64,000 nt of DNA, from contig NZ_LBMG01000025.1 of assembly GCF_001005315.1 (NCBI RefSeq), positions 1 through 64,000 of the forward strand. Reading direction: 5' to 3'. A model generated the notes under the pieces. The model saw only the letters and a list, made by a program, of their open reading frames with translations. It had not been told where the DNA came from and searched no databases. This DNA is from Kordia jejudonensis. Its GTDB lineage: Bacteria > Bacteroidota > Bacteroidia > Flavobacteriales > Flavobacteriaceae. Positions 1 through 64,000 of this stretch are shown here, piece after piece (within the stretch, counting starts at the first letter, position 1; the number at the start of each line of letters is the position of its first letter). The position numbers were made by a program, and so were the translations under genes.

Positions 1-318
1 TACGAATGTTTTTAACGCTTTATTTTACAGCCATTTAGATACTTTCTTTTTTTTGAAATTATTCTTCTTTGGGGATTGTAAGACTGAATGTCTATTATCC
101 GAATCTTTGTTTGTACGTTTGAAGTCTTTCCCAAAAGTGGGTTAACGATAGAGCCATTGTTGGAGCTCCTCACAAATTTATTGGGAGAGCGACTGGCGAA
201 AGCGTGACTATCTTTCCTTTTTTAACGAAAGGAAAGATGGGAACCCCATTATTATCTTTAATTTTTTTAGATGAAGATTAGATGCTCTTTATTTATTAAT
301 GACTAACTAAAAGTGAGA
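1..318. other. Intergenic stretch at window edge
   Basis: No convincing coding frame, tRNA or known RNA is visible. The one clear structure is a perfect 11-bp inverted repeat at 210-238 (ATCTTTCCTTT / AAAGGAAAGAT). It lies downstream of the DUF4294 gene, which is read leftwards, and may end that transcript, although the flanking T-run is weak. The left part could belong to the untranslated region of a gene outside the window. Confidence 0.5.
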
Positions 319-996
319 TTATTTCTTTTTTTGATCTTTGGACGACCATTGATCTGTTAATTCGAGATATGTGAATGGCAATGCTGAAGCTTGTTCTTCT
401 AATTGTTTTTTGTAGAAAGCGCGCTGAAGTATGTCTTCTATGAGGTAATCTTCGTGATTTGATTCTGGATGAAATTCTCTTTTGAGAGAGATGTCGAATA
501 AGTTCGCCGTTGTATTGTACCAGAAAGCTTTCCAACCGCTTCGTAAACGCTTTATTAGATTGAACGCTGTATCGCCCGTTTGACGATGAATTAGTTTTAT
601 GAGTATTTGCCCTTCTGTTTTTGTTAGTTTTTTGAGCTTTGCAGAGAGTTCTTCTTCTATGAATTTCTGAACCCTTCTGGTATATTTTCTACGTTTGGAT
701 TTAGAGTCAATAGAGTTGAGTCGTTCATTAAGCACCACTAACCTTTCTGCCGCCATTTTTGCATATGGATATACTTTTAGAGTTTTTCTCCTTAATATAA
801 GGTAACGAATACGCTCTTCTTTTGATGTAAATTTTAGTTTGTTGAATATGATAACTTCTTTTAAGTCAATATGCGATCGCGGAATGGTATCTCCTTCTAT
901 TAGAAACTTTTTTGTAGCCGTTGTGTCCTGCGTCATAATTTGCGCATTTGCTACGTACGACAGAAGTACTAGTGCTATGAGGTAGATTTTTTTCAT
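319..996 (-). CDS. DUF4294 domain-containing protein
   Basis: A 225-residue protein with an N-terminal signal peptide (MKKIYLIALVLLSYVANAQ), so it is exported to the periplasm or outer membrane. The body is rich in Lys and Arg, with a central stretch of basic helices (about 65-150) and a segment around GWKAFWYNTTANLFD. This matches what I know of DUF4294, a Bacteroidota-restricted family of unknown function. It is divergent from an M42 peptidase gene, with about 108 bp between the starts. No enzymatic motif is visible, so no function is proposed. Confidence 0.8.
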   Translation of the reverse strand: MKKIYLIALVLLSYVANAQIMTQDTTATKKFLIEGDTIPRSHIDLKEVIIFNKLKFTSKEERIRYLILRRKTLKVYPYAKMAAERLVVLNERLNSIDSKSKRRKYTRRVQKFIEEELSAKLKKLTKTEGQILIKLIHRQTGDTAFNLIKRLRSGWKAFWYNTTANLFDISLKREFHPESNHEDYLIEDILQRAFYKKQLEEQASALPFTYLELTDQWSSKDQKKK

Positions 997-1104
997 ATTC
1001 TATTAAAATTCTTTCAAATTTTGTTCCAAAAATAATAATTCGTTCCGTTATAACTATAAAATCTATTTTAATATTATTATTTTCGTTTGAATTAAATTAA
1101 AATT

Positions 1105-2193
1105 ATGGCAAAAAAGAAGATTATCAATAAAAAGTCGATGGCTTTTTTAGAAAAATATTTGAATAATGCAGCTCCAACAGGATATGAGTGGAATGGGCAG
1201 AAGATTTGGATGGATTATTTGAAACCTTATGTTGACGAGTTTATTACAGATTCATACGGAACTGCGGTCGGCGTTATTAATCCAAAAGCTAAGTATAAAG
1301 TTGTTATTGAAGGACATGCAGATGAGATTTCATGGTATGTAAATTATATTACAGATAATGGATTGTTGTACGTGATTCGAAATGGAGGAAGTGATCATCA
1401 GATTGCACCATCGAAGTGGGTAAATATTCATACTGATAAAGGTATTGTAAAAGGTGTTTTTGGATGGCCAGCGATTCACACAAGAAATAAAGGAAAAGAA
1501 GAGCCACCAAAATTAGATAATATTTTTATTGATGTTGGTTGTACCACTAAGAAAGAAGTTGAAGCACTTGGCGTGCATGTTGGTTGTGTGATTACGTATC
1601 CTGATGAGTTTCATGTATTGAATAAGGATAAGTTTGTATGTAGAGCTATTGATAATAGAGCTGGTGGATTTATGATTGCTGAAGTTGCACGTTTGCTACA
1701 CGAAAATAACGTAAAACTTCCATTTGGATTGTACGTTACAAATTCTGTACAGGAAGAAATCGGTTTGCGCGGAGCAGAAATGATCACTCAAACAATTCAA
1801 CCAGATGTTGCTATTGTAACTGATGTTTGCCACGATACTACAACTCCTATGATTAATAAGAAGACACAAGGAGAAACTAAAATGGGCGACGGACCTGTGA
1901 TTTCATACGCTCCAGCCGTTCAGAATAGATTGAGAGAACGTATTATTGAAACTGCCGAGAAGAAAAAGATTCCTTTTCAACGTATGGCGTCAAGTCGTTC
2001 TACGGGAACAGATACAGATGCTTTTGCATATAGTAATGGTGGTGTTCCTTCTGCGTTGATTTCGCTTCCGCTTCGATATATGCATACTACTGTAGAAACG
2101 GTACATAAGAATGATGTAGAAAATGTGATTCGTTTGATTTACGAAACATTGTTGACCATTAAAGATGGCGAAACGTTTAGTTATTTTGACTAA
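1105..2193 (+). CDS. M42 family aminopeptidase (glutamyl aminopeptidase/endoglucanase-like)
   Basis: A 362-residue cytoplasmic di-zinc metallopeptidase of the M42 family, which remove N-terminal residues from peptides as large tetrahedral complexes. Expected metal and catalytic residues are present: H71 and D73 in EGHADE, bridging D183 in AIDNRAGG, catalytic E217/E218 in QEEIG, D240 in TDVCHD and H327 in MHTTVE. Length is normal for the family. There is no signal peptide. The ATG start follows an AT-rich leader. A heptanucleotide repeat begins 8 bp after the stop codon. Confidence 0.9.
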   Translation: MAKKKIINKKSMAFLEKYLNNAAPTGYEWNGQKIWMDYLKPYVDEFITDSYGTAVGVINPKAKYKVVIEGHADEISWYVNYITDNGLLYVIRNGGSDHQIAPSKWVNIHTDKGIVKGVFGWPAIHTRNKGKEEPPKLDNIFIDVGCTTKKEVEALGVHVGCVITYPDEFHVLNKDKFVCRAIDNRAGGFMIAEVARLLHENNVKLPFGLYVTNSVQEEIGLRGAEMITQTIQPDVAIVTDVCHDTTTPMINKKTQGETKMGDGPVISYAPAVQNRLRERIIETAEKKKIPFQRMASSRSTGTDTDAFAYSNGGVPSALISLPLRYMHTTVETVHKNDVENVIRLIYETLLTIKDGETFSYFD

Positions 2194-2201
2194 ATTGTAA
2201 C

Positions 2202-2250
2202 GAGTATTGAGTATTGAGTATTGAGTATTGAGTATTGAGTATTGAGTATT
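2202..2250. repeat. Seven perfect copies of GAGTATT
   Basis: A 7-bp unit repeated seven times without a mismatch, starting 8 bp after the stop codon of the M42 peptidase gene. It is non-coding and probably prone to slipped-strand copy-number change. Confidence 0.95.
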
Positions 2251-2278
2251 GAAAATTACAATATATTATATTATAATG

Positions 2279-2407
2279 AGGCTGTCTGAAAAGCTAAATG
2301 TCCGTCAAGCCGAACTTGATTCGGTTTCTCATAATCATTGAGAGTCAGTGTAATGAGATTCTGAATTGAATTCAGAATGACGTTTTTTAAAACTTTTCAG
2401 ACAGCCT
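2279..2407. repeat. MITE-like 129-bp element with 15-bp terminal inverted repeats
   Basis: The ends, AGGCTGTCTGAAAAG (2279-2293) and CTTTTCAGACAGCCT (2393-2407), are exact reverse complements. Inside lies a second perfect palindrome, ATTCTGAATT-G-AATTCAGAAT (2358-2378). The element has no coding capacity. The inner segment TTCAGAATGACG plus TAAAACTTTT (2371-2397) recurs with three mismatches at 13250-13276, so it belongs to a dispersed repeat family. Whether it is transposed by a host transposase is unknown; none is in the window. Confidence 0.75.
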
Positions 2408-2419
2408 TACTTTTTTTTC

Positions 2420-2461
2420 AAAAAAAGAACTTCTCCATGCATAGCTACATAAGAGAAGTTC
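2420..2461 (-). terminator. Rho-independent terminator of the susCD-like operon
   Basis: GAACTTCTC (2427-2435) pairs with GAGAAGTTC (2453-2461). Read on the minus strand, the hairpin is followed by a run of six T. It lies about 200 bp past the SusD-like stop codon. Confidence 0.65.
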
Positions 2462-2663
2462 CAACTAAAAAAACTAAATAATGTTTCTTTACCCTAAGTT
2501 ACGCATCGGCAATTCTACTATTTAACCGTAAATTTATTCAAGACAGATCGTTAATCATTTTACATTTCATTATGATTGCACCATAATTTTTCATGAAATT
2601 GTAAAAATGTACTTTTATTAAACTCACTAATCTTTTACCAAACTACCGACACGTGCTTAGAGT

Positions 2664-4013
2664 TTAGTATCCTGGATTTTGTTGCGTATCTGGACAGGCA
2701 TTGATTTGATTTTGTGGAATAGGAAATACCAATTCATCCGCATCAAAGGCAAAACCTTCTATGGTAAATTGTCTCCTTTTAAAATCGTGCAAGTATTGTC
2801 CTTCAAAAGCTAATTCGGCAATTCTTTCCGCTAATACACTATTTACAGTTGCTGTAATATTGGGCAATCCAACTCTGTTTCTTACCGTATTTAGATCTTG
2901 TTGTGGTGTGGCTCCAACTGCAGTTCCAAGTTCTAAGTTTGCTTCTGCGCGTATGAGTAGTAATTCTGGCAAACGCACCATTTGAATGTTTCCAAATTGA
3001 TTGTACCATTTTGTCGTATAGCTTCCTATAATCATAGCAACATTCGGATTTGCATTAACTCCTCTGTTTTGTGAGGTTAAAAAACCAATGAAACCATCCG
3101 TGATTCGTACATCGCCTCTTCCACCTTGTCCACTTGGTGCCCAAAAGGTATTCATGCCATTGGTTCCATCAATTTCTGATACTTGTATGGAAAAGATATC
3201 TTCCGATGTATTTGCATCTTGTGCAAAAGCAAATCGGTATGTAGGTACTAAACTCGCGCCTGCTTCGTTAATGGCTTCATTAGCAGCATCACGCGCACCT
3301 GCGTAGTTTCCCATTTGTAAATATACTCTTGCCAACACCGCATTTACTGTAGCTTTGTTTGTGTAGATTCCATTGCTTGATGGCACTAAAGCTGTTGCTC
3401 TAATTAAATCCGTAACAACGCTGTCATATACTTGTTGCACCGTGCTTCTTGTATTACATTCGTCTGCAATATCACCTCCATTAAAAGGACTTGCTGTTGT
3501 TTTTAATACAATTCCTAAATTGGAACTTGCATTGCCGTCGCTGTATGGCTTTGCAAATAGTTTTACCAACTCGAAATGCATCAATGCACGTGCAAAAAGT
3601 GCTTCGCCTTCTACGCTATCTCTGTCGGCATCGTTTACAATGTCAATGGCTTCTAATACTAAGTTTGCTTGGTTAATTGTACTGTAACCTGTATTGAATA
3701 TGTTATTGACTCTACTATTTGTGGTAAGTATTTGCTTGTTTATAATTTGTCGTGGATCATTAAATGTTCCTCCAAAATTGATTTTTCCATCTGATCCTAA
3801 TAATTCAGATACAAAAATTAAATCGCCTCCAAGCAATCGTGTGCTTGACATCGTATTGTATACGCCATTGAGCGCTCCAATTACTTTTTCGCTACTGTTT
3901 AATGCGCTGCTTGCGCTTAATGTGTTTAGCGGTTCAACATCTACATAGTCTTCACATGAAAATGACAGATATGCAATGATGATTATGATATAGTGTATAT
4001 ATTTGTTTTTCAT
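2664..4013 (-). CDS. SusD/RagB-family outer-membrane lipoprotein
   Basis: A 449-residue surface lipoprotein of the SusD family, which form a lid over a SusC-type TonB-dependent barrel and bind the nutrient. The lipobox LSFSC places the lipidated cysteine at C20. The body shows the usual SusD features: an N-terminal TPR-like helical part (GALNGVYN, LFARALMHFELVKLFAKPY) and a C-terminal segment ending with ...RRQFTIEGF and FPIPQNQINACP, the classic carboxy-terminal SusD signature. The gene begins 12 bp after the SusC stop, so the two are co-transcribed. The ligand cannot be told: no glycosidase, peptidase or sigma/anti-sigma gene adjoins. Confidence 0.93.
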   Translation of the reverse strand: MKNKYIHYIIIIIAYLSFSCEDYVDVEPLNTLSASSALNSSEKVIGALNGVYNTMSSTRLLGGDLIFVSELLGSDGKINFGGTFNDPRQIINKQILTTNSRVNNIFNTGYSTINQANLVLEAIDIVNDADRDSVEGEALFARALMHFELVKLFAKPYSDGNASSNLGIVLKTTASPFNGGDIADECNTRSTVQQVYDSVVTDLIRATALVPSSNGIYTNKATVNAVLARVYLQMGNYAGARDAANEAINEAGASLVPTYRFAFAQDANTSEDIFSIQVSEIDGTNGMNTFWAPSGQGGRGDVRITDGFIGFLTSQNRGVNANPNVAMIIGSYTTKWYNQFGNIQMVRLPELLLIRAEANLELGTAVGATPQQDLNTVRNRVGLPNITATVNSVLAERIAELAFEGQYLHDFKRRQFTIEGFAFDADELVFPIPQNQINACPDTQQNPGY

Positions 4014-4025
4014 CTGTTTAAATTT

Positions 4026-6995
4026 TTAAAATCCAACTTTTAATCCTAGCGTTACTGTTTTTGCTTGTGGTGCCGAATAGAAATCTACACCTTGAAATAT
4101 GTTGCTTCCATTTGCTAAAAAGTCCGTACTTACTTCAGGATCCCATCCGTCATAGTTTGTAAATGTTAAGAGGTTTTGTCCTGTGATAAAGATTCGTAAA
4201 TCCGTAAGTTTTATTTTTTCAAGTAGTGTTGGACTGAAATTGTATCCAAGCGAAATGTTTCTAAGTCTAATGTATGAACCATCTTGTAAAAATCTGCTGG
4301 AAGCCGCCGTTCCGTTTCCACCAACCAATCGTGGTTGCGGAATGTCTGTATTTGGATTGTCTGGTGTCCAATAGTTCAATTCACTTGCCAATTGATTGTC
4401 AATAAAATCACCACCAACCATGAATCCGTCAGCTGCTTTGTGAATTTCGTTTCCTTGCACAAAACCGAACAGAAAGCTCAAATCGACGTTTTTGTATCGA
4501 AATTGATTCGTAATTCCTGCAATCCAATCTGGATTTGGATCTCCTAATACGGTAAAGTTTGCCGCATTCGGATTGTTTGTCGTTCCGTCAGTTCCATCGT
4601 TTAAGAAATACAATGCATCTCCATTAGCTGGATCAACACCTGCATATTCTCTTCCGTAGAAAACACCAATTGGCTCGCCTTCTATCAACGCATTCATGTA
4701 TGCATCATTTGTACTCAAAATCGGTTGTCCATTAATGAGTTTGGTCACTTTATTTTTATTGGTCGCAAAGTTGATATTCGTTTCCCATTTAAAATCTTTC
4801 GTATCAACATTTACCGTATTTAGCGTTACTTCAAACCCTGAGTTTTCAATGTTTCCAACATTTGCGGAAAATCCTGTAAACCCAGAAGTTGCATCAATTG
4901 GTCGTCTTTGAATTAAATCTTCCGTTTGTTTTTTGTAATAATTTAATTCTAAATTGATTTTATTGTCTAAAAAACCAAGCTCCAATCCAATATCAAATGT
5001 AGACGTGGTTTCCCAAGATAAATCGTTGTTTGCCAATTGTGTTGGCGATAATCCTGCAAGTTTGTTGTACGCTACAGGCGAGAATAAAGCCAGACTAGGA
5101 AAACCATTGAAGTTGTTTCCGCTAATTCCGTAACTGCTTCTTAATTTCATGAAACTGATTACTTTTGAATCTTTCAAGAAGTCTTCCTCAGAAATCTTCC
5201 ATGCTCCAGAGATGGCTGGAAAAAAAACACCTTGATCAAATGCCGAACTTTTGTCATATCGTCCTGTGAATCCAACGATGTATTTGTTGTTGAGTTTATA
5301 CGTCAATCGTCCAAAATACGAATAGAAACCATTTTCTGTTGTAGAACCTGTCACACTTGTTGGTACTGCGCCAGTTCCTGTTTGATCTAATCCTGAGATA
5401 AAACCAGTAGCCGTTCCACCAGCATTTTCAGTTCTAGTTTTTTGTGCTTCCGTTCCTATAACAAGGTTGATATCGTGCTTTTCATTGATTTTTTTATCAA
5501 TAGTTGCATAGATTTTTGGGGAGAAGGTTTGAAATCGTGTTGTAACCGTTGAACCAAATCCTCCAGTGATTTCATTTCCTTGTGTGTTGGAATTTTGAAA
5601 TGCAAAAACTCTTGACGAACCTCTATCCAAGCCTAATTCTCCTCGAACAGTAACCCAATCGGCAAATTTATATTCAGTATATAGGTTCGCTAATATTCGA
5701 TCTGATACTGTATTTCGTGTCGAATTTGCATCTTCTATTACTGCACTGTAATATCCACTTATAATACTTCCAACCTCATCATATCGAATTAGGTTTCCAG
5801 CTTCATCTCTAACGGGCGAGATTGGCGCTTGTGCCACCAACTGAATTGGAGTTGCAAATGCATTATCTCCAGCAACACTGTTGGTTTCTAACCTACTAAT
5901 TGTAGTGCTCAATCCTAAGCGCATTCGATCGTTTACTTCGTGTTCAAAATTTAGAATTCCGTTGAGTTTTTTTAAATCGTTTCCAATGAGAATTCCTTCT
6001 TGATGATCGTATGATAAGTTGGTGTAGAATCGATTTTTTTTGTTTCCGCCAGAAGCGCCAATATTAAATTGTACAAATTGTGCATTTCTAAAGGCCAAAT
6101 CTTGCCAATCGGTATCCACATCTTGTCCTTGCGACAAATCGTCTAAAATAGTGTCTGCGAAAAAGTTTCCTGTGTCATCTCCAAAAGAGTTGACTGCTGC
6201 TACTCTAAAGAAATCTCTGTATTGTGCAGCATTCATATATTCTCTGAGATTTGTTGGTTCGCTAAAACCGTTTTGAAAATCGACTCTGAATTGCGTTTTT
6301 CCTTCTTTTCCTTTTTTTGTTGTGATTAAGATGACTCCATTTGCACCACGCGAACCATATATTGCAGTTGCCGCAGCATCTTTTAAGACTTCTAGCGATT
6401 CTATGTTATTGAAATTTATATCACGTGTTCCGCCAGCAATGACCAAACCATCAACGACGTATAAAGGTTCGTTGTTTCCGCCAATGGAGTTTGTTCCACG
6501 GATGCGGACTTTGATGGCGCCGTCAATTTTACCACTTTGACTTTCTATAAAAACACCAGAAGCTTTCCCAGCTAACGCTTCTTGTACAGAAGCCACGGGA
6601 ACATTGTCTAGTTCGTCCGATTTTATCTTGGTAATCGCTCCGGTGTTGTCTACTTTACTGGATTTCCCATATCCAACTATTAACACTTCGTTTAGTAAAG
6701 TAGCATCTTCTTCCATGGTAATATTTATAATCAGCGCATCTGCAACTGTTTTTTCCTGATTTTTAAATCCTACATACGAAAACACTAATACATCGCCTTT
6801 TTGACAACTAATTGTGTAGTTTCCATCAAAATCTGTTTGTGTTCCGTTCGTTGTTCCTTTGACAATAATGGTAACGCCAAGCAATGGTGTTCCTTTGTCA
6901 TCTACAATGTTACCTGTAACATTTTTTTCTTGTGCTAATGCAATACTGATATTAAACAGCAGTAATAGCAACATTTTGATGTATCTCTTTTTCAT
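4026..6995 (-). CDS. SusC/RagA-family TonB-linked outer-membrane protein
   Basis: A 989-residue TonB-dependent transporter. It has a signal peptide (1-21), a carboxypeptidase-D-regulatory-like domain (about 25-95, with GVTIIVKGTTNGTQTDFDG), a TonB-box-like LNEVLIVGYG (101-110) and a plug domain with the conserved PLYVVDG and GSRGANGVILITTKKG (about 115-230). A long beta-barrel follows, ending in a terminal F. It imports an unidentified oligomer with its SusD partner, energised by TonB-ExbBD. There is no extra N-terminal signalling domain and no ECF sigma or anti-sigma gene nearby, so regulation must come from elsewhere. Confidence 0.95.
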   Translation of the reverse strand: MKKRYIKMLLLLLFNISIALAQEKNVTGNIVDDKGTPLLGVTIIVKGTTNGTQTDFDGNYTISCQKGDVLVFSYVGFKNQEKTVADALIINITMEEDATLLNEVLIVGYGKSSKVDNTGAITKIKSDELDNVPVASVQEALAGKASGVFIESQSGKIDGAIKVRIRGTNSIGGNNEPLYVVDGLVIAGGTRDINFNNIESLEVLKDAAATAIYGSRGANGVILITTKKGKEGKTQFRVDFQNGFSEPTNLREYMNAAQYRDFFRVAAVNSFGDDTGNFFADTILDDLSQGQDVDTDWQDLAFRNAQFVQFNIGASGGNKKNRFYTNLSYDHQEGILIGNDLKKLNGILNFEHEVNDRMRLGLSTTISRLETNSVAGDNAFATPIQLVAQAPISPVRDEAGNLIRYDEVGSIISGYYSAVIEDANSTRNTVSDRILANLYTEYKFADWVTVRGELGLDRGSSRVFAFQNSNTQGNEITGGFGSTVTTRFQTFSPKIYATIDKKINEKHDINLVIGTEAQKTRTENAGGTATGFISGLDQTGTGAVPTSVTGSTTENGFYSYFGRLTYKLNNKYIVGFTGRYDKSSAFDQGVFFPAISGAWKISEEDFLKDSKVISFMKLRSSYGISGNNFNGFPSLALFSPVAYNKLAGLSPTQLANNDLSWETTSTFDIGLELGFLDNKINLELNYYKKQTEDLIQRRPIDATSGFTGFSANVGNIENSGFEVTLNTVNVDTKDFKWETNINFATNKNKVTKLINGQPILSTNDAYMNALIEGEPIGVFYGREYAGVDPANGDALYFLNDGTDGTTNNPNAANFTVLGDPNPDWIAGITNQFRYKNVDLSFLFGFVQGNEIHKAADGFMVGGDFIDNQLASELNYWTPDNPNTDIPQPRLVGGNGTAASSRFLQDGSYIRLRNISLGYNFSPTLLEKIKLTDLRIFITGQNLLTFTNYDGWDPEVSTDFLANGSNIFQGVDFYSAPQAKTVTLGLKVGF

Positions 6996-7423
6996 TGAAA
7001 TAACTTTTTTAGTTCATACTCGTTTTATTGCTAAAAAAATGATGATGAAGTTTACACGTACGAAATAGATTTTTTTAAAACAGCTAGCAATACAGTTTTA
7101 GAGCACATATAAAGGATTCAGACTATTTTTTTGCTGTTGTAAAGGAATTACAAGTAGTTGCTTTTTTGGGGAATACTTATAAAAATTAACCTTTCCGAAG
7201 CATGTTTCCTTTGCATTTACTCGATAATCGAGATTTAATATGCTCAGAAGCTTACTTCGATATTATATGTAAATTCTTATCTGTTTCTGGCAGACTTACC
7301 ATGTAGTAGTTGATTTTTATATGCTTTTTTTGTGGTCAGTGGAACAAAATGAAGATTCTTTGAAGATGATTTTGATTTTTTGTAGTTTGCAAAAGTGAAT
7401 AATTTACTAATGAATTGTAAAAG
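6996..7423. other. 428-bp divergent intergenic region upstream of susC-like gene
   Basis: Should hold the promoters of the SusC/D operon (leftward) and of the SUKH gene (rightward). The only symmetrical site noted is CTCGAT-A-ATCGAG at 7220-7232, a possible operator. No clear TTG/TAnnTTTG promoter with standard spacing was found on either strand, and no RNA gene is seen. Confidence 0.4.
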
Positions 7424-7852
7424 ATGCCTTTTCCCGTAGAAGAAAAATACATACTAAATACAGCATCAGAACTGAATGTGACGTTTCCTGTTGAATTTAT
7501 CAAACGAATGATGCAAATGAATGGTGGCGAGCTAATTTTAAAGAACTATGAAATTGAATTGTATCCTTTTTTTGATACGTCTAATCGAAAAAGAATCAGT
7601 CGCACGTGTAATCATATTGCTCTCGAAACAAAAAATGCTCGTGAATGGACTGGATTTCCAGCGAATGCAATTGCTATAGGTACTGACGGATTTGGAAATC
7701 AAGTTGTATTAATTCATGAAGGAAACGGAAATTTAACAGACACGATTTATCTATGGAATCATCAAACTAAAACCACCAAAAAAATTGCGGAATCAATTAA
7801 TGATGTTCATAATTCGTTGTGGAAACGAATGAAAACTTTATTTAAGATATAA
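7424..7852 (+). CDS. SMI1/KNR4 (SUKH) family protein
   Basis: A 142-residue protein resembling the SUKH superfamily: an N-terminal helix, then FPVEFIKRMMQMNGGEL (the usual 'yp..fk..l...nGG' region), PANAIAIGTDGFGNQVVL in the middle and IYLWNHQTKTTKKIAESI near the end. The pattern of a Gly-Asn loop and then 'vylWdh' is typical. Many SUKH proteins are immunity proteins against polymorphic toxins, but stand-alone chromosomal members of unknown role are common. No toxin gene lies next to it. The start is the ATG after a short AT-rich leader. Confidence 0.7.
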   Translation: MPFPVEEKYILNTASELNVTFPVEFIKRMMQMNGGELILKNYEIELYPFFDTSNRKRISRTCNHIALETKNAREWTGFPANAIAIGTDGFGNQVVLIHEGNGNLTDTIYLWNHQTKTTKKIAESINDVHNSLWKRMKTLFKI

Positions 7853-7910
7853 AGAAAGACCTTCAAATTATATGAAAGTCTTTGAGCTGATTATTTCAAG
7901 TCTATTTTCA

Positions 7911-9404
7911 CTACGCCACGCGCACCGCTTTTTGAAATTGTGAAGGCGTCTGCGAAAAGTACTTTTTAAACGATTTGTTGAACGTTACTTTGTTATTAAA
8001 TCCAACTTCATAAGCAACATCAATAATATTTAGGTTGTGATGTATGTCATTTTTCAATATTTCTGAAGCTTCTGTAATTCGATATTGATTCATTAATTCA
8101 AAGAAGTTCAATTGGAAATGCTCATTGATCACTTGCGATGTATTGTGTCGAGTCGTGTTCAACATTTTAGAAAGTGTGTCCAAATTGATATCATTTTGCT
8201 TGTATATTTTTTGATCGTTTAAAAGGTATAGTAATTCTTCTTTTAATTCGTGTGATAAACTTTTCGTTAAACCTGAATTTTTATATTTATCCTTAATACG
8301 TATGATGTAACTATTGGTTATGATTTTTGGCTGAATAAACGCCATAAAACCTATGTATAATACCATGGAAGTCATTGTCCAAATTTGAAAATGGTATAAA
8401 AATTCACTTTTAGGAATGATTCTCATGATGACTAAACAGTACACCGTAAAACTTAAAATGTACAATGATATGAGTCCAACTAAGTTTCGCTGCCATTTTT
8501 TGACACGCTCACTAATTTTAGGATTCTTTCGAATATCTCTGTTGTACATTCTAAATACAAAATACCCATAACTGAAAAGTAACACGAATTTTGTATAAAT
8601 CATTGGTCGCAAAAATGATGAATAATTTATGCTACTCGTTCCTAACATGATTTTTAGTTTCTCCTCTTCTGGAAGCGCCATTATAGGAAGCAACACCATC
8701 ATAATTACAATCGTTGGTATCAGATGTAATAGGTGTTTTTTCTTAAATACATAAGTATTGGTAATACTTTTAAAGTAGAAATACAACAATGGTCCATCAA
8801 CAAATACAAATATAGTTGACATGAATAATACGTGTGGAAATCTGTATTTCAAATTGCAATCGTAGAGAAATAAGTGAAATATAAACAAGGAACGTATCAA
8901 AATAAAAATGCTTATAAATATAATGGCACTTTTATTTTTATTACGCTTAAAGTTCATAATTATCGCAATAAAAAAACCGACCAACGCAGAAAATAGATAG
9001 AATAAATTGTACCAAGTAAAATGCAATCGATACTTATTTACTATTTTTTGAAAGGGCGCAGCCTGTTTAATTGCGGCAAATTCACTATCGTGGATAAAGT
9101 TAAACTCATAACTTGCTTTTATATACTTTTGAGCATATAAAGCAGCTTTTTCCGCTTCACGATTTTGCGCATGTTGTACCGCAAGTGCTTTATAGATAGG
9201 AATACTATCTGTAAGACTTGCAATTGGTTTTAAATTGGTATTATCATTAGAATTAAGGGATTCTTCTGATACTACTTTTTGTACTGTTGTAAACTCCGTT
9301 TGATGGTTAGCATTGTTTAAATTGTGCCCGTACACACATATAATAGGGTTGAAAAAAACAAGAACAAATACCATCAAACGTGTCATTTGATTTAGTTCTT
9401 TCAT
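7911..9404 (-). CDS. Multi-pass membrane AraC-family transcriptional regulator
   Basis: A 497-residue protein joining a membrane sensor to a DNA-binding domain. It has an N-terminal signal or anchor (about 8-26), then an extracytoplasmic segment with helical TPR-like content (60-125). About seven hydrophobic helices follow (roughly 132-150, 158-180, 193-211, 225-243, 266-285, 307-328, 341-357). The C-terminal AraC/XylS double helix-turn-helix (about 400-495) contains LDTLSKMLNTTRHNTSQVIN and the signature VAYEVGFNNKVTFNKSFKKYF. It presumably binds DNA while tethered in the inner membrane; signal and targets are unknown. It diverges from a second AraC-type regulator at 9759. Confidence 0.88.
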   Translation of the reverse strand: MKELNQMTRLMVFVLVFFNPIICVYGHNLNNANHQTEFTTVQKVVSEESLNSNDNTNLKPIASLTDSIPIYKALAVQHAQNREAEKAALYAQKYIKASYEFNFIHDSEFAAIKQAAPFQKIVNKYRLHFTWYNLFYLFSALVGFFIAIIMNFKRNKNKSAIIFISIFILIRSLFIFHLFLYDCNLKYRFPHVLFMSTIFVFVDGPLLYFYFKSITNTYVFKKKHLLHLIPTIVIMMVLLPIMALPEEEKLKIMLGTSSINYSSFLRPMIYTKFVLLFSYGYFVFRMYNRDIRKNPKISERVKKWQRNLVGLISLYILSFTVYCLVIMRIIPKSEFLYHFQIWTMTSMVLYIGFMAFIQPKIITNSYIIRIKDKYKNSGLTKSLSHELKEELLYLLNDQKIYKQNDINLDTLSKMLNTTRHNTSQVINEHFQLNFFELMNQYRITEASEILKNDIHHNLNIIDVAYEVGFNNKVTFNKSFKKYFSQTPSQFQKAVRVA

Positions 9405-9758
9405 AGCAATACGGTTTACTTAAATATACAACTTTATTCCTAAAAACAGCCGTGTTCAGGTATCTCCCGATAAAGTTTTACCTTTTTGATTATGAAATAT
9501 GAGAGGAAAATAGTTGCTTTTTCTTGTTATTATTGTGTTAAATTGGTTATTATCTTTAAAAACTTTTTTTTATGTATATATTCTCAATAAGAAAAGAAAA
9601 CTACTAGAATTTATATTTTTAAATAGGTTTCGTAATTACTAAAATGCTAGAAATACATCAAAATGAGAAGGTAAACGTAACAGATTTTTTAGTTTATAAG
9701 TTCAATGTATGTTCGGTTTTCATTAGTACATTTTTAGTAACTTTCCCAAAAAAGATAT
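9405..9758. other. 354-bp divergent region between two AraC-type regulator genes
   Basis: No gene is convincingly present. TAACTTTC at 9737-9744 is a near match to the flavobacterial -7 box and would put transcription start a few bases before the TTG codon at 9759. A short frame of 45 codons (9644-9781) crosses that start and is considered spurious. Confidence 0.4.
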
Positions 9759-11477
9759 TTGAACCGTTTTTATCTACATAGCTATCACATCCTATTTTTG
9801 CTATTTTTTACCATTGTTTCATATTCGCAGAGCAATTCAACTTCATTTATTGACAAATACAACCAGTTATACTTAACAAATCCAGCGAATGCCATGTCGT
9901 TTTGTGATGAATTGATTCTTGCTAAAGAAGCTGAAAAAAGAACCTTTGGCTATGCAGGCAAAGCATATGTACATGCGTTACAATCAGATTTCGATTTGGC
10001 AGATGCTTCTTTTCAAAAAGCCATGCAACAATTAGAATTCGTTGCTAAAGAAAAAGCAGAAATTGAATGCTACATTTTGTATTTTCAAAGTTTACGGTAT
10101 TTGGAAAGTCAAGAATTAGAAACCGCCATACGTATTTTACACAAAGCCATAAATACCTGTACAGGAAGTTGTTCTCCGTTGTTAGAAATTAAATTACAAT
10201 CGGCATTGGGCAGACTTTATTCATTATCTGACAAGCTTTTTAAAGCCATTGAAATAAAAAAACTATGCTTACAAAAAATTAAAGAAGTGCCAACTTATTC
10301 AACTGATTATCAATTAAAAAAAGAATACCTAAGACAATTGGTTAGTTTGGCTTTTACATACAATAGTGTTCATATTTTTCATGTAGCGGAAGAAAACTAT
10401 AACGTATATATTGATTCAGCGCAACAATACACCACATTGGCTGAAAAGTATGCTGAAAAAAATCAAATTTCGAATTATAATGCCAATCTCATTATACTAA
10501 ATAGTGACATCAATTTTTATCGACATAACTATAAAGTTGCCAAAGAATATGCCGAAAAAGCGTTGGAATATTACCAAAACAGGAATCGTAAAAAAAGGAC
10601 TGCGCAACTTCTTTTTGTTATTGCCGAATGCAATTATCTCTTAAAAAACTGGGATCAAGCAGAAGCTACATTCGTAAAGCAAATAGAAAATAATACGTGG
10701 ACTGAGTATCAACTTTTAGATTTTGAAGCATTGTGCTACTATTATCTATTTAAAATTTATGAGCAAAAGCAACAACCTAAAAAAGCGCTCGAATACGCCA
10801 ATACGTATGCGCAGAAAATTGAAGCACATCTTAAAACAAAAAACGCATCCGATGTTTCTATCAAAGACATTGTAGCGCACAAAAAAAGAAAGGAAGAAAT
10901 AGATACCTATTTACAAGAGAATGCATCACAAAAAACACAAAAGTATGTGTATTTGTATTTACTTCTCGGTGCTGTTGCGATTTTGGGAACATTCATGGTT
11001 TACTTTTTTAGAGCGAAAAGAAATACGAAAAAAAATATTGGCTTGCTACATTCGAGAATCGTACAATTACAAGAAGATCTCAGCAAGCAAAACACAACAA
11101 AAGTTACACATTCGCTATCTGACGAAAATGCTTTTAAACTTATTGAAAAACTCAAAAAGTTAGAAAAAGAAGAGTTGTTTTTACAACCAAATTACACGTT
11201 GGCACTAGCTGCAAAAAAACTCAACACAAATTCTACTTACTTATCGCAAACTGTAAACAATTATTTGAATGTAACATTTGCCGAGTATAGTAATAAACTT
11301 AGAATTCACACCATTGTACAACGACTGAAAGAACAAAAGAATCTAAGAAATTATACCATAGAAGCTTTAGCTAAAGAAGCTGGTTATAAAAGTATTGGTT
11401 CTTTTAATACGAATTTTAAAAAACTTTTAAAAGTAACACCTTCACAATACCTAAAAGAATTAAAAAGAAACTATTAA
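9759..11477 (+). CDS. TPR-containing AraC-family transcriptional regulator
   Basis: A 572-residue membrane regulator with a signal peptide ending at SYSQ (about residue 24). A long periplasmic helical region with tetratricopeptide-like repeats follows (about 35-360; for example AKEYAEKALEYY and AEATFVKQIE). Then come one transmembrane helix (about 396-417), a short coiled linker and a C-terminal AraC double helix-turn-helix (about 470-570, with LALAAKKLNTNSTYLSQTVN and AKEAGYKSIGSFNTNFKKLL). The start used is TTG, because no ATG precedes the signal peptide in frame and the next ATG would delete it. Target genes are unknown; the gene stands alone. Confidence 0.82.
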   Translation: MNRFYLHSYHILFLLFFTIVSYSQSNSTSFIDKYNQLYLTNPANAMSFCDELILAKEAEKRTFGYAGKAYVHALQSDFDLADASFQKAMQQLEFVAKEKAEIECYILYFQSLRYLESQELETAIRILHKAINTCTGSCSPLLEIKLQSALGRLYSLSDKLFKAIEIKKLCLQKIKEVPTYSTDYQLKKEYLRQLVSLAFTYNSVHIFHVAEENYNVYIDSAQQYTTLAEKYAEKNQISNYNANLIILNSDINFYRHNYKVAKEYAEKALEYYQNRNRKKRTAQLLFVIAECNYLLKNWDQAEATFVKQIENNTWTEYQLLDFEALCYYYLFKIYEQKQQPKKALEYANTYAQKIEAHLKTKNASDVSIKDIVAHKKRKEEIDTYLQENASQKTQKYVYLYLLLGAVAILGTFMVYFFRAKRNTKKNIGLLHSRIVQLQEDLSKQNTTKVTHSLSDENAFKLIEKLKKLEKEELFLQPNYTLALAAKKLNTNSTYLSQTVNNYLNVTFAEYSNKLRIHTIVQRLKEQKNLRNYTIEALAKEAGYKSIGSFNTNFKKLLKVTPSQYLKELKRNY

Positions 11478-11859
11478 CGATCATTTTTATAGACTGTCAA
11501 TACTTCTAGATTTCAGTATATTGAAAACTAGATTAACGCATTTAAAATCAGTTACTTACTTCTTATTTAACTATAATCAATTTTATAAAATTGACAACAC
11601 TTCAATTGTTTTGATGCATAAAACTCAGTTACATTTGATTCATGAATTTTAGTCATGAGCTCATCAACAACTATTTTTAACATTGAACTCGTTTAAACTT
11701 TTCGGATTTAGGCGAAAATTAGCAGTTTTAAGTTCTGTTGACAGCTTTTTAGAGTTTCATAGCAGCGCTACGGAACGAAAAAAAGGTAAAAACAGGACAG
11801 AAAAGAGCAATTTTTTAGCAAATTAAAAAAGTTTAAACGAGTTCTATAAAACAAGTAAT
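11478..11859. other. 382-bp intergenic region holding a large inverted repeat
   Basis: Lies between the TPR/AraC regulator and the RiPP precursor at 11860. Its right half is the inverted-repeat element 11685-11844, which ends 15 bp before the precursor ATG. The left half (11478-11684) shows no gene or RNA. Confidence 0.6.
11685..11844. repeat. MITE/REP-like 160-bp element with 18-bp perfect inverted ends
   Basis: GAACTCGTTTAAACTTTT (11685-11702) is the exact reverse complement of AAAAGTTTAAACGAGTTC (11827-11844). The interior is non-coding and AT-rich, with partial further self-complementarity (TTAGC...GCTAA-like stretches and the AGCGCT palindrome near 11765). It abuts the RiPP precursor start, so it could affect that gene's expression. 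Mobility is inferred from structure only. Confidence 0.75.
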
Positions 11860-12036
11860 ATGAAAAAAAAGAATTTAAAAAGTTTACAACTTAACAAGAA
11901 ATCAATTTCAGAATTGGGAACTGAAAAGCTTCAAGGTGGCACAAACGCACCACTAGATGTACACGAGACGAATTGCGATTGCGATGATTTTACCTGTTGG
12001 AAAACATGTCATTGGTGCACGCGAGGTTGCTCATGA
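11860..12036 (+). CDS. Cys-rich RiPP (class I lanthipeptide-like) precursor peptide
   Basis: A 58-residue peptide. The leader MKKKNLKSLQLNKKSISEL ends in a GG at 26-27 and is followed by a core with six cysteines (C39, C41, C46, C50, C53, C57). The leader pattern (KK..L..L.L.KK.IS.L...GG) is that of Bacteroidota natural-product and lanthipeptide-type precursors. The core contains HETNC, which recurs in the precursor at 35679. No modification or export genes are adjacent, so maturation would have to occur in trans. A terminator hairpin lies 30 bp downstream. The core ends Gly-Cys-Ser. The mature structure and activity cannot be predicted. Confidence 0.75.
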   Translation: MKKKNLKSLQLNKKSISELGTEKLQGGTNAPLDVHETNCDCDDFTCWKTCHWCTRGCS

Positions 12037-12065
12037 AACTGTGTAGTGAGAACAATAGAAATAAC

Positions 12066-12093
12066 AAAGCGAACTGTAAAAAGTTCGCTTTTT
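12066..12093 (+). terminator. Terminator downstream of the Cys-rich precursor
   Basis: AAGCGAAC (12067-12074) pairs with GTTCGCTT (12083-12090) and is followed by TTTAT. The hairpin lies between the convergent precursor and AbiH genes and touches the AbiH stop codon. Confidence 0.7.
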
Positions 12094-13186
12094 ATATGCT
12101 TTTTTCTAATTGCACTTGCGGTGTTGGTATTGATTTTTCAAAAGGAACAATCTTGGTTCGCATACTCGCTTTGTCGTTAAAATGACGCGATATTTCATAC
12201 ACGGTGTTCGTGTAGCCTTTTATGCCATTGTGATAGAATATTTTAATCGATTTGCAATGGTCGTGTTCAAAAACATGGTTCAATAAAGTACGATCAGAAA
12301 GTCCGCAGGAATGCCCAATAATGTAAATTTCATAACCTTCTACACTTCCATCTAAGAAACGAATTAAATCTTGATAATTCGATGTTTTTAGGTATTGAAA
12401 CGATTTGATATGTTCAAAATAAGCATTGTTGTTTAACTCTTCAATTTCCTGATAACTCTTGTCCATTTCGTCTCCAAAACCAAAAATGATAGGATTTTCA
12501 GCACTTTCCAATTCTCCATGAATATAATTCACTTCATGATCTCTTAAATGATGAATGACTTCAGGTTCTATTAAATAATCTTCTAGTAAAGTTGTGTAAT
12601 TAAAATTTAAGAAAAGTGTTTTTTCAGGATACGCATTGGGTACAGAAAATGCGCTCGTTTCTGGAATGTCCTTTTTTTTAGTTAGAAAAATATTTAGAAA
12701 CTCTTTACTTGGTTTGAAATAGTATGTTTCTTCTACTTCTTTCTTTAAATACGATTCTAAAATTGACTTTAAGGTTTCAAAGTCTTTGTTGAGTTGTGCT
12801 ATTTTATGTGAATTCGGACTTCGATAGCATATTTTTAACAAGCGATAATATTCAGATTCAATATCTACCCAATTGTTTTTATCAAGATTATTTAGTAGAC
12901 CACTTAAAAAATTACTTTTAATATTGTATGTAACAATTTTATTATTAGAATACAAATGTTTTAATAATTCATTAATATTAGTAGCATCATCAATTCCTTT
13001 TCCCCAAGCGTGTTCGCTTTTAGAGTCAAATCTATAAATATATTCCCTTTTGACATATATTAATCCTGACGCATCATGCTTTTTCTTAAAAACATCCTTT
13101 AAATACTGCAACATAAAATCTTCATAACGCGTTGGCAAACCGTGCGCTAAGTCAAATCCGTTTCCAAGAAGTACGAGTCTGTTCAT
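12092..13186 (-). CDS. AbiH-family abortive infection protein
   Basis: A 364-residue cytoplasmic protein beginning MNRLVLLGNGFDLAHGLPT, the N-terminal signature of the AbiH family; the original lactococcal AbiH blocks phage multiplication. Later landmarks are TLFLNFNYTTLLEDYL, NYIHGELESAENPIIFGFGDE and IYIIGHSCGLSDRTLL, all of which fit AbiH. The frame stays open to 13240, but the conserved motif should sit at the very N-terminus, so the ATG at 13184-13186 is preferred. The mechanism of the family is poorly known. It lies between a RiPP precursor and repeat debris, an accessory setting consistent with a mobile defence gene. Confidence 0.85.
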   Translation of the reverse strand: MNRLVLLGNGFDLAHGLPTRYEDFMLQYLKDVFKKKHDASGLIYVKREYIYRFDSKSEHAWGKGIDDATNINELLKHLYSNNKIVTYNIKSNFLSGLLNNLDKNNWVDIESEYYRLLKICYRSPNSHKIAQLNKDFETLKSILESYLKKEVEETYYFKPSKEFLNIFLTKKKDIPETSAFSVPNAYPEKTLFLNFNYTTLLEDYLIEPEVIHHLRDHEVNYIHGELESAENPIIFGFGDEMDKSYQEIEELNNNAYFEHIKSFQYLKTSNYQDLIRFLDGSVEGYEIYIIGHSCGLSDRTLLNHVFEHDHCKSIKIFYHNGIKGYTNTVYEISRHFNDKASMRTKIVPFEKSIPTPQVQLEKSI

Positions 13187-13234
13187 GTAAATGTGTGCTT
13201 TTTTTAACCATAAAAAGTTGTTAGTCAAAAATTT

Positions 13235-13345
13235 CGTCATGAATCAAGTTCAGAATGACGCATTCTAAAACTTTTAATCATTGTTCATTTCGAGCGCAGT
13301 CGAGAACTACTAAACTCTAACTATCAAAGCATTTCGACTGCGCTC
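13235..13345. repeat. Two nested dispersed-repeat fragments
   Basis: CGTCAT (13235-13240) and ATGACG (13255-13260) bracket a fragment whose 13250-13276 part matches the element at 2371-2397 with three mismatches in 27 bases. Next to it, GAGCGCAGTCGA (13292-13303) and TCGACTGCGCTC (13334-13345) form a perfect 12-bp inverted repeat. Both look like degraded copies of small dispersed flavobacterial repeats. Confidence 0.65.
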
Positions 13346-13403
13346 AATGTGACAACTGTTATAATTGTAGTTTTTCAGAATTTTTATCTAAAAATAAATA
13401 CCT

Positions 13404-14795
13404 CTATCCTTTTATCTTCTTCGATGTTACGGTTCCGTATTTGTCAAATAAATATACCAAAGAAGTCATCGTAGCTGCGCCCAATTCCAATTCACGCTTG
13501 TTAACCGCATCAAACGTATCATTGGAAGCATGATGATGATCAAAATAACGTTGCGAATCTGGTCGTAAACCAGCCAATACAATTTGATCGTCTTTTAACG
13601 GACCAATGTCTGCGCCACTTCCGCCTTTTTCAAAATAGTGAATCAAATACGGCTTGAATAATGCTTTCCAGCTTTCCACTTGTGCAAAGTTTTCATCCGA
13701 ACAGTCAAATGAAAATCCTCTCGGTGTAAATCCGCCTGCGTCACTTTCCAACGCAAATACATGCTTTTCGCCTTTCTTTTTGGCTACTTCGGCATATTTT
13801 CGTCCACCACGCAATCCGTTTTCTTCATTCATAAACAAAACAACTCTGATGGTACGTTTTGGTTTATATCCTGTTTCTTTCATCAAACGCAATACTTCCA
13901 TGCTTTGTACTACGCCAGCGCCATCATCGTGCGAACCGTCTCCTAAATCCCACGAATCTAAATGTCCGCCAACAATAATGATTTCATTTGGAAATTCGCT
14001 TCCCGTAATTTCTCCAATAACATTATGTGATTTTACATCGTCAAATTGTTTGCAATGCATTGTAAATGCAAATTTTGTACTTGGATCTTTTTGTAATTGT
14101 TTGCTCAATTGCTCCGCAGCATTGGTACTAATTGCCGCCGCAGGAATTCTGTCTTTTACCGCAACATCTTCATATCCCATGCTTCCTGTATGTGGATAAT
14201 CGTCCATACGCAAATTCATAGAACGTACAATAACACCAACAGCGCCATATTTTAAGGCTTCTTTTGCGCCAGAATAACGTTGATCTACACAACCGCCGTA
14301 CGCTTCAAATGTACTGATCAAGTCCGCTTGCATCGGTCGGTTGTAAAAAACAATTTTCCCTTGAATTTTATCTTTTCCTAACTTTTCTAAATCGTCCAAT
14401 CCTTGTACTTCGATCACGTTTGCTTCAATGCCACCTTCTTTAGTTGCCACAGAACCGCCCAAAGCACAAATAGGAACTTCTACTTTTTCACTATTTATTA
14501 CAATGTATCCTTCTTCCGCGTCGCCACGTTCCCACTTTGGCACCATGACTTCTTGTAACCAAACTTTATCCAAGCCTAATTTTTCAAGTTCTGCTTTTGT
14601 GTATTGTACAGCTTTTGCAGCGTTTTTTGAACCTGACAATCTTCCGCCAATTTCATTAGATAAATGATCGAGCCATACATAGCTTTTTCCATTTACTAAA
14701 GAAGTGGAGTATACACTTTTGAGTTGTTTTTCATCTGCATTTTGTGCAAAACTAATGGCACAAGCTAACAGAAATAACATGGTAAGTTTCTTCAT
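13404..14795 (-). CDS. M28 family zinc peptidase with PA domain
   Basis: A 463-residue secreted aminopeptidase or carboxypeptidase of family M28. It has a signal peptide (cleavage after about AISFAQ, residue 18), a protease-associated insert (about 120-250) and a catalytic domain (about 255-450). The di-zinc site is complete: H278 and D280 in GGHLDSW, D290/D291 in HDDGAG, catalytic E324/E325 in MNEENG, D352 in ESDAGG and H422 in HHHASNDT. It starts 17 bp after the PPK2 stop and is probably co-transcribed with it. The likely role is degradation of extracellular or periplasmic peptides. Confidence 0.92.
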   Translation of the reverse strand: MKKLTMLFLLACAISFAQNADEKQLKSVYSTSLVNGKSYVWLDHLSNEIGGRLSGSKNAAKAVQYTKAELEKLGLDKVWLQEVMVPKWERGDAEEGYIVINSEKVEVPICALGGSVATKEGGIEANVIEVQGLDDLEKLGKDKIQGKIVFYNRPMQADLISTFEAYGGCVDQRYSGAKEALKYGAVGVIVRSMNLRMDDYPHTGSMGYEDVAVKDRIPAAAISTNAAEQLSKQLQKDPSTKFAFTMHCKQFDDVKSHNVIGEITGSEFPNEIIIVGGHLDSWDLGDGSHDDGAGVVQSMEVLRLMKETGYKPKRTIRVVLFMNEENGLRGGRKYAEVAKKKGEKHVFALESDAGGFTPRGFSFDCSDENFAQVESWKALFKPYLIHYFEKGGSGADIGPLKDDQIVLAGLRPDSQRYFDHHHASNDTFDAVNKRELELGAATMTSLVYLFDKYGTVTSKKIKG

Positions 14796-14812
14796 TTTAA
14801 GTAATATTAGGT

Positions 14813-15691
14813 TTATTCAGATTCAAGTTGTTGTTTGTACAATTCAAGATTTGCTTTGATATCATCGTCCAATTCAGGTTCTTCAATGTCTGAATATTCT
14901 TTTAACGTATCATAAATTATTTTTGCTACGATGTAACGCGCCGTTGGCTTGTCGTCCGCAGGAATGGTAAACCAAGGTGCATGTGGCTTGCTGGTTTTGT
15001 TGACTGCATCTTCGTAACATTCTTGGTATTTGTCCCAAAGTTTGCGCTCTTTTAGATCGCCTGGTGAAAATTTCCAGTTTTTTTCTTTGAGTTCTAAACG
15101 ACGTAACAAACGATTTTTTTGTTCCTCCTTGGAGAGATTTAAGAAAAATTTGAAAATAATCGTTCCATTGTCAGCAATGTGCTTTTCAAAGTTGTTGATT
15201 TGCTCAAAACGTTTTGCCCAAAATTCATCATTTATATCATCTACACTTTCGATACCAGGAATATTTTCTCCCATAATATAATAAGGATGTACACGTGTCA
15301 CTAATACATTTTCGTAATGTGTTCTGTTGAAAATAGAAAATTTCCCTCTAGCGGGCAATGCGATATAATGTCTCCACAAATAATCGTGTTTGCGTTCTAA
15401 TTCGGTAGGAACTTTGAAACTATGCACCACAATTCCGCGTGTATTGAAGTCTTTAAAAACTTCACGAATCAAACTATCTTTTCCCGCAGTATCCATTCCT
15501 TGCAAACAAATCAACACCGCATATTTTCCGTGTGCGTACAAGGTATCTTGCAGTTTCCCTAAATCTTCACGAACGTCTTCTAGTTCTTTTTTGATTTCTT
15601 TTTTAGATGCTCCAAGATCAAATTTGGTGCTTGTTTCACTAAGTTTTATAGGTTTTGTGACTTTAAACGTATTTGTGTCAAAATGCTCCAT
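14813..15691 (-). CDS. PPK2 family polyphosphate kinase (polyphosphate:nucleotide phosphotransferase)
   Basis: A 292-residue cytoplasmic enzyme that transfers phosphate between polyphosphate and nucleotides. Walker A is GMDTAGKD (65-72); the lid and Walker B region includes FSIFNRTHYE (118-127) and RYIVAKIIYDTL near the end. The length and the N-terminal KPIKLSET...FDLGASKKE segment fit the single-domain PPK2 subgroup that usually phosphorylates AMP and/or ADP. Substrate preference cannot be read with confidence. It is first in a likely two-gene unit with the M28 peptidase. Confidence 0.88.
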   Translation of the reverse strand: MEHFDTNTFKVTKPIKLSETSTKFDLGASKKEIKKELEDVREDLGKLQDTLYAHGKYAVLICLQGMDTAGKDSLIREVFKDFNTRGIVVHSFKVPTELERKHDYLWRHYIALPARGKFSIFNRTHYENVLVTRVHPYYIMGENIPGIESVDDINDEFWAKRFEQINNFEKHIADNGTIIFKFFLNLSKEEQKNRLLRRLELKEKNWKFSPGDLKERKLWDKYQECYEDAVNKTSKPHAPWFTIPADDKPTARYIVAKIIYDTLKEYSDIEEPELDDDIKANLELYKQQLESE

Positions 15692-15780
15692 GCGTTACTA
15701 TTTTTCTTTGAAGGCTAAATATACGGATTGTCGCTCACTTTTTTTGTAGTTTAGCCGCTTCAAATTATGAGTATTGCATT

Positions 15781-16992
15781 ATGAAGTGTAAAAAGTTATT
15801 TTTTATAGTATGTATGTGTTTGAATTTCATTGGTTTTGCACAAAACGACCAAGATTCGATTCCTGCATTTACTAAAAATGGAATTTCAAAACCAAGTATT
15901 GTTTCTACCAATCCATTTGGAATTTTTATTTCCCGTTTGAACCATAATTTTAAATTGAAAGCTGCGCGACGTACAACCTTGAGTATTAATTTAGAAAGTG
16001 GAAATGTTTGGGGACCGAATGTAAAAACCTTTATTCCTACTGATGAAGCGTTGCGCGAACAAATGCGAGGAATTCCTTGGTTTAGCCGTCAATCGTTTGT
16101 AAACGAAGAACAAATTGATGCCGAAATGTATGAAATTGAAACCGACGGAGTTATTAAAGGTTTGCGTGTTGATTTGACAGTTCCGACCGCAAAGAATCAA
16201 GAATTGGTTGTTGGATTGAGAGCTTTTATGCTAACGAATGGAAAGTTTCCATTTTCAACCTTTACCAATGATTCTTTTATTGAGTTTTTTCATGATAATA
16301 TTGCTGGTGGAAGCGATCCGTTTGACCGAAAAGTGTTTGGTTTGGACAAAGCAAGTATTAAATATACAGATAGAAACGGACGTCGTTTGAATGCTGGAAA
16401 TGGCGATTTTTTAACCGCTGGAATTGAAACGCATTATTATTATTATCCAGAATTTTTAAATGATAAGAAGGTTTTCTTAAATTTTGGAGCGCATTTAGGC
16501 ACAAATCTTTCCAAGTATAATATGTCTATGGATGTTGGATTGTCTGCCGCTGGTGTAAAACAATTTGATATTAATGATCGTAATTTTGTATTGTTTGGTT
16601 TAGGAACGAATGTACTTCGTAAAAATGCTGTTGATTTACAAAACGACAATCTCGATTTTGGAACGAATGATTTTATCGGAAGTTTGGAAACAACTGTTGA
16701 ATATACCTTTTTATCGAAGGGAAAAACGTTCCATTCTTTTGGTTTGAGTTTTTATGTTCAGACAAGTTTACACAAAAAAGCGGAAGATGAGTATAATATT
16801 TATATCCGAGATGATGAAGCGTTTAATTCTTGGGGACATGGAACGCGTCATTTGTATAAGAATAATAATTATTGGACGTTGCTATACACATTTACACGAA
16901 AGGTTTCGACTTCTTTTTATATTCAACAAGATTTTACCGTAAATAACAATCCTGATTTACAAACAGGAATTAGTGTGAAGTTTGGAATTTAG
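15781..16992 (+). CDS. Predicted outer-membrane beta-barrel protein, unknown function
   Basis: A 403-residue protein with a signal peptide ending at GFAQ (about residue 21). The body has many alternating hydrophobic and aromatic strands (for example FLNFGAHLGTNL, NYWTLLYTFTRKVSTSFYIQQDF) and a C-terminal strand ending GISVKFGI, as in outer-membrane barrels. I do not recognise a named family. It stands alone, divergent from the PPK2 gene, with no operon partner to suggest a role. Confidence 0.65.
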   Translation: MKCKKLFFIVCMCLNFIGFAQNDQDSIPAFTKNGISKPSIVSTNPFGIFISRLNHNFKLKAARRTTLSINLESGNVWGPNVKTFIPTDEALREQMRGIPWFSRQSFVNEEQIDAEMYEIETDGVIKGLRVDLTVPTAKNQELVVGLRAFMLTNGKFPFSTFTNDSFIEFFHDNIAGGSDPFDRKVFGLDKASIKYTDRNGRRLNAGNGDFLTAGIETHYYYYPEFLNDKKVFLNFGAHLGTNLSKYNMSMDVGLSAAGVKQFDINDRNFVLFGLGTNVLRKNAVDLQNDNLDFGTNDFIGSLETTVEYTFLSKGKTFHSFGLSFYVQTSLHKKAEDEYNIYIRDDEAFNSWGHGTRHLYKNNNYWTLLYTFTRKVSTSFYIQQDFTVNNNPDLQTGISVKFGI

Positions 16993-17072
16993 ACGATTTG
17001 ATTGCTTCGCTTTTAGATGTTGGACCGCTTTGCCATTAGATCTGTTTTTCTAATGATAAATTTCAATTCTTC

Positions 17073-17112
17073 AATCTTTTAATCTTTTAATCTTTCAATC
17101 TTTCAATCTTTT
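17073..17112. repeat. Five copies of an 8-bp AATCTTTY repeat
   Basis: Tandem octamers (AATCTTTT, AATCTTTT, AATCTTTC, AATCTTTC, AATCTTTT) about 80 bp past the stop of the outer-membrane protein gene. Confidence 0.9.
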
Positions 17113-17114
17113 TA

Positions 17115-17140
17115 TAAAAAAAACCAACTCATAAAGTTGG
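17115..17140 (-). terminator. Terminator after the sigma-54 regulator gene
   Basis: CCAACT (17124-17129) pairs with AGTTGG (17135-17140). On the minus strand the hairpin is followed by about eight T, just beyond the regulator stop codon at 17151. Confidence 0.75.
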
Positions 17141-17150
17141 CTCTTGTGTT

Positions 17151-18314
17151 TTATTTCGATGCAAATAACTTGACATCTTCTTCTGTGACTTCTTTTCCAC
17201 CGAGAATGATGAGTCGTTCTACAACGTTTCGAAGTTCTCTAATGTTTCCTGTCCAATCGTATTCTTGTAACAATTTGATTGCTTTGTCGGAAAATTTCTT
17301 GGCTGCAGTTCCTTGTTCTGTTGAAATTTTCTTAGCAAAGTAGTTTATCAATAACGGAATGTCTTCTCTCCTATCATTTAACGCTGGAACTTTGATTAAG
17401 ATAACTGCTAATCTGTGGTATAAATCTTCACGAAATTTTCCGTCTGCAATTTCCTTTTTTAAGTCTTTATTGGTTGCTGCAACGACACGCACATTCACTT
17501 TGATGTCTTTGTCGCTTCCTACGCGCTGTACTTTACTTTCTTGTAATGCTCGTAATACTTTTGCTTGCGCTGAAAGACTCATATCTCCAATTTCATCTAA
17601 GAAAATTGTTCCACCATTTGCTGCTTCAAACTTTCCTGCTCTGTCTTTGTTTGCGCTTGTAAATGCACCTTTTACATGTCCAAAAAGTTCACTTTCTATC
17701 AACTCGCTTGGAATTGCTGCACAATTGACTTCGATCATCGGACCTTTACTGCGGTCACTTTTTTGGTGTAACCAATGGGAAACTAATTCTTTCCCAGTTC
17801 CGTTTGGACCTGTAATTAATACACGAGCATCCGTTGGCGCAACTTTTTCAATCATGTCTTTGATTTGCTGAATTGCATCCGAATCGCCAATCATTTCATA
17901 GTTTTTGCTGACTTTCTTTTTGAGTCGTTTGTTTTCAACAACCAATTCTTTTTTGTCGAGCGCATTTCGTACCGTATTTAGTAATCTGTTTAAATCGGGC
18001 GGTTTTGAAATATAGTCAAATGCACCTAAACGCATCGTATTTACAGCCGTATCCAAGTCGCCATGACCAGAAATCATCACAAAAGGTGTTTCGGGTTTTA
18101 TCTTTTTAGCAGCTTCTAAAACTTCAACTCCATCCATTTTTGGCATTTTAATGTCACATAATACCAAATCATAATCTTCTTTTTTGACCAATTCTATACC
18201 GACCAATCCGTCTTCTGCTTCTGAAACTTCATACGTATCATTTTCTTCCGACAAGATTTTTACCAATACTCTTCGGATTGCCGATTCATCTTCTATTACT
18301 AATATTTTAGGCAT
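17151..18314 (-). CDS. Sigma-54 activator-type response regulator lacking the DNA-binding domain
   Basis: A 387-residue NtrC-class protein. The receiver domain (1-120) has D54 as phospho-acceptor and K104. The AAA+ domain (about 140-375) has Walker A GPNGTGKE (169-176), Walker B GGTIFLDEIGD (234-244) and arginine-finger candidates near 295-301. The sigma-54-contacting loop reads GAFTSA (216-221), not the canonical GAFTGA. The protein ends at EEDVKLFASK with no C-terminal Fis-type helix-turn-helix, about 60-80 residues shorter than classic NtrC. It could act on sigma-54 polymerase from solution, as proposed for other family members without a DNA-binding domain. It starts 2 bp after the mscS-like stop, so it is last in a four-gene block. 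Confidence 0.9.
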   Translation of the reverse strand: MPKILVIEDESAIRRVLVKILSEENDTYEVSEAEDGLVGIELVKKEDYDLVLCDIKMPKMDGVEVLEAAKKIKPETPFVMISGHGDLDTAVNTMRLGAFDYISKPPDLNRLLNTVRNALDKKELVVENKRLKKKVSKNYEMIGDSDAIQQIKDMIEKVAPTDARVLITGPNGTGKELVSHWLHQKSDRSKGPMIEVNCAAIPSELIESELFGHVKGAFTSANKDRAGKFEAANGGTIFLDEIGDMSLSAQAKVLRALQESKVQRVGSDKDIKVNVRVVAATNKDLKKEIADGKFREDLYHRLAVILIKVPALNDRREDIPLLINYFAKKISTEQGTAAKKFSDKAIKLLQEYDWTGNIRELRNVVERLIILGGKEVTEEDVKLFASK

Positions 18315-18316
18315 AT

Positions 18317-19147
18317 TTATTTCTTATTTTCTATAATATGAATATCTCTTTGTGGAAATGGAATTTTTATATCATTCTCTCTAAATAATGTATCAACTTC
18401 AAATCGCAAGTCGCTTTCCACTACAAATGCTTTAAAACTATCCATGACAGTAAATACCAATTTGAAATCAAGAGAGCTATCTCCAAAGTTAGTAAAAAGC
18501 ACTGTGGGTTCTGGATTTTTTATTACTTCTTTATGATTTGTTGCGGCTTGAATTAGTAGTTTCTTTACCAAGTTTACATCACTTCCATACGCAACACCAA
18601 CCGTAATACTTTCGCGTGTAGTTACGCCATTTTGTGTCCAATTGTACAAACTATTGGTCAGGTATAAATGATTCGGAATGATCAGTACTTTGTTGTCAAT
18701 AGTGACAGCTCTTGTCGTTCTGAGTTTTATTTCTTCTACACGACCAACTTTACCTTCTATTTCAATGATGTCACCTACAAATACCGTTTGATCTATGAGA
18801 ATAAAAATTCCTGAAATGATGTCTTGAAATAAGGTTTGTAGTGCTAAACCAATTCCGATTAGTAAAGCGGCGGAAGCGGCAAAAATTCCTGTAACATTGA
18901 CACCAACTGCATTTAACGTAATTAGGACAATCACTACATAAGTAAACCATCTTGTATATGAAAAGACGGCTCTGAATTTTAATTTTCCGTCTTCGTTTAG
19001 CTTTTTCGTTACCAAACGTTGAAACAGCTTTATGATTACATTCGCAATGAATAGAACAGATAAAAGAATTAAAATACTTTTAACGCTAATTTCAATCTCT
19101 TTGGTGAGTTCAAAAGATTGGTTAAGTATGTTATTGAGTTCTTCCAT
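18317..19147 (-). CDS. MscS-family mechanosensitive ion channel
   Basis: A 276-residue inner-membrane protein. It has three hydrophobic helices in the first 120 residues, and the third is the pore helix (GIFAASAALLIGIGLALQ) with the small-residue packing typical of MscS. The MscS beta domain follows (DIIEIEGKVGRVEEIKLRTT, with VLIIPNH) and then the C-terminal alpha/beta domain ending FPQRDIHI. Function: a tension-gated channel that releases solutes on osmotic downshock. Its start directly abuts the stop of the upstream permease gene, indicating translational coupling. Confidence 0.93.
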   Translation of the reverse strand: MEELNNILNQSFELTKEIEISVKSILILLSVLFIANVIIKLFQRLVTKKLNEDGKLKFRAVFSYTRWFTYVVIVLITLNAVGVNVTGIFAASAALLIGIGLALQTLFQDIISGIFILIDQTVFVGDIIEIEGKVGRVEEIKLRTTRAVTIDNKVLIIPNHLYLTNSLYNWTQNGVTTRESITVGVAYGSDVNLVKKLLIQAATNHKEVIKNPEPTVLFTNFGDSSLDFKLVFTVMDSFKAFVVESDLRFEVDTLFRENDIKIPFPQRDIHIIENKK

Positions 19148-20464
19148 TTAGTATTTTAGCCACTTAAATATTTCCTTGTAGCTTGGTTTTTTACCGTACA
19201 TTAAAATTCCAACACGGTATATTTTTGAAGCAAACCAAACAGTTCCTGTAAAGGTAATATATAATATGGCAACTGAAAGTAATTGTTGCCAAATTGGTAC
19301 TCCAAACGGAATTCGCATCAACATTACTACAGGCGATGTAAACGGAATATATGAAAATACGGTAGCAACTACGCCATGTGGATCTTCTAATACGGTAAAT
19401 CCTCCAACATATACGGCTAATACTAGCGGCATAATGATTGGCATCATAAATTGTTGCGTATCAGTTTCGTTATCTACCGCTGCGCCAATGGCTGCGTATA
19501 ACGAACTATATAGTAAATATCCACCAATGAAAAAGATAAAGAAAGCTACGACTAAGTTTCCAAGCGGTAAACTTTGAAAGATTTCTGCAATTTTTACCTC
19601 CGCAGATAACTCAGAAGCTTGTTGCAAAGTGCCTTGTTGTTCCATCACTTGTGCTTGTGCGGCCATTAGATCAACTCCAAAGATTGCAGAAAAAACAACA
19701 ATAGCAATTCCTCCTAAAATAACCCACATGATAAATTGAGTAACGCCTGCTAGTGAAGTCCCAATGATTTTTCCCATGAGCAATTGTACAGGTTTTACAG
19801 AAGAAATAATGACCTCAATAATTCGGTTTGTTTTTTCTTCAATGACACTTCTCATAATCATATTTCCATAGATAATGATGAACATGAAAAGTAGATAACC
19901 TGCGGCCAATCCGAAACCTAATTTGGAATAGTTGACGTATTTTGAGGAACGTTCGCCTGTAAAACTTTCTTGCATAATTGTTACGTCCATCTTTGAATCG
20001 TTGACCAAAGCAATGTCGACGCCATTATTCAGAAAAGCTTCATCTGTGAGTTTTTTTCCAAGTTTTCGTTCCAGCCGTGATATAAAAGTAACCGATGGAG
20101 AATCTTCTGAAAAGAATTTTATATGTGTAGAAATGTCTTTGATATCCGCTTGCGGCGCAATGTGCAGTAAACCATATTCTTCCTTAGCTTCTACCAGCTT
20201 TTTGGCTTCTTCAAGCGTAATTCCCGTTAGGATATTGTATTTTGTATTAGAATCTTCGCTATTTGTAAATATACTCGCAACTTTTCCAGTTTCATCCAAG
20301 ATAGAAATTGTACGTTCTTTGCTACTGTTTAACTGTGTTAGGTAGAAAATTAAGGTTCCTAAACCAATCATGATTAATGGACTTAAAAATGTCATTATGA
20401 TGAATGATTTGTTTCTAACTTTCGTTAAATATTCTCTTTTGATAATTAGTGGTAAGTGATTCAT
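19148..20464 (-). CDS. ABC-2 type permease, NatB-like
   Basis: A 438-residue membrane subunit of an ABC exporter. It has one N-terminal helix (about 22-45) followed by a long extracytoplasmic part (about 50-180) and then five to six helices, with the characteristic MRSVIEEKTNRIIEVIISSV motif of ABC-2/NatB permeases. The partner ATPase gene ends 3 bp upstream. NatAB systems export Na+ in Bacillus, but many Bacteroidota homologues have unproved substrates, so the name describes the family only. Confidence 0.88.
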   Translation of the reverse strand: MNHLPLIIKREYLTKVRNKSFIIMTFLSPLIMIGLGTLIFYLTQLNSSKERTISILDETGKVASIFTNSEDSNTKYNILTGITLEEAKKLVEAKEEYGLLHIAPQADIKDISTHIKFFSEDSPSVTFISRLERKLGKKLTDEAFLNNGVDIALVNDSKMDVTIMQESFTGERSSKYVNYSKLGFGLAAGYLLFMFIIIYGNMIMRSVIEEKTNRIIEVIISSVKPVQLLMGKIIGTSLAGVTQFIMWVILGGIAIVVFSAIFGVDLMAAQAQVMEQQGTLQQASELSAEVKIAEIFQSLPLGNLVVAFFIFFIGGYLLYSSLYAAIGAAVDNETDTQQFMMPIIMPLVLAVYVGGFTVLEDPHGVVATVFSYIPFTSPVVMLMRIPFGVPIWQQLLSVAILYITFTGTVWFASKIYRVGILMYGKKPSYKEIFKWLKY

Positions 20465-20467
20465 AGC

Positions 20468-21397
20468 CTAATTATTGTTTTCTACAGTTTGAATAAAAAT
20501 ATCGTTTACACTTGGAATAACTTCTACAAAATGATTGACGTTTCCTTTGGAAGTTAAATAGGATAATAAATCGTTGGATGTATCTCCATTTTTCAGTTTG
20601 ATGTTTACTTTTAAATCGTCATCAATAGATTTGAAGTTTGCATCTGATAATTCAAACTTATCGTTAAGTGTTTGTCTGAGCGTGCTATTATCTGCGGAAG
20701 CGATCCCAACTTGATACGTATTGCTTTTGTATTGACGCTTCACGTCTATGAGTTTTCCGTCTAGTACTTTGTTCGATTTGTGAATTAACGCAATATGATC
20801 GCACATTTCCTCTACAGATTCCATTCGATGTGTCGAAAAAATTACGGTAGCGCCTTCATCGCGCAGTTGTAAAATTTCGTCTTTTATAATGTTGGCATTG
20901 ATTGGATCGAAACCACTAAACGGTTCGTCGAAAATTAAGAGTTTCGGTTGATGCAAAACGGTTACGACAAATTGTATTTTTTGCGCCATTCCTTTGGAAA
21001 GTTCTTGAATTTTTTTGTTCCACCAATCGGTAATTTCAAATTTTTCAAACCAGTATTGCAAACGCATTTTTGCTTCAGATTTACTCAATCCTTTTAATTG
21101 TGCTAAGTACAATGCTTGTTCTCCAACTTTCATAGATTTATACAAACCGCGTTCTTCGGGCATATATCCAATATCTTTGATATGAAATTGTTGCAAGGCT
21201 TCTCCGTCTAGTAACACTTCGCCAGCGTCAGGTGCGGTAATTTGGTTTATGATTCGAATTAATGATGTTTTTCCAGCGCCATTTGGACCAAGAAGTCCAA
21301 AAATACTTCCTTTTGGGACATCAATAGAAACTTTGTTTAAAGCAGTGTAGTCGCCATACTTTTTTATGACATCTTTGGCTTGTAAAATTGAACTCAT
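20468..21397 (-). CDS. ABC transporter ATP-binding protein, NatA-like
   Basis: A 309-residue ATPase. Walker A is GPNGAGKTS (about 38-46), the signature LSKGMAQK, Walker B LLIFDEPFSGFDP and the H-loop FSTHRME. A C-terminal extension of about 90 residues is typical of NatA/DrrA-type subunits. It is the first gene of a tight leftward unit: ATPase, permease (3-bp gap), MscS channel (abutting) and the regulator (2-bp gap). The promoter region between 21398 and 21560 was not resolved. Confidence 0.92.
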   Translation of the reverse strand: MSSILQAKDVIKKYGDYTALNKVSIDVPKGSIFGLLGPNGAGKTSLIRIINQITAPDAGEVLLDGEALQQFHIKDIGYMPEERGLYKSMKVGEQALYLAQLKGLSKSEAKMRLQYWFEKFEITDWWNKKIQELSKGMAQKIQFVVTVLHQPKLLIFDEPFSGFDPINANIIKDEILQLRDEGATVIFSTHRMESVEEMCDHIALIHKSNKVLDGKLIDVKRQYKSNTYQVGIASADNSTLRQTLNDKFELSDANFKSIDDDLKVNIKLKNGDTSNDLLSYLTSKGNVNHFVEVIPSVNDIFIQTVENNN

Positions 21398-21560
21398 GAA
21401 AGTTTTTTTATATAAGTAACGTACTTGTATATTTTGTTACAATTAGGTGTTAAATAAAAGAATATTGGTTTGGAATTTCAATTTTTAGCATTGTGGACAC
21501 AACAGTTTATTTTGAATTTTCTTGTGTTTATTTCAAAAAACAGTAGTGTATAAAATACAA

Positions 21561-21590
21561 AACCCACCCTTAATAGGTATCAAGGATGGG
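21561..21590 (-). terminator. Second hairpin downstream of dnaJ
   Basis: CCCACCCTT (21563-21571) pairs with AAGGATGGG (21582-21590) apart from one mismatch. On the minus strand it is followed by TTTTG. It may back up the terminator at 21611-21640. Confidence 0.5.
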
Positions 21591-21610
21591 AAAAAATTGC
21601 TATGAAAAAG

Positions 21611-21640
21611 AAAAAATTACCGACCTGTTACGGTCAGTAA
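21611..21640 (-). terminator. Terminator of the grpE-dnaJ operon
   Basis: On the minus strand TTACTGACC pairs with GGTCGGTAA (arms at 21617-21625 and 21632-21640, with one G-U pair), followed by six T. It lies about 40 bp past the dnaJ stop. Confidence 0.75.
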
Positions 21641-21679
21641 CTTATCAAAGATAGTTTTTTTTTCGTAATACCAAAAGAA

Positions 21680-22813
21680 TTACGAAAACATGTCTTTGAC
21701 TTTTTCAAAAAATGATTTGTCACTTTTCTCTGGACTCGGTACAAAATTTTCCTCTCCTGCCATTTTTTCAAAGAAGCTCTTTTGCTCTTTTGTCAATGTT
21801 TTCGGGGTCCAGACGTTGATATGAACTAATAAATCTCCTTTTCCGTATCCGTTTATACTTGGAATTCCTTTTCCGCGCAGTCGTAATATTTTTCCAGACT
21901 GTACTCCTGATTCAACTTTAATTCTCACTTTTCCTGTCACCGTATCGATCTCTTTTGAGCTTCCTAAGGCAGCTTCTGAGAAACTAATGTATAAGTCGTA
22001 GTGTAAATTATCGCCTTCTCGTTTTAAGAATTCGTGTTCTTTTTCTTCAATAGCAACCAGTAAATCTCCTGAGATTCCATTACCAGGTGCTTCGTTTCCT
22101 TTTCCTGCAACTTTTAGCTGCATTCCTTCTTCAACTCCTGCTGGAATTTGAATTGCTACAGTTTCTTCTGAAACTTTTAAACCATGTGCATCTGCATCCG
22201 CAGGTTTTTTGCTTATTGTTTGTCCTGCGCCGCCACATGTACTACATGTTGTCGACGTTTGCATTCTACCGAGTATTGTGTTTGTAATTCGGGTCATTTG
22301 ACCAGAACCATTACACGTTTCACAGGTTTTGTAGCTTACGCCAGGTGCTTGAACTTTTCTTCTAACTTTTACTTTCTTTTCAACACCATTTGCAATTTCT
22401 TCCAACGAAAGTTTTACACGAATTCTTAGGTTACCTCCTTTTACGCGTCGTTGTCTTCCGCCGCCGCCAAAGCCGCTAAATCCGCCACCGCCGCCACCGA
22501 AAGCACCGCCAAAGATATCTCCAAACTGACTAAAGATGTCGTCCATATTCATGCCGCCACCAAAGCCGCCACCGCCAAAACCGCCAGCGCCATCAAAGGC
22601 TGCATGTCCATACTGGTCATAGCGTGCTTTTTTGTTGTCATCACTCAAAACCTCATATGCTTCGGCTGCTTTTTTAAACATTTCCTCAGCTTCTTTGTCA
22701 TCTGGATTTTTATCAGGATGGTATTGAATAGCTTTTTTACGATATGCTTTTTTTATCTCCGCAGCGGAAGCTCCTTTGCTTATTCCTAATATTTCGTAAT
22801 AATCTTGTTTCAT
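21680..22813 (-). CDS. dnaJ: Chaperone DnaJ with reduced zinc-binding domain
   Basis: A 377-residue Hsp70 co-chaperone. It has a J domain (1-70, with HPD in YHPDKNPDD), a Gly/Phe-rich linker (about 75-120), a cysteine domain, two beta C-domains and a dimerisation tail. Canonical DnaJ carries four CxxCxGxG motifs and two zinc sites. Here only two are present (CETCNGSG and CSTCGGAG), enough for one zinc. The rest of the cysteine domain is shortened, with no sign of a frameshift. I recall the same reduction in other flavobacterial DnaJ proteins, so it is likely lineage-typical. It is downstream of grpE with a 63-bp gap; dnaK is elsewhere. Confidence 0.95.
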
Positions 22814-22876
22814 TTTACTTTGCTTGTTTCAAAAAGATTGTGCGTTGTGGTCAACAACTTAAGGTCTTTTTTTAAG

Positions 22877-23440
22877 TTATTGTCCAACAACTACTTTAGG
22901 ATATCGAATTATTTTTTCGCCTAACGTGTATCCTTTTTCAAGAACATCAATGATTTTTCCTTTCATGTCGTCAGTTGGCGCAGGAATTTGTGTTACGGCT
23001 TCATGATCTTCCGCATCAAATTTGTCTCCAGCTTTTACTTCAACTTCTCCTAAACCTTTTGCTTTTAGTGTTTCTCTTAGCTTGTTGCTAATCAATTCCA
23101 CACCTTTTTTCACATCTTCGGCATCTGTTTTGGCTATTTCTGCCAAAGCTCTGTCAAAATCGTCTAAAACTGGCAACATGGCAACAACCACATCTTTACT
23201 TGCCGTTTTGAATAATTCAAGACGTTCTTTGCTCGTTCTTTTTTTATAATTTTCAAATTCAGCAAATAGACGTAAAAATTTGTCTTTTTCTTTAGCTAAA
23301 TCTTCTTTTAATTGTTCTTCAACAGTTACTTCTGCTGTTGTTTCTGTAGTTTCTTCAACAGTTGTTTCTTCCGCTTTAGCAGCTTCTGGTTGTACAACTT
23401 CTTGCTCTTTTTCTACTGTATTGTCCTTTTTTTTGCTCAT
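22877..23440 (-). CDS. grpE: Nucleotide exchange factor GrpE
   Basis: A 187-residue protein. It has a disordered Glu/Thr-rich N-terminus (1-45), a long coiled coil (about 45-100, with LAKEKDKFLRLFAEFENYKKRT) and a C-terminal beta domain with the signature EKGYTLGEKIIRYPKVVVGQ. It releases ADP from DnaK. It is first in the grpE-dnaJ operon, read from the TTTTG-N21-TACTTTTG promoter at 23485-23518. Confidence 0.96.
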   Translation of the reverse strand: MSKKKDNTVEKEQEVVQPEAAKAEETTVEETTETTAEVTVEEQLKEDLAKEKDKFLRLFAEFENYKKRTSKERLELFKTASKDVVVAMLPVLDDFDRALAEIAKTDAEDVKKGVELISNKLRETLKAKGLGEVEVKAGDKFDAEDHEAVTQIPAPTDDMKGKIIDVLEKGYTLGEKIIRYPKVVVGQ

Positions 23441-23484
23441 GATGATATGTCCAAAAAATTTTAATTATTTCTATTAATAGTTTG

Positions 23485-23518
23485 CAAAAGTACTGCCATT
23501 TATGGAAAAATGTCAAAA
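23485..23518 (-). promoter_or_regulatory. Flavobacterial-type promoter of grpE-dnaJ
   Basis: On the minus strand TTTTG (23514-23518), 21 bp, then TACTTTTG (23485-23492). This matches the Bacteroidota consensus TTG-N17-23-TAnnTTTG and lies 45 bp before the grpE start. No CIRCE-type inverted repeat is seen. Confidence 0.7.
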
Positions 23519-23613
23519 TGTCATCAAAAATATTTTTGTTTACTTTTTCTAAAATAAACCTAAACATTTAGTAAATTTACATTTCAATTTTTAATCTATA
23601 AAAACCAATATTG

Positions 23614-24276
23614 ATGAAAAAGAGATTTTTAAGTATGATTTTAATAGCAACTGTTACTACGTTTGCTATTTCTTGTAAAGGAGAAAAGAAGAATGAAACA
23701 GATGCTGAAGCGGCAAAAACAGAGAAAACTACTACTTCAGAAGCTGTAAAGTACAAGGTTGATACTGCAAATACAACCGTAACTTGGAAAGGTTCAAAAG
23801 TTATTGGCGGAAGTCATAATGGAACGATGGATGTATCTTCAGGAACATTTGCTATGAAAGATGGCGCACTTGAAAGTGGAAATTTCATTATTGATATTTC
23901 TTCTTTGAAAGTTTTGGATATTCCTGCTGAGGATGAAGGAAACGGAAAGTTGAAAGGACATTTATTGTCTGGAGACTTTTTTGATGCCGAACAACATGGA
24001 AGTGCTGCTTTTTCAGTTACTGGCGTAAGTGAGCAAGATGGAAAAACTATGATTGAAGGAAATTTGACCTTAAAAGGTGTAAAGAAGAATATTTCTTTTC
24101 CTGCAACGGTTTCTCAAAACGGCGATACAGCAATGATTAAGAGTGAAGTATTTACAATCAACAGAGCTGATTTTGGAATGACATACGGATCTTCTTCATT
24201 AGCTGATACGGTAAAAGATAGAGCTATTAGTGATGATGTGGAATTATCTGTAAGCTTGACAGCTACGAAAAAGTAA
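23614..24276 (+). CDS. YceI family lipoprotein
   Basis: A 220-residue protein with lipobox FAISC (C21) and an acidic linker, then a YceI lipocalin-like domain (about 45-218; VDTANTTVTWKGSKVIGG, GHLLSGDFFDAEQHGSAAF, INRADFGMTYG). YceI proteins bind isoprenoid or other hydrophobic ligands in the periplasm; the ligand here is unknown. The ATG at 23614 is preferred over a TTG three bases upstream. It is a single gene with its own terminator. Confidence 0.9.
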   Translation: MKKRFLSMILIATVTTFAISCKGEKKNETDAEAAKTEKTTTSEAVKYKVDTANTTVTWKGSKVIGGSHNGTMDVSSGTFAMKDGALESGNFIIDISSLKVLDIPAEDEGNGKLKGHLLSGDFFDAEQHGSAAFSVTGVSEQDGKTMIEGNLTLKGVKKNISFPATVSQNGDTAMIKSEVFTINRADFGMTYGSSSLADTVKDRAISDDVELSVSLTATKK

Positions 24277-24303
24277 TTGTAAACAACATATATTTTAGTA
24301 AGA

Positions 24304-24332
24304 TAAACCGACTTCGTGTCGGTTTATTTTTT
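24304..24332 (+). terminator. Terminator of the YceI gene, overlapping the opposing stop codon
   Basis: TAAACCGAC (24304-24312), a TTCGT loop, GTCGGTTTA (24318-24326), then six T. The 3' arm and the T-run cover the stop codon and last residues of the convergent TIGR01777 gene. Confidence 0.88.
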
Positions 24333-25235
24333 GAGTAAATTTTCCAACGCAGGATTGAGTATCGGATAGCTAAATTTGAAACCTGTTTCTTGTATTTTTT
24401 CTGAACTAACTTGCTGACTTGAAAATAGCAACGTACTCATTTCGCCCAAAATTAGTTTTAGCATAAATTTAGGTACGTTTGGCAAGAAGAATGGTTTTCC
24501 TAATACTGAGGCAATTTCTTTTGTAAGTAGTTTGTTTGTGGTCGGATTTGGCGCAACAGCATTGAAAACTCCTGTGATTTTTTCTGTGACTACATGAAGA
24601 TATGCACGTGCAATATCGTCTATATGAATCCACGATTGCCATTGCTTCCCAGAACCAATTGCAGCGCCAACTCCATATTTAACAGGTTTTGCCATTTCTA
24701 CTAAAACGCCTCCTTTTTCTGAGAAGACCAATCCTGTACGTAAGATTGTTACTGGAATTTCAAGCGATTTGAATTGATTTGCGTGCAATTCCCATTGTTT
24801 TACGACTTTTCCTAAGAAATCTGTTGCTCCGTTTTCGATGTCTTCGGTATATAGTTTTTCAAGAGAACTCGGATAGATTGCTGTTCCAGAAGCCGAAATG
24901 TAGTGTTTTACCGTATTGTGCTCCATATTCCGAAGCGATTTGAACAAAATGTTTGCCGTATCCACACGACTATTGAGAATTTCTTCTTTGTAAGTTTCTG
25001 TCCAACGTTTGGCAATGTTGGCTCCCGAAAGGTTTATGATGGCTTCTACTCCTTCAAAACAATCAGTGTCAATTTCGCCTTCAGCGGGATTCCAATGAAA
25101 TCCTTTTTTGTGTGCTGATTGCTCGATTTTGTTTTTACGTGTTGTGAGGTAATGAATCGTATGGTTTTTTTGAATACACAATTCAGTTAATGCCGAACCA
25201 ATTAATCCTGTTGCGCCACAGATGAGTATTTTCAT
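24324..25235 (-). CDS. TIGR01777 family NAD-dependent epimerase/dehydratase-like protein
   Basis: A 303-residue extended short-chain dehydrogenase-like protein. The Rossmann dinucleotide motif GATGLIG is at residues 7-13. NLSGANIAKRWT, a SASGTAIYP stretch and the C-terminal DUF1731-type segment (LPNVPKFMLKLILGEMSTLLFSSQQVSSEKI) identify the TIGR01777/SDR39U1 family. Substrate and reaction are unknown for the family. It stands alone. Confidence 0.9.
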   Translation of the reverse strand: MKILICGATGLIGSALTELCIQKNHTIHYLTTRKNKIEQSAHKKGFHWNPAEGEIDTDCFEGVEAIINLSGANIAKRWTETYKEEILNSRVDTANILFKSLRNMEHNTVKHYISASGTAIYPSSLEKLYTEDIENGATDFLGKVVKQWELHANQFKSLEIPVTILRTGLVFSEKGGVLVEMAKPVKYGVGAAIGSGKQWQSWIHIDDIARAYLHVVTEKITGVFNAVAPNPTTNKLLTKEIASVLGKPFFLPNVPKFMLKLILGEMSTLLFSSQQVSSEKIQETGFKFSYPILNPALENLLKK

Positions 25236-25319
25236 GGGATTTTAGTTTTCTTCTTCGTTGTAAAAATACGTTAAAAAGAACAGATTTAAGGAGTTAAGCA
25301 GTATTTAGAATCCTAAATA

Positions 25320-25997
25320 TTAGTTAATTTTTGTGGCGCGCAGCATTTCGCGTTTGCCTGGCGGACCTGGTAAGCGTTCTACATTGAAGCCGACTTCTTG
25401 CATGGCACGTCGGACACTTCCTTTTGCTGCATAGGTTACTAAAACACCGTTTTTTTGTAATGCTTCATACATTTTTTTGAAGATTTCAACTGACCATAAT
25501 TCAGGTTGTACGCGAGCGCCAAACGCATCAAAGTAGATAAGATTGAATTGTTCTTGATCGTTTATTTCAGAAAAAAACTGCTGTCTTTTGGTAAGTTTGA
25601 AGTTGTCCGCAAGTATCGTTTCTTTTCCCCATTCGCAAGCATGCATTTGTTCAAACGTATCGCGCTCATTTTCTGCTTTGAGTTCTTGTGTGTAATTGAG
25701 CTGAGTTATTTCTGCGGAAGCGACAGGATAGGCTTCCACACCGTGATAGTTGATGTGAAAGTTGTGTTTTTTTGCTTCTAAATAGGTTACAAAAGCATTC
25801 AATCCTGTACCAAATCCAATTTCGAGAATGTGAATTTGATCAGGATTGAATGTATTTTTTGTGTGCTGTAAGCCAGTTTTTATGAAAACGTGCATGGCTT
25901 CTTGAATGGCACCATTGGTGGAATGATATTGTTCATTCCAATCTTCTAGATGAATCGTTGTAGATCCATCTTTGGTCAAAATTATTTTTCGTTTCAA
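25320..25997 (-). CDS. mnmD: tRNA (5-methylaminomethyl-2-thiouridine)(34)-methyltransferase MnmD
   Basis: A 225-residue SAM-dependent methyltransferase matching the N-terminal domain of MnmC, here free-standing as in many Bacteroidota. The SAM motif is LEIGFGTGLNAF, and other landmarks are DWNEQYHSTNGAIQEA, YFDAFGARVQPELWS and the C-terminal LPGPPGKREMLRA. It methylates the wobble-uridine aminomethyl intermediate made by the MnmEG pathway. The upstream DUF4920 gene ends only 2 bp before it, so the two are likely co-transcribed. Confidence 0.93.
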   Translation of the reverse strand: MKRKIILTKDGSTTIHLEDWNEQYHSTNGAIQEAMHVFIKTGLQHTKNTFNPDQIHILEIGFGTGLNAFVTYLEAKKHNFHINYHGVEAYPVASAEITQLNYTQELKAENERDTFEQMHACEWGKETILADNFKLTKRQQFFSEINDQEQFNLIYFDAFGARVQPELWSVEIFKKMYEALQKNGVLVTYAAKGSVRRAMQEVGFNVERLPGPPGKREMLRATKIN

Positions 25998-25999
25998 GC

Positions 26000-26512
26000 T
26001 TAGTTTTTCAGCAAAACTCCATCAGCTACAAACGAGAGTGTCTTTTTTGGCGCTGTGATGGCAGCTATTTCTTCGGCTGATTTTCCAGCGTCTTCTGCAT
26101 AGTGTTTTAATTCGTCAACAGAAGTTTCTTGAACAAATGCTTTTCCATTTACAATTACTTCTCCTTCTGCGTCAAGCGGCATAAAGAATCCGTAGTCTTT
26201 AAATTTTACCATGACTTCTTTTTCTTCGCCAAGGTCTAAACGCATCCAGCATCCTTTTTTAGAACATACAGAGTTGATTTTTGAGGCAAATTTTACATCT
26301 AATGTATCGCCAACTTTCATACCGCTGTATTTTTCATTGATTTCCGCAGTGGTCAATACATTTTTGGCGTCAATTTTATCTCCAAAAGAAGCATATGCCA
26401 TGTCTTGACTTTTTACTTCTTCCGTTTTTTCGGTTGTTTTCTCGTTATTTTTTGCGTCTTTACATGCAACGAATGCTAATAAAGCAAATCCTAAAAGTGC
26501 TAGTTTCTTCAT
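26000..26512 (-). CDS. DUF4920 domain-containing lipoprotein
   Basis: A 170-residue protein with lipobox LAFVAC (C17) and a charged linker, then the DUF4920 domain (about 40-168; SVCSKKGCWMRLDLG and MVKFKDYGFFMPLDAEG). The CSKKGCWM segment, with paired Cys next to Trp and Met, resembles an OB-fold-like or metal-binding site, but the function is undetermined. It is first of a two-gene unit with mnmD. Confidence 0.85.
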   Translation of the reverse strand: MKKLALLGFALLAFVACKDAKNNEKTTEKTEEVKSQDMAYASFGDKIDAKNVLTTAEINEKYSGMKVGDTLDVKFASKINSVCSKKGCWMRLDLGEEKEVMVKFKDYGFFMPLDAEGEVIVNGKAFVQETSVDELKHYAEDAGKSAEEIAAITAPKKTLSFVADGVLLKN

Positions 26513-26616
26513 TTTTATTAAATTTTTCTTAAAATTATCAGTGTTTTATTATGAATTCTTGATTTTATCAACAATATTTTGTTCAAAATTAAGATTTTTT
26601 TAAAACTAATTATTTG

Positions 26617-26624
26617 TAACTTTG
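26617..26624 (+). promoter_or_regulatory. -7 box of the ilvE promoter
   Basis: TAACTTTG fits TAnnTTTG. Transcription would start near 26631, about 12 bp before the ATG, giving a very short leader. No -33 TTG is found at the standard distance. Confidence 0.5.
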
Positions 26625-26642
26625 CACAAAATTAACAATTAT

Positions 26643-27710
26643 ATGATGAGTGACCTTTCAATTGATATAAAAATTTCTAAAGTTTCTGAGTCAAACATAA
26701 AAAATGTAGATTTTAATGATTTGACATTTGGAAAAGTATTCACCGATCATATGTTTGTTTGCGATTATGTGGATGGCGTTTGGCAAACACCTGAAATTAT
26801 GCCTTACCAACCACTTACAATTGCGCCTTCTGCACGTGTTTTTCATTATGGTCAAGCTGTTTTTGAAGGAATGAAAGCTTTTAAAGATGAAGACGATCAG
26901 ATTTGGTTGTTTCGTCCGGAAGATAATTTTAATCGTATTAATAAGTCATCACATCGTATGGCAATTCCTGATTTTCCAAAGGATTTTTTCTTTGCAGGAT
27001 TGACACAGTTGTTACAGTTAGAGAAAGAGTGGATTCAGAAAGGAAAAGGGAATTCATTGTATATTCGTCCTTTTGTAATCGCTACTGAAGAAGCTATTTC
27101 TGCTTCGCCATCAAATTCGTATAAGTTTATGATTATTTGCTCGCCTGCACAATCGTATTATGCAGGAGAAGTGAAAGTTTTGTTTGCTGAAAAGTTTAGT
27201 AGAGCTGCGGATGGTGGTGTTGGATTTGCAAAAGCTGCTGGAAATTATGGAGCGCAGTTTTACCCAACAAGTTTAGCACATGCTAAAGGATATCAGCAAA
27301 TTATCTGGACAGACGCAAATTCGCATGAGTATTTGGAAGAAGCTGGAACGATGAATATTTTCTTTAGAGTTGGCGATACGTTGCTGACCGCACCCAATAA
27401 TGATCGAATTTTGGATGGAATTACACGTAAGTGTGTGATACAGTTAGCAAAAGATAATGATATAGATATTGAAGTTCGTCGTGTAACTGTTGCGGAGATT
27501 AAGGAAGCTGCCAAGAACGGAACTTTGAAAGAAATTTTTGGAGCAGGAACTGCTGCCGTGATTAATCCGATTGCAGGATTTGAACATGCTGGTGATGAGT
27601 TTGAGTTACCAAAATTGGAAAACTCATATGCTTCTTTGTTTAAGGAGAAATTAACGAATATTCAGTATAATGTTTCTGAAGATCCACACGGTTGGAGATA
27701 TAAAGTTTAG
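26643..27710 (+). CDS. ilvE: Branched-chain amino acid aminotransferase
   Basis: A 355-residue PLP enzyme of fold type IV that interconverts Val, Leu and Ile with their keto acids. Landmarks: FHYGQAVFEGMKAF near the start, the PLP-lysine about K197 in GGVGFAKAAGNYG, YLEEAGTMNIFF, and EIFGAGTAAVINPI for the cofactor-phosphate loop. The sequence fits the larger BCAT subgroup, about 340-360 residues. The ATG at 26643 is used because the frame upstream (TTG at 26622) runs through the likely -7 box. Confidence 0.95.
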   Translation: MMSDLSIDIKISKVSESNIKNVDFNDLTFGKVFTDHMFVCDYVDGVWQTPEIMPYQPLTIAPSARVFHYGQAVFEGMKAFKDEDDQIWLFRPEDNFNRINKSSHRMAIPDFPKDFFFAGLTQLLQLEKEWIQKGKGNSLYIRPFVIATEEAISASPSNSYKFMIICSPAQSYYAGEVKVLFAEKFSRAADGGVGFAKAAGNYGAQFYPTSLAHAKGYQQIIWTDANSHEYLEEAGTMNIFFRVGDTLLTAPNNDRILDGITRKCVIQLAKDNDIDIEVRRVTVAEIKEAAKNGTLKEIFGAGTAAVINPIAGFEHAGDEFELPKLENSYASLFKEKLTNIQYNVSEDPHGWRYKV

Positions 27711-27731
27711 TTGCTAGTTGCTAGTTGCTAG
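27708..27731. repeat. Heptanucleotide repeat TAGTTGC x3 plus TAG at the ilvE stop
   Basis: The first TAG is the ilvE stop codon. Three perfect 7-bp units and a partial fourth follow. Confidence 0.95.
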
Positions 27732-27811
27732 AAAAAGGCAATTTGTTTTTTGTTTAGTTGCTTATTCGTTACACTTACCTATTAATTTATTCGTATTTAA
27801 AAATATATATT

Positions 27812-27843
27812 AAAAAAGTGATTCATAATTGAATCACTTTTTT
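27812..27843. terminator. Bidirectional terminator between ilvE and the MazG-like gene
   Basis: A perfect 14-bp stem, AAAAAAGTGATTCA (27812-27825) with TGAATCACTTTTTT (27830-27843), and a TAAT loop. Runs of A and T on either side serve both convergent genes. Confidence 0.9.
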
Positions 27844-27889
27844 TGTGTGTTAGTTTTGTCAAATTCAGAATTCTCAATTCTCTTTACTA

Positions 27890-28276
27890 TTATTTTTCTA
27901 AGATTCCTCCGATGTTTGGTTTGAAATAGTTTGGTCCTTTGAGGACTTTTCCATCTTCTCGATAGATTGGTTTTCCGTCTGCGCCAAGTTTACTCATATT
28001 ACTACGTTGAATTTCTTCAAAGACTTCTGTGATTTTATCTTGCATTCCGTGTTCTATGATGGTTCCACATAAAATATATAGCATATCGCCTAATGCATCG
28101 GCGACTTCTACTAAGTCATTATTTTGTGCAGCTTCTAAATATTCTTCATTTTCTTCTTTCATAAGGTTAAAACGCAACATATTTCTGTCTTCACCAATAT
28201 CTGCTGTTGGCGCGTGTTTGATTCCTAAACCAAATGCTTCATGAAATTCTGTAACGGCTTCTATTCTTCTTTTCAA
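27890..28276 (-). CDS. MazG-like nucleoside triphosphate pyrophosphohydrolase family protein
   Basis: A 128-residue all-alpha NTP pyrophosphohydrolase. The metal-binding pattern EENEEYLEA (EExxE) followed by EVADALGDMLYIL (ExxD) is intact. A conserved C-terminal tail (GPNYFKPNIGGIL) is seen in the small MazG-like phosphoribosyl-ATP-pyrophosphatase-type proteins of flavobacteria. It probably removes non-canonical or surplus NTPs; the substrate is not known. Confidence 0.85.
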   Translation of the reverse strand: MKRRIEAVTEFHEAFGLGIKHAPTADIGEDRNMLRFNLMKEENEEYLEAAQNNDLVEVADALGDMLYILCGTIIEHGMQDKITEVFEEIQRSNMSKLGADGKPIYREDGKVLKGPNYFKPNIGGILEK

Positions 28277-28422
28277 TGTATTCGTTTTTTAGAGGTTTGA
28301 TAATGTAAATTTTAAAACGAAATATACTTGATTATTTAGCATCATTTTGAATGATTTGTATTTTATTTTGAAACTTTTATTAACAAGTTTTGCGGTTTAA
28401 TTCGTAATTTTGCTAAAAATAA

Positions 28423-28620
28423 ATGTACGCTATGTTTAGTTCAGGTCAGTTAATTTTTGCCGCTTTTTTTGTGATCGTTTTTACTGTAATTATGATCTAT
28501 GCATATAGAAAAGACATTAAGCTTCACAGACGCTATTACAAAGGTAGTTTGGGCATTTTAGCTGTTTTTATTCTCTTCATTATTACGATTGTTATTATAA
28601 AGAAATTTATAGTTTCATAA
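28423..28620 (+). CDS. Small two-helix membrane protein, unknown function
   Basis: A 65-residue protein with two hydrophobic helices (about 8-27 and 42-61) separated by a basic loop (YRKDIKLHRRYYKG). A -7-like box TAATTTTG (28405-28412) lies just upstream of the ATG, which supports a real gene. A second ATG three codons later (28432) is an alternative start. I recall similar small proteins in flavobacterial genomes, without a known role. Confidence 0.65.
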   Translation: MYAMFSSGQLIFAAFFVIVFTVIMIYAYRKDIKLHRRYYKGSLGILAVFILFIITIVIIKKFIVS

Positions 28621-28791
28621 ACACCGCTATTTTTCATTATCACATTTTTTTGTAAATTGTAAGAAAACCAATCACAAACTACAAAAATATAAATACGTTT
28701 ATTACACATTTTTACAGTAATAGGATTCCCAGATCGTTATAATTTATATTCGGCGCATATAGTTTGTTTGAAATTTTTAGAACCCGAAAAT

Positions 28792-29406
28792 ATGATTACA
28801 GTCGCTATTGCAGAAGATCATCAAGCATTGATTGATGGCATCATTTCGTATTTGGAATACGAAGAAGATATTCGTATTGTTGGACATGCCAATGACGGAG
28901 CATCATTGCTTAAAATTGTCCGACATAAGCAACCCAAAGTCGTAATTTGCGATATTAGAATGCCAAAAATGGATGGTATTATCGCAACGCGGCAACTCAA
29001 AAAAGAATTTCCACATATTAAAGTCTTAGCGTTTACCATGTACGATCAGGCAGAAGCCATTCGGCAAATGTTAGAAGCTGGCGCGACTGGTTATATTTTG
29101 AAAAATTCGCCTTTGAAAGTGGTTTTGGAAGCCATTCGTACCTTGTATGACAACAAGTCGTATTATGATGCCAAGTTGAATATTGAACAGGTTTCTAAGA
29201 ATAGTTCTAAGTCAATTTTATCGCGACGTGAAAAGGAAATTTTGGCACTCATTGCACAGCGAAAGACTTCTCAGGAAATTGCAGATTTACTATTTATTTC
29301 AAAATCGACCATAGATACACATCGAAAAAACATGATTCAGAAGCTCAGTTTAAAAGGTGCTAATGAGTTATTGGGTTATGCCATTGAACAGAAATATGCT
29401 TTTTAG
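28792..29406 (+). CDS. LuxR/NarL-type response regulator
   Basis: A 204-residue two-component regulator. The receiver domain (1-120) has D54 as phospho-acceptor and K104, plus the acidic pair E8/D9 of AEDHQ. The LuxR helix-turn-helix (about 142-200) contains LSRREKEILALIAQRKTSQEIADLL. The ATG at 28792 is preferred to a TTG at 28768, because the receiver domain begins right there. Its partner kinase is probably the HisKA_3 protein at 30032, separated by an unrelated gene. Confidence 0.92.
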   Translation: MITVAIAEDHQALIDGIISYLEYEEDIRIVGHANDGASLLKIVRHKQPKVVICDIRMPKMDGIIATRQLKKEFPHIKVLAFTMYDQAEAIRQMLEAGATGYILKNSPLKVVLEAIRTLYDNKSYYDAKLNIEQVSKNSSKSILSRREKEILALIAQRKTSQEIADLLFISKSTIDTHRKNMIQKLSLKGANELLGYAIEQKYAF

Positions 29407-29500
29407 GATTGTGGTTTTTGAGAATACCTATGATTGGGTATCAAATTCTTTATGATTTCTTATGATTTTTAAAAAAACTTTTAATAAAAACTATTGAATT

Positions 29501-30016
29501 ATGAATTTTGATTATTTACTTCCTATTGATTCAGAAAACTCTAATTATCAATTTATCCATCTAGATTTAGATAGAAAATTTGGGATTGCATGTAAATTTC
29601 ATTTTTTTGATAATAAAACTAAATTTATTATTACTCACACAAAACTTGTTTACACTTGTCCAGATGGTACAACATGTGCTACAGGGTATAAAAGTATCTC
29701 AACTACAAAAGAATGTGATTCAGTTTGTAGACAACAACATCAACAACAGCACCAAAAAGATCCAAACTATAAATATCAGATAAAAGTAAATATTGAATAT
29801 GATCCAAGACCTTCTGATGCAGAGCTTAATCATAAACCTGAAAACACTGAATTTCAAATAAAAAAAAGTGGAGAAAAATTAAGTATGGAACATATCATAG
29901 ATGTTAAGTTTGACAAACCAAAAAACTTCAAAAATCATCCGATAAATGAATTAAAACTATCATTCGATGACTTTGTAAGATTCGGCACTCATTTTTGCAA
30001 ATTTTATATCATATAG
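29501..30016 (+). CDS. Hypothetical protein, AT-rich, possibly acquired
   Basis: A 171-residue protein with no signal peptide or membrane helix. It has a short Cys-containing segment (YTCPDGTTCATG... and ECDSVC), then a Gln/His-rich stretch (QQHQQQHQ), then a region rich in charged residues. I recognise no family. The DNA is markedly more AT-rich than the neighbours and shares that bias with the first half of the next gene, which starts 15 bp downstream. Together they look like one inserted or exchanged segment. Confidence 0.6.
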   Translation: MNFDYLLPIDSENSNYQFIHLDLDRKFGIACKFHFFDNKTKFIITHTKLVYTCPDGTTCATGYKSISTTKECDSVCRQQHQQQHQKDPNYKYQIKVNIEYDPRPSDAELNHKPENTEFQIKKSGEKLSMEHIIDVKFDKPKNFKNHPINELKLSFDDFVRFGTHFCKFYII

Positions 30017-30031
30017 CATTTGTAATAAAAT

Positions 30032-31897
30032 ATGAAAAAATTACTTTCGTTCCTATTAATAACTATATCTCAAACTATATTTTCGCAAGAGATTGATGAT
30101 GTAGTATTAAATATGAAAGTATTTGATATAGTATCTTCTAAAGAAAAAATTCAATTACTTGACTCAAATCAGGTTGCTTCTAAATATTTAAGATGGCAAC
30201 TTGATTTATTAATGGATGAAAATAAAGAACAAATCGATTCAATTGAAAAAGAAATTATCAAATTTGATCATCAAAATTCTATAGATAGTATTTTATCACA
30301 TATTACTTTAGGTGATTTATATCGAAAAAAAACTATCATAAATGATACTTTAGTTTTAAAAAATTATTTAAACGCTGTTTCACTTGCTAAGAAAACAAAT
30401 GATACTATTTTTATTTGTGAAAGCTATAAAAAGGTTTTTAGATCTCTATATAAGAGTAGAACTTCCTCTAATTTATATCTTGAATATATAGAAGATTATA
30501 GTAATTATGTGTATGATGTAAATGAAAAAGCTACTTATTTATTTTATAAGTACTATTATTTAGCTGGGGAAAATCAAAAAGAATATATAGAAGAACTCAA
30601 ACAAGGATTTAGTCTAATAGAAGATAGTAAGAACGAATATTTAAAAATTAAATACCTAAATATTATAGGTGTAAATTATAATTTTTTCATTGTAAATAAA
30701 GATAGTGCCGTAAAATATTATAAAATAGCTGGAAATCTAATAAAAAAAAGTCCTTATAAATTCATCAAAAAAGAACTTATATCTAATCAAGGAAATCTCG
30801 CTATTTTATTTAAAGAAAATGGAGAGTATCAGAAAGCTTTATCTATATTAAAAAAATTAGATTTGATTGATGTAACTGAAGATCGCGTTATTGAAAAAGT
30901 AAAAATAAATGAGCTCATAGGAGAGATTTATCAAAAACAGAAAAAGTATGACAGTGCGTATTTTTACTTAAATCGTAAAATAAAATATCTTGATCTTCTT
31001 AATGAATACGAAAAGTCTATTGCTATTTCTGAGATTGATAAAAAGTTTAAAACAGAAGAATTAACTGCTGATAAAAATCGATTAGAAGAACTTAATATTA
31101 TTAATGAAGCAGAAAAAAATAGAAAAAACAGCCAACTCATAATTTCTTTAATAGTTCTCGCCCTCGTCATCATCTCCGCATATTTCATCCAAAAAAATAC
31201 ACGTAAAAAACAATTGCTTGCCGAACAAGCCAAAGATTTAGAAGCACAAAAAGTGTCTACATTACTCAAAGAGCAAGAACTTGCGAGTATTGACGCTATG
31301 ATTGAAGGTCAAGAAAAAGAACGCAAGCGGATCGCAGAAGATTTACACGACGATCTCGGTGCATTAATGGCAACAATCAACTTACATTTAGAAAATATTG
31401 GTTCTGAAAATAATCCAAATGCATTGGATAAAACTAAGGTTTTACTAGGCGAAGCATATGAAAAAATACGGAATATGTCGCACGTTAAAAACGCTGGTGT
31501 CATTGCCAATCAAGGATTATTAGTTGCCGTAAACAACATGACTTCAAAGATAAAAAGCGCCAATAAAATCGATATCGAAGTCATAGCATACGGATTAGAA
31601 AATCGGTTGGAAAACTCTCTTGAATTGTCACTTTTCCGAATGATTCAGGAGTTAATTACCAACATGATCAAACATGCAGAAGCTACCAAAGCGACAATTC
31701 AGCTCACACAACATGAAAAAAACCTCAACATTATTGTAGAAGACAACGGAAAAGGCTTTGATTATACCAATAGCAAAGATGTCGGAATTGGACTCGAAAA
31801 TATCAAAAAACGAATCAAACACCTAAATGGTTCACTTTCTATTGACAGTACTCTTGGAAAAGGAGCGACATTTTTGATAGATGTACCTTTAAGTTAA
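30032..31897 (+). CDS. TPR-domain sensor histidine kinase (HisKA_3 type)
   Basis: A 621-residue kinase. It has a signal peptide (ends about FSQ, residue 19), a periplasmic TPR-like helical sensor (about 25-360), one transmembrane helix (about 367-388) and a coiled linker. The HisKA_3 dimerisation domain carries phospho-acceptor H439 in AEDLHDDLG, and the C-terminal ATPase domain has N-box ELITNMIKHAEA and G-box EDNGKGFD. Codon use changes sharply at the membrane helix (about 31135): very AT-rich before, typical for the window after. The HK core probably pairs with the NarL-type regulator at 28792. Confidence 0.92.
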   Translation: MKKLLSFLLITISQTIFSQEIDDVVLNMKVFDIVSSKEKIQLLDSNQVASKYLRWQLDLLMDENKEQIDSIEKEIIKFDHQNSIDSILSHITLGDLYRKKTIINDTLVLKNYLNAVSLAKKTNDTIFICESYKKVFRSLYKSRTSSNLYLEYIEDYSNYVYDVNEKATYLFYKYYYLAGENQKEYIEELKQGFSLIEDSKNEYLKIKYLNIIGVNYNFFIVNKDSAVKYYKIAGNLIKKSPYKFIKKELISNQGNLAILFKENGEYQKALSILKKLDLIDVTEDRVIEKVKINELIGEIYQKQKKYDSAYFYLNRKIKYLDLLNEYEKSIAISEIDKKFKTEELTADKNRLEELNIINEAEKNRKNSQLIISLIVLALVIISAYFIQKNTRKKQLLAEQAKDLEAQKVSTLLKEQELASIDAMIEGQEKERKRIAEDLHDDLGALMATINLHLENIGSENNPNALDKTKVLLGEAYEKIRNMSHVKNAGVIANQGLLVAVNNMTSKIKSANKIDIEVIAYGLENRLENSLELSLFRMIQELITNMIKHAEATKATIQLTQHEKNLNIIVEDNGKGFDYTNSKDVGIGLENIKKRIKHLNGSLSIDSTLGKGATFLIDVPLS

Positions 31898-31973
31898 TAA
31901 AATACTTATCATTGGGTATTTTATATTTTACAAAAAGTATTATTTTTAATTCATTAACTACAACCAAATTATC

Positions 31974-33851
31974 ATGAAACCATTTTTATTTTCACTGTTA
32001 TGTTTTTTCAGCGTAACGATACTTAGTGCACAAAATATTCCTGATAGTCTTTTTGTACCAAAATTGGAAGCTAAACAAAAGGCTATTTTTACATTAATTG
32101 ATGAAAAGGATTTGATCGATTTAAAAATTGCCGAATTGAAAGATGCCATTGGCAAAACCATCAACGATTCTATCATCAAAGCGAAAACAGCACAAAAAAC
32201 GAAATTGGAAGCTTCTTCAAAAAAATGGAATGATAGTATTTATAAGCAATGTACAGATTTTACAACGTATAAAGATTATTTAAAAACATACGAAAAAGTG
32301 CATGATTCTGTCTTAAATAAATACAAAGCACGTGAATGCAAATTGTACATTCCAGAAAAAACTGAACGCAATCCGAATGACTTCATCATTATTGGCAACA
32401 ACGATCCAGTTCCTGTCGATAGTTTATTTAGTAATAGTGCCGCAACACAAGTATTGGCAAATGTATTTAGCATTGAAAGTAAAACAAATCTCGGAAAGTT
32501 TGAAGTACCAGGGAATGATGCTTACATCAACTTTTATTATTCAGAAAGACATAAATCTGATAAAGAAAATGAAACGTTCAAAGAATTATTAACCGATTCC
32601 AACAGCAATTTAGACGATGAAAGTTACGCATTGACGTTAAGACAAATTCGGGCAACAGAAACAAAGAAAGTAACGGGCTCTGACACTAAAAAAAAGACGG
32701 TCAAAACGATCAAAGATTCATTGATTAAAAGAATTCCCGATGGCGCGAAGTTTCAATCAATTCAAATTGAATTACGCGAAGGTGGTATTGTAGATACACG
32801 CTTAATTTTAGAATCATTAGACGGCAATACCCATTTTTATTTTGAAGGTACAAAACCCGTGAGCATTCTGCATTATACGCGCAAAGCTTCCCAAAGAGCT
32901 TTTTTAGAATATTCGCATTACGTAAGCAAGGACGGACAGGCAATATACAATGAAAGTGCGCTAAAACATTTGTTAGTAAAATATACCGATGTACTTGATT
33001 ATCATCCAAGTGTAGGAAGCAACTATGTGCCTGATGATGTTTCATATACGTTTCCTTCTGGAAGTACGGAAGAACTTAATAAAGCTGGACGCAGAAGCTA
33101 TCAAATTATCAATAATAATAATTTACAACACGTTTTGGACATCCGAACGTACACAGATTTTTTAGGTTTGTTTGGCGATGAAGCTAATGGATTGTTTCAA
33201 ATAGAAGGAAAAGCAGATTTCTTTATTCATCCGTTCAATTTTCCTCGAACTGCCATTTATTATTTCAAGAAAATATCTCCATACGTACGGTATTCACGAT
33301 TTGACGAAAACGAAGATTTTATCGCAGCAACGCTAAATACAGGAACCAGCGAATACGAGTTTGACACTAAAAAGTTAGACCTTTTAGAACGTTCTACTCT
33401 TGAAATGGGCTTGGATATCAATACCCTAAATTTTAGGTTGTTTAAAGAATCGCCTTTTTGGACATCGCTATACATTCCGTTCAGTTATAATGTGACCAAT
33501 GTACAAGCTGATCCAGCATTGGAACAAATAAATTTTAAAACACTTGGCTATGGTTTGGGTGCCGAAATTGAATTGCGACGTTTCAACAATTTTGGTTTAA
33601 ATCTAGGATATGAAGTGAAACTTTACAGTTATATTGGCGATTATCAAGAATTTAATTTGGTTGATCCAAGTCGATTGAAAACACAAGCTGTAAAAGCCGA
33701 AATTTTCTATTATCCAGGATTAGACCGATCGCAATCTGTATTTCTTCGGATGAAAAGTATCAGAGATATTAGCTCAGGAAGCGACTCGTTTTTCCAACTA
33801 CAAGTTGGTTACCGTTTTACGCTCGGTATTGGCGCGGTAAAAGCTCGCTAA
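31974..33851 (+). CDS. Large predicted outer-membrane protein with coiled-coil N-terminus
   Basis: A 625-residue protein with a signal peptide ending at LSAQ (about residue 19). The N-terminal third is helical and Lys/Asp-rich (about 25-120, likely coiled coil). The C-terminal third (about 390-625) has alternating aromatic strands and ends in YRFTLGIGAVKAR, as in beta barrels. Family not recognised. It follows the kinase gene by about 75 bp and could be controlled by that two-component pair; this is inference. Confidence 0.6.
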   Translation: MKPFLFSLLCFFSVTILSAQNIPDSLFVPKLEAKQKAIFTLIDEKDLIDLKIAELKDAIGKTINDSIIKAKTAQKTKLEASSKKWNDSIYKQCTDFTTYKDYLKTYEKVHDSVLNKYKARECKLYIPEKTERNPNDFIIIGNNDPVPVDSLFSNSAATQVLANVFSIESKTNLGKFEVPGNDAYINFYYSERHKSDKENETFKELLTDSNSNLDDESYALTLRQIRATETKKVTGSDTKKKTVKTIKDSLIKRIPDGAKFQSIQIELREGGIVDTRLILESLDGNTHFYFEGTKPVSILHYTRKASQRAFLEYSHYVSKDGQAIYNESALKHLLVKYTDVLDYHPSVGSNYVPDDVSYTFPSGSTEELNKAGRRSYQIINNNNLQHVLDIRTYTDFLGLFGDEANGLFQIEGKADFFIHPFNFPRTAIYYFKKISPYVRYSRFDENEDFIAATLNTGTSEYEFDTKKLDLLERSTLEMGLDINTLNFRLFKESPFWTSLYIPFSYNVTNVQADPALEQINFKTLGYGLGAEIELRRFNNFGLNLGYEVKLYSYIGDYQEFNLVDPSRLKTQAVKAEIFYYPGLDRSQSVFLRMKSIRDISSGSDSFFQLQVGYRFTLGIGAVKAR

Positions 33852-33969
33852 CATCGTTTTCATTTCCTGTGAAGGCAGAAATCTATATTAATGTAAGTTT
33901 GATATGGATTAATCCGTTTGCATTTTGATAAAAATCGTCAATTCGAGTACAATCGTGAACATTTGAACA

Positions 33970-35589
33970 TTACACTTCCAATGAAGTAAATTCAAAAGTA
34001 GTTCCGTTGAATAATCCCTTATCACTTAGTTTCAGTGACGGAATTACCAACAATGCCATAAATGATAAAGTCATATACGGTGCGCATAAAGTGCTTCCCA
34101 TTGCTTTGGCTAATTTGTCTAACTCAGCGTAATCCTTACCTATTTCCCAACCTGTTTTTGCACTCATAATTCCTGCAACTGGTAAAGAAACAACTTTTTG
34201 AGATGCGTTGGAAACGGCACAAATTCCACCTTTGTTTTCAATCAAGAGATTGACGGCTTTGCAAATGGCTTCATCGGAAACTCCAACGGCAATTATATTA
34301 TGTGAATCGTGTCCGACAGAAGAAGCAATCGCGCCTTCTTTCAATCCGAAATTTTTGATAAATGCCATTGCTGGCGAATCGTTATTGTAACGATTAACAA
34401 CCGTCATTTTTAGAATATCTTCTTTTGTGTTTGAAACTAAATTTCCATCTTGAATTAAATTGTCAAGAATTAGTTCGTTGGTAACCAATTCACCATCCAA
34501 CGCTTCTATAACACGAATTTGATTCTTAGTCGCTTGTACCTGAAAATCAGCAACTTCTTTTTTAGATGTATTAAAATTATTCAGAATTTCGAATGGAACA
34601 CTTTCAATGTGTGAATTTCCATGTGAAGCCACACAAATTCCGTTGATGTACGTTTCCAATACGTTGAAATTTTTCAAATCTTCTAACACTACAAAATCGG
34701 CAACATCATTCAATTGTAATTGTCCAACAGCTAGATTGTAATGCTTCACAGGATTTATACAAGCCGATTGCAATACTTTAAACACATCGTTCCCTTTTGC
34801 AACAGCACGTGCGCACAAGTCGTTAATATGTCCAACCACTAAATCATCCGGATGTTTGTCATCTGAACAAAACATCATTTCATTGTAATGCTCATCTAAC
34901 AAAGGAATTAACGCTTCAAAGTTTTTAGCGGCACTTCCTTCACGGATGATGACTTTCATTCCTTTTTGCAACTTTTCTAAGGCTTCATCATAGGTAAAAC
35001 ATTCATGATCGGTAGAAATTCCTGCAGCAATGTATGTTGAAATGTCGTCGCCTCGTAAACCTGGCGCATGTCCATCAACTGGTTTGTTGAAATGTTTTGC
35101 CCAAGCTATTTTTTTCATTACTTCGGCATCATCAAACAATACACCTGGATAGTTCATCATTTCAGCCAAATATTTTATTTCTGGCTTTGCTAACAATTCT
35201 TTGATATCATCTGAATCAATGATTGCTCCAGCAGATTCAAAACTGGTTGCTGGCACACAAGATGGCGCGCCAAAGTTGAACTTAAACGGCACTTTTTTAC
35301 CATTTTCAATCATAAACTCAACACCTGCTTTTCCTAATACATTGGCAATTTCGTGCGGATCAGAAACGGTAGCAACGGTTCCATGCAATACTGCCAAACG
35401 TGCAAACTCAGAAGGAACTAACATTGAACTTTCAATATGAATATGTGCATCAACAAAACCAGGAATGATGTAATTTTCAATGTTGTGTTCTTTTTCAAGA
35501 ATATTTACAATCTTACCGTTTTCCACGTGAATTTCTCCTTTGTAGATTCTTTTATTTAGAATGTCTACGATGTTTCCTTGTTTGATCAT
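33970..35589 (-). CDS. ade: Adenine deaminase
   Basis: A 539-residue amidohydrolase converting adenine to hypoxanthine. The metal-binding motif [10 protein letters not shown], then [27 protein letters not shown], the [11 protein letters not shown] segment and the C-terminal domain with [14 protein letters not shown] identify the AdeC family (not the smaller Ada-type enzyme). Length is a little short of the Bacillus enzyme (about 570) but all motifs are present. It diverges from the RiPP precursor at 35679. No purine riboswitch is seen upstream. Confidence 0.94.
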
Positions 35590-35644
35590 TATAATGTTGA
35601 ATTAATGTAAAAACCTACAATATAAAGTTTTTTCTTACGTTTCA

Positions 35645-35657
35645 TTGATAGTATCAA
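35645..35657. promoter_or_regulatory. Small palindrome in the ade/RiPP divergent region
   Basis: TTGATA-G-TATCAA, a perfect 6-bp dyad midway between the adenine deaminase start and the precursor start. It could be an operator; no regulator is known to bind it. Confidence 0.3.
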
Positions 35658-35678
35658 CGAATGTAAAACTTTTAAATT

Positions 35679-35918
35679 ATGAAAAAAAAGAATTTAAGTA
35701 AATTAAGCTTAAAAAAGAGTACTATTTCTGAGTTGAATAATTCTAATAAAATTATTGGGGGAAAAGAAAAATCAATACATGAGACAAATTGTAACCTTTG
35801 TCCTCCTACTGGTTCTAATGCATGTCCTACAGAAGGTTGTCCAATTATTGATCCAAATCCAGGAGGTTCTGGTCTTCTCTGTACATATAGTCAAAATATT
35901 ACTTGTATTTTCTGTTAA
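35679..35918 (+). CDS. Cys-rich RiPP (class I lanthipeptide-like) precursor peptide
   Basis: A 79-residue peptide. The leader MKKKNLSKLSLKKSTISEL ends in a GG at 27-28. The 51-residue core has seven cysteines (in HETNC, NLC, NAC, EGC, LLC, ITC, IFC) and a Gly/Pro-rich middle. HETNC is shared with the precursor at 11860, about 24 kb away. No tailoring enzyme is adjacent. A strong hairpin terminator follows 6 bp after the stop. Confidence 0.78.
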   Translation: MKKKNLSKLSLKKSTISELNNSNKIIGGKEKSIHETNCNLCPPTGSNACPTEGCPIIDPNPGGSGLLCTYSQNITCIFC

Positions 35919-35924
35919 AAAACA

Positions 35925-35956
35925 AATAGGCAATCTAATAAATCAGATTGCCTATT
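35925..35956. terminator. Bidirectional terminator between RiPP precursor and DPP III genes
   Basis: Perfect 12-bp stem AATAGGCAATCT / AGATTGCCTATT with an 8-nt loop. Six T follow it on the minus strand. Confidence 0.85.
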
Positions 35957-35982
35957 ATTTAATTATGATATGATTTCTAACG

Positions 35983-38031
35983 TTACTTTAATAAAAAACT
36001 ATAATTCTTAGCATAGTATAACATTTGATTGTCAAATGCTGCTGGTTGCTCAATTTTAATTGCAGTAATTTCTCCTTTATCATCTGTTTCGGCAACCAAA
36101 TAAGGGTTTACAAATCCTCCGTTAGGATTTGCTTTAAACTGATCGTTACGCTTTAATACTTCCGCATGTATTTTTTGATCTACTTTAATTCCATATCCTT
36201 CAACCAAAGCACGTGCTGCTTCAAAATCTCCTTCCGATTTGATACGTTGTGTTTCACGTAGTAATTCGCCAAATAACTCGCGAAGCTTTGCATAATCTTT
36301 AATATTAAAATATGTTTTACCATCGCGTGTAACTTTTTCAATTACATTATCTTTTTGTCCTTTTTCAAAAACCCACGCAGAAACCCATTGTCTGTTTACC
36401 ATGTGATCTTCTTCAACATCATCACCAAGATTTAAACGAATCAATTGTGTCATTAAACCATTTCTGATATAACCATCATACGCTGCTTTTCCAACACCTT
36501 CTGTATCTTCAACCAATCCAAGTTCTTTTAATTTCGGATCCATTAAATAGTACAATCCTACTAAATCTGCTCTACCTTCTTCCATCGTAGAAGCATAGTT
36601 TTTTAATGTTTCTTTTGGTTGCCCAACACCAGGGTTGATTTGACCAGAAGCATGACCAATTACTTCGTGTAAAGAAGTGTGTAATTTGTCAGCTAATTTC
36701 CCATATTTTTCTTCTAACTCGTATTCTTCATCATCATGTACAAACTCCTTCAATCTTCCAGAACCGCCATTTTGTGCATACGCGTTGATAATATTTGCTA
36801 ACGAAACTGATTTTGAACCGTGTTCTTGACGAATCCAATTGTTGTTTGGTAAGTTTACACCGATTGGTGTTTTTGGTGAAGCGTCTCCTGCTTCTCCTGC
36901 GACATTTATTGATTTATAAGAAACACCAACGACATCTTTCTTTTTGTGACTGTCGATTAAAGGAGAATTGTCTTCAAACCATTGCGCATTTTCGGATAAT
37001 ACTGCCATTTTTTTAGACATGTCTAAGTCTGTAATTTGAACAATAGTTTCATACGAGCCTCTGTATCCTTTTGGATCGTTGTATACTTCTATAAATCCAT
37101 TGATCCAGTCAATATTTCCTTCCGTAGCAGTTGCCCAAGAAATACAGTATTGATCCCAAGTATCAAGACTTCCTGTTTTGTAATATTCAATTAGTAATCC
37201 TAAGGTTTCCGCTTGCTTTTCGTTTTCGGCAACACCTTTTGCTTTTTCTAACCAATAGATAATTTTATCAATGGCAGCTCCGTACATTCCGCCAGATTTC
37301 CAAACTTTTTCAACGAGTTTTCCATCTTCACGAACCAATTTTGAGTTCAATCCTGCTTCTATTGGCTGACCTTCTGGTCCTTTGTAGGCTGTTTTGTAAA
37401 ATTCTTCTACATCAGCACTTGTAATATCTGGACCATAGAAGTTGACAGCTGACGCTAGTACATTGTCTACTCCATCTTTTTTATTTACTTTCTTGTTGTC
37501 TTTATCATTAAAGATTACTTCGAGCGCTTCTCCTGTTAGTGAAGTATTTGTATCAGTTAATAACGTTTGCAAATACTCTTTTGAGAATTCAGGCTTTAAC
37601 TTATCGTTTGAATTGTGATGATGAATTCCGTTTGAAACCCAAACCATTTTCAAATATTCTTCAAATGCTTTCCAATCGTCAGATGCTTTATCTCCTTCAT
37701 AATTGACATAAATATTTTCTAACGCTTCTCGGATAGTTAAGTTGTGGCGATAATTTTGATCCCACATAATATCTCTTCCAGAAAGTCCAGCTTGTGTTAG
37801 ATAATACACTAATTTTTGCTCTTTCAATGTCAGTTCATCAAATCCAGGAATCTCATAACGTAGAATATCTACATCACCAAATTCTTCTACTTTGAAATCC
37901 ATTTTTCCATCTTCAGCTACTTCTATATATTGAGCTTCATATGGATCAATTTTAACTTCTTCTTTTTGTTCTGCACAAGAAAATAGCATTCCTGCGGCTA
38001 ACGCTAATCCTGCAATTGATTTTAATTTCAT
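35983..38031 (-). CDS. Dipeptidyl-peptidase III family (M49) lipoprotein
   Basis: A 682-residue zinc metallopeptidase that releases dipeptides from the N-terminus of oligopeptides. Lipobox LFSC (C19) anchors it to a membrane facing the periplasm or surface. The M49 zinc site is HEVIGH (H455, E456, H460), the HExxGH form with one extra residue relative to HExxH. The second metal motif is EEGRAD (484-489). Such proteins are sometimes mislabelled in databases; the metal motifs make the assignment clear. It is a single gene. Confidence 0.92.
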   Translation of the reverse strand: MKLKSIAGLALAAGMLFSCAEQKEEVKIDPYEAQYIEVAEDGKMDFKVEEFGDVDILRYEIPGFDELTLKEQKLVYYLTQAGLSGRDIMWDQNYRHNLTIREALENIYVNYEGDKASDDWKAFEEYLKMVWVSNGIHHHNSNDKLKPEFSKEYLQTLLTDTNTSLTGEALEVIFNDKDNKKVNKKDGVDNVLASAVNFYGPDITSADVEEFYKTAYKGPEGQPIEAGLNSKLVREDGKLVEKVWKSGGMYGAAIDKIIYWLEKAKGVAENEKQAETLGLLIEYYKTGSLDTWDQYCISWATATEGNIDWINGFIEVYNDPKGYRGSYETIVQITDLDMSKKMAVLSENAQWFEDNSPLIDSHKKKDVVGVSYKSINVAGEAGDASPKTPIGVNLPNNNWIRQEHGSKSVSLANIINAYAQNGGSGRLKEFVHDDEEYELEEKYGKLADKLHTSLHEVIGHASGQINPGVGQPKETLKNYASTMEEGRADLVGLYYLMDPKLKELGLVEDTEGVGKAAYDGYIRNGLMTQLIRLNLGDDVEEDHMVNRQWVSAWVFEKGQKDNVIEKVTRDGKTYFNIKDYAKLRELFGELLRETQRIKSEGDFEAARALVEGYGIKVDQKIHAEVLKRNDQFKANPNGGFVNPYLVAETDDKGEITAIKIEQPAAFDNQMLYYAKNYSFLLK

Positions 38032-38248
38032 TTGTTTGATTTTATTGTTTTTGTTTGGTCCGTTGATACATTCATCATCTTTTTTAAATGTTGAATGCTT
38101 CGTGTGTAATTCATTCGATTTTTAGAAATCTAAAAAATAAAGCATCTTTTTATGTAAAATCGCTATTCTTTTGCCACAAATGTAAACAATTCACTAAAAC
38201 ATTAAAAATTTGTACATTAGCATTACTAACTTAATTAACCGAAACAAT

Positions 38249-39295
38249 ATGAAAATCTTAAAGTATTTACTTTTACTACTCTTAGTAGTACTTGTAGCAG
38301 GCGCCATTTATGTTGCCACACGACCTAATGACTATGATGTGGCACGAAGCAAAGTTATCAATGCTCCCGTAGAAAGCGTGTTTAATAACATCAATGAATT
38401 TAAAAATTGGGAAGCTTGGGGACCTTGGCATGATGAAGATTCTACAATAGTGGTTACGTATAATGAACAAACTTCTGGAGTAGGTGCCAATTATTCATGG
38501 ACTAGTAAAGATGGTCCTGGAAAGATGAAAACCGTTGCTATAGTACCGAACACATCTATACAGCAAGAAATGCAGTTTGGAGATTATGAACCAACAGACA
38601 TTTATTGGACTTTTGAGAAAGTTCCTGAAGGTACAAAGGTAACTTGGCGTATGAAAAGTGATGATACAGCATTTATTTTTAAACTTTTTGCTGCCATCGG
38701 TGGCGGAATGGATAAAATGTTGGGCGATATGGAAGAAAAAGGACTAAATAATATAGAACGTGAAGTGTTAGCCGATTTGGAGAAGAATCCGCCAGGAAAA
38801 TTCCGTTTAGGAGACGTTTCTCAACATGACCAAGAAGCGAAACAATTCATTGGATATTTCCAAAAAACAAGTACGGATGCAGCTATGCAAGAAATGACAC
38901 AGCTTTTTATGCAGTACATGCCAAAAGCAGGTCAATATGCCGCCGTAAATGCGCTAGAAAACTATGTTCCAAGTTCTTTATATATGAAATGGGATGAAGA
39001 AACTAAAGAAGCCGAATTCTATATCGGATTGATGGTAAACAGTACCGAAGCACTCCCAAAATCAGACGGAATGGTTACAACTCCTATGCCAGCAGGAACA
39101 GTTGTCAAAATTTCAAAATTTGGCGCATATGGCGTTGGAGATATGGAAGCACACGGAAAAATTGCAGAATTTATGGCTAAAAACAAACTGGTACAAGCAG
39201 GTCCTGTTTGGGAATTATATGTAAACGATCCAGCAAACGTAAAACCTGAAGACATACAAACTGATATATATTATGCAGTAAAAGCTGCGGAGTAA
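38249..39295 (+). CDS. SRPBCC family protein with C-terminal GyrI-like domain
   Basis: A 348-residue protein. It has an N-terminal membrane anchor (about 1-20, LLLLLLVVLVAGAIYV), an SRPBCC/START-like ligand-binding domain (about 28-175; RSKVINAPVESVFNNINEF, then WGPWHDED) and a C-terminal GyrI-like small-molecule-binding domain (about 200-345; PAGTVVKISKFGAYGVGDM). Both are hydrophobic-cavity folds; the ligand is unknown. The ATG at 38249 is preferred over an upstream TTG at 38210, as the anchor begins directly after it. The terminator at 39316-39366 ends it. Confidence 0.82.
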   Translation: MKILKYLLLLLLVVLVAGAIYVATRPNDYDVARSKVINAPVESVFNNINEFKNWEAWGPWHDEDSTIVVTYNEQTSGVGANYSWTSKDGPGKMKTVAIVPNTSIQQEMQFGDYEPTDIYWTFEKVPEGTKVTWRMKSDDTAFIFKLFAAIGGGMDKMLGDMEEKGLNNIEREVLADLEKNPPGKFRLGDVSQHDQEAKQFIGYFQKTSTDAAMQEMTQLFMQYMPKAGQYAAVNALENYVPSSLYMKWDEETKEAEFYIGLMVNSTEALPKSDGMVTTPMPAGTVVKISKFGAYGVGDMEAHGKIAEFMAKNKLVQAGPVWELYVNDPANVKPEDIQTDIYYAVKAAE

Positions 39296-39315
39296 ACAGT
39301 ATAAAACTTTTAAAG

Positions 39316-39366
39316 AAGATTGTCTGAACAGTAAGAATGATTACTTTTAGACAATCTTTTATTTTT
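39316..39366 (+). terminator. Terminator after the SRPBCC gene
   Basis: AAGATTGTCT (39316-39325) pairs with AGACAATCTT (39349-39358), with a small inner GTAA/TTAC stem, then TTATTTTT. It lies directly before the crcB start. Confidence 0.7.
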
Positions 39367-39377
39367 ATAAATTACAC

Positions 39378-39749
39378 ATGAAACAACTCTTTCTCGTTTT
39401 TATTGGTGGCGGATTTGGAAGTGCTTTGCGATTTCTCTTAGGGAAATACCTAAACAGCGCAACAACAGGAATTCCCTATGGAACCTTTGCTGCCAATATT
39501 TTAGGAAGTTTACTAATTGGAATCATTTTAGGAATGGCAGCCAAGAATGAAGCCATCAGTCAGCAACACACATTACTACTTGCTACCGGTTTTTGTGGCG
39601 GATTCACTACCTTTTCTACGTTTGCCTACGAAAACCATGTCTTTTTAAAGTCAGGAGATTTCATGACCTTCTTCCTGTACACGATTGCCAGTTTTATCAT
39701 CGGTTTCTCAGCCGTATTTTTAGGAATGTATCTTGTAAAATATTTCTAA
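39378..39749 (+). CDS. crcB: Fluoride efflux channel CrcB/FluC
   Basis: A 123-residue inner-membrane protein with four hydrophobic helices. The FluC signatures are GGGFGSALRFLLG near the start, GTFAANILGSLLIG and GFCGGFTTFSTF (about 71-82), which provides the pore Phe and the central Na+ site. As single-gene FluC it would act as an antiparallel homodimer exporting fluoride. No fluoride riboswitch is seen upstream; the preceding hairpin looks like the terminator of the previous gene. Confidence 0.93.
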   Translation: MKQLFLVFIGGGFGSALRFLLGKYLNSATTGIPYGTFAANILGSLLIGIILGMAAKNEAISQQHTLLLATGFCGGFTTFSTFAYENHVFLKSGDFMTFFLYTIASFIIGFSAVFLGMYLVKYF

Positions 39750-39811
39750 TTTTTACATTTACCCTTAAAAATCATTAGAAGAATTTCAAAAAAAGTACCT
39801 TTTAAAAATTA

Positions 39812-39833
39812 TACCCTTAAAAAAATAGGGGTA
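39812..39833. promoter_or_regulatory. Dyad upstream of the P-II gene
   Basis: TACCC (39812-39816) and GGGTA (39829-39833) form an inverted repeat around an A/T core. A further TACCC occurs at about 39875 and another before 39770. Position about 90 bp upstream of glnB suggests an operator; the regulator is unknown. Confidence 0.35.
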
Positions 39834-39919
39834 AAATATAGATTTTCACAAAAATAAATCCTTCTACCCTATTTTAAAACACACCTAACTATCTTTAGCC
39901 TATAAAATATTTTTTTTAG

Positions 39920-40258
39920 ATGAAAAAGATAGAAGCAATCATTCGCAAATCTACATTTGAAGATGTCAAAGATGCTCTTCATGAAATTGAAGTAAACTTT
40001 TTTACATATTGGGACGTCACAGGAATCGGAAACGAAAAAAAAGGACATGTATATCGCGGTGTCAGTTATAGCACACGCGATATTGCTCGTCGTCATATTT
40101 CTATTGTGGTTTCTGATCACTTTTTACAAAAAACCATTGATGTGATTCTAAAACATGCATACACTGGAGAAGTCGGTGATGGAAAAATATTTGTTTCTAC
40201 TATAGAAGAAACATACAGAATTAGAACGAAAGAAAAAGGAACCTCATCACTTCAATAA
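39920..40258 (+). CDS. P-II family nitrogen regulatory protein
   Basis: A 112-residue trimeric signal protein sensing 2-oxoglutarate and ATP/ADP. The N-terminal MKKIEAIIRKSTFEDVKDAL, the T-loop (about 36-55) with YRGVSY, where Y50 matches the uridylylated Tyr51 of E. coli GlnB, and the B-loop TGEVGDGKIFV are conserved. It lies 6 bp before the ammonium transporter gene, so it is functionally GlnK-like: it would block Amt when nitrogen is plentiful. Confidence 0.93.
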   Translation: MKKIEAIIRKSTFEDVKDALHEIEVNFFTYWDVTGIGNEKKGHVYRGVSYSTRDIARRHISIVVSDHFLQKTIDVILKHAYTGEVGDGKIFVSTIEETYRIRTKEKGTSSLQ

Positions 40259-40264
40259 ACGGAC

Positions 40265-41497
40265 ATGGACACTTCATTATTTACCGCAAACAATTTATGG
40301 ATGATGCTTTGCATCGCCTTGGTTTTCATTATGCACTTAGGATTTTCTTTTTTAGAAATTGGATTGACACGTGCAAAAAACACCATTAATATATTATTCA
40401 AAAACATCATCATTATCATCATCGGATTGCTAACATATACAGTCATCGGATTTAGTATCATGTATCCTGGCGAAGCTTTTGAAGGCAGCTGGATTGGTTT
40501 CAAATCATTTGGACTGGTACTTCCTGAAGATGGATTGGCAATTAGTTACGCCGAAGGAAAATATACATATTGGACAGAGTTTTTATTTCAAGCTATGTTT
40601 GCCGCTACGGCTGCTACTATTGTTTCGGGCGCTGTCGCAGAACGTATAAAATTAGGAAGTTTCATTCTGTTTTCTTTGGTCTATGTTGGATTGATATATC
40701 CAATTGTTGGCATGTGGAAATGGGGAGGCGGATTTTTAGAAACCTTAGGTTTTTATGATTTTGCTGGTTCTACCATTGTGCATTCTGTAGGCGGTTGGGC
40801 AGCATTGATGGCGGTAATTTTATTAGGTCCACGAATTGGCAAATTCAAGAAAGGTATTTCAGGTGTAATTCCTGGTCATAACTTACCGCTAGCTACAGCT
40901 GGTGTATTTTTACTTTGGTTTGGATGGTTTGGATTTAATGGTGGCTCTGTACTTTCCGCGGAACCTGGCGCAACATCGTTAGTCTTAGTTACTACATGTT
41001 TGGCGGCTGCGGCTGGCGGATTGGGCGCATTTACGTTTTCATACATAAAGTATAAAGAAAATGATTTATCAATGCTGCTAAATGGAATTTTAGGAGGATT
41101 GGTTGCTATAACTGCTGGTGCTGACCAAATGGGCGTTTTAAGTGCTATTGTCATCGGTTTCTTTGCAGGAATTTTAATTGTATTCGCCGTTGTTTGGCTC
41201 GATAAATTAAAACTTGATGATCCTGTAGGCGCCATTTCTGTACATTTAGTTTGTGGAATTTGGGGAACGCTAGCCGTTGGACTTTTTGGAGCTTTGGCAA
41301 GTTGGTCACAGTTCTTACATCAAGTATATGGAATTTTAATTGTTGCGGCATTTTGCTGTGCGACTTCATTCGGAATTCTTTTTCTCATCAAGAAAACGAT
41401 GGGCATTAGAGTTTCAAAACGAGAAGAAATTGAAGGATTAGACATTCACGAACATGGAATGCAGGCATATGCAGATTTTAGACTAAACGAACACTAA
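40265..41497 (+). CDS. amt: Ammonium transporter
   Basis: A 410-residue inner-membrane protein with about eleven helices. Landmarks are the Phe gate region (FQAMFAATAATIVSGAVAER), the twin pore histidines H173 (VHSVGG) and H327 (VHLVCG), and the GHNLPLATAG signature. There is no cleavable signal peptide visible. It forms a two-gene unit with the P-II gene just upstream, which would regulate it by direct binding. Confidence 0.96.
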   Translation: MDTSLFTANNLWMMLCIALVFIMHLGFSFLEIGLTRAKNTINILFKNIIIIIIGLLTYTVIGFSIMYPGEAFEGSWIGFKSFGLVLPEDGLAISYAEGKYTYWTEFLFQAMFAATAATIVSGAVAERIKLGSFILFSLVYVGLIYPIVGMWKWGGGFLETLGFYDFAGSTIVHSVGGWAALMAVILLGPRIGKFKKGISGVIPGHNLPLATAGVFLLWFGWFGFNGGSVLSAEPGATSLVLVTTCLAAAAGGLGAFTFSYIKYKENDLSMLLNGILGGLVAITAGADQMGVLSAIVIGFFAGILIVFAVVWLDKLKLDDPVGAISVHLVCGIWGTLAVGLFGALASWSQFLHQVYGILIVAAFCCATSFGILFLIKKTMGIRVSKREEIEGLDIHEHGMQAYADFRLNEH

Positions 41498-41543
41498 GTT
41501 GTTACTTCGCTAACGACAATACTACCATACTTTTGACATAAAA

Positions 41544-41571
41544 AAAGCTTCAATCGGTTGATTGAAGCTTT
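41544..41571. terminator. Bidirectional terminator between amt and ndk
   Basis: Perfect 12-bp stem AAAGCTTCAATC / GATTGAAGCTTT with a GGTT loop. An A-run on the left serves ndk on the minus strand. Confidence 0.88.
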
Positions 41572-41598
41572 CTTATATAGTATTATTGAAAATTTCCC

Positions 41599-42018
41599 TT
41601 AGAAAATCTCTCTTCCTGCAAAATGGAAAGCACCTTCAATAGCTGCATTTTCGTCACTATCAGAACCGTGAACTGCATTTTCTCCAATAGAAGTTGCATA
41701 TAAATTTCTAATAGTTCCTTCTGCTGCTTCTGCAGGATTTGTAGCTCCAATTAATGTTCTGAAATCGCTAACTGCATTGTCTTTTTCTAAGATTGCTGCA
41801 ACAATTTGTCCTCTTGTCATGAATTCTACTAACTCACCAAAGAAAGGTCTTTCGTTATGAACTGCATAAAATTCTTCTGCATCACGCTTACTTAATTGTG
41901 TTAACTTCATTGCAACAATTTTGAATCCTGAAGCAGTAATTTTTTCTAAAATAGCACCGATGTGTCCGTTTTCAACAGCATCAGGCTTAATCATGGTAAA
42001 AGTTCTTTTTCCAGCCAT
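41599..42018 (-). CDS. ndk: Nucleoside diphosphate kinase
   Basis: A 139-residue enzyme that equilibrates NTP and NDP pools through a phospho-histidine. [16 protein letters not shown] at the start, the [11 protein letters not shown] segment and the active-site H117 in NAVHGSDS are all present. Single gene with a well-formed promoter at 42080-42109 and a bidirectional terminator. Confidence 0.97.
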
Positions 42019-42079
42019 TTGTGGTATGTATAAATAATTATAAGTTCGTGTTTTGTAAAATCAATGTTGATTTTCGGTG

Positions 42080-42109
42080 CAAAAGTACACAAATACAATT
42101 TATTTGCAA
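42080..42109 (-). promoter_or_regulatory. Flavobacterial-type promoter of ndk
   Basis: On the minus strand TTG (42107-42109), 19 bp, TACTTTTG (42080-42087). This is an exact match to TTG-N19-TAnnTTTG, with the start codon about 60 bp downstream. Confidence 0.72.
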
Positions 42110-42204
42110 CTCTATTTTAGTATATTAGCCACCTATGAAAAAAGAAGTAGCTATTTCAACGCTATTTTTATAGTTGTTAGATACATATAAGAGAACCCAA
42201 ACGA

Positions 42205-43218
42205 ATGAACGAAGTTGATATAAAAGCCATTAAAACCTTACTTCAAACGCCTAAGAATATTGTTATTATTCCGCACAAAAATCCAGATAGCGATGCTATT
42301 GGTTCTACATTGGCACTATGGCATTACTTGAAAAATAAAGGACAAGAAGCAATTATTGTGGCACCAAATGATTATCCTGATTTTTTAAAATGGATGCCTG
42401 GCGAAACCGAAATTGTAAAGTTTGATACCCAAAAAGAAGAAGCTGAAAAATATATTGAAGCTGCCAATGTTATTTTTACGTTAGATTTTAACGATTTGAG
42501 TCGAATTGGCGAAATGGCAAGTACAGTTTCAAAAAGTGATGCTACATTCATTATGATTGATCATCATCAACAACCTGCCGAATACGCTACCTATACGTAT
42601 TCTGACACCAGCATGAGTTCAACATGTGAAATGGTGTATAATTTTATTTGTTTTTTAGAAGATGAAGATGACATTACACCTGAAATGGCTTCTTGTTTGT
42701 ATTCTGGAATTATGACTGATACAGGATCGTTTCGTTTTTCGGCAACTACAAGTACTACACATCGCGTTATTGCCAACTTGATGGATAAAGGTGCAAACAA
42801 CTCAGAAATTCACAATGCAATTTATGATACCAATAGTCCAACCAAATTACAATTATTAGGTTGTGCGTTAAAAAACATGGTTGTTTTGGAAGCATATAAT
42901 ACGGTATATATTACGCTATCTAAACAAGAACTTTTACAATACGATTTTAGAAAAGGAGACACAGAAGGTTTTGTAAATTATGGTTTATCATTAAAAGGCA
43001 TTAAATTTGCGGCAATTTTTATAGAAAATTTACAAGAACCTTATATTAAAATGTCATTGCGTTCAAAAGGCGATTTTTCGGTAAACGAATTTGCACGAAC
43101 ACATTTTAATGGTGGCGGACATACAAATGCTGCCGGCGGAAGAAGTGATGATTCTATGGAAGATACTGTTAAAAAATTTAAAGAAATTTTAACTGCGTAC
43201 AAAAACGAATTGAACTAA
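42205..43218 (+). CDS. nrnA: DHH family phosphoesterase, NrnA-like oligoribonuclease/pAp phosphatase
   Basis: A 337-residue protein. The DHH domain has HKNPDSDAIGS (H24, D28, D30), a downstream LDFNDLSR aspartate and the MIDHHQQP motif. The C-terminal DHHA1 domain carries FNGGGHTNAAGG. NrnA-type enzymes degrade nanoRNAs and dephosphorylate pAp. Its stop abuts the gldI start, giving a coupled three-gene unit nrnA-gldI-immunophilin, an order I recall from other flavobacteria. Confidence 0.92.
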   Translation: MNEVDIKAIKTLLQTPKNIVIIPHKNPDSDAIGSTLALWHYLKNKGQEAIIVAPNDYPDFLKWMPGETEIVKFDTQKEEAEKYIEAANVIFTLDFNDLSRIGEMASTVSKSDATFIMIDHHQQPAEYATYTYSDTSMSSTCEMVYNFICFLEDEDDITPEMASCLYSGIMTDTGSFRFSATTSTTHRVIANLMDKGANNSEIHNAIYDTNSPTKLQLLGCALKNMVVLEAYNTVYITLSKQELLQYDFRKGDTEGFVNYGLSLKGIKFAAIFIENLQEPYIKMSLRSKGDFSVNEFARTHFNGGGHTNAAGGRSDDSMEDTVKKFKEILTAYKNELN

Positions 43219-43785
43219 ATGATGTACAGAAAAATAATTCTTTTTAGTAATATTCTTATATTGATCGTTTCGTGTTCGCAACAAGAAGCGCGGAGACCTA
43301 TTACACAAAGTTCGGGTACTTTTATCAAAGAATCAGTTGATAGAAATAAAGCCTTAATTGCACAAGAAGAAGCTCAAATTCAAGAGCTTATAAAAAAAGA
43401 TTCTGTACATGAATATACTGCTTCAGAAAATGGATTTTGGTATTTTTATAATAGTACTTCTCCAGCAGAAACATACACGCCAAAAAAAGGAGATACGCTA
43501 CGTTTTGAATATAATGTAGCAAAAATTACTGGCGAAACTATTTACACAAAAGAAGAAATTGGCATCCAAGAATATGTTGTGGATAAACAAAAAATGATTC
43601 CTGGATTTCGATACGCTTTACAATTGATGAAAAAAGGAGAAACGGCAACGTTTTTGTTTCCATCACATGTTGCCTTTGGATATCACGGAGATACAAAAAA
43701 AATAGGATCCAATGTTCCTATTCAATCTACAATAACATTACTTTCAATTAAAACAAATCAAAAAAATCTAGAAACAAAAAATTAA
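43219..43785 (+). CDS. gldI: Gliding motility-associated peptidyl-prolyl isomerase GldI
   Basis: A 188-residue lipoprotein (lipobox LIVSC, C19) with an FKBP-type domain (about 80-180; GDTLRFEYNV, MIPGFRYALQLMKKGETATFLFPSHVAFGY). GldI is required for gliding in Flavobacterium johnsoniae, presumably as a periplasmic folding factor. The FKBP aromatic pocket is only partly conserved. The start codon directly follows the nrnA stop. Confidence 0.93.
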   Translation: MMYRKIILFSNILILIVSCSQQEARRPITQSSGTFIKESVDRNKALIAQEEAQIQELIKKDSVHEYTASENGFWYFYNSTSPAETYTPKKGDTLRFEYNVAKITGETIYTKEEIGIQEYVVDKQKMIPGFRYALQLMKKGETATFLFPSHVAFGYHGDTKKIGSNVPIQSTITLLSIKTNQKNLETKN

Positions 43786-43798
43786 AATACATTTTATC

Positions 43799-45001
43799 AT
43801 GAAGAAAATCACGATACTTATTGCAATCATAGCAATTGGATTTACATCTTGTAACAGTTCAAAATATCCAGATTTGGCAGATGGACTCTACGCTGAAATA
43901 GAAACTACAAAAGGAAACATATTTTTAGAATTAGATTATAAAAATACGCCTACAACTGCTGCAAACTTTGTTGGTTTAGCAGAAGGAACACATCCGTTAT
44001 TAGCTGACGATAAAAAAGGAAAACCATTTTATGACGGTATTATTTTCCACAGAGTTATGGAAAACTTTATGATTCAAACAGGAGATCCATTAGGAAGTGG
44101 AATGGGAGATGCTGGTTATAAGTTTGATGACGAAATTGTAGAATCATTAAATCATAATCAGGCAGGAACGTTAGCGATGGCAAATTCAGGTAAAAATACC
44201 AATGGAAGTCAATTTTACATTACGCACGTACCTTATCCTTCATTAAATGGTGGATATACTGTTTTTGGTAAAGTTGTCATTCATCCTGAAGATAAAAAAG
44301 CATTGATGGCTAAAAACTTAGACGAAAAAGCAATGCAAAAAGCGATTGATTCTGTAAAGATGGTAACTGTTGATTTGATTGCAAAAACGCCTGTTACAAA
44401 AACGCCACAAGCGATGAATCGACCTGTAGATACGATCAAAATGAATAAAGTTCAAATTATTCGTCAAGGTTCTGAAGCGCGCGCTTTTGATGCGCCTAAA
44501 GTTTTTGAAGAAAAAACAACAGAAGCAAGATTAGCGAAAGAAGCTGCTGAGCAGAAGAGAAATGAAATCACCGCTGCAACCTTACAAAAATTCACTGAGT
44601 TGAAGGCAAAAGCTACTGATTTACCTTCTGGTTTAAAGTATATTGTGACTAAAAAAGGAGACGGAAAAAAGTTAACGGCAAACTCTAAAGTTGATGTGTA
44701 TTATGCTGTTTACTTTGCTGATGGAAATTTATTGCAGACAAACAATTTAAAAACTGCAGAAGCGTTAGATGCTGTGAATCCACAAATGAAAGCTGCTGGA
44801 CGTTATGCGCCTATGCCTGCAGACTTAAGTCCTGATGCTGCAATGATTCCTGGCTTTAAAGAAGGAATTCAGCAATTAAGTGTTGGCGATGAAGCAACAT
44901 TATTTTTACCATATCACTTAGCCTATGGAGAAAGAGGTTCACGTGGAATTCCACCAAAAACAGATTTAGTTTTTGAAATAGTAGTTGTTGCAGAGAAATA
45001 A
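43799..45001 (+). CDS. Cyclophilin-FKBP fusion peptidyl-prolyl isomerase (dual immunophilin)
   Basis: A 400-residue lipoprotein (C18 in GFTSC) with two unrelated isomerase folds. The N-terminal cyclophilin (about 27-215) contains FHRVMENFMIQTGDP, MANSGKNTNGSQFYIT and FGKVV. A Lys/Glu-rich helical linker follows (about 225-275). The C-terminal FKBP domain (about 285-400) contains MIPGFKEGIQQLSVGDEATLFLPYHLAYGERG. A cyclophilin-FKBP fusion has been described from Flavobacterium; this is the same architecture. It lies 13 bp after gldI, which suggests a joint role in folding exported proteins. Confidence 0.93.
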   Translation: MKKITILIAIIAIGFTSCNSSKYPDLADGLYAEIETTKGNIFLELDYKNTPTTAANFVGLAEGTHPLLADDKKGKPFYDGIIFHRVMENFMIQTGDPLGSGMGDAGYKFDDEIVESLNHNQAGTLAMANSGKNTNGSQFYITHVPYPSLNGGYTVFGKVVIHPEDKKALMAKNLDEKAMQKAIDSVKMVTVDLIAKTPVTKTPQAMNRPVDTIKMNKVQIIRQGSEARAFDAPKVFEEKTTEARLAKEAAEQKRNEITAATLQKFTELKAKATDLPSGLKYIVTKKGDGKKLTANSKVDVYYAVYFADGNLLQTNNLKTAEALDAVNPQMKAAGRYAPMPADLSPDAAMIPGFKEGIQQLSVGDEATLFLPYHLAYGERGSRGIPPKTDLVFEIVVVAEK

Positions 45002-45025
45002 GAAACCAATTGCACTAACATATAT

Positions 45026-45060
45026 AAAAGCTCATTACAGATTTGTAATGAGCTTTTTTT
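45026..45060 (+). terminator. Terminator of the nrnA-gldI-immunophilin operon
   Basis: Perfect 13-bp stem AAAAGCTCATTAC / GTAATGAGCTTTT followed by a T-run to 45060. Confidence 0.9.
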
Positions 45061-45162
45061 ATGATCGTAAAACCAAACGAAGTAGTACACACTTTAACGA
45101 TTTTATCAAAAAGGGGCATTTACACTAGGAAAAACACCTTATCCTTTTCATCTATTTTCCCG

Positions 45163-45193
45163 TTTTGAAAAATTCATACATGAAAGATATTTG
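45163..45193 (+). promoter_or_regulatory. Promoter of the first tandem RiPP precursor
   Basis: TTTTG (45163-45167), 18 bp, GATATTTG (45186-45193), one base from TAnnTTTG. The same GATATTTG octamer, again followed by CA, precedes the second precursor at 45538-45545. Confidence 0.6.
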
Positions 45194-45216
45194 CATCGAA
45201 ACAAAAAACACATATC

Positions 45217-45426
45217 ATGAAAAAACAATTGAAAACTTTAGGATTAAAAAAGCACACCATTTCTTCGTTAGAGGAAACATTATTGAAAGGTGGCGCGCCA
45301 ACAACACATAGTTTAATTACGATGCACGCAGGTTGCGTAAGTCAGCAAGGCTGTAATCCAGTACCGCAAGATCCAAGACCACAAACTGGAACTTCTGTCT
45401 GCATTAAATGTGGAACTTGGTTGTAA
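45217..45426 (+). CDS. RiPP (class I lanthipeptide-like) precursor, first of three in tandem
   Basis: A 69-residue peptide. The leader MKKQLKTLGLKKHTISSLEE ends in GG at 25-26, and the core has four Cys (GC, GC, VC, KC) plus several Ser/Thr and a Pro-rich middle. It has its own promoter and terminator. The leader is of the same type as in seven other loci here, while the core is unrelated. No modifying enzyme is in the neighbourhood. Confidence 0.75.
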   Translation: MKKQLKTLGLKKHTISSLEETLLKGGAPTTHSLITMHAGCVSQQGCNPVPQDPRPQTGTSVCIKCGTWL

Positions 45427-45446
45427 AAAATAATACTAAAAACAAT

Positions 45447-45474
45447 GAAAAGCTCCTCAATGTAGGGGCTTTTC
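45447..45474 (+). terminator. Terminator of the first tandem precursor
   Basis: GAAAAGCTCCT (45447-45457) pairs with AGGGGCTTTTC (45464-45474), with one G-U pair, followed by TTTT. Confidence 0.8.
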
Positions 45475-45573
45475 TTTTAGGGAAAACACGGTAAGAATTC
45501 TATTGCTTTCACGGTATCTTCACTATCAATATTCTATGATATTTGCACCATCATAAACCAATAAAACAATATC

Positions 45574-45806
45574 ATGAAAAAACAAAAAATCTCTTTGCAA
45601 TTGCGCAAGCAGAAAATTTCTTCATTAGCTTCAAACCAAACACAAGGAGGAGTGTGTATACGTATACACGCGTAATAGAAAGATGCAGAATTACTGAAAT
45701 TACACAATGCGGACAAATAACCTGTAATACAGTGATTATTACAACAACAGACCTCACTAACGACATTTCTAAAGTATGCTTTCAGAGCAGACTTATGTTG
45801 TGCTAA
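45574..45806 (+). pseudogene. Frameshifted RiPP precursor, second of three in tandem
   Basis: From the ATG at 45574 the frame encodes a standard leader (MKKQKISLQLRKQKISSLAS, GG at 25-26) but stops at 45675 after seven core residues. In another frame, from about 45655 to the stop at 45804-45806, the sequence continues as a plausible core with five Cys and VIITTTDLT, resembling the intact core at 61356-61601 (VIITTVKILT). A single indel near the perfect palindrome GTGTATACGTATACAC (45654-45669) would join the two. It may be a decayed copy, a truncated peptide or a sequencing error. Confidence 0.6.
45654..45669. repeat. Perfect 16-bp palindrome at the frameshift point
   Basis: GTGTATACGTATACAC equals its own reverse complement. 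It sits directly after the leader GG codons of the broken precursor and is the likely site of the indel. Confidence 0.9.
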
Positions 45807-45928
45807 TCTGATTTTGAGAAAGATTTTTTTCAAAAAAAAGAAGCATTTTTGACGGCTTTACCGTAATTCTGTGACAGCTTCTTAATGTATCTTTATGATA
45901 AGAATATAACCTAAAAATTAATCGTATC

Positions 45929-46132
45929 ATGAAAAAACAAAAAATCTCATTACAATTAGGGAAACAGAAAATTTCGTTAGTTGCTCAAAAAACAGCTTCC
46001 GGTGGAAGAAACTATCAAACAAACAATCCGTATCAATGTGTTACATTACAAACGTATTGTGGAATTGAATGTCAGACAACACTATTGACAAATCAAACAG
46101 GATGCTGCGAACTTTCAAGATTGGTTTGTTAG
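45929..46132 (+). CDS. RiPP (class I lanthipeptide-like) precursor, third of three in tandem
   Basis: A 67-residue peptide. The leader MKKQKISLQLGKQKIS is nearly identical to that of the broken gene at 45574 and ends in GG at 25-26. The core has six Cys, including an adjacent pair in GCCEL, and several Thr. The two genes therefore arose by duplication, with only the leader retained. A strong hairpin follows the stop codon. Confidence 0.75.
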   Translation: MKKQKISLQLGKQKISLVAQKTASGGRNYQTNNPYQCVTLQTYCGIECQTTLLTNQTGCCELSRLVC

Positions 46133-46154
46133 TAAACGCCATTTTAATACAAAA

Positions 46155-46183
46155 AAAAGCTCTTCAGAAAATGAAGAGCTTTT
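46155..46183. terminator. Bidirectional terminator between the RiPP cluster and pepD
   Basis: 12-bp stem AAAAGCTCTTCA / TGAAGAGCTTTT with a GAAAA loop, flanked by A-runs on the left and GTGTTTTTTT on the right. Confidence 0.88.
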
Positions 46184-46209
46184 GTGTTTTTTTGAAATAT
46201 GTTCAAAAA

Positions 46210-47673
46210 TTATTTCTTTGGAATGTTCTTTAAGATTTCCAATACGTATTTCCAATATTTTTGAGTAGAAGAAATTCCTGCACGCTCGTCTGGCGAATGT
46301 GCTCCACGAATATTTGGTCCAAAACTAATCATTTCCATTTCTGGATAGTTGGTTCCTAAAATCCCACATTCCAATCCTGCGTGACAAGCGGCAACATGTG
46401 GTTCTTCTCCATTGTTTAATTTCTTATACAAATCGACCATAACAGGCAATATTGAAGCATTCATATTTGGTGCCCAACCTGGATACGAACCAGAAAATTC
46501 TACCTCGCAACCTGAAAGCTCAAAACTTGCTCTCAACTTTGTAGCCAAGTCCATTTTTCCACTTTCAACAGAAGAACGCGTTAAACATCCAATCTTAATT
46601 TCACCATCTTTTACAATCACTCGCGCAATATTATTTGATGTTTCTACCAAATCTTCAATATCTGGACTCATACGAAATACACCGTTGTGCGCAGCATATA
46701 TAGAACGTGTAATACCTTCTTGCACACCTAACTCTACTACACCTTCTGGCATTTCAGTAGGCGTACATTCAATAGCTAAATCAGCTTCTATGCTTGCAAA
46801 TTCTTTTTTGATTGTATCAATCTGTATGTTCATTTCAAACTCAAACGCTTCTTTGTGTACTTTATCAACCACAACGGTTGCTACACTTTCACGTGGAATT
46901 GCATTTCGCAAACTTCCGCCATCGATTTCAGCAATGCGTAATCCGTAATTTTCAAATCCATCAAATAACAAACGATTCATCAACACATTGGCATTTCCAA
47001 ATCCTTTATGAATATCCATTCCACTGTGTCCACCTTGCAATCCATTAACCACAATTTTGTAGGCTACAACGGCTTCTGGAGTTTCTTCAACAACATACGA
47101 ACGTCGCGCCGTTACATCAATTCCTCCTGCACAACCAATTCCGATTTCGTCATCTTCTTCCGTATCAAGATTCAACAGAATTTCGCCTTTTAGCAAACCG
47201 CCTTTGAGTCCCATAGCGCCTGTCATACCTGTTTCTTCGTCAATTGTAAACAATGCTTCCAAAGCAGGATGCGCAATGTCATTACTTTCTAAAACTGCCA
47301 TAATGGTGGCTACTCCAAGTCCATTATCGGCTCCAAGTGTCGTGCCTTTAGCTTTTACCCAATCGCCATCCACAAACATTTCAATTCCTTGCGTATCAAA
47401 GTCAAAATCTGTATCTGCATTTTTTTGGTGTACCATATCTAAATGCGATTGCATTACGATCGGTTTTCTATCTTCCATTCCTGCCGTAGCTGGCTTTTTA
47501 ATAATCACATTTCCAACTTCATCTATCACAGTTTCCAAGCCTAAATCTTCTCCAAATTTCTTCATAAAAGCGATGACGCGTTCTTCCTTTTTGGAAGGTC
47601 GTGGTACTGCGTTTAAATCTGCAAATTTATTCCAAAGTCCGTTAGGCTCTAAAGTTCTTATTTCTTGACTCAT
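46210..47673 (-). CDS. pepD: Aminoacyl-histidine dipeptidase (PepD)
   Basis: A 487-residue M20-family zinc dipeptidase of broad specificity, also hydrolysing carnosine-type dipeptides. Metal and catalytic motifs: QSHLDMV, TLGADNGLGVA, DEETGMTGA and the C-terminal GAHSPDERAGI. A central lid domain of about 170 residues is present, as expected. It is cytoplasmic, with no signal peptide. CAAAGGTA at 47707-47714 (TACCTTTG on the minus strand) is a likely -7 box. Confidence 0.94.
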   Translation of the reverse strand: MSQEIRTLEPNGLWNKFADLNAVPRPSKKEERVIAFMKKFGEDLGLETVIDEVGNVIIKKPATAGMEDRKPIVMQSHLDMVHQKNADTDFDFDTQGIEMFVDGDWVKAKGTTLGADNGLGVATIMAVLESNDIAHPALEALFTIDEETGMTGAMGLKGGLLKGEILLNLDTEEDDEIGIGCAGGIDVTARRSYVVEETPEAVVAYKIVVNGLQGGHSGMDIHKGFGNANVLMNRLLFDGFENYGLRIAEIDGGSLRNAIPRESVATVVVDKVHKEAFEFEMNIQIDTIKKEFASIEADLAIECTPTEMPEGVVELGVQEGITRSIYAAHNGVFRMSPDIEDLVETSNNIARVIVKDGEIKIGCLTRSSVESGKMDLATKLRASFELSGCEVEFSGSYPGWAPNMNASILPVMVDLYKKLNNGEEPHVAACHAGLECGILGTNYPEMEMISFGPNIRGAHSPDERAGISSTQKYWKYVLEILKNIPKK

Positions 47674-47868
47674 TCTATTTTATTTATGGATTGAATTAAT
47701 TGTTTGCAAAGGTAAATGTTTGACGGCAAAATTGCGCGCTCTTTTTTACGAAATAGCTTCTAAACTATGACATACAATAAAAATATGGTTGCATTTTAGA
47801 AATAATGCTATAGTTTTTTTACATTAGCTCAGTATCATTTTCCCGAATGATGTTCAAATGTATTGCCT

Positions 47869-48942
47869 ATGACCAAGAGAACAAAACTATTGATTGCAGT
47901 ATCTTTTCCTATACAATTTATTGCTATTAAGATACTTGCAAGATATCCTGAATTTGTAGAAACCTATTACAGCAACGGTTTTTATCCTATAATTTCAAAA
48001 ATTTTTAGAGTAATTTTTGGTTGGATTCCGTTTTCTATCGGAGATATTTTCTATACAATTGCTGGAATTTTAATCATTCGATACATTTACAAAAACTTTC
48101 GTTTAGTTAAAACAGAATATAAGCGAATTTTGTTGGATACCTATATTGTCATTACACTGACGTATTTTACTTTTCACTTACTTTGGGGAATGAATTATTA
48201 CCGATTGCCACTTTATAAATCACTTGATTTAGATCGAAAATACACCACAGAAGAACTTGTAGATTTTACCGAAAGAGTCATCGCGAAAGCAAACAAAATT
48301 CAATATCAAATTACACAAAATGATACGGTAAAAGTTGAAATTCCATACAAAACGAGTGAAATTTTCGAGAAAACATACAACGGATATGATAATTTTAGCG
48401 CAACACAACCACAATTTGCATTTACGCATCGAAGCCTAAAAAAGTCTATCTACAGTGGTTTTTTAACAATTATGGGATTTAGCGGATATCTCAATCCGTT
48501 TACCAATGAAGCACAAGTCAACAGTAAAATTCCTATGTACAAATTTCCAGTAACGGCAAGTCATGAAGAAGCGCATCAAATTGGGTTTTCTGCTGAAAAT
48601 GAAGCGAATTTCATTGGTTGTATGGCTGCCTTACACAATGACGATATGTATTTTAAATATGGCGCGTACAACTTTATGGCGTGGCACTGTTTGAAAGAGG
48701 TTTACAACCGAAATCCTGAGGAATACGAACGCCTAAAAGCAACTTTACATCCTGGAATTCAGAAAAATTATGATGAAGTTCGTGCGTTTTGGAATGCACA
48801 TAAAAACCCATTGAAACCGATGTTTAAGTTTACGTTTGATCAGTTTTTAAAGGCAAACAATCAAGCAAGTGGAATTCAGAGTTACAGCTACGTGGTTTCT
48901 TTATTGGTCAATTATGACAAAAAATATCGTATGGATTTCTAA
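47869..48942 (+). CDS. DUF3810 domain-containing membrane protein
   Basis: A 357-residue protein with three N-terminal hydrophobic helices (about 5-25, 55-75, 95-115) and a large domain beyond. The HEEAH motif in TASHEEAHQIGFSAENEANFIG resembles a zinc-metalloprotease helix with a downstream glutamate, so a membrane-tethered peptidase is plausible, but no activity is known for DUF3810. The ATG at 47869 is preferred to the TTG at 47863. The next lipoprotein gene starts 33 bp after it. Confidence 0.85.
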   Translation: MTKRTKLLIAVSFPIQFIAIKILARYPEFVETYYSNGFYPIISKIFRVIFGWIPFSIGDIFYTIAGILIIRYIYKNFRLVKTEYKRILLDTYIVITLTYFTFHLLWGMNYYRLPLYKSLDLDRKYTTEELVDFTERVIAKANKIQYQITQNDTVKVEIPYKTSEIFEKTYNGYDNFSATQPQFAFTHRSLKKSIYSGFLTIMGFSGYLNPFTNEAQVNSKIPMYKFPVTASHEEAHQIGFSAENEANFIGCMAALHNDDMYFKYGAYNFMAWHCLKEVYNRNPEEYERLKATLHPGIQKNYDEVRAFWNAHKNPLKPMFKFTFDQFLKANNQASGIQSYSYVVSLLVNYDKKYRMDF

Positions 48943-48975
48943 ATACGAAAGCAGTCATTTTTTCGTTTGTACTAC

Positions 48976-49758
48976 ATGAATAAAGCAATACTTATGTTCG
49001 CGTTTTTAGGTTGTATCGCTTGCGCGAAAGAACACAGAACTACTTCAAAATCTGTAACTTCCTCGCAAAGTGCTGAGCAACCAACGACCATTTCTCCCCA
49101 TCCGAACGTGCTTGATTCATTAAAGTTAGCGATCAACTTTATACCCAAAGGAAATTACAATACCATCAAACAAACTATTCGACATGATCGGGAATACTTT
49201 GCAAGACAATTACTGCGAAACGAAGAAAAAGCGCTGGATTCGGCTTCAAAATATATTTACGACAAACTCATCAACGAATTAGTGCCACATTGGTATGGAA
49301 CACCTTGGGATTTTAATGGACATACCGACATTCCAAATAATGGCGAAATTGCCTGTGGTTATTTTGTTTCCACAACCTTAAAACATCTTGGTTTTCAACT
49401 CAATCGTTACAAAATGGCGCAAGAAGGTGGCATGAACGAAGCCATAACATTACAACCGCGTTCGGAGTTAAAAATTTTCCGAAACATTTCGCAAAGTGAA
49501 CTTAAAACAGCGTTGACCAAAACGTATACAGATGGCATTTATTTTGTTGGATTGAGCAATCATGTTGGCTACGTGCTCATCAAAAATAAAGAACTCTACT
49601 TTTTACATTCGAGCTATTACGATGACAAAGTACTCATTGAAAAAGCAGAAATTTCTCCTTGTTTTCAAAGCGATATATATGTCTTTGCAGAAATTACTAC
49701 GAATCGGAAGCTCATTCAGAAATGGATTCAAAAAACACCAATTCCAATTCATAAATAA
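48976..49758 (+). CDS. Lipoprotein with NlpC/P60-like features, function unknown
   Basis: A 260-residue lipoprotein (lipobox-like GCIAC, Cys near 16). The central part reads WYGTPWDFNGHTDIPNNG, then IACGYFVSTTLKHLGF, and later SNHVGYVLI. This order (G-T-P-W, a Cys at the start of a helix, then a His in a strand) recalls NlpC/P60 cysteine peptidases that cut peptidoglycan stems. Overall identity is not obvious, so the family call is tentative. It lies 33 bp after DUF3810, likely one transcript. Confidence 0.55.
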   Translation: MNKAILMFAFLGCIACAKEHRTTSKSVTSSQSAEQPTTISPHPNVLDSLKLAINFIPKGNYNTIKQTIRHDREYFARQLLRNEEKALDSASKYIYDKLINELVPHWYGTPWDFNGHTDIPNNGEIACGYFVSTTLKHLGFQLNRYKMAQEGGMNEAITLQPRSELKIFRNISQSELKTALTKTYTDGIYFVGLSNHVGYVLIKNKELYFLHSSYYDDKVLIEKAEISPCFQSDIYVFAEITTNRKLIQKWIQKTPIPIHK

Positions 49759-49851
49759 ACGTTAAAAAATCCACAACAAAACCAATAAAGTCCATTGATA
49801 CCTTATCTTTAGAGTTAAAACTAGATCAACCTAAATTTAACACTAAAAGCA

Positions 49852-52815
49852 ATGAGAAAATCGTATTTGCTGCTGTTATTAGTTTTATGTAGCCTACCAA
49901 CATTTGCTCAGGATTACTTTCCTAAAAATGATGGTGTAAAAACAGAACAACATACCATAACAGCATTCACAAACGCTAAAATTTACGTCACGCCCACTCA
50001 AGTGATTGACAATGGAACTCTTTTAATACAAGATGGTAAAGTATTACAATCGGGAGCCAACATTTCTATTCCAAAAAATGCTACTGTAGTAGATTTGACA
50101 GGAAAAAGTGTGTATCCTTCTTTTATAGATCCGTTTTCAGATTTTGGACTTAAGAAACCCAAAAGAAACGGAAATTGGAGAGCTGCTCCACAATACGACG
50201 CTGGTCGTGAAGGATATTACTGGAACGATCATATTCGTCCAGAAACAAATCCAATACAAAGTTTCGTGTTTGACACCAAAAAAGCAACCAACTTATTAAA
50301 AGCTGGTTTTGGAACTGTAAACACACATTTACAAGATGGAATTGTCCGCGGAAACGGAATGCTCGTTGCACTAAATACTAAAGATGACAACAGTATTCGA
50401 ATTTTAGACAATCGCTCAGCGCAATACTTATCATATCAAAAAAGTAATGCTTCAAAACAATCGTATCCTACGTCGCTTATGGGAAGCATGGCATTAATTC
50501 GTCAAATGTATCACGATGCAGATTGGTACGCAAAAGGAAATGCTAAACGACAAGATTTAGCGCTAGAAGCACTGATAGCCAATAAAAACTTAGTACAAAT
50601 ATTCCATTCTGGAAATAAACATAATAGTATTAAAACGGATGCTATTGGAGACGATTTTGGAATTCAATATGTATTAGTTGGCGATGGAACTGAATACGAA
50701 AATATAAATGCAATGAAAGCTACAAATGCGGCTTTTATTATTCCGATTAACTTTCCAAAAGCCTACGATGTTTCTGATCCGTATGCGGCAGATCTTGTAG
50801 AATTAGAAGCGATGAAACACTGGAATCAATCGCCTTCAAATCCGAAAGCATTGGCGGATAAAGGAATTATGTTTAGCTTTACAATGCATGATACAAAAAC
50901 ACCTAAGGATTTTAAAAACAATCTACTAAAGGCAATTTCGTATGGCTTAGATAAAACAAAAGCTTTGGAGGCTTTAACGACAATTCCTGCAAAATTATTG
51001 AAGCAAAATGATAAAATTGGAACGCTTCAAAAAGGAAAACAAGCTAACTTTTTAATTACTTCTGGTGATATCTTCGAAAAGAAAACCATCATTTATGAAA
51101 ATTGGGTTCAAGGGAATCCGACGGTTTTTAACGATAAATCTATGAAAGACGTTCGCGGAAAATATGATGTTACAGTTGCTGGAGATACGTACAATGTTAC
51201 AATTTCAGGCACACCAGAAAAACTTAAAGCACAAGTACAAAAAAATGCTTTAAAACTAGGTTCTAAAATTTCATACAAAGACAACTGGTTGCAATTGCAA
51301 TTTACAACACCTGACACGACAAAAACTGAGTTTATTCGTTTGATTTCTCGTGTTAATACTGCTACTTATTTTTCTGGAAAAGCCATTTTAGCCAATGGAG
51401 TTGAAACTACATTTACGGCAACACAAAAAGAAGTATCTACCACAAAAGCCAAGGATGATAAAAAGGAAAATACACCAACTGTAATGCCTATCTCCTATCC
51501 TAATGGCGCATTTGGCTCAAAAACACTACCGCAACAAGAAGATGTATTGTTTAGAAATGCAACCGTTTGGACGAATGAAAAAGATGGTATTCTGCAAAAT
51601 ACAGATGTATTGGTAAAAGATGGTAAAATAGTTCGCATTGGCAAAAACCTCAGCGCAGGAAATGCTAAAGTGATTGATGCTACTGGAAAACACTTAACAG
51701 CTGGAGTTATTGACGAACATTCGCATATCGCGGCTTTTGCTATTAATGAAGCAGGACACAACTCAACTGCCGAAGTAAATATGGCAGATGTAGTTGATCC
51801 GGAAGATGTAGACATTTATAGAAACTTAGCTGGTGGTGTTACTACAATTCAATTATTGCACGGTTCTGCCAATCCGATTGGTGGACGCTCCGCAATTTTA
51901 AGCTTACGTTGGGGACGCACAGCTGACGAAATGCTGTTCAAAAATGCAGATGGATTCATCAAATTTGCTTTAGGAGAAAATGTAAAACAAAGCAACTGGG
52001 GCGATACCGAAACGACACGTTTTCCACAAACGCGTATGGGAGTTGAGCAAGTATTTACCGATTATTTCCAGAGAGCAAAAGAATACGAAGCACAAAAGAA
52101 AACAGGAAAGTATCGTTATGATATAGAAATGGAAACGATTCTTGAAATTATAAACAGTAAGCGTTTTGTTTCCTGTCATTCATATGTTCAAAGTGAAATA
52201 AATATGTTGATGAAAGTGGCAAACAAGTTTGGATTTACAATCAACACGTTTACGCATATTTTAGAAGGTTATAAAGTGGCTGATAAAATGAAAGAACATG
52301 GTGCTGGTGGATCAACATTCTCAGATTGGTGGGCTTACAAATATGAAGTAAATGATGCAATTCCGTACAATGGCGCTATTATGCATAGTCAAGGTGTTGT
52401 TGTAGCGTTCAACTCGGATGATGCTGAAATGTCTCGTAGATTGAATCAAGAAGCGGCAAAAGCAGTAAAATACGGAGGTGTTTCAGAAGAAGAAGCATGG
52501 AAGTTTGTGACCTTGAATCCTGCAAAATTATTACATATTGATGATAAAGTAGGAAGTATCAAAACTGGAAAACAGGCAGATTTAGTTTTGTGGAATACAC
52601 ATCCAATGTCAGTATATGCAAAAGCAGAAAAAACAATGATTGAAGGAACATTTTATTTTGATATAGAACGTGATGTAGCATTGCGAAGACAAATTAAAGA
52701 AGAACGAAACGAGTTGATAAATATGATGCTGTTAGAAAAGAACAAAGGCATGAAAACACAACCCGCAAAGAAGAAAGATAAAGTACATAATCACTGTGAT
52801 ACCGTAAACTTTTAA
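49852..52815 (+). CDS. Two-domain amidohydrolase family protein
   Basis: A 987-residue secreted protein (signal peptide ends about TFAQ, residue 19). Two amidohydrolase-like halves are joined. The N-terminal half has YPSFIDPFSDFGL where a metal-binding HxH would be expected, so that site looks lost. The C-terminal half (about 560-960) keeps GVIDEHSHIA, FNSDDAEMSRR and TLNPAKLLHIDD. The substrate is unknown. The next amidohydrolase gene follows after 11 bp; pairs of this kind are known from other Bacteroidota. Confidence 0.88.
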   Translation: MRKSYLLLLLVLCSLPTFAQDYFPKNDGVKTEQHTITAFTNAKIYVTPTQVIDNGTLLIQDGKVLQSGANISIPKNATVVDLTGKSVYPSFIDPFSDFGLKKPKRNGNWRAAPQYDAGREGYYWNDHIRPETNPIQSFVFDTKKATNLLKAGFGTVNTHLQDGIVRGNGMLVALNTKDDNSIRILDNRSAQYLSYQKSNASKQSYPTSLMGSMALIRQMYHDADWYAKGNAKRQDLALEALIANKNLVQIFHSGNKHNSIKTDAIGDDFGIQYVLVGDGTEYENINAMKATNAAFIIPINFPKAYDVSDPYAADLVELEAMKHWNQSPSNPKALADKGIMFSFTMHDTKTPKDFKNNLLKAISYGLDKTKALEALTTIPAKLLKQNDKIGTLQKGKQANFLITSGDIFEKKTIIYENWVQGNPTVFNDKSMKDVRGKYDVTVAGDTYNVTISGTPEKLKAQVQKNALKLGSKISYKDNWLQLQFTTPDTTKTEFIRLISRVNTATYFSGKAILANGVETTFTATQKEVSTTKAKDDKKENTPTVMPISYPNGAFGSKTLPQQEDVLFRNATVWTNEKDGILQNTDVLVKDGKIVRIGKNLSAGNAKVIDATGKHLTAGVIDEHSHIAAFAINEAGHNSTAEVNMADVVDPEDVDIYRNLAGGVTTIQLLHGSANPIGGRSAILSLRWGRTADEMLFKNADGFIKFALGENVKQSNWGDTETTRFPQTRMGVEQVFTDYFQRAKEYEAQKKTGKYRYDIEMETILEIINSKRFVSCHSYVQSEINMLMKVANKFGFTINTFTHILEGYKVADKMKEHGAGGSTFSDWWAYKYEVNDAIPYNGAIMHSQGVVVAFNSDDAEMSRRLNQEAAKAVKYGGVSEEEAWKFVTLNPAKLLHIDDKVGSIKTGKQADLVLWNTHPMSVYAKAEKTMIEGTFYFDIERDVALRRQIKEERNELINMMLLEKNKGMKTQPAKKKDKVHNHCDTVNF

Positions 52816-52826
52816 ACAAAACAGAC

Positions 52827-54125
52827 ATGAAAAAACATATTTATATCTATACATTATGCTTAACTGTTTTGTGTAGCAGTTTAAGTTTTGCACAACAAAC
52901 GCCTGCGTCCGAACAAAAGGAAACAATTTCTATTGTTGGTGCTACGGCACATATTGGAAATGGGCAAGTAATTGAAAATGCAGTCATTGTATTTGAAAAC
53001 GGAAAAATTATACGAATTGGCGCTGCTGGAACTACACAAACCGCAGGAAAAGTAATTGACGCCAAAGGAAAACATGTATATCCAGGATTTATTGCACCAA
53101 ATTCTACATTAGGTTTGGTAGAAGTTGATGCGGTACGTGCTTCACGCGATCAACAAGAAACAGGAAGTATCAATCCGCATGTACGTAGTTTAATTGCGTA
53201 CAATACAGAATCGAAAGTAATTGAAAGTTGTAGACCAAATGGTATTCTAACGGCGCAAGTTACACCTAGAGGTGGACGCGTTTCAGGAACGTCATCTATT
53301 GTACAATTAGACGCTTGGAATTGGGAAGATGCAGTTATTAAAGAAGATGACGGAATTCACATGAACTGGCCAAGAAGTTCAAGTCGTGGTCGTTGGTGGC
53401 TGGGAGAACCAAGAGGTTTGCGTCCTAATAAAAATTACGCAAAGCAACTACAAGACATTCAAGATGTATTTAATAATGCTGTAAGCTATTTGAATGGCAC
53501 TAAAAGTCCAAAACATTTACCTTTTGAAGCAATGGCAGGTTTACTAAACGGAACTCAAAAACTGTTTGTTCATGTCGATTCGGAAAAAGGAATTTTAGAT
53601 GCAATTTCATTTGCCAAGAAAAACAATTTGAAATTAGTGATTGTCGGAGGTTATTCTGCACACAAAGTTGCAACGACATTACGTCAAAACAATGTTCCTG
53701 TGTTGTTGCACAGAACACATTCGGTACCAAAAACGGACGACGAAGATTATGATTTGTCGTATAAGAAAGCAAAAATCTTAACAGATGCTGGTGTTTTGGT
53801 AGGTTTAGAGAATAGCGGACAAATGGAACGTATGAACACGCGTAATTTGCCTTTCTTGGCAGGAACTGTTGCTGCACAAGGTTTAGACAAAGAAAAAGCA
53901 TTGCAATTAATTACGTCTAACACGGCTAAAATTTTAGGAATTGACGATCAACTTGGAACGTTAGAAGTTGGAAAAGATGCCACACTTTTTATTAGTGAAG
54001 GCGACGCTTTAGACATGCGTACAAATATTTTAACATATGCCTTCATTCAAGGGCGAATGCTGAGTTTAGAGACGCATCAAACTAAATTATGGAAGCGCTA
54101 TATGAATAAATTCGAAGGAAAATAG
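52827..54125 (+). CDS. Amidohydrolase family protein with degenerate metal site
   Basis: A 432-residue secreted protein (signal peptide ends about SFAQ, residue 23). The fold landmarks (VYPGFIAPNSTLGL, ITSNTAKILGIDDQLGTLEVGKDA) are those of amidohydrolases, but the HxH after the first strand is replaced by PNS, as in the N-terminal half of its neighbour. It may be a non-catalytic partner of the large protein. Both probably form one operon. Confidence 0.85.
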   Translation: MKKHIYIYTLCLTVLCSSLSFAQQTPASEQKETISIVGATAHIGNGQVIENAVIVFENGKIIRIGAAGTTQTAGKVIDAKGKHVYPGFIAPNSTLGLVEVDAVRASRDQQETGSINPHVRSLIAYNTESKVIESCRPNGILTAQVTPRGGRVSGTSSIVQLDAWNWEDAVIKEDDGIHMNWPRSSSRGRWWLGEPRGLRPNKNYAKQLQDIQDVFNNAVSYLNGTKSPKHLPFEAMAGLLNGTQKLFVHVDSEKGILDAISFAKKNNLKLVIVGGYSAHKVATTLRQNNVPVLLHRTHSVPKTDDEDYDLSYKKAKILTDAGVLVGLENSGQMERMNTRNLPFLAGTVAAQGLDKEKALQLITSNTAKILGIDDQLGTLEVGKDATLFISEGDALDMRTNILTYAFIQGRMLSLETHQTKLWKRYMNKFEGK

Positions 54126-54174
54126 TAACTTTAGATAGAAGTTTGCTACTCATAGCATATTAAACAGATTTATT

Positions 54175-54588
54175 ATGAAAAATATAACACAATTCGCGTT
54201 CTTATTATTTTTGGGTGTTACGTTACAGATTTCTGCACAAGAAGTCACACAAGAAACACCTATTGTTTTCAATGATATTGAAGATTTCGAACTGCCGACA
54301 TTTTCAAAATTATCTGCTGATATTGCAAGCGAATACGTATCAGTTGTAGAGTCATTACCAAATTTGACGACTATTGGACCTTTTGTTGATAAAGAATTAA
54401 GACGATCTTTTATTGATGAAAATAGTACTGTATATACGGTTCGAAACTTTACAGAGCCAAATTCAATACTTCCGAATATCAGTCCAAAACGGTTTGAATT
54501 ACGAAATAGTTTAAACACTATTATGTTTACTGGTTTTGATATTACACAGTTACATTGTAATAATGCTTTTAGAGCAACAGGAAATTAA
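54175..54588 (+). CDS. Secreted hypothetical protein
   Basis: A 137-residue protein with a clear signal peptide (ends ISAQ, about residue 22). The mature part is short and mixed, with no recognised motif; one Cys near the C-terminus. It lies 49 bp after the amidohydrolase pair and has a strong terminator. Function unknown. Confidence 0.65.
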   Translation: MKNITQFAFLLFLGVTLQISAQEVTQETPIVFNDIEDFELPTFSKLSADIASEYVSVVESLPNLTTIGPFVDKELRRSFIDENSTVYTVRNFTEPNSILPNISPKRFELRNSLNTIMFTGFDITQLHCNNAFRATGN

Positions 54589-54610
54589 AAACGTAAATAT
54601 TTACATACAA

Positions 54611-54641
54611 AAAAATCCTCTTCGTGTTGAAGAGGATTTTT
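54611..54641. terminator. Bidirectional terminator after the hypothetical protein
   Basis: Perfect 13-bp stem AAAAATCCTCTTC / GAAGAGGATTTTT with a GTGTT loop, between convergent genes. Confidence 0.9.
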
Positions 54642-54670
54642 CTTTTCCATATAATTCTTACTCATATCTC

Positions 54671-55474
54671 TTATCCTTTTGGAACAATGACAGCTCCTTC
54701 TGGACGTGAATACATTTTAGTTTCCATTGGTTTATTGGTCAAGACTACATTTATAAATTCTACTGAATTGCGCACTTCGGTTACTTTGTTATCTTCACTT
54801 TTATACCATGTTAATGTTTTAGGTAATACGACTCCATTAACTTTTTGCCAATCGCTGTAACGGATGTAGCTAATTTTTGTACTTGGCGCACCGTTAAAAT
54901 ACGTTACTGTATATCCCAACCATTCCATTTGATAGTTTTCGGGATTGTAATAAATGAAGTAATTGTCTTCTGGCGAGTCTCCTACTCCATCTCCATATGA
55001 AATTTTATATCCAGGATATTGTACATCTTCAAACGATAAACTTTCAACCTCATCATATGTAATTCCATCATCGCCTAATACAAAAGGCATCGCATAGAAA
55101 TAAAAGTATAAATTATGATAAAAACGGGCATTTCCTTTGAAGGCAGTTGTATCTTTTTGAGCTAACCAAACATCTTTTCCATCATAACCAATGGTGAAGT
55201 TTTCTCCTTCCAATCGAGTTTTACGTGAATGCAAATCGGTAATATGCTTTTCCGTTTGCTTCGGTTTTACCATTTCGTAAATTAAGGTTTGTGCAGCATT
55301 CCAGTTGTCGATTCCGCCATGAGCATCAAACACTTTTTGTAGCTTTTCAGGATATTTTTTAGTTTCTTTTTTTACTTCTTCTTGCGGTATATCTGCTGTT
55401 TTCGCATCTTTTTTTTCGCTTTTACAAGCAACCATTAAGAACAATCCTAATAGGATTAGCGTAATTTTTTTCAT
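54671..55474 (-). CDS. DUF6503 family lipoprotein
   Basis: A 267-residue lipoprotein (lipobox LMVAC, C17). After a Lys/Glu-rich linker, the region FDAHGGIDNWNAAQTLIYEM and the later SDWQKVNGVVLPKTLTWY recall outer-membrane lipoprotein-sorting-like beta folds grouped as DUF6503. The ligand or partner is unknown. It is a single gene. Confidence 0.72.
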   Translation of the reverse strand: MKKITLILLGLFLMVACKSEKKDAKTADIPQEEVKKETKKYPEKLQKVFDAHGGIDNWNAAQTLIYEMVKPKQTEKHITDLHSRKTRLEGENFTIGYDGKDVWLAQKDTTAFKGNARFYHNLYFYFYAMPFVLGDDGITYDEVESLSFEDVQYPGYKISYGDGVGDSPEDNYFIYYNPENYQMEWLGYTVTYFNGAPSTKISYIRYSDWQKVNGVVLPKTLTWYKSEDNKVTEVRNSVEFINVVLTNKPMETKMYSRPEGAVIVPKG

Positions 55475-55540
55475 GAATTAGTTTGTTTTAGTTGTATTTC
55501 TGTCGAACAGAACGCTTTAAAATTACAAAGTATTCAAAAT

Positions 55541-55582
55541 AAAAAATCCAATAACAGAATGATGTCGGTTATTGGATTTTTT
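55541..55582 (-). terminator. Terminator of the T9SS-secreted protein gene
   Basis: 15-bp stem AAAAAATCCAATAAC (55541-55555) / GTTATTGGATTTTTT (55568-55582), just beyond the stop codon at 55601. Confidence 0.88.
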
Positions 55583-55600
55583 TAGTTTGCAGGTTAGCGT

Positions 55601-57736
55601 TTACTCTACAATAAACTGTTTCGTAACAACTGTATTTTCTGTTGATTTTATGCGTAATACATAGAAACCTGATGCAAATTCACTAACATCCACTGTGATC
55701 GTGTCACTTTGTGAAGTCATTTTTTGTGCATGTACCAAACGTCCTTCAACACTATATATTTCTATATGTTGAATACGTACGCTTGCATTGGTTTCAATAG
55801 TAAATTTGTCTTTTACAGGATTTGGATACATGCGTATATTATTGGTTGTAAACTCCGTTACACTGAGGAAAACCGTATTGTCTAAATAATCAGGAATGTT
55901 ATTATTGTTGGTATCGTCATCTTCAGGATTGTTGTTTCCGTTGTAATCTTCATCAACAGTCAATGTTCCATCGCCGTCATCATCATTGTCTCTGTGATTC
56001 GGAATTTGATCGTTATCAGTATCTAAGAAACCATTTTCTGGCAAACCTGTTGCAGTATTAACTAGTTCTAAATTCGTCAACACATAATCGCCGTCATCAT
56101 CTTCATCAATAAAATCAGGAATTCCGTCACCGTCGGTATCATCGTTTCCTAAATTTCCATCTTGATTTACATCTTCATCTAGCGTAGCTACACCATCTAA
56201 ATCATAATCTTCCGCACATGATATTCCTGCAAGTGTTACCGTTTTTATCGTCACTTCGTTGGTTGTCGTATTTATAATACTAGCATATATTTTTTGCGCA
56301 TTCGTGATATTGGTATATAATTGAGGCAATGCATTTGTATTGTTAATTGCATCATTTTCAGAAGCGAAATACGATACGGTCCCAGTGACACCATCTAAAA
56401 GGTCAGGATTGATACTTTGCAAATCGAACTCCACAAATCCGTCTAAATCTGAATCACACAACACAGAAAATATATTTTCATAGTCGTTTGTCGGTCTAAA
56501 ACGATGTCCTTCATCAAAAGCATCCCACATTCCAGTGTTTCTTCCTACGGGAGCATATCCTTCTGTTGCCGTGATATTTTGAATACCTAATATTCCAAAG
56601 CCACCATTCCAATCAATACAAGAAATCTTCTGTGCTATTTGCACATCTATAATATTAAAAGTTTCATATAAAATAATTTGTGAGGTAGAATGATCATCGC
56701 AAGAGCCTCCAAATTGATTGATATCGTCAAAGAAAACAACCATTTTTCGAAAAGGCGCTTCTCCTATCACTCCATAACCAAGTGCTCCTGATTCCGTATT
56801 CAGAAGATCGTGGTATACTCCAAAAATTGAATTTTCATATAAACTAGCATCTGGGATAAAATCAGTGCTATTGATCGCCCAAGCACAATATCCATTAGCA
56901 TTTGTAAGATCAAAGGAAATTAATCCATTCGTTCCTATAGTAAATTGATTGTATGTATATTCAAAAAAGTCAAAATCAAAAGGTAAGTTGATTACATCTG
57001 TAAAAACATCGTCCAAGTTTCCTGTATTCGTTGCATTTATAGTATACAAATTAAATGGGATGGCTTCAACTTCATAAGAATCTACAGGTGGAGGATTGTT
57101 GCATGCAGCTGTTGAAGTAAATAATTCTAGTGTTGTGGTTTCATAGCAACCTGTTATAGGATTATTGCCAACTCTTGCGGCTCTTACGTAAAGTATTTGT
57201 GCAAACGGCGATATATTTCCATAGACAAGATTTACAGGCGAATTTCCTGTATCTGCATCTGCTTGCGTTTCATGAAAAGTAACAATTCTGTTGGTGTATG
57301 GACCACCTGTTATTTCATCTATTTTGGTAGCCAAATAAAACACTCCAAAGCCATCTACATTATCATCACATCCCATTAAAGGCGTTGGCTGATTGGCTGG
57401 CGTATTGATTGCGTAAATTATAAAATCTAACTGTGTTATTGTGCTATTCACAGTATTTTCAAGTCGTACATATATTGTATCAATTTGAGAACTTGAACAA
57501 AAGTTTGATGTATTTGCAATGGCATTTGTACCATTGTTTGCATTAGTGAAGCTTTCGTGAAATGTGACAACATGCTCCGTTGGATCTAATCCTGCCAGAA
57601 TTTCTGGGAGTTTTGATGTTAAATCAACACAAACTGATCCGTCATTGTCGTCATCGCAAAGAACAATATCTGTTAGTTGGTATGCAAGAGAAGTATGAGC
57701 AATTAAAAGGAAGGTACATAGTAAAAATTTCTTCAT
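55601..57736 (-). CDS. Secreted protein with type IX secretion C-terminal domain
   Basis: A 711-residue protein: a signal peptide (1-18), two repeated beta modules with D-[DN]-[ND]-x-DG and FHE...A motifs (about 25-215), a middle domain (about 225-415), a further beta module, then Asp-rich calcium-binding thrombospondin-3-like repeats (about 510-625; DGDGIPDFIDEDDDGD, DNDDDGDG). A C-terminal T9SS type A sorting domain ends it (about 635-711; NIRMYPNPVKDKFTIE, GFYVLRIKS). It would be exported by the type IX system and attached to or released from the cell surface. Adhesive or binding function is likely but unproved. Confidence 0.9.
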   Translation of the reverse strand: MKKFLLCTFLLIAHTSLAYQLTDIVLCDDDNDGSVCVDLTSKLPEILAGLDPTEHVVTFHESFTNANNGTNAIANTSNFCSSSQIDTIYVRLENTVNSTITQLDFIIYAINTPANQPTPLMGCDDNVDGFGVFYLATKIDEITGGPYTNRIVTFHETQADADTGNSPVNLVYGNISPFAQILYVRAARVGNNPITGCYETTTLELFTSTAACNNPPPVDSYEVEAIPFNLYTINATNTGNLDDVFTDVINLPFDFDFFEYTYNQFTIGTNGLISFDLTNANGYCAWAINSTDFIPDASLYENSIFGVYHDLLNTESGALGYGVIGEAPFRKMVVFFDDINQFGGSCDDHSTSQIILYETFNIIDVQIAQKISCIDWNGGFGILGIQNITATEGYAPVGRNTGMWDAFDEGHRFRPTNDYENIFSVLCDSDLDGFVEFDLQSINPDLLDGVTGTVSYFASENDAINNTNALPQLYTNITNAQKIYASIINTTTNEVTIKTVTLAGISCAEDYDLDGVATLDEDVNQDGNLGNDDTDGDGIPDFIDEDDDGDYVLTNLELVNTATGLPENGFLDTDNDQIPNHRDNDDDGDGTLTVDEDYNGNNNPEDDDTNNNNIPDYLDNTVFLSVTEFTTNNIRMYPNPVKDKFTIETNASVRIQHIEIYSVEGRLVHAQKMTSQSDTITVDVSEFASGFYVLRIKSTENTVVTKQFIVE

Positions 57737-57862
57737 AGTTTTCGGTTTTGATTGTGTAAGTTACTAATTACAGATGTAAAGATTGTCAAATAGTTGCGTC
57801 AAAATTGAATAAAAATTACAAACCGCTTTAAAAAACCGTCATTTTGTATCATATTGCTTTAC

Positions 57863-57870
57863 TATATTTG
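57863..57870 (+). promoter_or_regulatory. -7 box TATATTTG, implying a near-leaderless transcript
   Basis: An exact TAnnTTTG box with TTTTG 16 bp upstream (57842-57846). Transcription would begin at about 57875, at or next to the ATG of the methyltransferase gene. Confidence 0.55.
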
Positions 57871-57874
57871 CAAC

Positions 57875-58681
57875 ATGTACAAACAGATTTCCAGCACGCA
57901 AAATGCTACCGTAAAACATGTTCTTCAACTGCAAGAAAAATCAAGAATTCGCAAAAAAGAAGGAAAATGCATTTTAGAAGGTTTTCGCGAGTTAACGCTT
58001 GCGCTAGATGGAAATTACATCATAAACACCTTATTATTTTATCCTGAAATTTGTTCACACGAACGCGTGCAAGAGTTGTTAAAAAACACTACAAACGCGC
58101 CTGAATGTATAGAAATTTCAAAAGAAGTCTACCAAAAAATAGCCTATCGCGAAAGTACAGAAGGTGTTTTGGCAATTATGCAAACCAAAGCACATTCGTT
58201 AAAAAACATCACGTTTCACAACCAAAATCCCTTAATTTTAGTAGCGGAAGCTCCTGAAAAACCTGGCAATATTGGTGCATTGCTTCGTACAGCAGATGCC
58301 GCCAATGTAGATGCTGTTTTTATCGCCAATCCGAAAACCGATTTGTACAACCCTAATATTGTACGATCAAGTGTAGGATGCGTTTTTACTACACAAGTTG
58401 CTATGGGAAGTACAACAGAAATCATCTGTTTCTTGCAAGAAAACCAAATCGGCATTTATTGTGCGGCGTTGACTGCTTCTGAAAATTATCACACACAAAA
58501 TTTCAAAAAAGCAACAGCCATTGTTGTTGGTACAGAAGCCACAGGATTGCGTGATGAATGGTTGCAAAATGCTACCCAAAATATCATCATTCCGATGCAA
58601 GGAAAAATAGATTCCATGAATGTTTCTGTAGCAGCCGCTGTTTTAATCTTTGAAGCCAAACGACAAAGAGATTTTAAATAA
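57875..58681 (+). CDS. TrmH/SpoU family RNA 2'-O-methyltransferase
   Basis: A 268-residue SPOUT methyltransferase. The N-terminal substrate-binding domain contains KSRIRKKEGKCILEGFREL. The trefoil-knot SAM domain has EAPEKPGNIGALLRTADA (motif 1), AIVVGTEATGLRDEW (motif 2) and IPMQGKIDSMNVSVAAAVLIFE (motif 3). The substrate (rRNA or tRNA) is not determinable. The start at 57875 is chosen over an ATG at 57854 because the -7 promoter box lies between them. Confidence 0.92.
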   Translation: MYKQISSTQNATVKHVLQLQEKSRIRKKEGKCILEGFRELTLALDGNYIINTLLFYPEICSHERVQELLKNTTNAPECIEISKEVYQKIAYRESTEGVLAIMQTKAHSLKNITFHNQNPLILVAEAPEKPGNIGALLRTADAANVDAVFIANPKTDLYNPNIVRSSVGCVFTTQVAMGSTTEIICFLQENQIGIYCAALTASENYHTQNFKKATAIVVGTEATGLRDEWLQNATQNIIIPMQGKIDSMNVSVAAAVLIFEAKRQRDFK

Positions 58682-58683
58682 TA

Positions 58684-58869
58684 CTATTGCGGACAACTAA
58701 ATAAAAGCAAACATCTGCCGCCTCCATTTGCAAATGGTACACAAACCCAACAATCTGGCGTTCCGCAATCTGAAGTTTGCGAACAAGGACCAAATCCACC
58801 TCCTGTAATTCCTCGTTGCTCGTTTTTACTTAAAATTTGAATTTCTGAAATGTTTAAAATCGTTTTCAT
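58684..58869 (-). CDS. Double-glycine leader bacteriocin-like peptide
   Basis: A 61-residue peptide. The leader KTILNISEIQILSKNEQRGITGG has the hydrophobic spacing and terminal GG(G) of bacteriocin-type leaders cleaved by C39 peptidase transporters. It differs from the KK...IS-L leaders of the other peptides here. The core has six Cys (GPC, SDC, PDC, WVC, GRC, FSC) among Gly and Pro. It ends only 2 bp beyond the convergent methyltransferase stop, with no terminator seen. No transporter is in the window. Confidence 0.7.
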   Translation of the reverse strand: MKTILNISEIQILSKNEQRGITGGGFGPCSQTSDCGTPDCWVCVPFANGGGRCLLLFSCPQ

Positions 58870-59039
58870 GATGTATAATTTAAAGGTTCAATTATAATAT
58901 AACAAATTCAAGCGTATTCACTGTAAAACAAACACATACGATTACTACGGGAATACATTACTATCGTAAGTTTCACTTATTTTTTTAAATTCATTCGACA
59001 TACTTGTTTCTTCCATTTCTTTAGCTTAATTTTAATTCT

Positions 59040-61253
59040 ATGGCAGAAATTGATATTGAAAAAGAAAATGCAGCGATAGCAAGGCAGTACAAAGAACTGT
59101 TGCGAATTAGCTATCAAATCCTTTCCGATGACGATAAAAAAATCATCCGAAAAGCTTTTGATGTAGCTGTTGATGCGCACAAAACTCAGCGAAGAAAAAG
59201 TGGCGAAGCATACATTTTTCATCCGATTGCTGTTGCCAAAATTGTAGCTTCTGAAATTGGACTAGACGCGACGTCTATTGTTGCAGCACTACTTCATGAT
59301 GTCGTTGAAGATACCGAATATACGTTGGAAGATATTGAGCGTATGTTTGGCATTACGGTTGCTAAAATTGTAGATGGCTTGACCAAAATTTCACATCTTA
59401 AGAAAGACAAAGATGTGTCGATGCAAGCGGAAAATTTCCGTAAAATGCTGCTAACTATTCATGATGATGTGCGCGTAATCATCATAAAAATTGCCGATCG
59501 TTTGCACAATATGCAAACCATGGGTTCCATGCCTGCGCACAAACAAGTCAAAATTGCTTCTGAAACACTATACATTTATGCGCCGTTGGCACATCGTATT
59601 GGACTGTATAATATTAAAACAGAACTGGAAGATTTAGGCTTAAAATACACAGAACCAGAAGTTTTTAATGATATTCAAAATAAAATTGAAGAAAGCAAAG
59701 AAGAACAACAAGTATATATTGACAACTTTGCTGCCATTATAAAAAATTCGTTAGACAAAGAAGATTTTAAATATGATATCAAAGGCCGTTTTAAATCTAT
59801 ATTTTCTATTCGTAGAAAAATGGTCAAACAAGGCGTTACATTTGATGAAGTGTATGATAAGTTTGCCATCAGAATCATTTATGAAACGGCGATCCCTGAA
59901 AACGAAAAATTTATCGCTTGGAAAATATATTCCATCGTAACTGACCACTTTAGACCAAATCCGGTACGATTGCGCGATTGGATTTCCTCTCCAAAATCTA
60001 CAGGTTACGAAGCTTTGCACATTACCGTTATGGGACCAAAAGGTCGTTGGGTTGAAGTGCAAATTCGATCGCATCGTATGCATGAAATTGCAGAAAAAGG
60101 CTATGCGGCACATTTTAAATACAAGCAAGGAGAACAAAAAGAGCAAGGTTTAGAACCGTGGTTGAATAAACTACAAGAAGCACTCGAAAATCAAGAAGCC
60201 AATGCGGTAGATTTTGTTGAGCAATTCAAATTGAATTTGTATGCGAAAGAAATATTCGTATTTACACCAACGGGCGATTTACGGTCGTTGCCAAAAGGAG
60301 CCACTCCACTCGATTTTGCATTTAGCATTCATACACAAGTAGGATATCATACACGTGGCGCCAAAGTAAACGGAAAATTAGTACCGCTGAGTCACGAACT
60401 AAAAAGCGGCGATCAGGTAGAAATTATTACGTCTGAGAAATCGAAACCAAATGCAAACTGGTTGGATTATGCCACAACTTCCCGCGCACGTTCTCGGATA
60501 AAATCTTCATTACGCGAGGAAAAGAAAAGTATTGCCGAAGATGGAAAAGAAATTTTACGCCGAAAACTAAAGCAGTTAAAAATCACACTTGATGAAAAAT
60601 CAATCAATGAAATGGTCAATCATTTCAAATTGAAAACAAGTTTAGATCTTTTCTATCGTGTAGGAATTGGCACCATTGACAATCAAAAATTAAAAGAATT
60701 TGCATCACAACGAAGCAATAGTATCTTTAAATTCTTTAAAAATAAAATTCGTAGAGCGCCAAGCATTCCTACGGAAGAAATCAATCAACCAGAAGTTTCC
60801 AATCGCTACGATTTAATTGTTTTTGGGAAAGAAGAAGAAAAGCTCAATTACAAACTAGCCAACTGTTGCAACCCAATTCCTGGCGATGCTGTTTTTGGAT
60901 TTGTAACGGTGAATGAAGGTATAAAAGTGCATAAAAAAGATTGTCCAAATGCTGTGAGTTTACAAGCAAACTATGCATACCGAATTATGACAGCAAAATG
61001 GATTGATTCTTCTCAGGAGGAATTTACCGCATTGCTCGAACTTACAGGAATTGATAATATGGGACTCGTAAATGATGTTACTAAAGTCATTTCCAATAAT
61101 ATGCACGTTAATATTAGAAACATCAGTTTTGAAACCAATGACGGCATATTTACAGGACGCATTACGGTAATTGTAAAAAACAACAATATTTTAAAACGCT
61201 TGATTACCAATCTTACAAAAATCAATGGAATTGAAAAAGTAACGCGTGCTTAA
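59040..61253 (+). CDS. Bifunctional (p)ppGpp synthetase/hydrolase RelA/SpoT
   Basis: A 737-residue stringent-response enzyme. The HD hydrolase domain (about 45-190; H61, H86-D87 in LLHDVVEDT) looks active. The synthetase domain (about 225-370) has RFKSIFSI, SSPKSTGYEALH and KGYAAHFKYK, and is followed by the TGS domain (about 390-450; FVFTPTGDLRSLPKGATPLDFAFSIHT), a Cys-containing ZFD/CC region (LANCCNPIPGD) and a C-terminal ACT/RRM domain (about 660-735). It makes and degrades (p)ppGpp. Long Rel architecture, complete. Confidence 0.96.
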   Translation: MAEIDIEKENAAIARQYKELLRISYQILSDDDKKIIRKAFDVAVDAHKTQRRKSGEAYIFHPIAVAKIVASEIGLDATSIVAALLHDVVEDTEYTLEDIERMFGITVAKIVDGLTKISHLKKDKDVSMQAENFRKMLLTIHDDVRVIIIKIADRLHNMQTMGSMPAHKQVKIASETLYIYAPLAHRIGLYNIKTELEDLGLKYTEPEVFNDIQNKIEESKEEQQVYIDNFAAIIKNSLDKEDFKYDIKGRFKSIFSIRRKMVKQGVTFDEVYDKFAIRIIYETAIPENEKFIAWKIYSIVTDHFRPNPVRLRDWISSPKSTGYEALHITVMGPKGRWVEVQIRSHRMHEIAEKGYAAHFKYKQGEQKEQGLEPWLNKLQEALENQEANAVDFVEQFKLNLYAKEIFVFTPTGDLRSLPKGATPLDFAFSIHTQVGYHTRGAKVNGKLVPLSHELKSGDQVEIITSEKSKPNANWLDYATTSRARSRIKSSLREEKKSIAEDGKEILRRKLKQLKITLDEKSINEMVNHFKLKTSLDLFYRVGIGTIDNQKLKEFASQRSNSIFKFFKNKIRRAPSIPTEEINQPEVSNRYDLIVFGKEEEKLNYKLANCCNPIPGDAVFGFVTVNEGIKVHKKDCPNAVSLQANYAYRIMTAKWIDSSQEEFTALLELTGIDNMGLVNDVTKVISNNMHVNIRNISFETNDGIFTGRITVIVKNNNILKRLITNLTKINGIEKVTRA

Positions 61254-61275
61254 GATAAAATTTTAAAGTATCCAC

Positions 61276-61327
61276 AAAAAAAGAAAGCTGCCTGTACGAT
61301 ATCATTAAAAATATCTAGGCAGCTTTC
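61276..61327 (-). terminator. Terminator of the Thr-rich RiPP pair
   Basis: GAAAGCTGCCT (61283-61293) pairs with AGGCAGCTTTC (61317-61327). On the minus strand a T-run follows, so it ends the two leftward precursor genes and insulates rel. Confidence 0.75.
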
Positions 61328-61355
61328 GAGTTACAATAACTAGTAGTAACTTAAA

Positions 61356-61601
61356 TTATTCTGTAGTAGTGGCAGGTACAGGCGTCGATGTTGTAACACC
61401 AGTCATCGTACATTCTGTAGCATCTGTCGTTCTACAAATACGCGGATCTGTAACGTATTCTGTAAGAATCTTAACCGTTGTAATAATAACATATGTAGTA
61501 GTTCCGACAGAATCCGTACCACCTTGAATGTGTTGTTCTTGTAAATTGGAAATGACTTGTTTTCTTAATTTAAGATTGTTGCTAAAGTCTCTTTTTTTCA
61601 T
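61356..61601 (-). CDS. Thr-rich RiPP (class I lanthipeptide-like) precursor
   Basis: An 81-residue peptide. The leader MKKRDFSNNLKLRKQVISNL ends in GG at 27-28. The 53-residue core holds about 19 Thr but only two Cys (PRIC, TEC). That is an unusual balance: if modified, dehydration of Thr would dominate over ring formation. It lies 22 bp after the sister gene at 61624, likely one transcript. Motifs shared with the sister are D-x-R-I-C and VTT..P. Confidence 0.75.
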   Translation of the reverse strand: MKKRDFSNNLKLRKQVISNLQEQHIQGGTDSVGTTTYVIITTVKILTEYVTDPRICRTTDATECTMTGVTTSTPVPATTTE

Positions 61602-61623
61602 GATCTATTGGTTTTTTAAAGGT

Positions 61624-61875
61624 TTAATTTGAACAAGCTTCCGTATGACAAGCGTCCATACATGTTGGCGGAATAGTAGTAACTCTAGTGGTATCTATAG
61701 GACAAACATCTTCTGTATCGCCGCCTGTACAAATACGTTTATCTGTCCATTTAATGGTTGTAATTTGAATAGGATCAGACACTGCATCGGTTCCACCAAA
61801 AAGGGTGCGTTGCTGTAAATTGGAAATTACTTTCTTCCCTAAATTAAGTCTATGAGTGAAGTCTTTTTTTTTCAT
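61624..61875 (-). CDS. RiPP (class I lanthipeptide-like) precursor, sister of 61356
   Basis: An 83-residue peptide, with leader MKKKDFTHRLNLGKKVISNL, GG at 27-28, and a core with five Cys (RIC, DVC, PTC, DAC, EAC) and many Thr. Leader and first core part (GGTDAV) align with the downstream gene, so the pair is a tandem duplication. No lanthionine synthetase or exporter adjoins. Confidence 0.75.
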   Translation of the reverse strand: MKKKDFTHRLNLGKKVISNLQQRTLFGGTDAVSDPIQITTIKWTDKRICTGGDTEDVCPIDTTRVTTIPPTCMDACHTEACSN

Positions 61876-62121
61876 GATATATAAAATAGTTACGTTAAAA
61901 TGCGTTCAAACCTACACCAAAAAGGCGTTCATCGCAATACTATTTATATCATATTCAGGAGAGTATATATTTCTGATAATCAAAAACATATTGAATAAAT
62001 GTACACTTTTAAATATAAAAAAACAAAACTAATCTTATGAACAGTTGTTAAAATTGTGAAACATTTCACATGGTTTTACATTCCGATACGTTTTTGTATC
62101 CAAAAATTTCAAAAATAAGTG

Positions 62122-62129
62122 TAACTTTG
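62122..62129 (+). promoter_or_regulatory. -7 box of the Fur-family/purA transcript
   Basis: TAACTTTG, an exact TAnnTTTG, with TTTTTG 25 bp upstream (slightly long). Its position 22 bp before the ATG at 62151 supports that start over the one at 62070. Confidence 0.5.
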
Positions 62130-62150
62130 TCACTTAAATCTTCAGCTAAG

Positions 62151-62600
62151 ATGCAACAACAAACGGAGGAAAATAACCAAGATATTGTAAAAAACGTTTT
62201 TACAAAGTTTTTAGAAGATAACGGACATCGAAAAACTCCAGAACGCTTTGCCATACTTCAAGAAATATACGAAAGCGAAGAACACTTCGATATCGAGTCT
62301 TTGTACATTAAAATGAAAAATAAAAACTATAGAGTCAGCAGAGCAACACTGTACAACACTATAGAACTTTTATTGGAAAGCAACTTAGTTCGTAAACATC
62401 AGTTTGGACAAAACCAAGCGCACTATGAAAAATCATATTTTGATAAACAACACGATCATATCATCCTCACAGATTCAGGAGAAGTGATGGAATTTTGCGA
62501 CCCGCGAATTCAAATTATCAAAAAAACCATCGAAGAAATATTTGACATTGACATACACAATCATTCACTCTATTTCTACGCTACCAAAAAAGACAAATAA
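62151..62600 (+). CDS. Fur-family transcriptional repressor
   Basis: A 149-residue regulator: a winged-helix N-terminus ([42 protein letters not shown]) and a dimerisation domain with [21 protein letters not shown]. The CxxC structural-zinc pair of canonical Fur is absent (LTDSGE in its place), while the HDH metal site and later histidines ([10 protein letters not shown]) remain. It could sense iron, zinc or peroxide; this cannot be decided. The ATG at 62151 is used because a -7 box lies between it and an upstream ATG at 62070. purA follows after 33 bp. Confidence 0.85.
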
Positions 62601-62633
62601 CAAACAACACACTAACTCAATTATACAACTACA

Positions 62634-63905
62634 ATGGCAGTAGATTTACTACTCGGACTTCAATGGGGAGACGAAGGCAAAGGAAAAATTGTTGACGTTC
62701 TTACCGCCAACTACGATATTATTGCTCGTTTTCAAGGTGGACCAAACGCAGGACATACATTAGAATTTGACGGAATTAAACACGTACTCCGCACCATTCC
62801 TTCAGGAATTTTTCATGAAAATGCCACAAACGTTATCGGAAATGGCGTCGTGATCGATCCTGTAGTCTTTAAAAAAGAATTAGACGGTTTGGCACAGTTT
62901 AATATGGATATTAAAACCAAATTGATCATTTCTAGAAAAGCGCACCTTATTCTTCCAACACATCGCTTATTAGATGCAGCTTCGGAAGCATCCAAAGGAA
63001 AAGCTAAAATTGGTTCTACACTAAAAGGTATTGGACCCACATATATGGATAAAACGGGAAGAAACGGAATTCGCGTTGGAGACTTAGAATTAGATAATTG
63101 GAAAGAAAAATATCGTGCGCTGACAAACAAGCACGAAGCCATGATTAATTTCTACAACGTAGATGTTCAGTACGATTTAAAAGAAATGGAAGCTGAATTC
63201 TTTGAAGCGGTAGAAGTCTTGAAATCATTGCAATTCATTGATAGTGAAGAATATTTACACCAAGCACAAAAAGGTGGAAAAACTATTTTAGCCGAAGGTG
63301 CGCAAGGTTCGTTACTAGATATCGATTTCGGAACGTATCCGTTTGTAACTTCTTCTACCACAACAGCGGCTGGCGCATGTACAGGTTTAGGCGTTGCACC
63401 TAACAAGATAAAAGAAGTTTTCGGAATTTTCAAAGCCTATACGACTCGCGTAGGTTCAGGTCCGTTTCCAACAGAATTATTTGATGAAGTTGGTGCCGAT
63501 ATGGCGCGTATTGGACACGAATTTGGTGCCGTAACTGGAAGACCAAGACGTTGCGGATGGTTAGATTTAGTTGCCTTAAAATACACCGCACAAGTAAATG
63601 GTGTCACACAATTAATGATGATGAAAGGCGATGTACTTTCAGGGTTTAAAACGCTAAAAGTATGTACCGCATATAAATACAAAGGAGAAACAATTTCACA
63701 TCTTCCATACAATATTGAACCTGAAAATATAGAGCCAATCTATACAGATTTCAAAGGATGGAAAGAAGATTTGACGAAAATGACAGATCCTTCACAATTT
63801 CCAAAAGAACTCAACGATTACATTGATTTCTTAGAAAAAGCACTCGAAATACCGATTAAAATTGTGTCTGTCGGACCCGATAGAACACAAACAATACACA
63901 GATAA
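62634..63905 (+). CDS. purA: Adenylosuccinate synthetase
   Basis: A 423-residue enzyme that joins IMP and aspartate using GTP, the first committed step to AMP. GLQWGDEGKGKIVD (8-21), GGPNAGHT, GSTLKGIGPTYMDKTGR, the LLDIDFGTYPFVTSS loop and TTRVGSGPFPTEL are intact. The length is normal. It follows the Fur-family gene closely; joint transcription is likely. Confidence 0.97.
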   Translation: MAVDLLLGLQWGDEGKGKIVDVLTANYDIIARFQGGPNAGHTLEFDGIKHVLRTIPSGIFHENATNVIGNGVVIDPVVFKKELDGLAQFNMDIKTKLIISRKAHLILPTHRLLDAASEASKGKAKIGSTLKGIGPTYMDKTGRNGIRVGDLELDNWKEKYRALTNKHEAMINFYNVDVQYDLKEMEAEFFEAVEVLKSLQFIDSEEYLHQAQKGGKTILAEGAQGSLLDIDFGTYPFVTSSTTTAAGACTGLGVAPNKIKEVFGIFKAYTTRVGSGPFPTELFDEVGADMARIGHEFGAVTGRPRRCGWLDLVALKYTAQVNGVTQLMMMKGDVLSGFKTLKVCTAYKYKGETISHLPYNIEPENIEPIYTDFKGWKEDLTKMTDPSQFPKELNDYIDFLEKALEIPIKIVSVGPDRTQTIHR

Positions 63906-63910
63906 TCACG

Positions 63911-63939
63911 AAAAAAGCTTCCAAATGGGAGCTTTTTTT
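63911..63939 (+). terminator. Terminator after purA
   Basis: AAAAAAGCTTCC (63911-63922) pairs with GGGAGCTTTTTT (63927-63938), with one G-U pair, and ends in a run of seven T. Confidence 0.88.
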
Positions 63940-64000
63940 AATTTTCCTCAACATCATTTTAACAATTTTTATAGCTTTAGGAATGGTTTTTGTTTACTTT

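What the first reader, a model, noticed from the sequence alone, without database searches (positions are those of the whole stretch)
11860..61875. Eight orphan RiPP-type precursor genes dispersed over 50 kb without any maturation genes
Seen: eight short genes (11860, 35679, 45217, 45574, 45929, 58684, 61356, 61624). Seven share a leader of the form MKK...L.L.KK.IS.L ending in GG about residue 25-28, with hypervariable Cys- or Thr-rich cores; 58684 has a different double-glycine leader. Known: Bacteroidota lanthipeptide-like and GG-type natural-product precursors have such leaders. Inference: a scattered family matured and exported in trans by enzymes encoded outside this window, comparable to a variable peptide repertoire. 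Housekeeping genes flank each locus.
Basis: partly seen in the sequence, partly recalled or inferred. Interest (0 to 1): 0.75.

Follow-up and report, generated by a model that had tools for sequence, protein, structure and literature searches.

The report
Scattered lanthipeptide precursors sharing one synthetase
This marine bacterium (genus Kordia) carries well over a hundred scattered small genes for cysteine-rich peptides that share one recognition tag, and its genome holds a single dehydratase-cyclase-exporter locus whose own precursors bear the same tag, so one pathway may make a very large variable peptide repertoire.

Summary
Confirmed in the main and enlarged. Seven of the eight ORFs carry the leader type of Bacteroidota class I lanthipeptide precursors (six match NCBIfam NF038153); one of the seven, 45574, has a frameshifted core. 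58684 is a different, more conserved six-Cys peptide. A leader profile built from precursors near LanB in other genera picks exactly these seven from 238 window ORFs. Orthologous slots show purifying selection, stronger on leader than core. The missing enzymes lie elsewhere: one split LanB, LanC and a C39 peptidase-exporter on contig C143, with two precursors of the same leader type. Two profiles together give 197 leader loci in 118 clusters on 53 contigs, two loci on the LanB contig. All 11 genomes of the genus have exactly one LanB and at least 108 leader matches. The layout resembles prochlorosins (83 precursors the highest in the passages read), but with class I enzymes. Kordia as RiPP-rich is in print; my searches showed no account of one LanB with dispersed precursors. 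Modification in trans is inferred, not shown; the role is unknown.

The parts
11860..12036 (+). L1a-type lanthipeptide precursor, 58 aa, Cys-rich core
   Evidence: NF038153 E 0.001, 19.2 bits, below cut-off 22; E 6e-9
35679..35918 (+). L1a-type precursor, 79 aa; ortholog in the same slot in K. algicida, the one relative where that slot could be tested
   Evidence: (24.4 bits, over cut-off)
45217..45426 (+). L1a-type precursor, 69 aa, core starting APTT; relative in the same slot in 8 of 8 Kordia genomes
   Evidence: (E 0.12)
45574..45675 (+). L1a leader with frameshifted core (33 aa ORF)
   Evidence: (E 0.0039)
45929..46132 (+). L1a-type precursor, 67 aa; weakest of the seven
   Evidence: (E 0.009); no NF038153 match at E<=1
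61356..61601 (-). L1a-type precursor, 81 aa, Thr-rich core with 2 Cys
   Evidence: (22.7 bits, over cut-off)
61624..61875 (-). L1a-type precursor, 83 aa
   Evidence: (E 0.00043)
58684..58869 (-). different double-glycine peptide, 61 aa, six Cys, core more conserved than leader; not L1a
9759..11477 (+). TPR / AraC-HTH regulator next to precursor 11860 (possible partner, suggestive only)

Best explanation
The seven L1a ORFs are class I lanthipeptide precursors (one of them broken) of a genome-wide family of roughly 150-200 in this Kordia. Each encodes a nearly Cys-free, Lys-rich leader ending in GG and a variable Cys/Ser/Thr-rich core. The shared LxLxKx5L leader is recognised by the single LanB encoded on contig C143; LanB dehydrates Ser/Thr with glutamyl-tRNA, LanC closes thioether rings with the Cys residues, and the C39 peptidase-ABC transporter with its HlyD partner cuts after GG and exports the product. 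Shown by sequence: leader likeness, enzyme set and copy number, dispersal, selection. Inferred: recognition, ring formation and export of these particular orphans.
For: A leader profile from LanB-near precursors of other genera finds exactly the seven. One LanB N-part, LanB C-part, LanC and C39-ABC plus HlyD lie in an 11 kb locus with two precursors whose leaders match NF038153 (19.4 and 17.8 bits, below its cut-off); LanC has the W-C-Y-G and CHG motifs and the exporter a QMDCGPTC stretch (their reading as active-site motifs is recalled). 11 of 11 genomes of the genus have exactly one LanB and 108 to 150 leader matches each, 150 being the cap. Leader over cut-off and LanB co-occur in 11 of 12 of 249 family genomes. 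Of 113 GG-bearing cores, 113 have Cys and 112 have Cys plus Ser/Thr; Cys was 12.6% of 75 cores against 0.71% of large window ORFs. Leader dN/dS 0.14-0.24, core 0.22-0.39 in four slot families. Print: this leader motif with GG and C39 is described for Bacteroidetes class I precursors (PMC7268733, passages), and Bacteroidota LanB/LanC dehydrate and cyclise precursors in E. coli when given a Bacteroidota tRNA-Glu/GluRS pair (PMC9993889, passages).
Against: No expression or mass data. Other candidate enzymes exist: a LanC beside a nucleotidyltransferase-like gene among L1a precursors (C160), a kinase/HopA1/LanC set (C2), two weaker LanC-like genes, and three SPASM genes; some precursors may be theirs. 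One of 249 genomes (G207) has the leader over cut-off without LanB, and 8 of 21 LanB genomes show no leader match at E<=0.05. Counts rest on capped candidate lists; at least two of the weakest NF038153 matches look spurious (C135:4063 with a stop inside, C185:94522 starting mid-model). Synonymous differences are near saturation (pS 0.5-0.7 except in the two-sequence family) and pairs are not independent, so its dN/dS values are rough.
Confidence: 0.75

Rival explanations
1. The orphans share the leader only for export: the C39 transporter cuts and secretes them as unmodified or disulfide-linked double-glycine bacteriocins, and only the precursors in the LanB locus are lanthipeptides.
For: A C39 transporter with HlyD is present; Cys-rich cores could form disulfides; no modification data exist.
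Against: The leader over cut-off tracks LanB across the family (11 of 12) and resembles LanB-near leaders over its length, not only at the GG; 110 of 113 cores carry at least as many Ser/Thr as Cys.
Confidence: 0.12
2. Different subsets are matured by different enzymes (LanC plus nucleotidyltransferase-like gene on C160, the kinase/HopA1/LanC set on C2, SPASM genes), and LanB serves only a part. This overlaps with the best explanation.
For: Those loci exist, and C160 holds L1a precursors around its LanC. LanC with a nucleotidyltransferase around precursors is reported for Kordia (PMC11118758, passage).
Against: The three C160 leaders in the alignment do not stand apart by eye; the SPASM gene on C163 has two small ORFs of another leader type directly beside it.
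Confidence: 0.3
3. The ORFs are decaying remnants without function.
For: 45574 is frameshifted; presence varies between species in some slots.
Against: Leader dN/dS 0.14-0.24 and core 0.22-0.39 across four slot families (rough values).
Confidence: 0.03

Closest known systems
Prochlorosins / synechococsins (ProcM, SyncM; class II)
   Same: Many precursors scattered over one genome, conserved leader, hypervariable core, one substrate-tolerant synthetase (PMC10783134, passages; PMC9872173, abstract).
   Different: Class II LanM and Nif11 leader there; class I LanB plus LanC and L1a leader here. The highest precursor numbers in the passages read are 83 and 79 per strain, against 150 of 150 scored candidates for one profile and 197 in the union of two here. 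Modification of many substrates by one enzyme is reported there, only inferred here.
Bacteroidota class I lanthipeptides with LxLxKx5L leader (NF038153 lant_leader_L1a; Chryseobacterium and Runella clusters)
   Same: LanB/LanC chemistry and, as a group, the same leader motif, GG end and nearby C39 gene. I did not compare the Chryseobacterium or Runella leaders themselves.
   Different: The two clusters described encode their precursor beside LanB and LanC; here two precursors of this leader type sit in the LanB locus and the others are dispersed.
Kordia RiPP repertoire in the TrRiPP survey (PMC11118758)
   Same: Names Kordia as an example of RiPP richness and gives up to 176 precursors per Bacteroidota genome (section 7 read).
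   Different: Section 7 annotates enzymes within 10 genes of a precursor and does not describe one LanB serving dispersed precursors. Its supplement could not be read here.

Membership tests
Class I lanthipeptide precursor, L1a leader (NF038153) | Leader matches the curated model | tested here: met
   six of the seven match at E<=1, two over cut-off, 45929 not at all; all seven match the LanB-near profile
Class I lanthipeptide precursor, L1a leader (NF038153) | Core with Cys and Ser/Thr | tested here: met
   112 of 113 GG-bearing cores, nine of 122 proteins left out for lack of a GG in range; 45574 is truncated
Class I lanthipeptide precursor, L1a leader (NF038153) | LanB and LanC in the genome | tested here: met
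Class I lanthipeptide precursor, L1a leader (NF038153) | LanB and LanC next to the precursor, as in described clusters | tested here: not met
   No LanB, LanC, C39 or SPASM match lies in the window; this is the point of the finding
Class I lanthipeptide precursor, L1a leader (NF038153) | Lanthionine in the product | not testable with these tools
   Needs mass spectrometry
Prochlorosin family | LanM (class II) synthetase and Nif11 leader | tested here: not met
   The locus holds LanB and LanC and the leader is L1a. It may work like prochlorosins; it is not one. LanM itself was not searched genome-wide
58684 as L1a precursor | L1a leader | tested here: not met
   no match

The most novel reading that the evidence does not exclude
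Kordia encodes a class I counterpart of the prochlorosin system at about twice its size: one LanB-LanC-C39 route serves some 150-200 scattered variable peptides, and TPR/AraC-HTH regulators beside a part of the precursor sites sense them or their targets, so that the repertoire is a signalling or recognition code rather than a set of antibiotics.
Probability: 0.2. Interest if true: 0.85.

Novelty: new variant of a known kind. Interest (0 to 1): 0.6.

Why it matters
If one class I dehydratase-cyclase set accepts this many unlike cores, it is a natural library enzyme for thioether peptides in a class for which I saw no such breadth described in the passages read, and it gives a second, independent case for asking why a marine bacterium keeps scores of variable peptides. 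Mining that looks only near the synthetase would miss most of such a repertoire.

Tried and rejected
Shared promoter motif upstream of 78 precursors: none stood out; the start context AT[C/T] just before ATG (A at -3 in 62 of 78 against 46 of 122 control genes) and A at -13 to -11 were the clearest differences. Fold of 58684 from four orthologs: mean pLDDT 67.8, pTM 0.46; I judged it too weak and ran no fold search. Orthologs of 11860: the K. algicida stretch fetched for it held no anchor, so that slot is untested. SPASM genes as maturases of the L1a set: three in the genome; C144 has no L1a match, C163 has its own small ORFs, C145 has L1a loci about 5-7 kb away and stays open.

TPR/AraC-HTH association. 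First test: circular, since I chose its four seeds for lying beside precursors; 8 of 9 matches adjacent against 53 of 142 large ORFs in all; without the seeds 4 of 5. In the relatives' stretches 2 matches were found and 0 of 2 were adjacent, against the idea. Second test: 20 precursor sites taken in E-value order, skipping stretches already fetched, repeats within a cluster, and four further sites that I passed over (C161:488, C200:168, C152:143212, C147:464); 4 of 97 large ORFs matched, each within 427 bases of a precursor, against 1 weak match of 110 in 20 control stretches that I placed by hand away from known loci. Suggestive only.

Selection in the data. The 17 training leaders were picked by hand from a motif-filtered list; left out were all Kordia sequences, the tandem MKKIKLN type of L069, L073 and L075, and two chance-looking ORFs; L072 and L078 gave no motif ORF. 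One search left out the broken 45574 and two further leader-bearing ORFs of slot A (K. aestuariivivens, K. zhangzhouensis), and used an inner start for one gene; family membership was assigned by eye. One search scored at most 30 candidates per genome; at most 150. The paper listing showed 40 of 1,099.

Full report
What was checked. All eight ORFs are present. Seven share one leader; 58684 does not. NCBIfam names the leader lant_leader_L1a, class I lanthipeptide: six of the eight ORFs match at E<=1 and two exceed the curated cut-off. Pfam gives no match over a cut-off. Flanking genes: adenine deaminase and an M49 peptidase at 35679, prolyl isomerase and an M20 peptidase around 45-46 kb, SpoU methylase and RelA/SpoT at 58684, RelA/SpoT and Fur at 61 kb, but a TPR/AraC-HTH regulator and AbiH at 11860.

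Chance. From LanB loci of Lacinutrix, Leptobacterium and Aquimarina I took 17 leaders of precursors lying within 9 kb of LanB and built a profile without any Kordia sequence. Against 238 window ORFs of 30-170 residues it returns exactly the seven at E 6e-9 to 0.009; the next is E 3.2. Over 1015 ORFs of the window and 20 stretches, 81 real and 0 shuffled ORFs reach E<=0.1; at E<=1 it is 84 and 2. The training leaders had passed a motif filter of mine and were hand-picked, so the test is independent in genus, not wholly in choice.

Genome. The window is in a 5.36 Mb draft whose LanB is 97% identical to one locus labelled uncultured Kordia and 87-92% to seven more loci labelled Kordia. NF038153 gives 128 matches at E<=1 with 150 of 220 candidates scored; 3 of 14 control genomes have a match at that level, none over cut-off, and 0 of 14 at E<=0.05. 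A profile of 37 own leaders matches 150 of 150 scored candidates at E<=3e-4, of 317 candidates in all. The union is 197 loci on 53 contigs, in 118 clusters at a gap of 1500 bases, 74 of them single genes; contig ends may split some clusters and a few of the weakest matches are probably spurious. Two lie on the LanB contig. From fetched stretches I read 122 distinct precursor proteins, 75 in the window and the stretches and 47 in those; the 20 control stretches held none. 113 have a GG in range, and their cores fall into 70 groups, 59 of one member, the largest of 25.

Enzymes. One LanB N-domain in the genome, with its C-part, LanC, C39-ABC and HlyD, a TPR/AraC-HTH gene and precursors. Two of these precursors match NF038153 below its cut-off, a third small ORF there does not. 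Two further, weak C39 matches lie elsewhere. Other LanC-like genes: C2 with a kinase-like and a HopA1-type protein, C160 beside a nucleotidyltransferase-like gene, and two weaker ones on C156 and C146. No LanB, LanC, C39 or SPASM match lies in the window. YcaO, ATP-grasp and LanM were not searched.

Relatives. The 11 genomes that the tool assigns to the window's genus each have one LanB and 108 to 150 own-profile leader matches at E<=0.01, 150 being the cap; with NF038153 at E<=0.05 the numbers are 37 to 80. In 249 family genomes, two of them of this genus, 12 have the leader over cut-off and 21 have LanB, one copy each; 11 overlap, G207 being the exception. At E<=0.05 the overlap is 13 of 23; of the other ten, seven have a match inside an open frame of 200 residues or more, which suggests chance. 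Eight LanB genomes show no leader match.

Slots. From about 42 to 61 kb, gene order is kept in eight genomes labelled Kordia, with some gaps. Precursors of the 45217 type occur in 8 of 8, of the 45574/45929 type in 7 of 8, of the 61 kb pair in 6 of 8 within 1500 bases, 58684 in 3 of 8; 35679 in the one genome where its slot could be tested. In four L1a slot families leaders are more constrained (dN/dS 0.14-0.24) than cores (0.22-0.39). 58684 is the reverse: core 0.15, leader 0.24, six Cys kept in four sequences. Synonymous differences are near saturation, so the values are rough.

Mechanism. The anatomy fits leader recognition by LanB, dehydration, LanC cyclisation and C39 cleavage with export, in trans. 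Leader sharing, enzyme presence and selection are shown; the reaction on these orphans is inferred. A regulator link is suggestive only: strong TPR/AraC-HTH matches near 4 of 20 precursor sites and none strong in 20 control stretches, but 0 of 2 such matches adjacent to a precursor in the relatives' stretches.

Known and new. The leader type and Bacteroidota LanB/LanC chemistry are published (passages). Kordia as an example of RiPP richness, and up to 176 precursors in a Bacteroidota genome, are published (one section read); an antiSMASH count for K. antarctica lists lanthipeptide among nine gene clusters (PMC7477175, passages), and a Flavobacteriaceae survey puts Kordia among the genera with most gene clusters (PMC10734526, passages). 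Scattered precursors under one enzyme are known for prochlorosins, 83 the highest number in the passages read. I saw no account of a class I version with one LanB and dispersed precursors in my searches, which cover only openly licensed papers and in part capped listings.

Noticed in passing
window 58684-58869 (-): Six-Cys double-glycine peptide with a core more conserved than its leader in four Kordia sequences; no NCBIfam match at E<=1 and no Pfam match over a cut-off.
   Followed up: partly
L043 2594-7522: Kinase-like (APH), HopA1-type protein and LanC in a row behind a 478-residue ORF of repeated Cys/Thr-rich units without Pfam or NCBIfam match; looks like a class V-like lanthipeptide set with a multi-core substrate (class name recalled).
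   Followed up: partly
L042 5246-7466: LanC beside a nucleotidyltransferase-like gene (below cut-off) among L1a precursors; a similar pairing is mentioned for Kordia in PMC11118758.
   Followed up: partly
L113 835-2409: SPASM-domain protein with two similar small ORFs (MKKQKSLDALQKS leader), a different peptide system.
   Followed up: no
L115, L118, L119, L127; window 9759-11477; L040 11992-13704: TPR/AraC-HTH regulators beside precursor genes.
   Followed up: partly
window 12092-13240 (-): AbiH-family protein next to precursor 11860.
   Followed up: no
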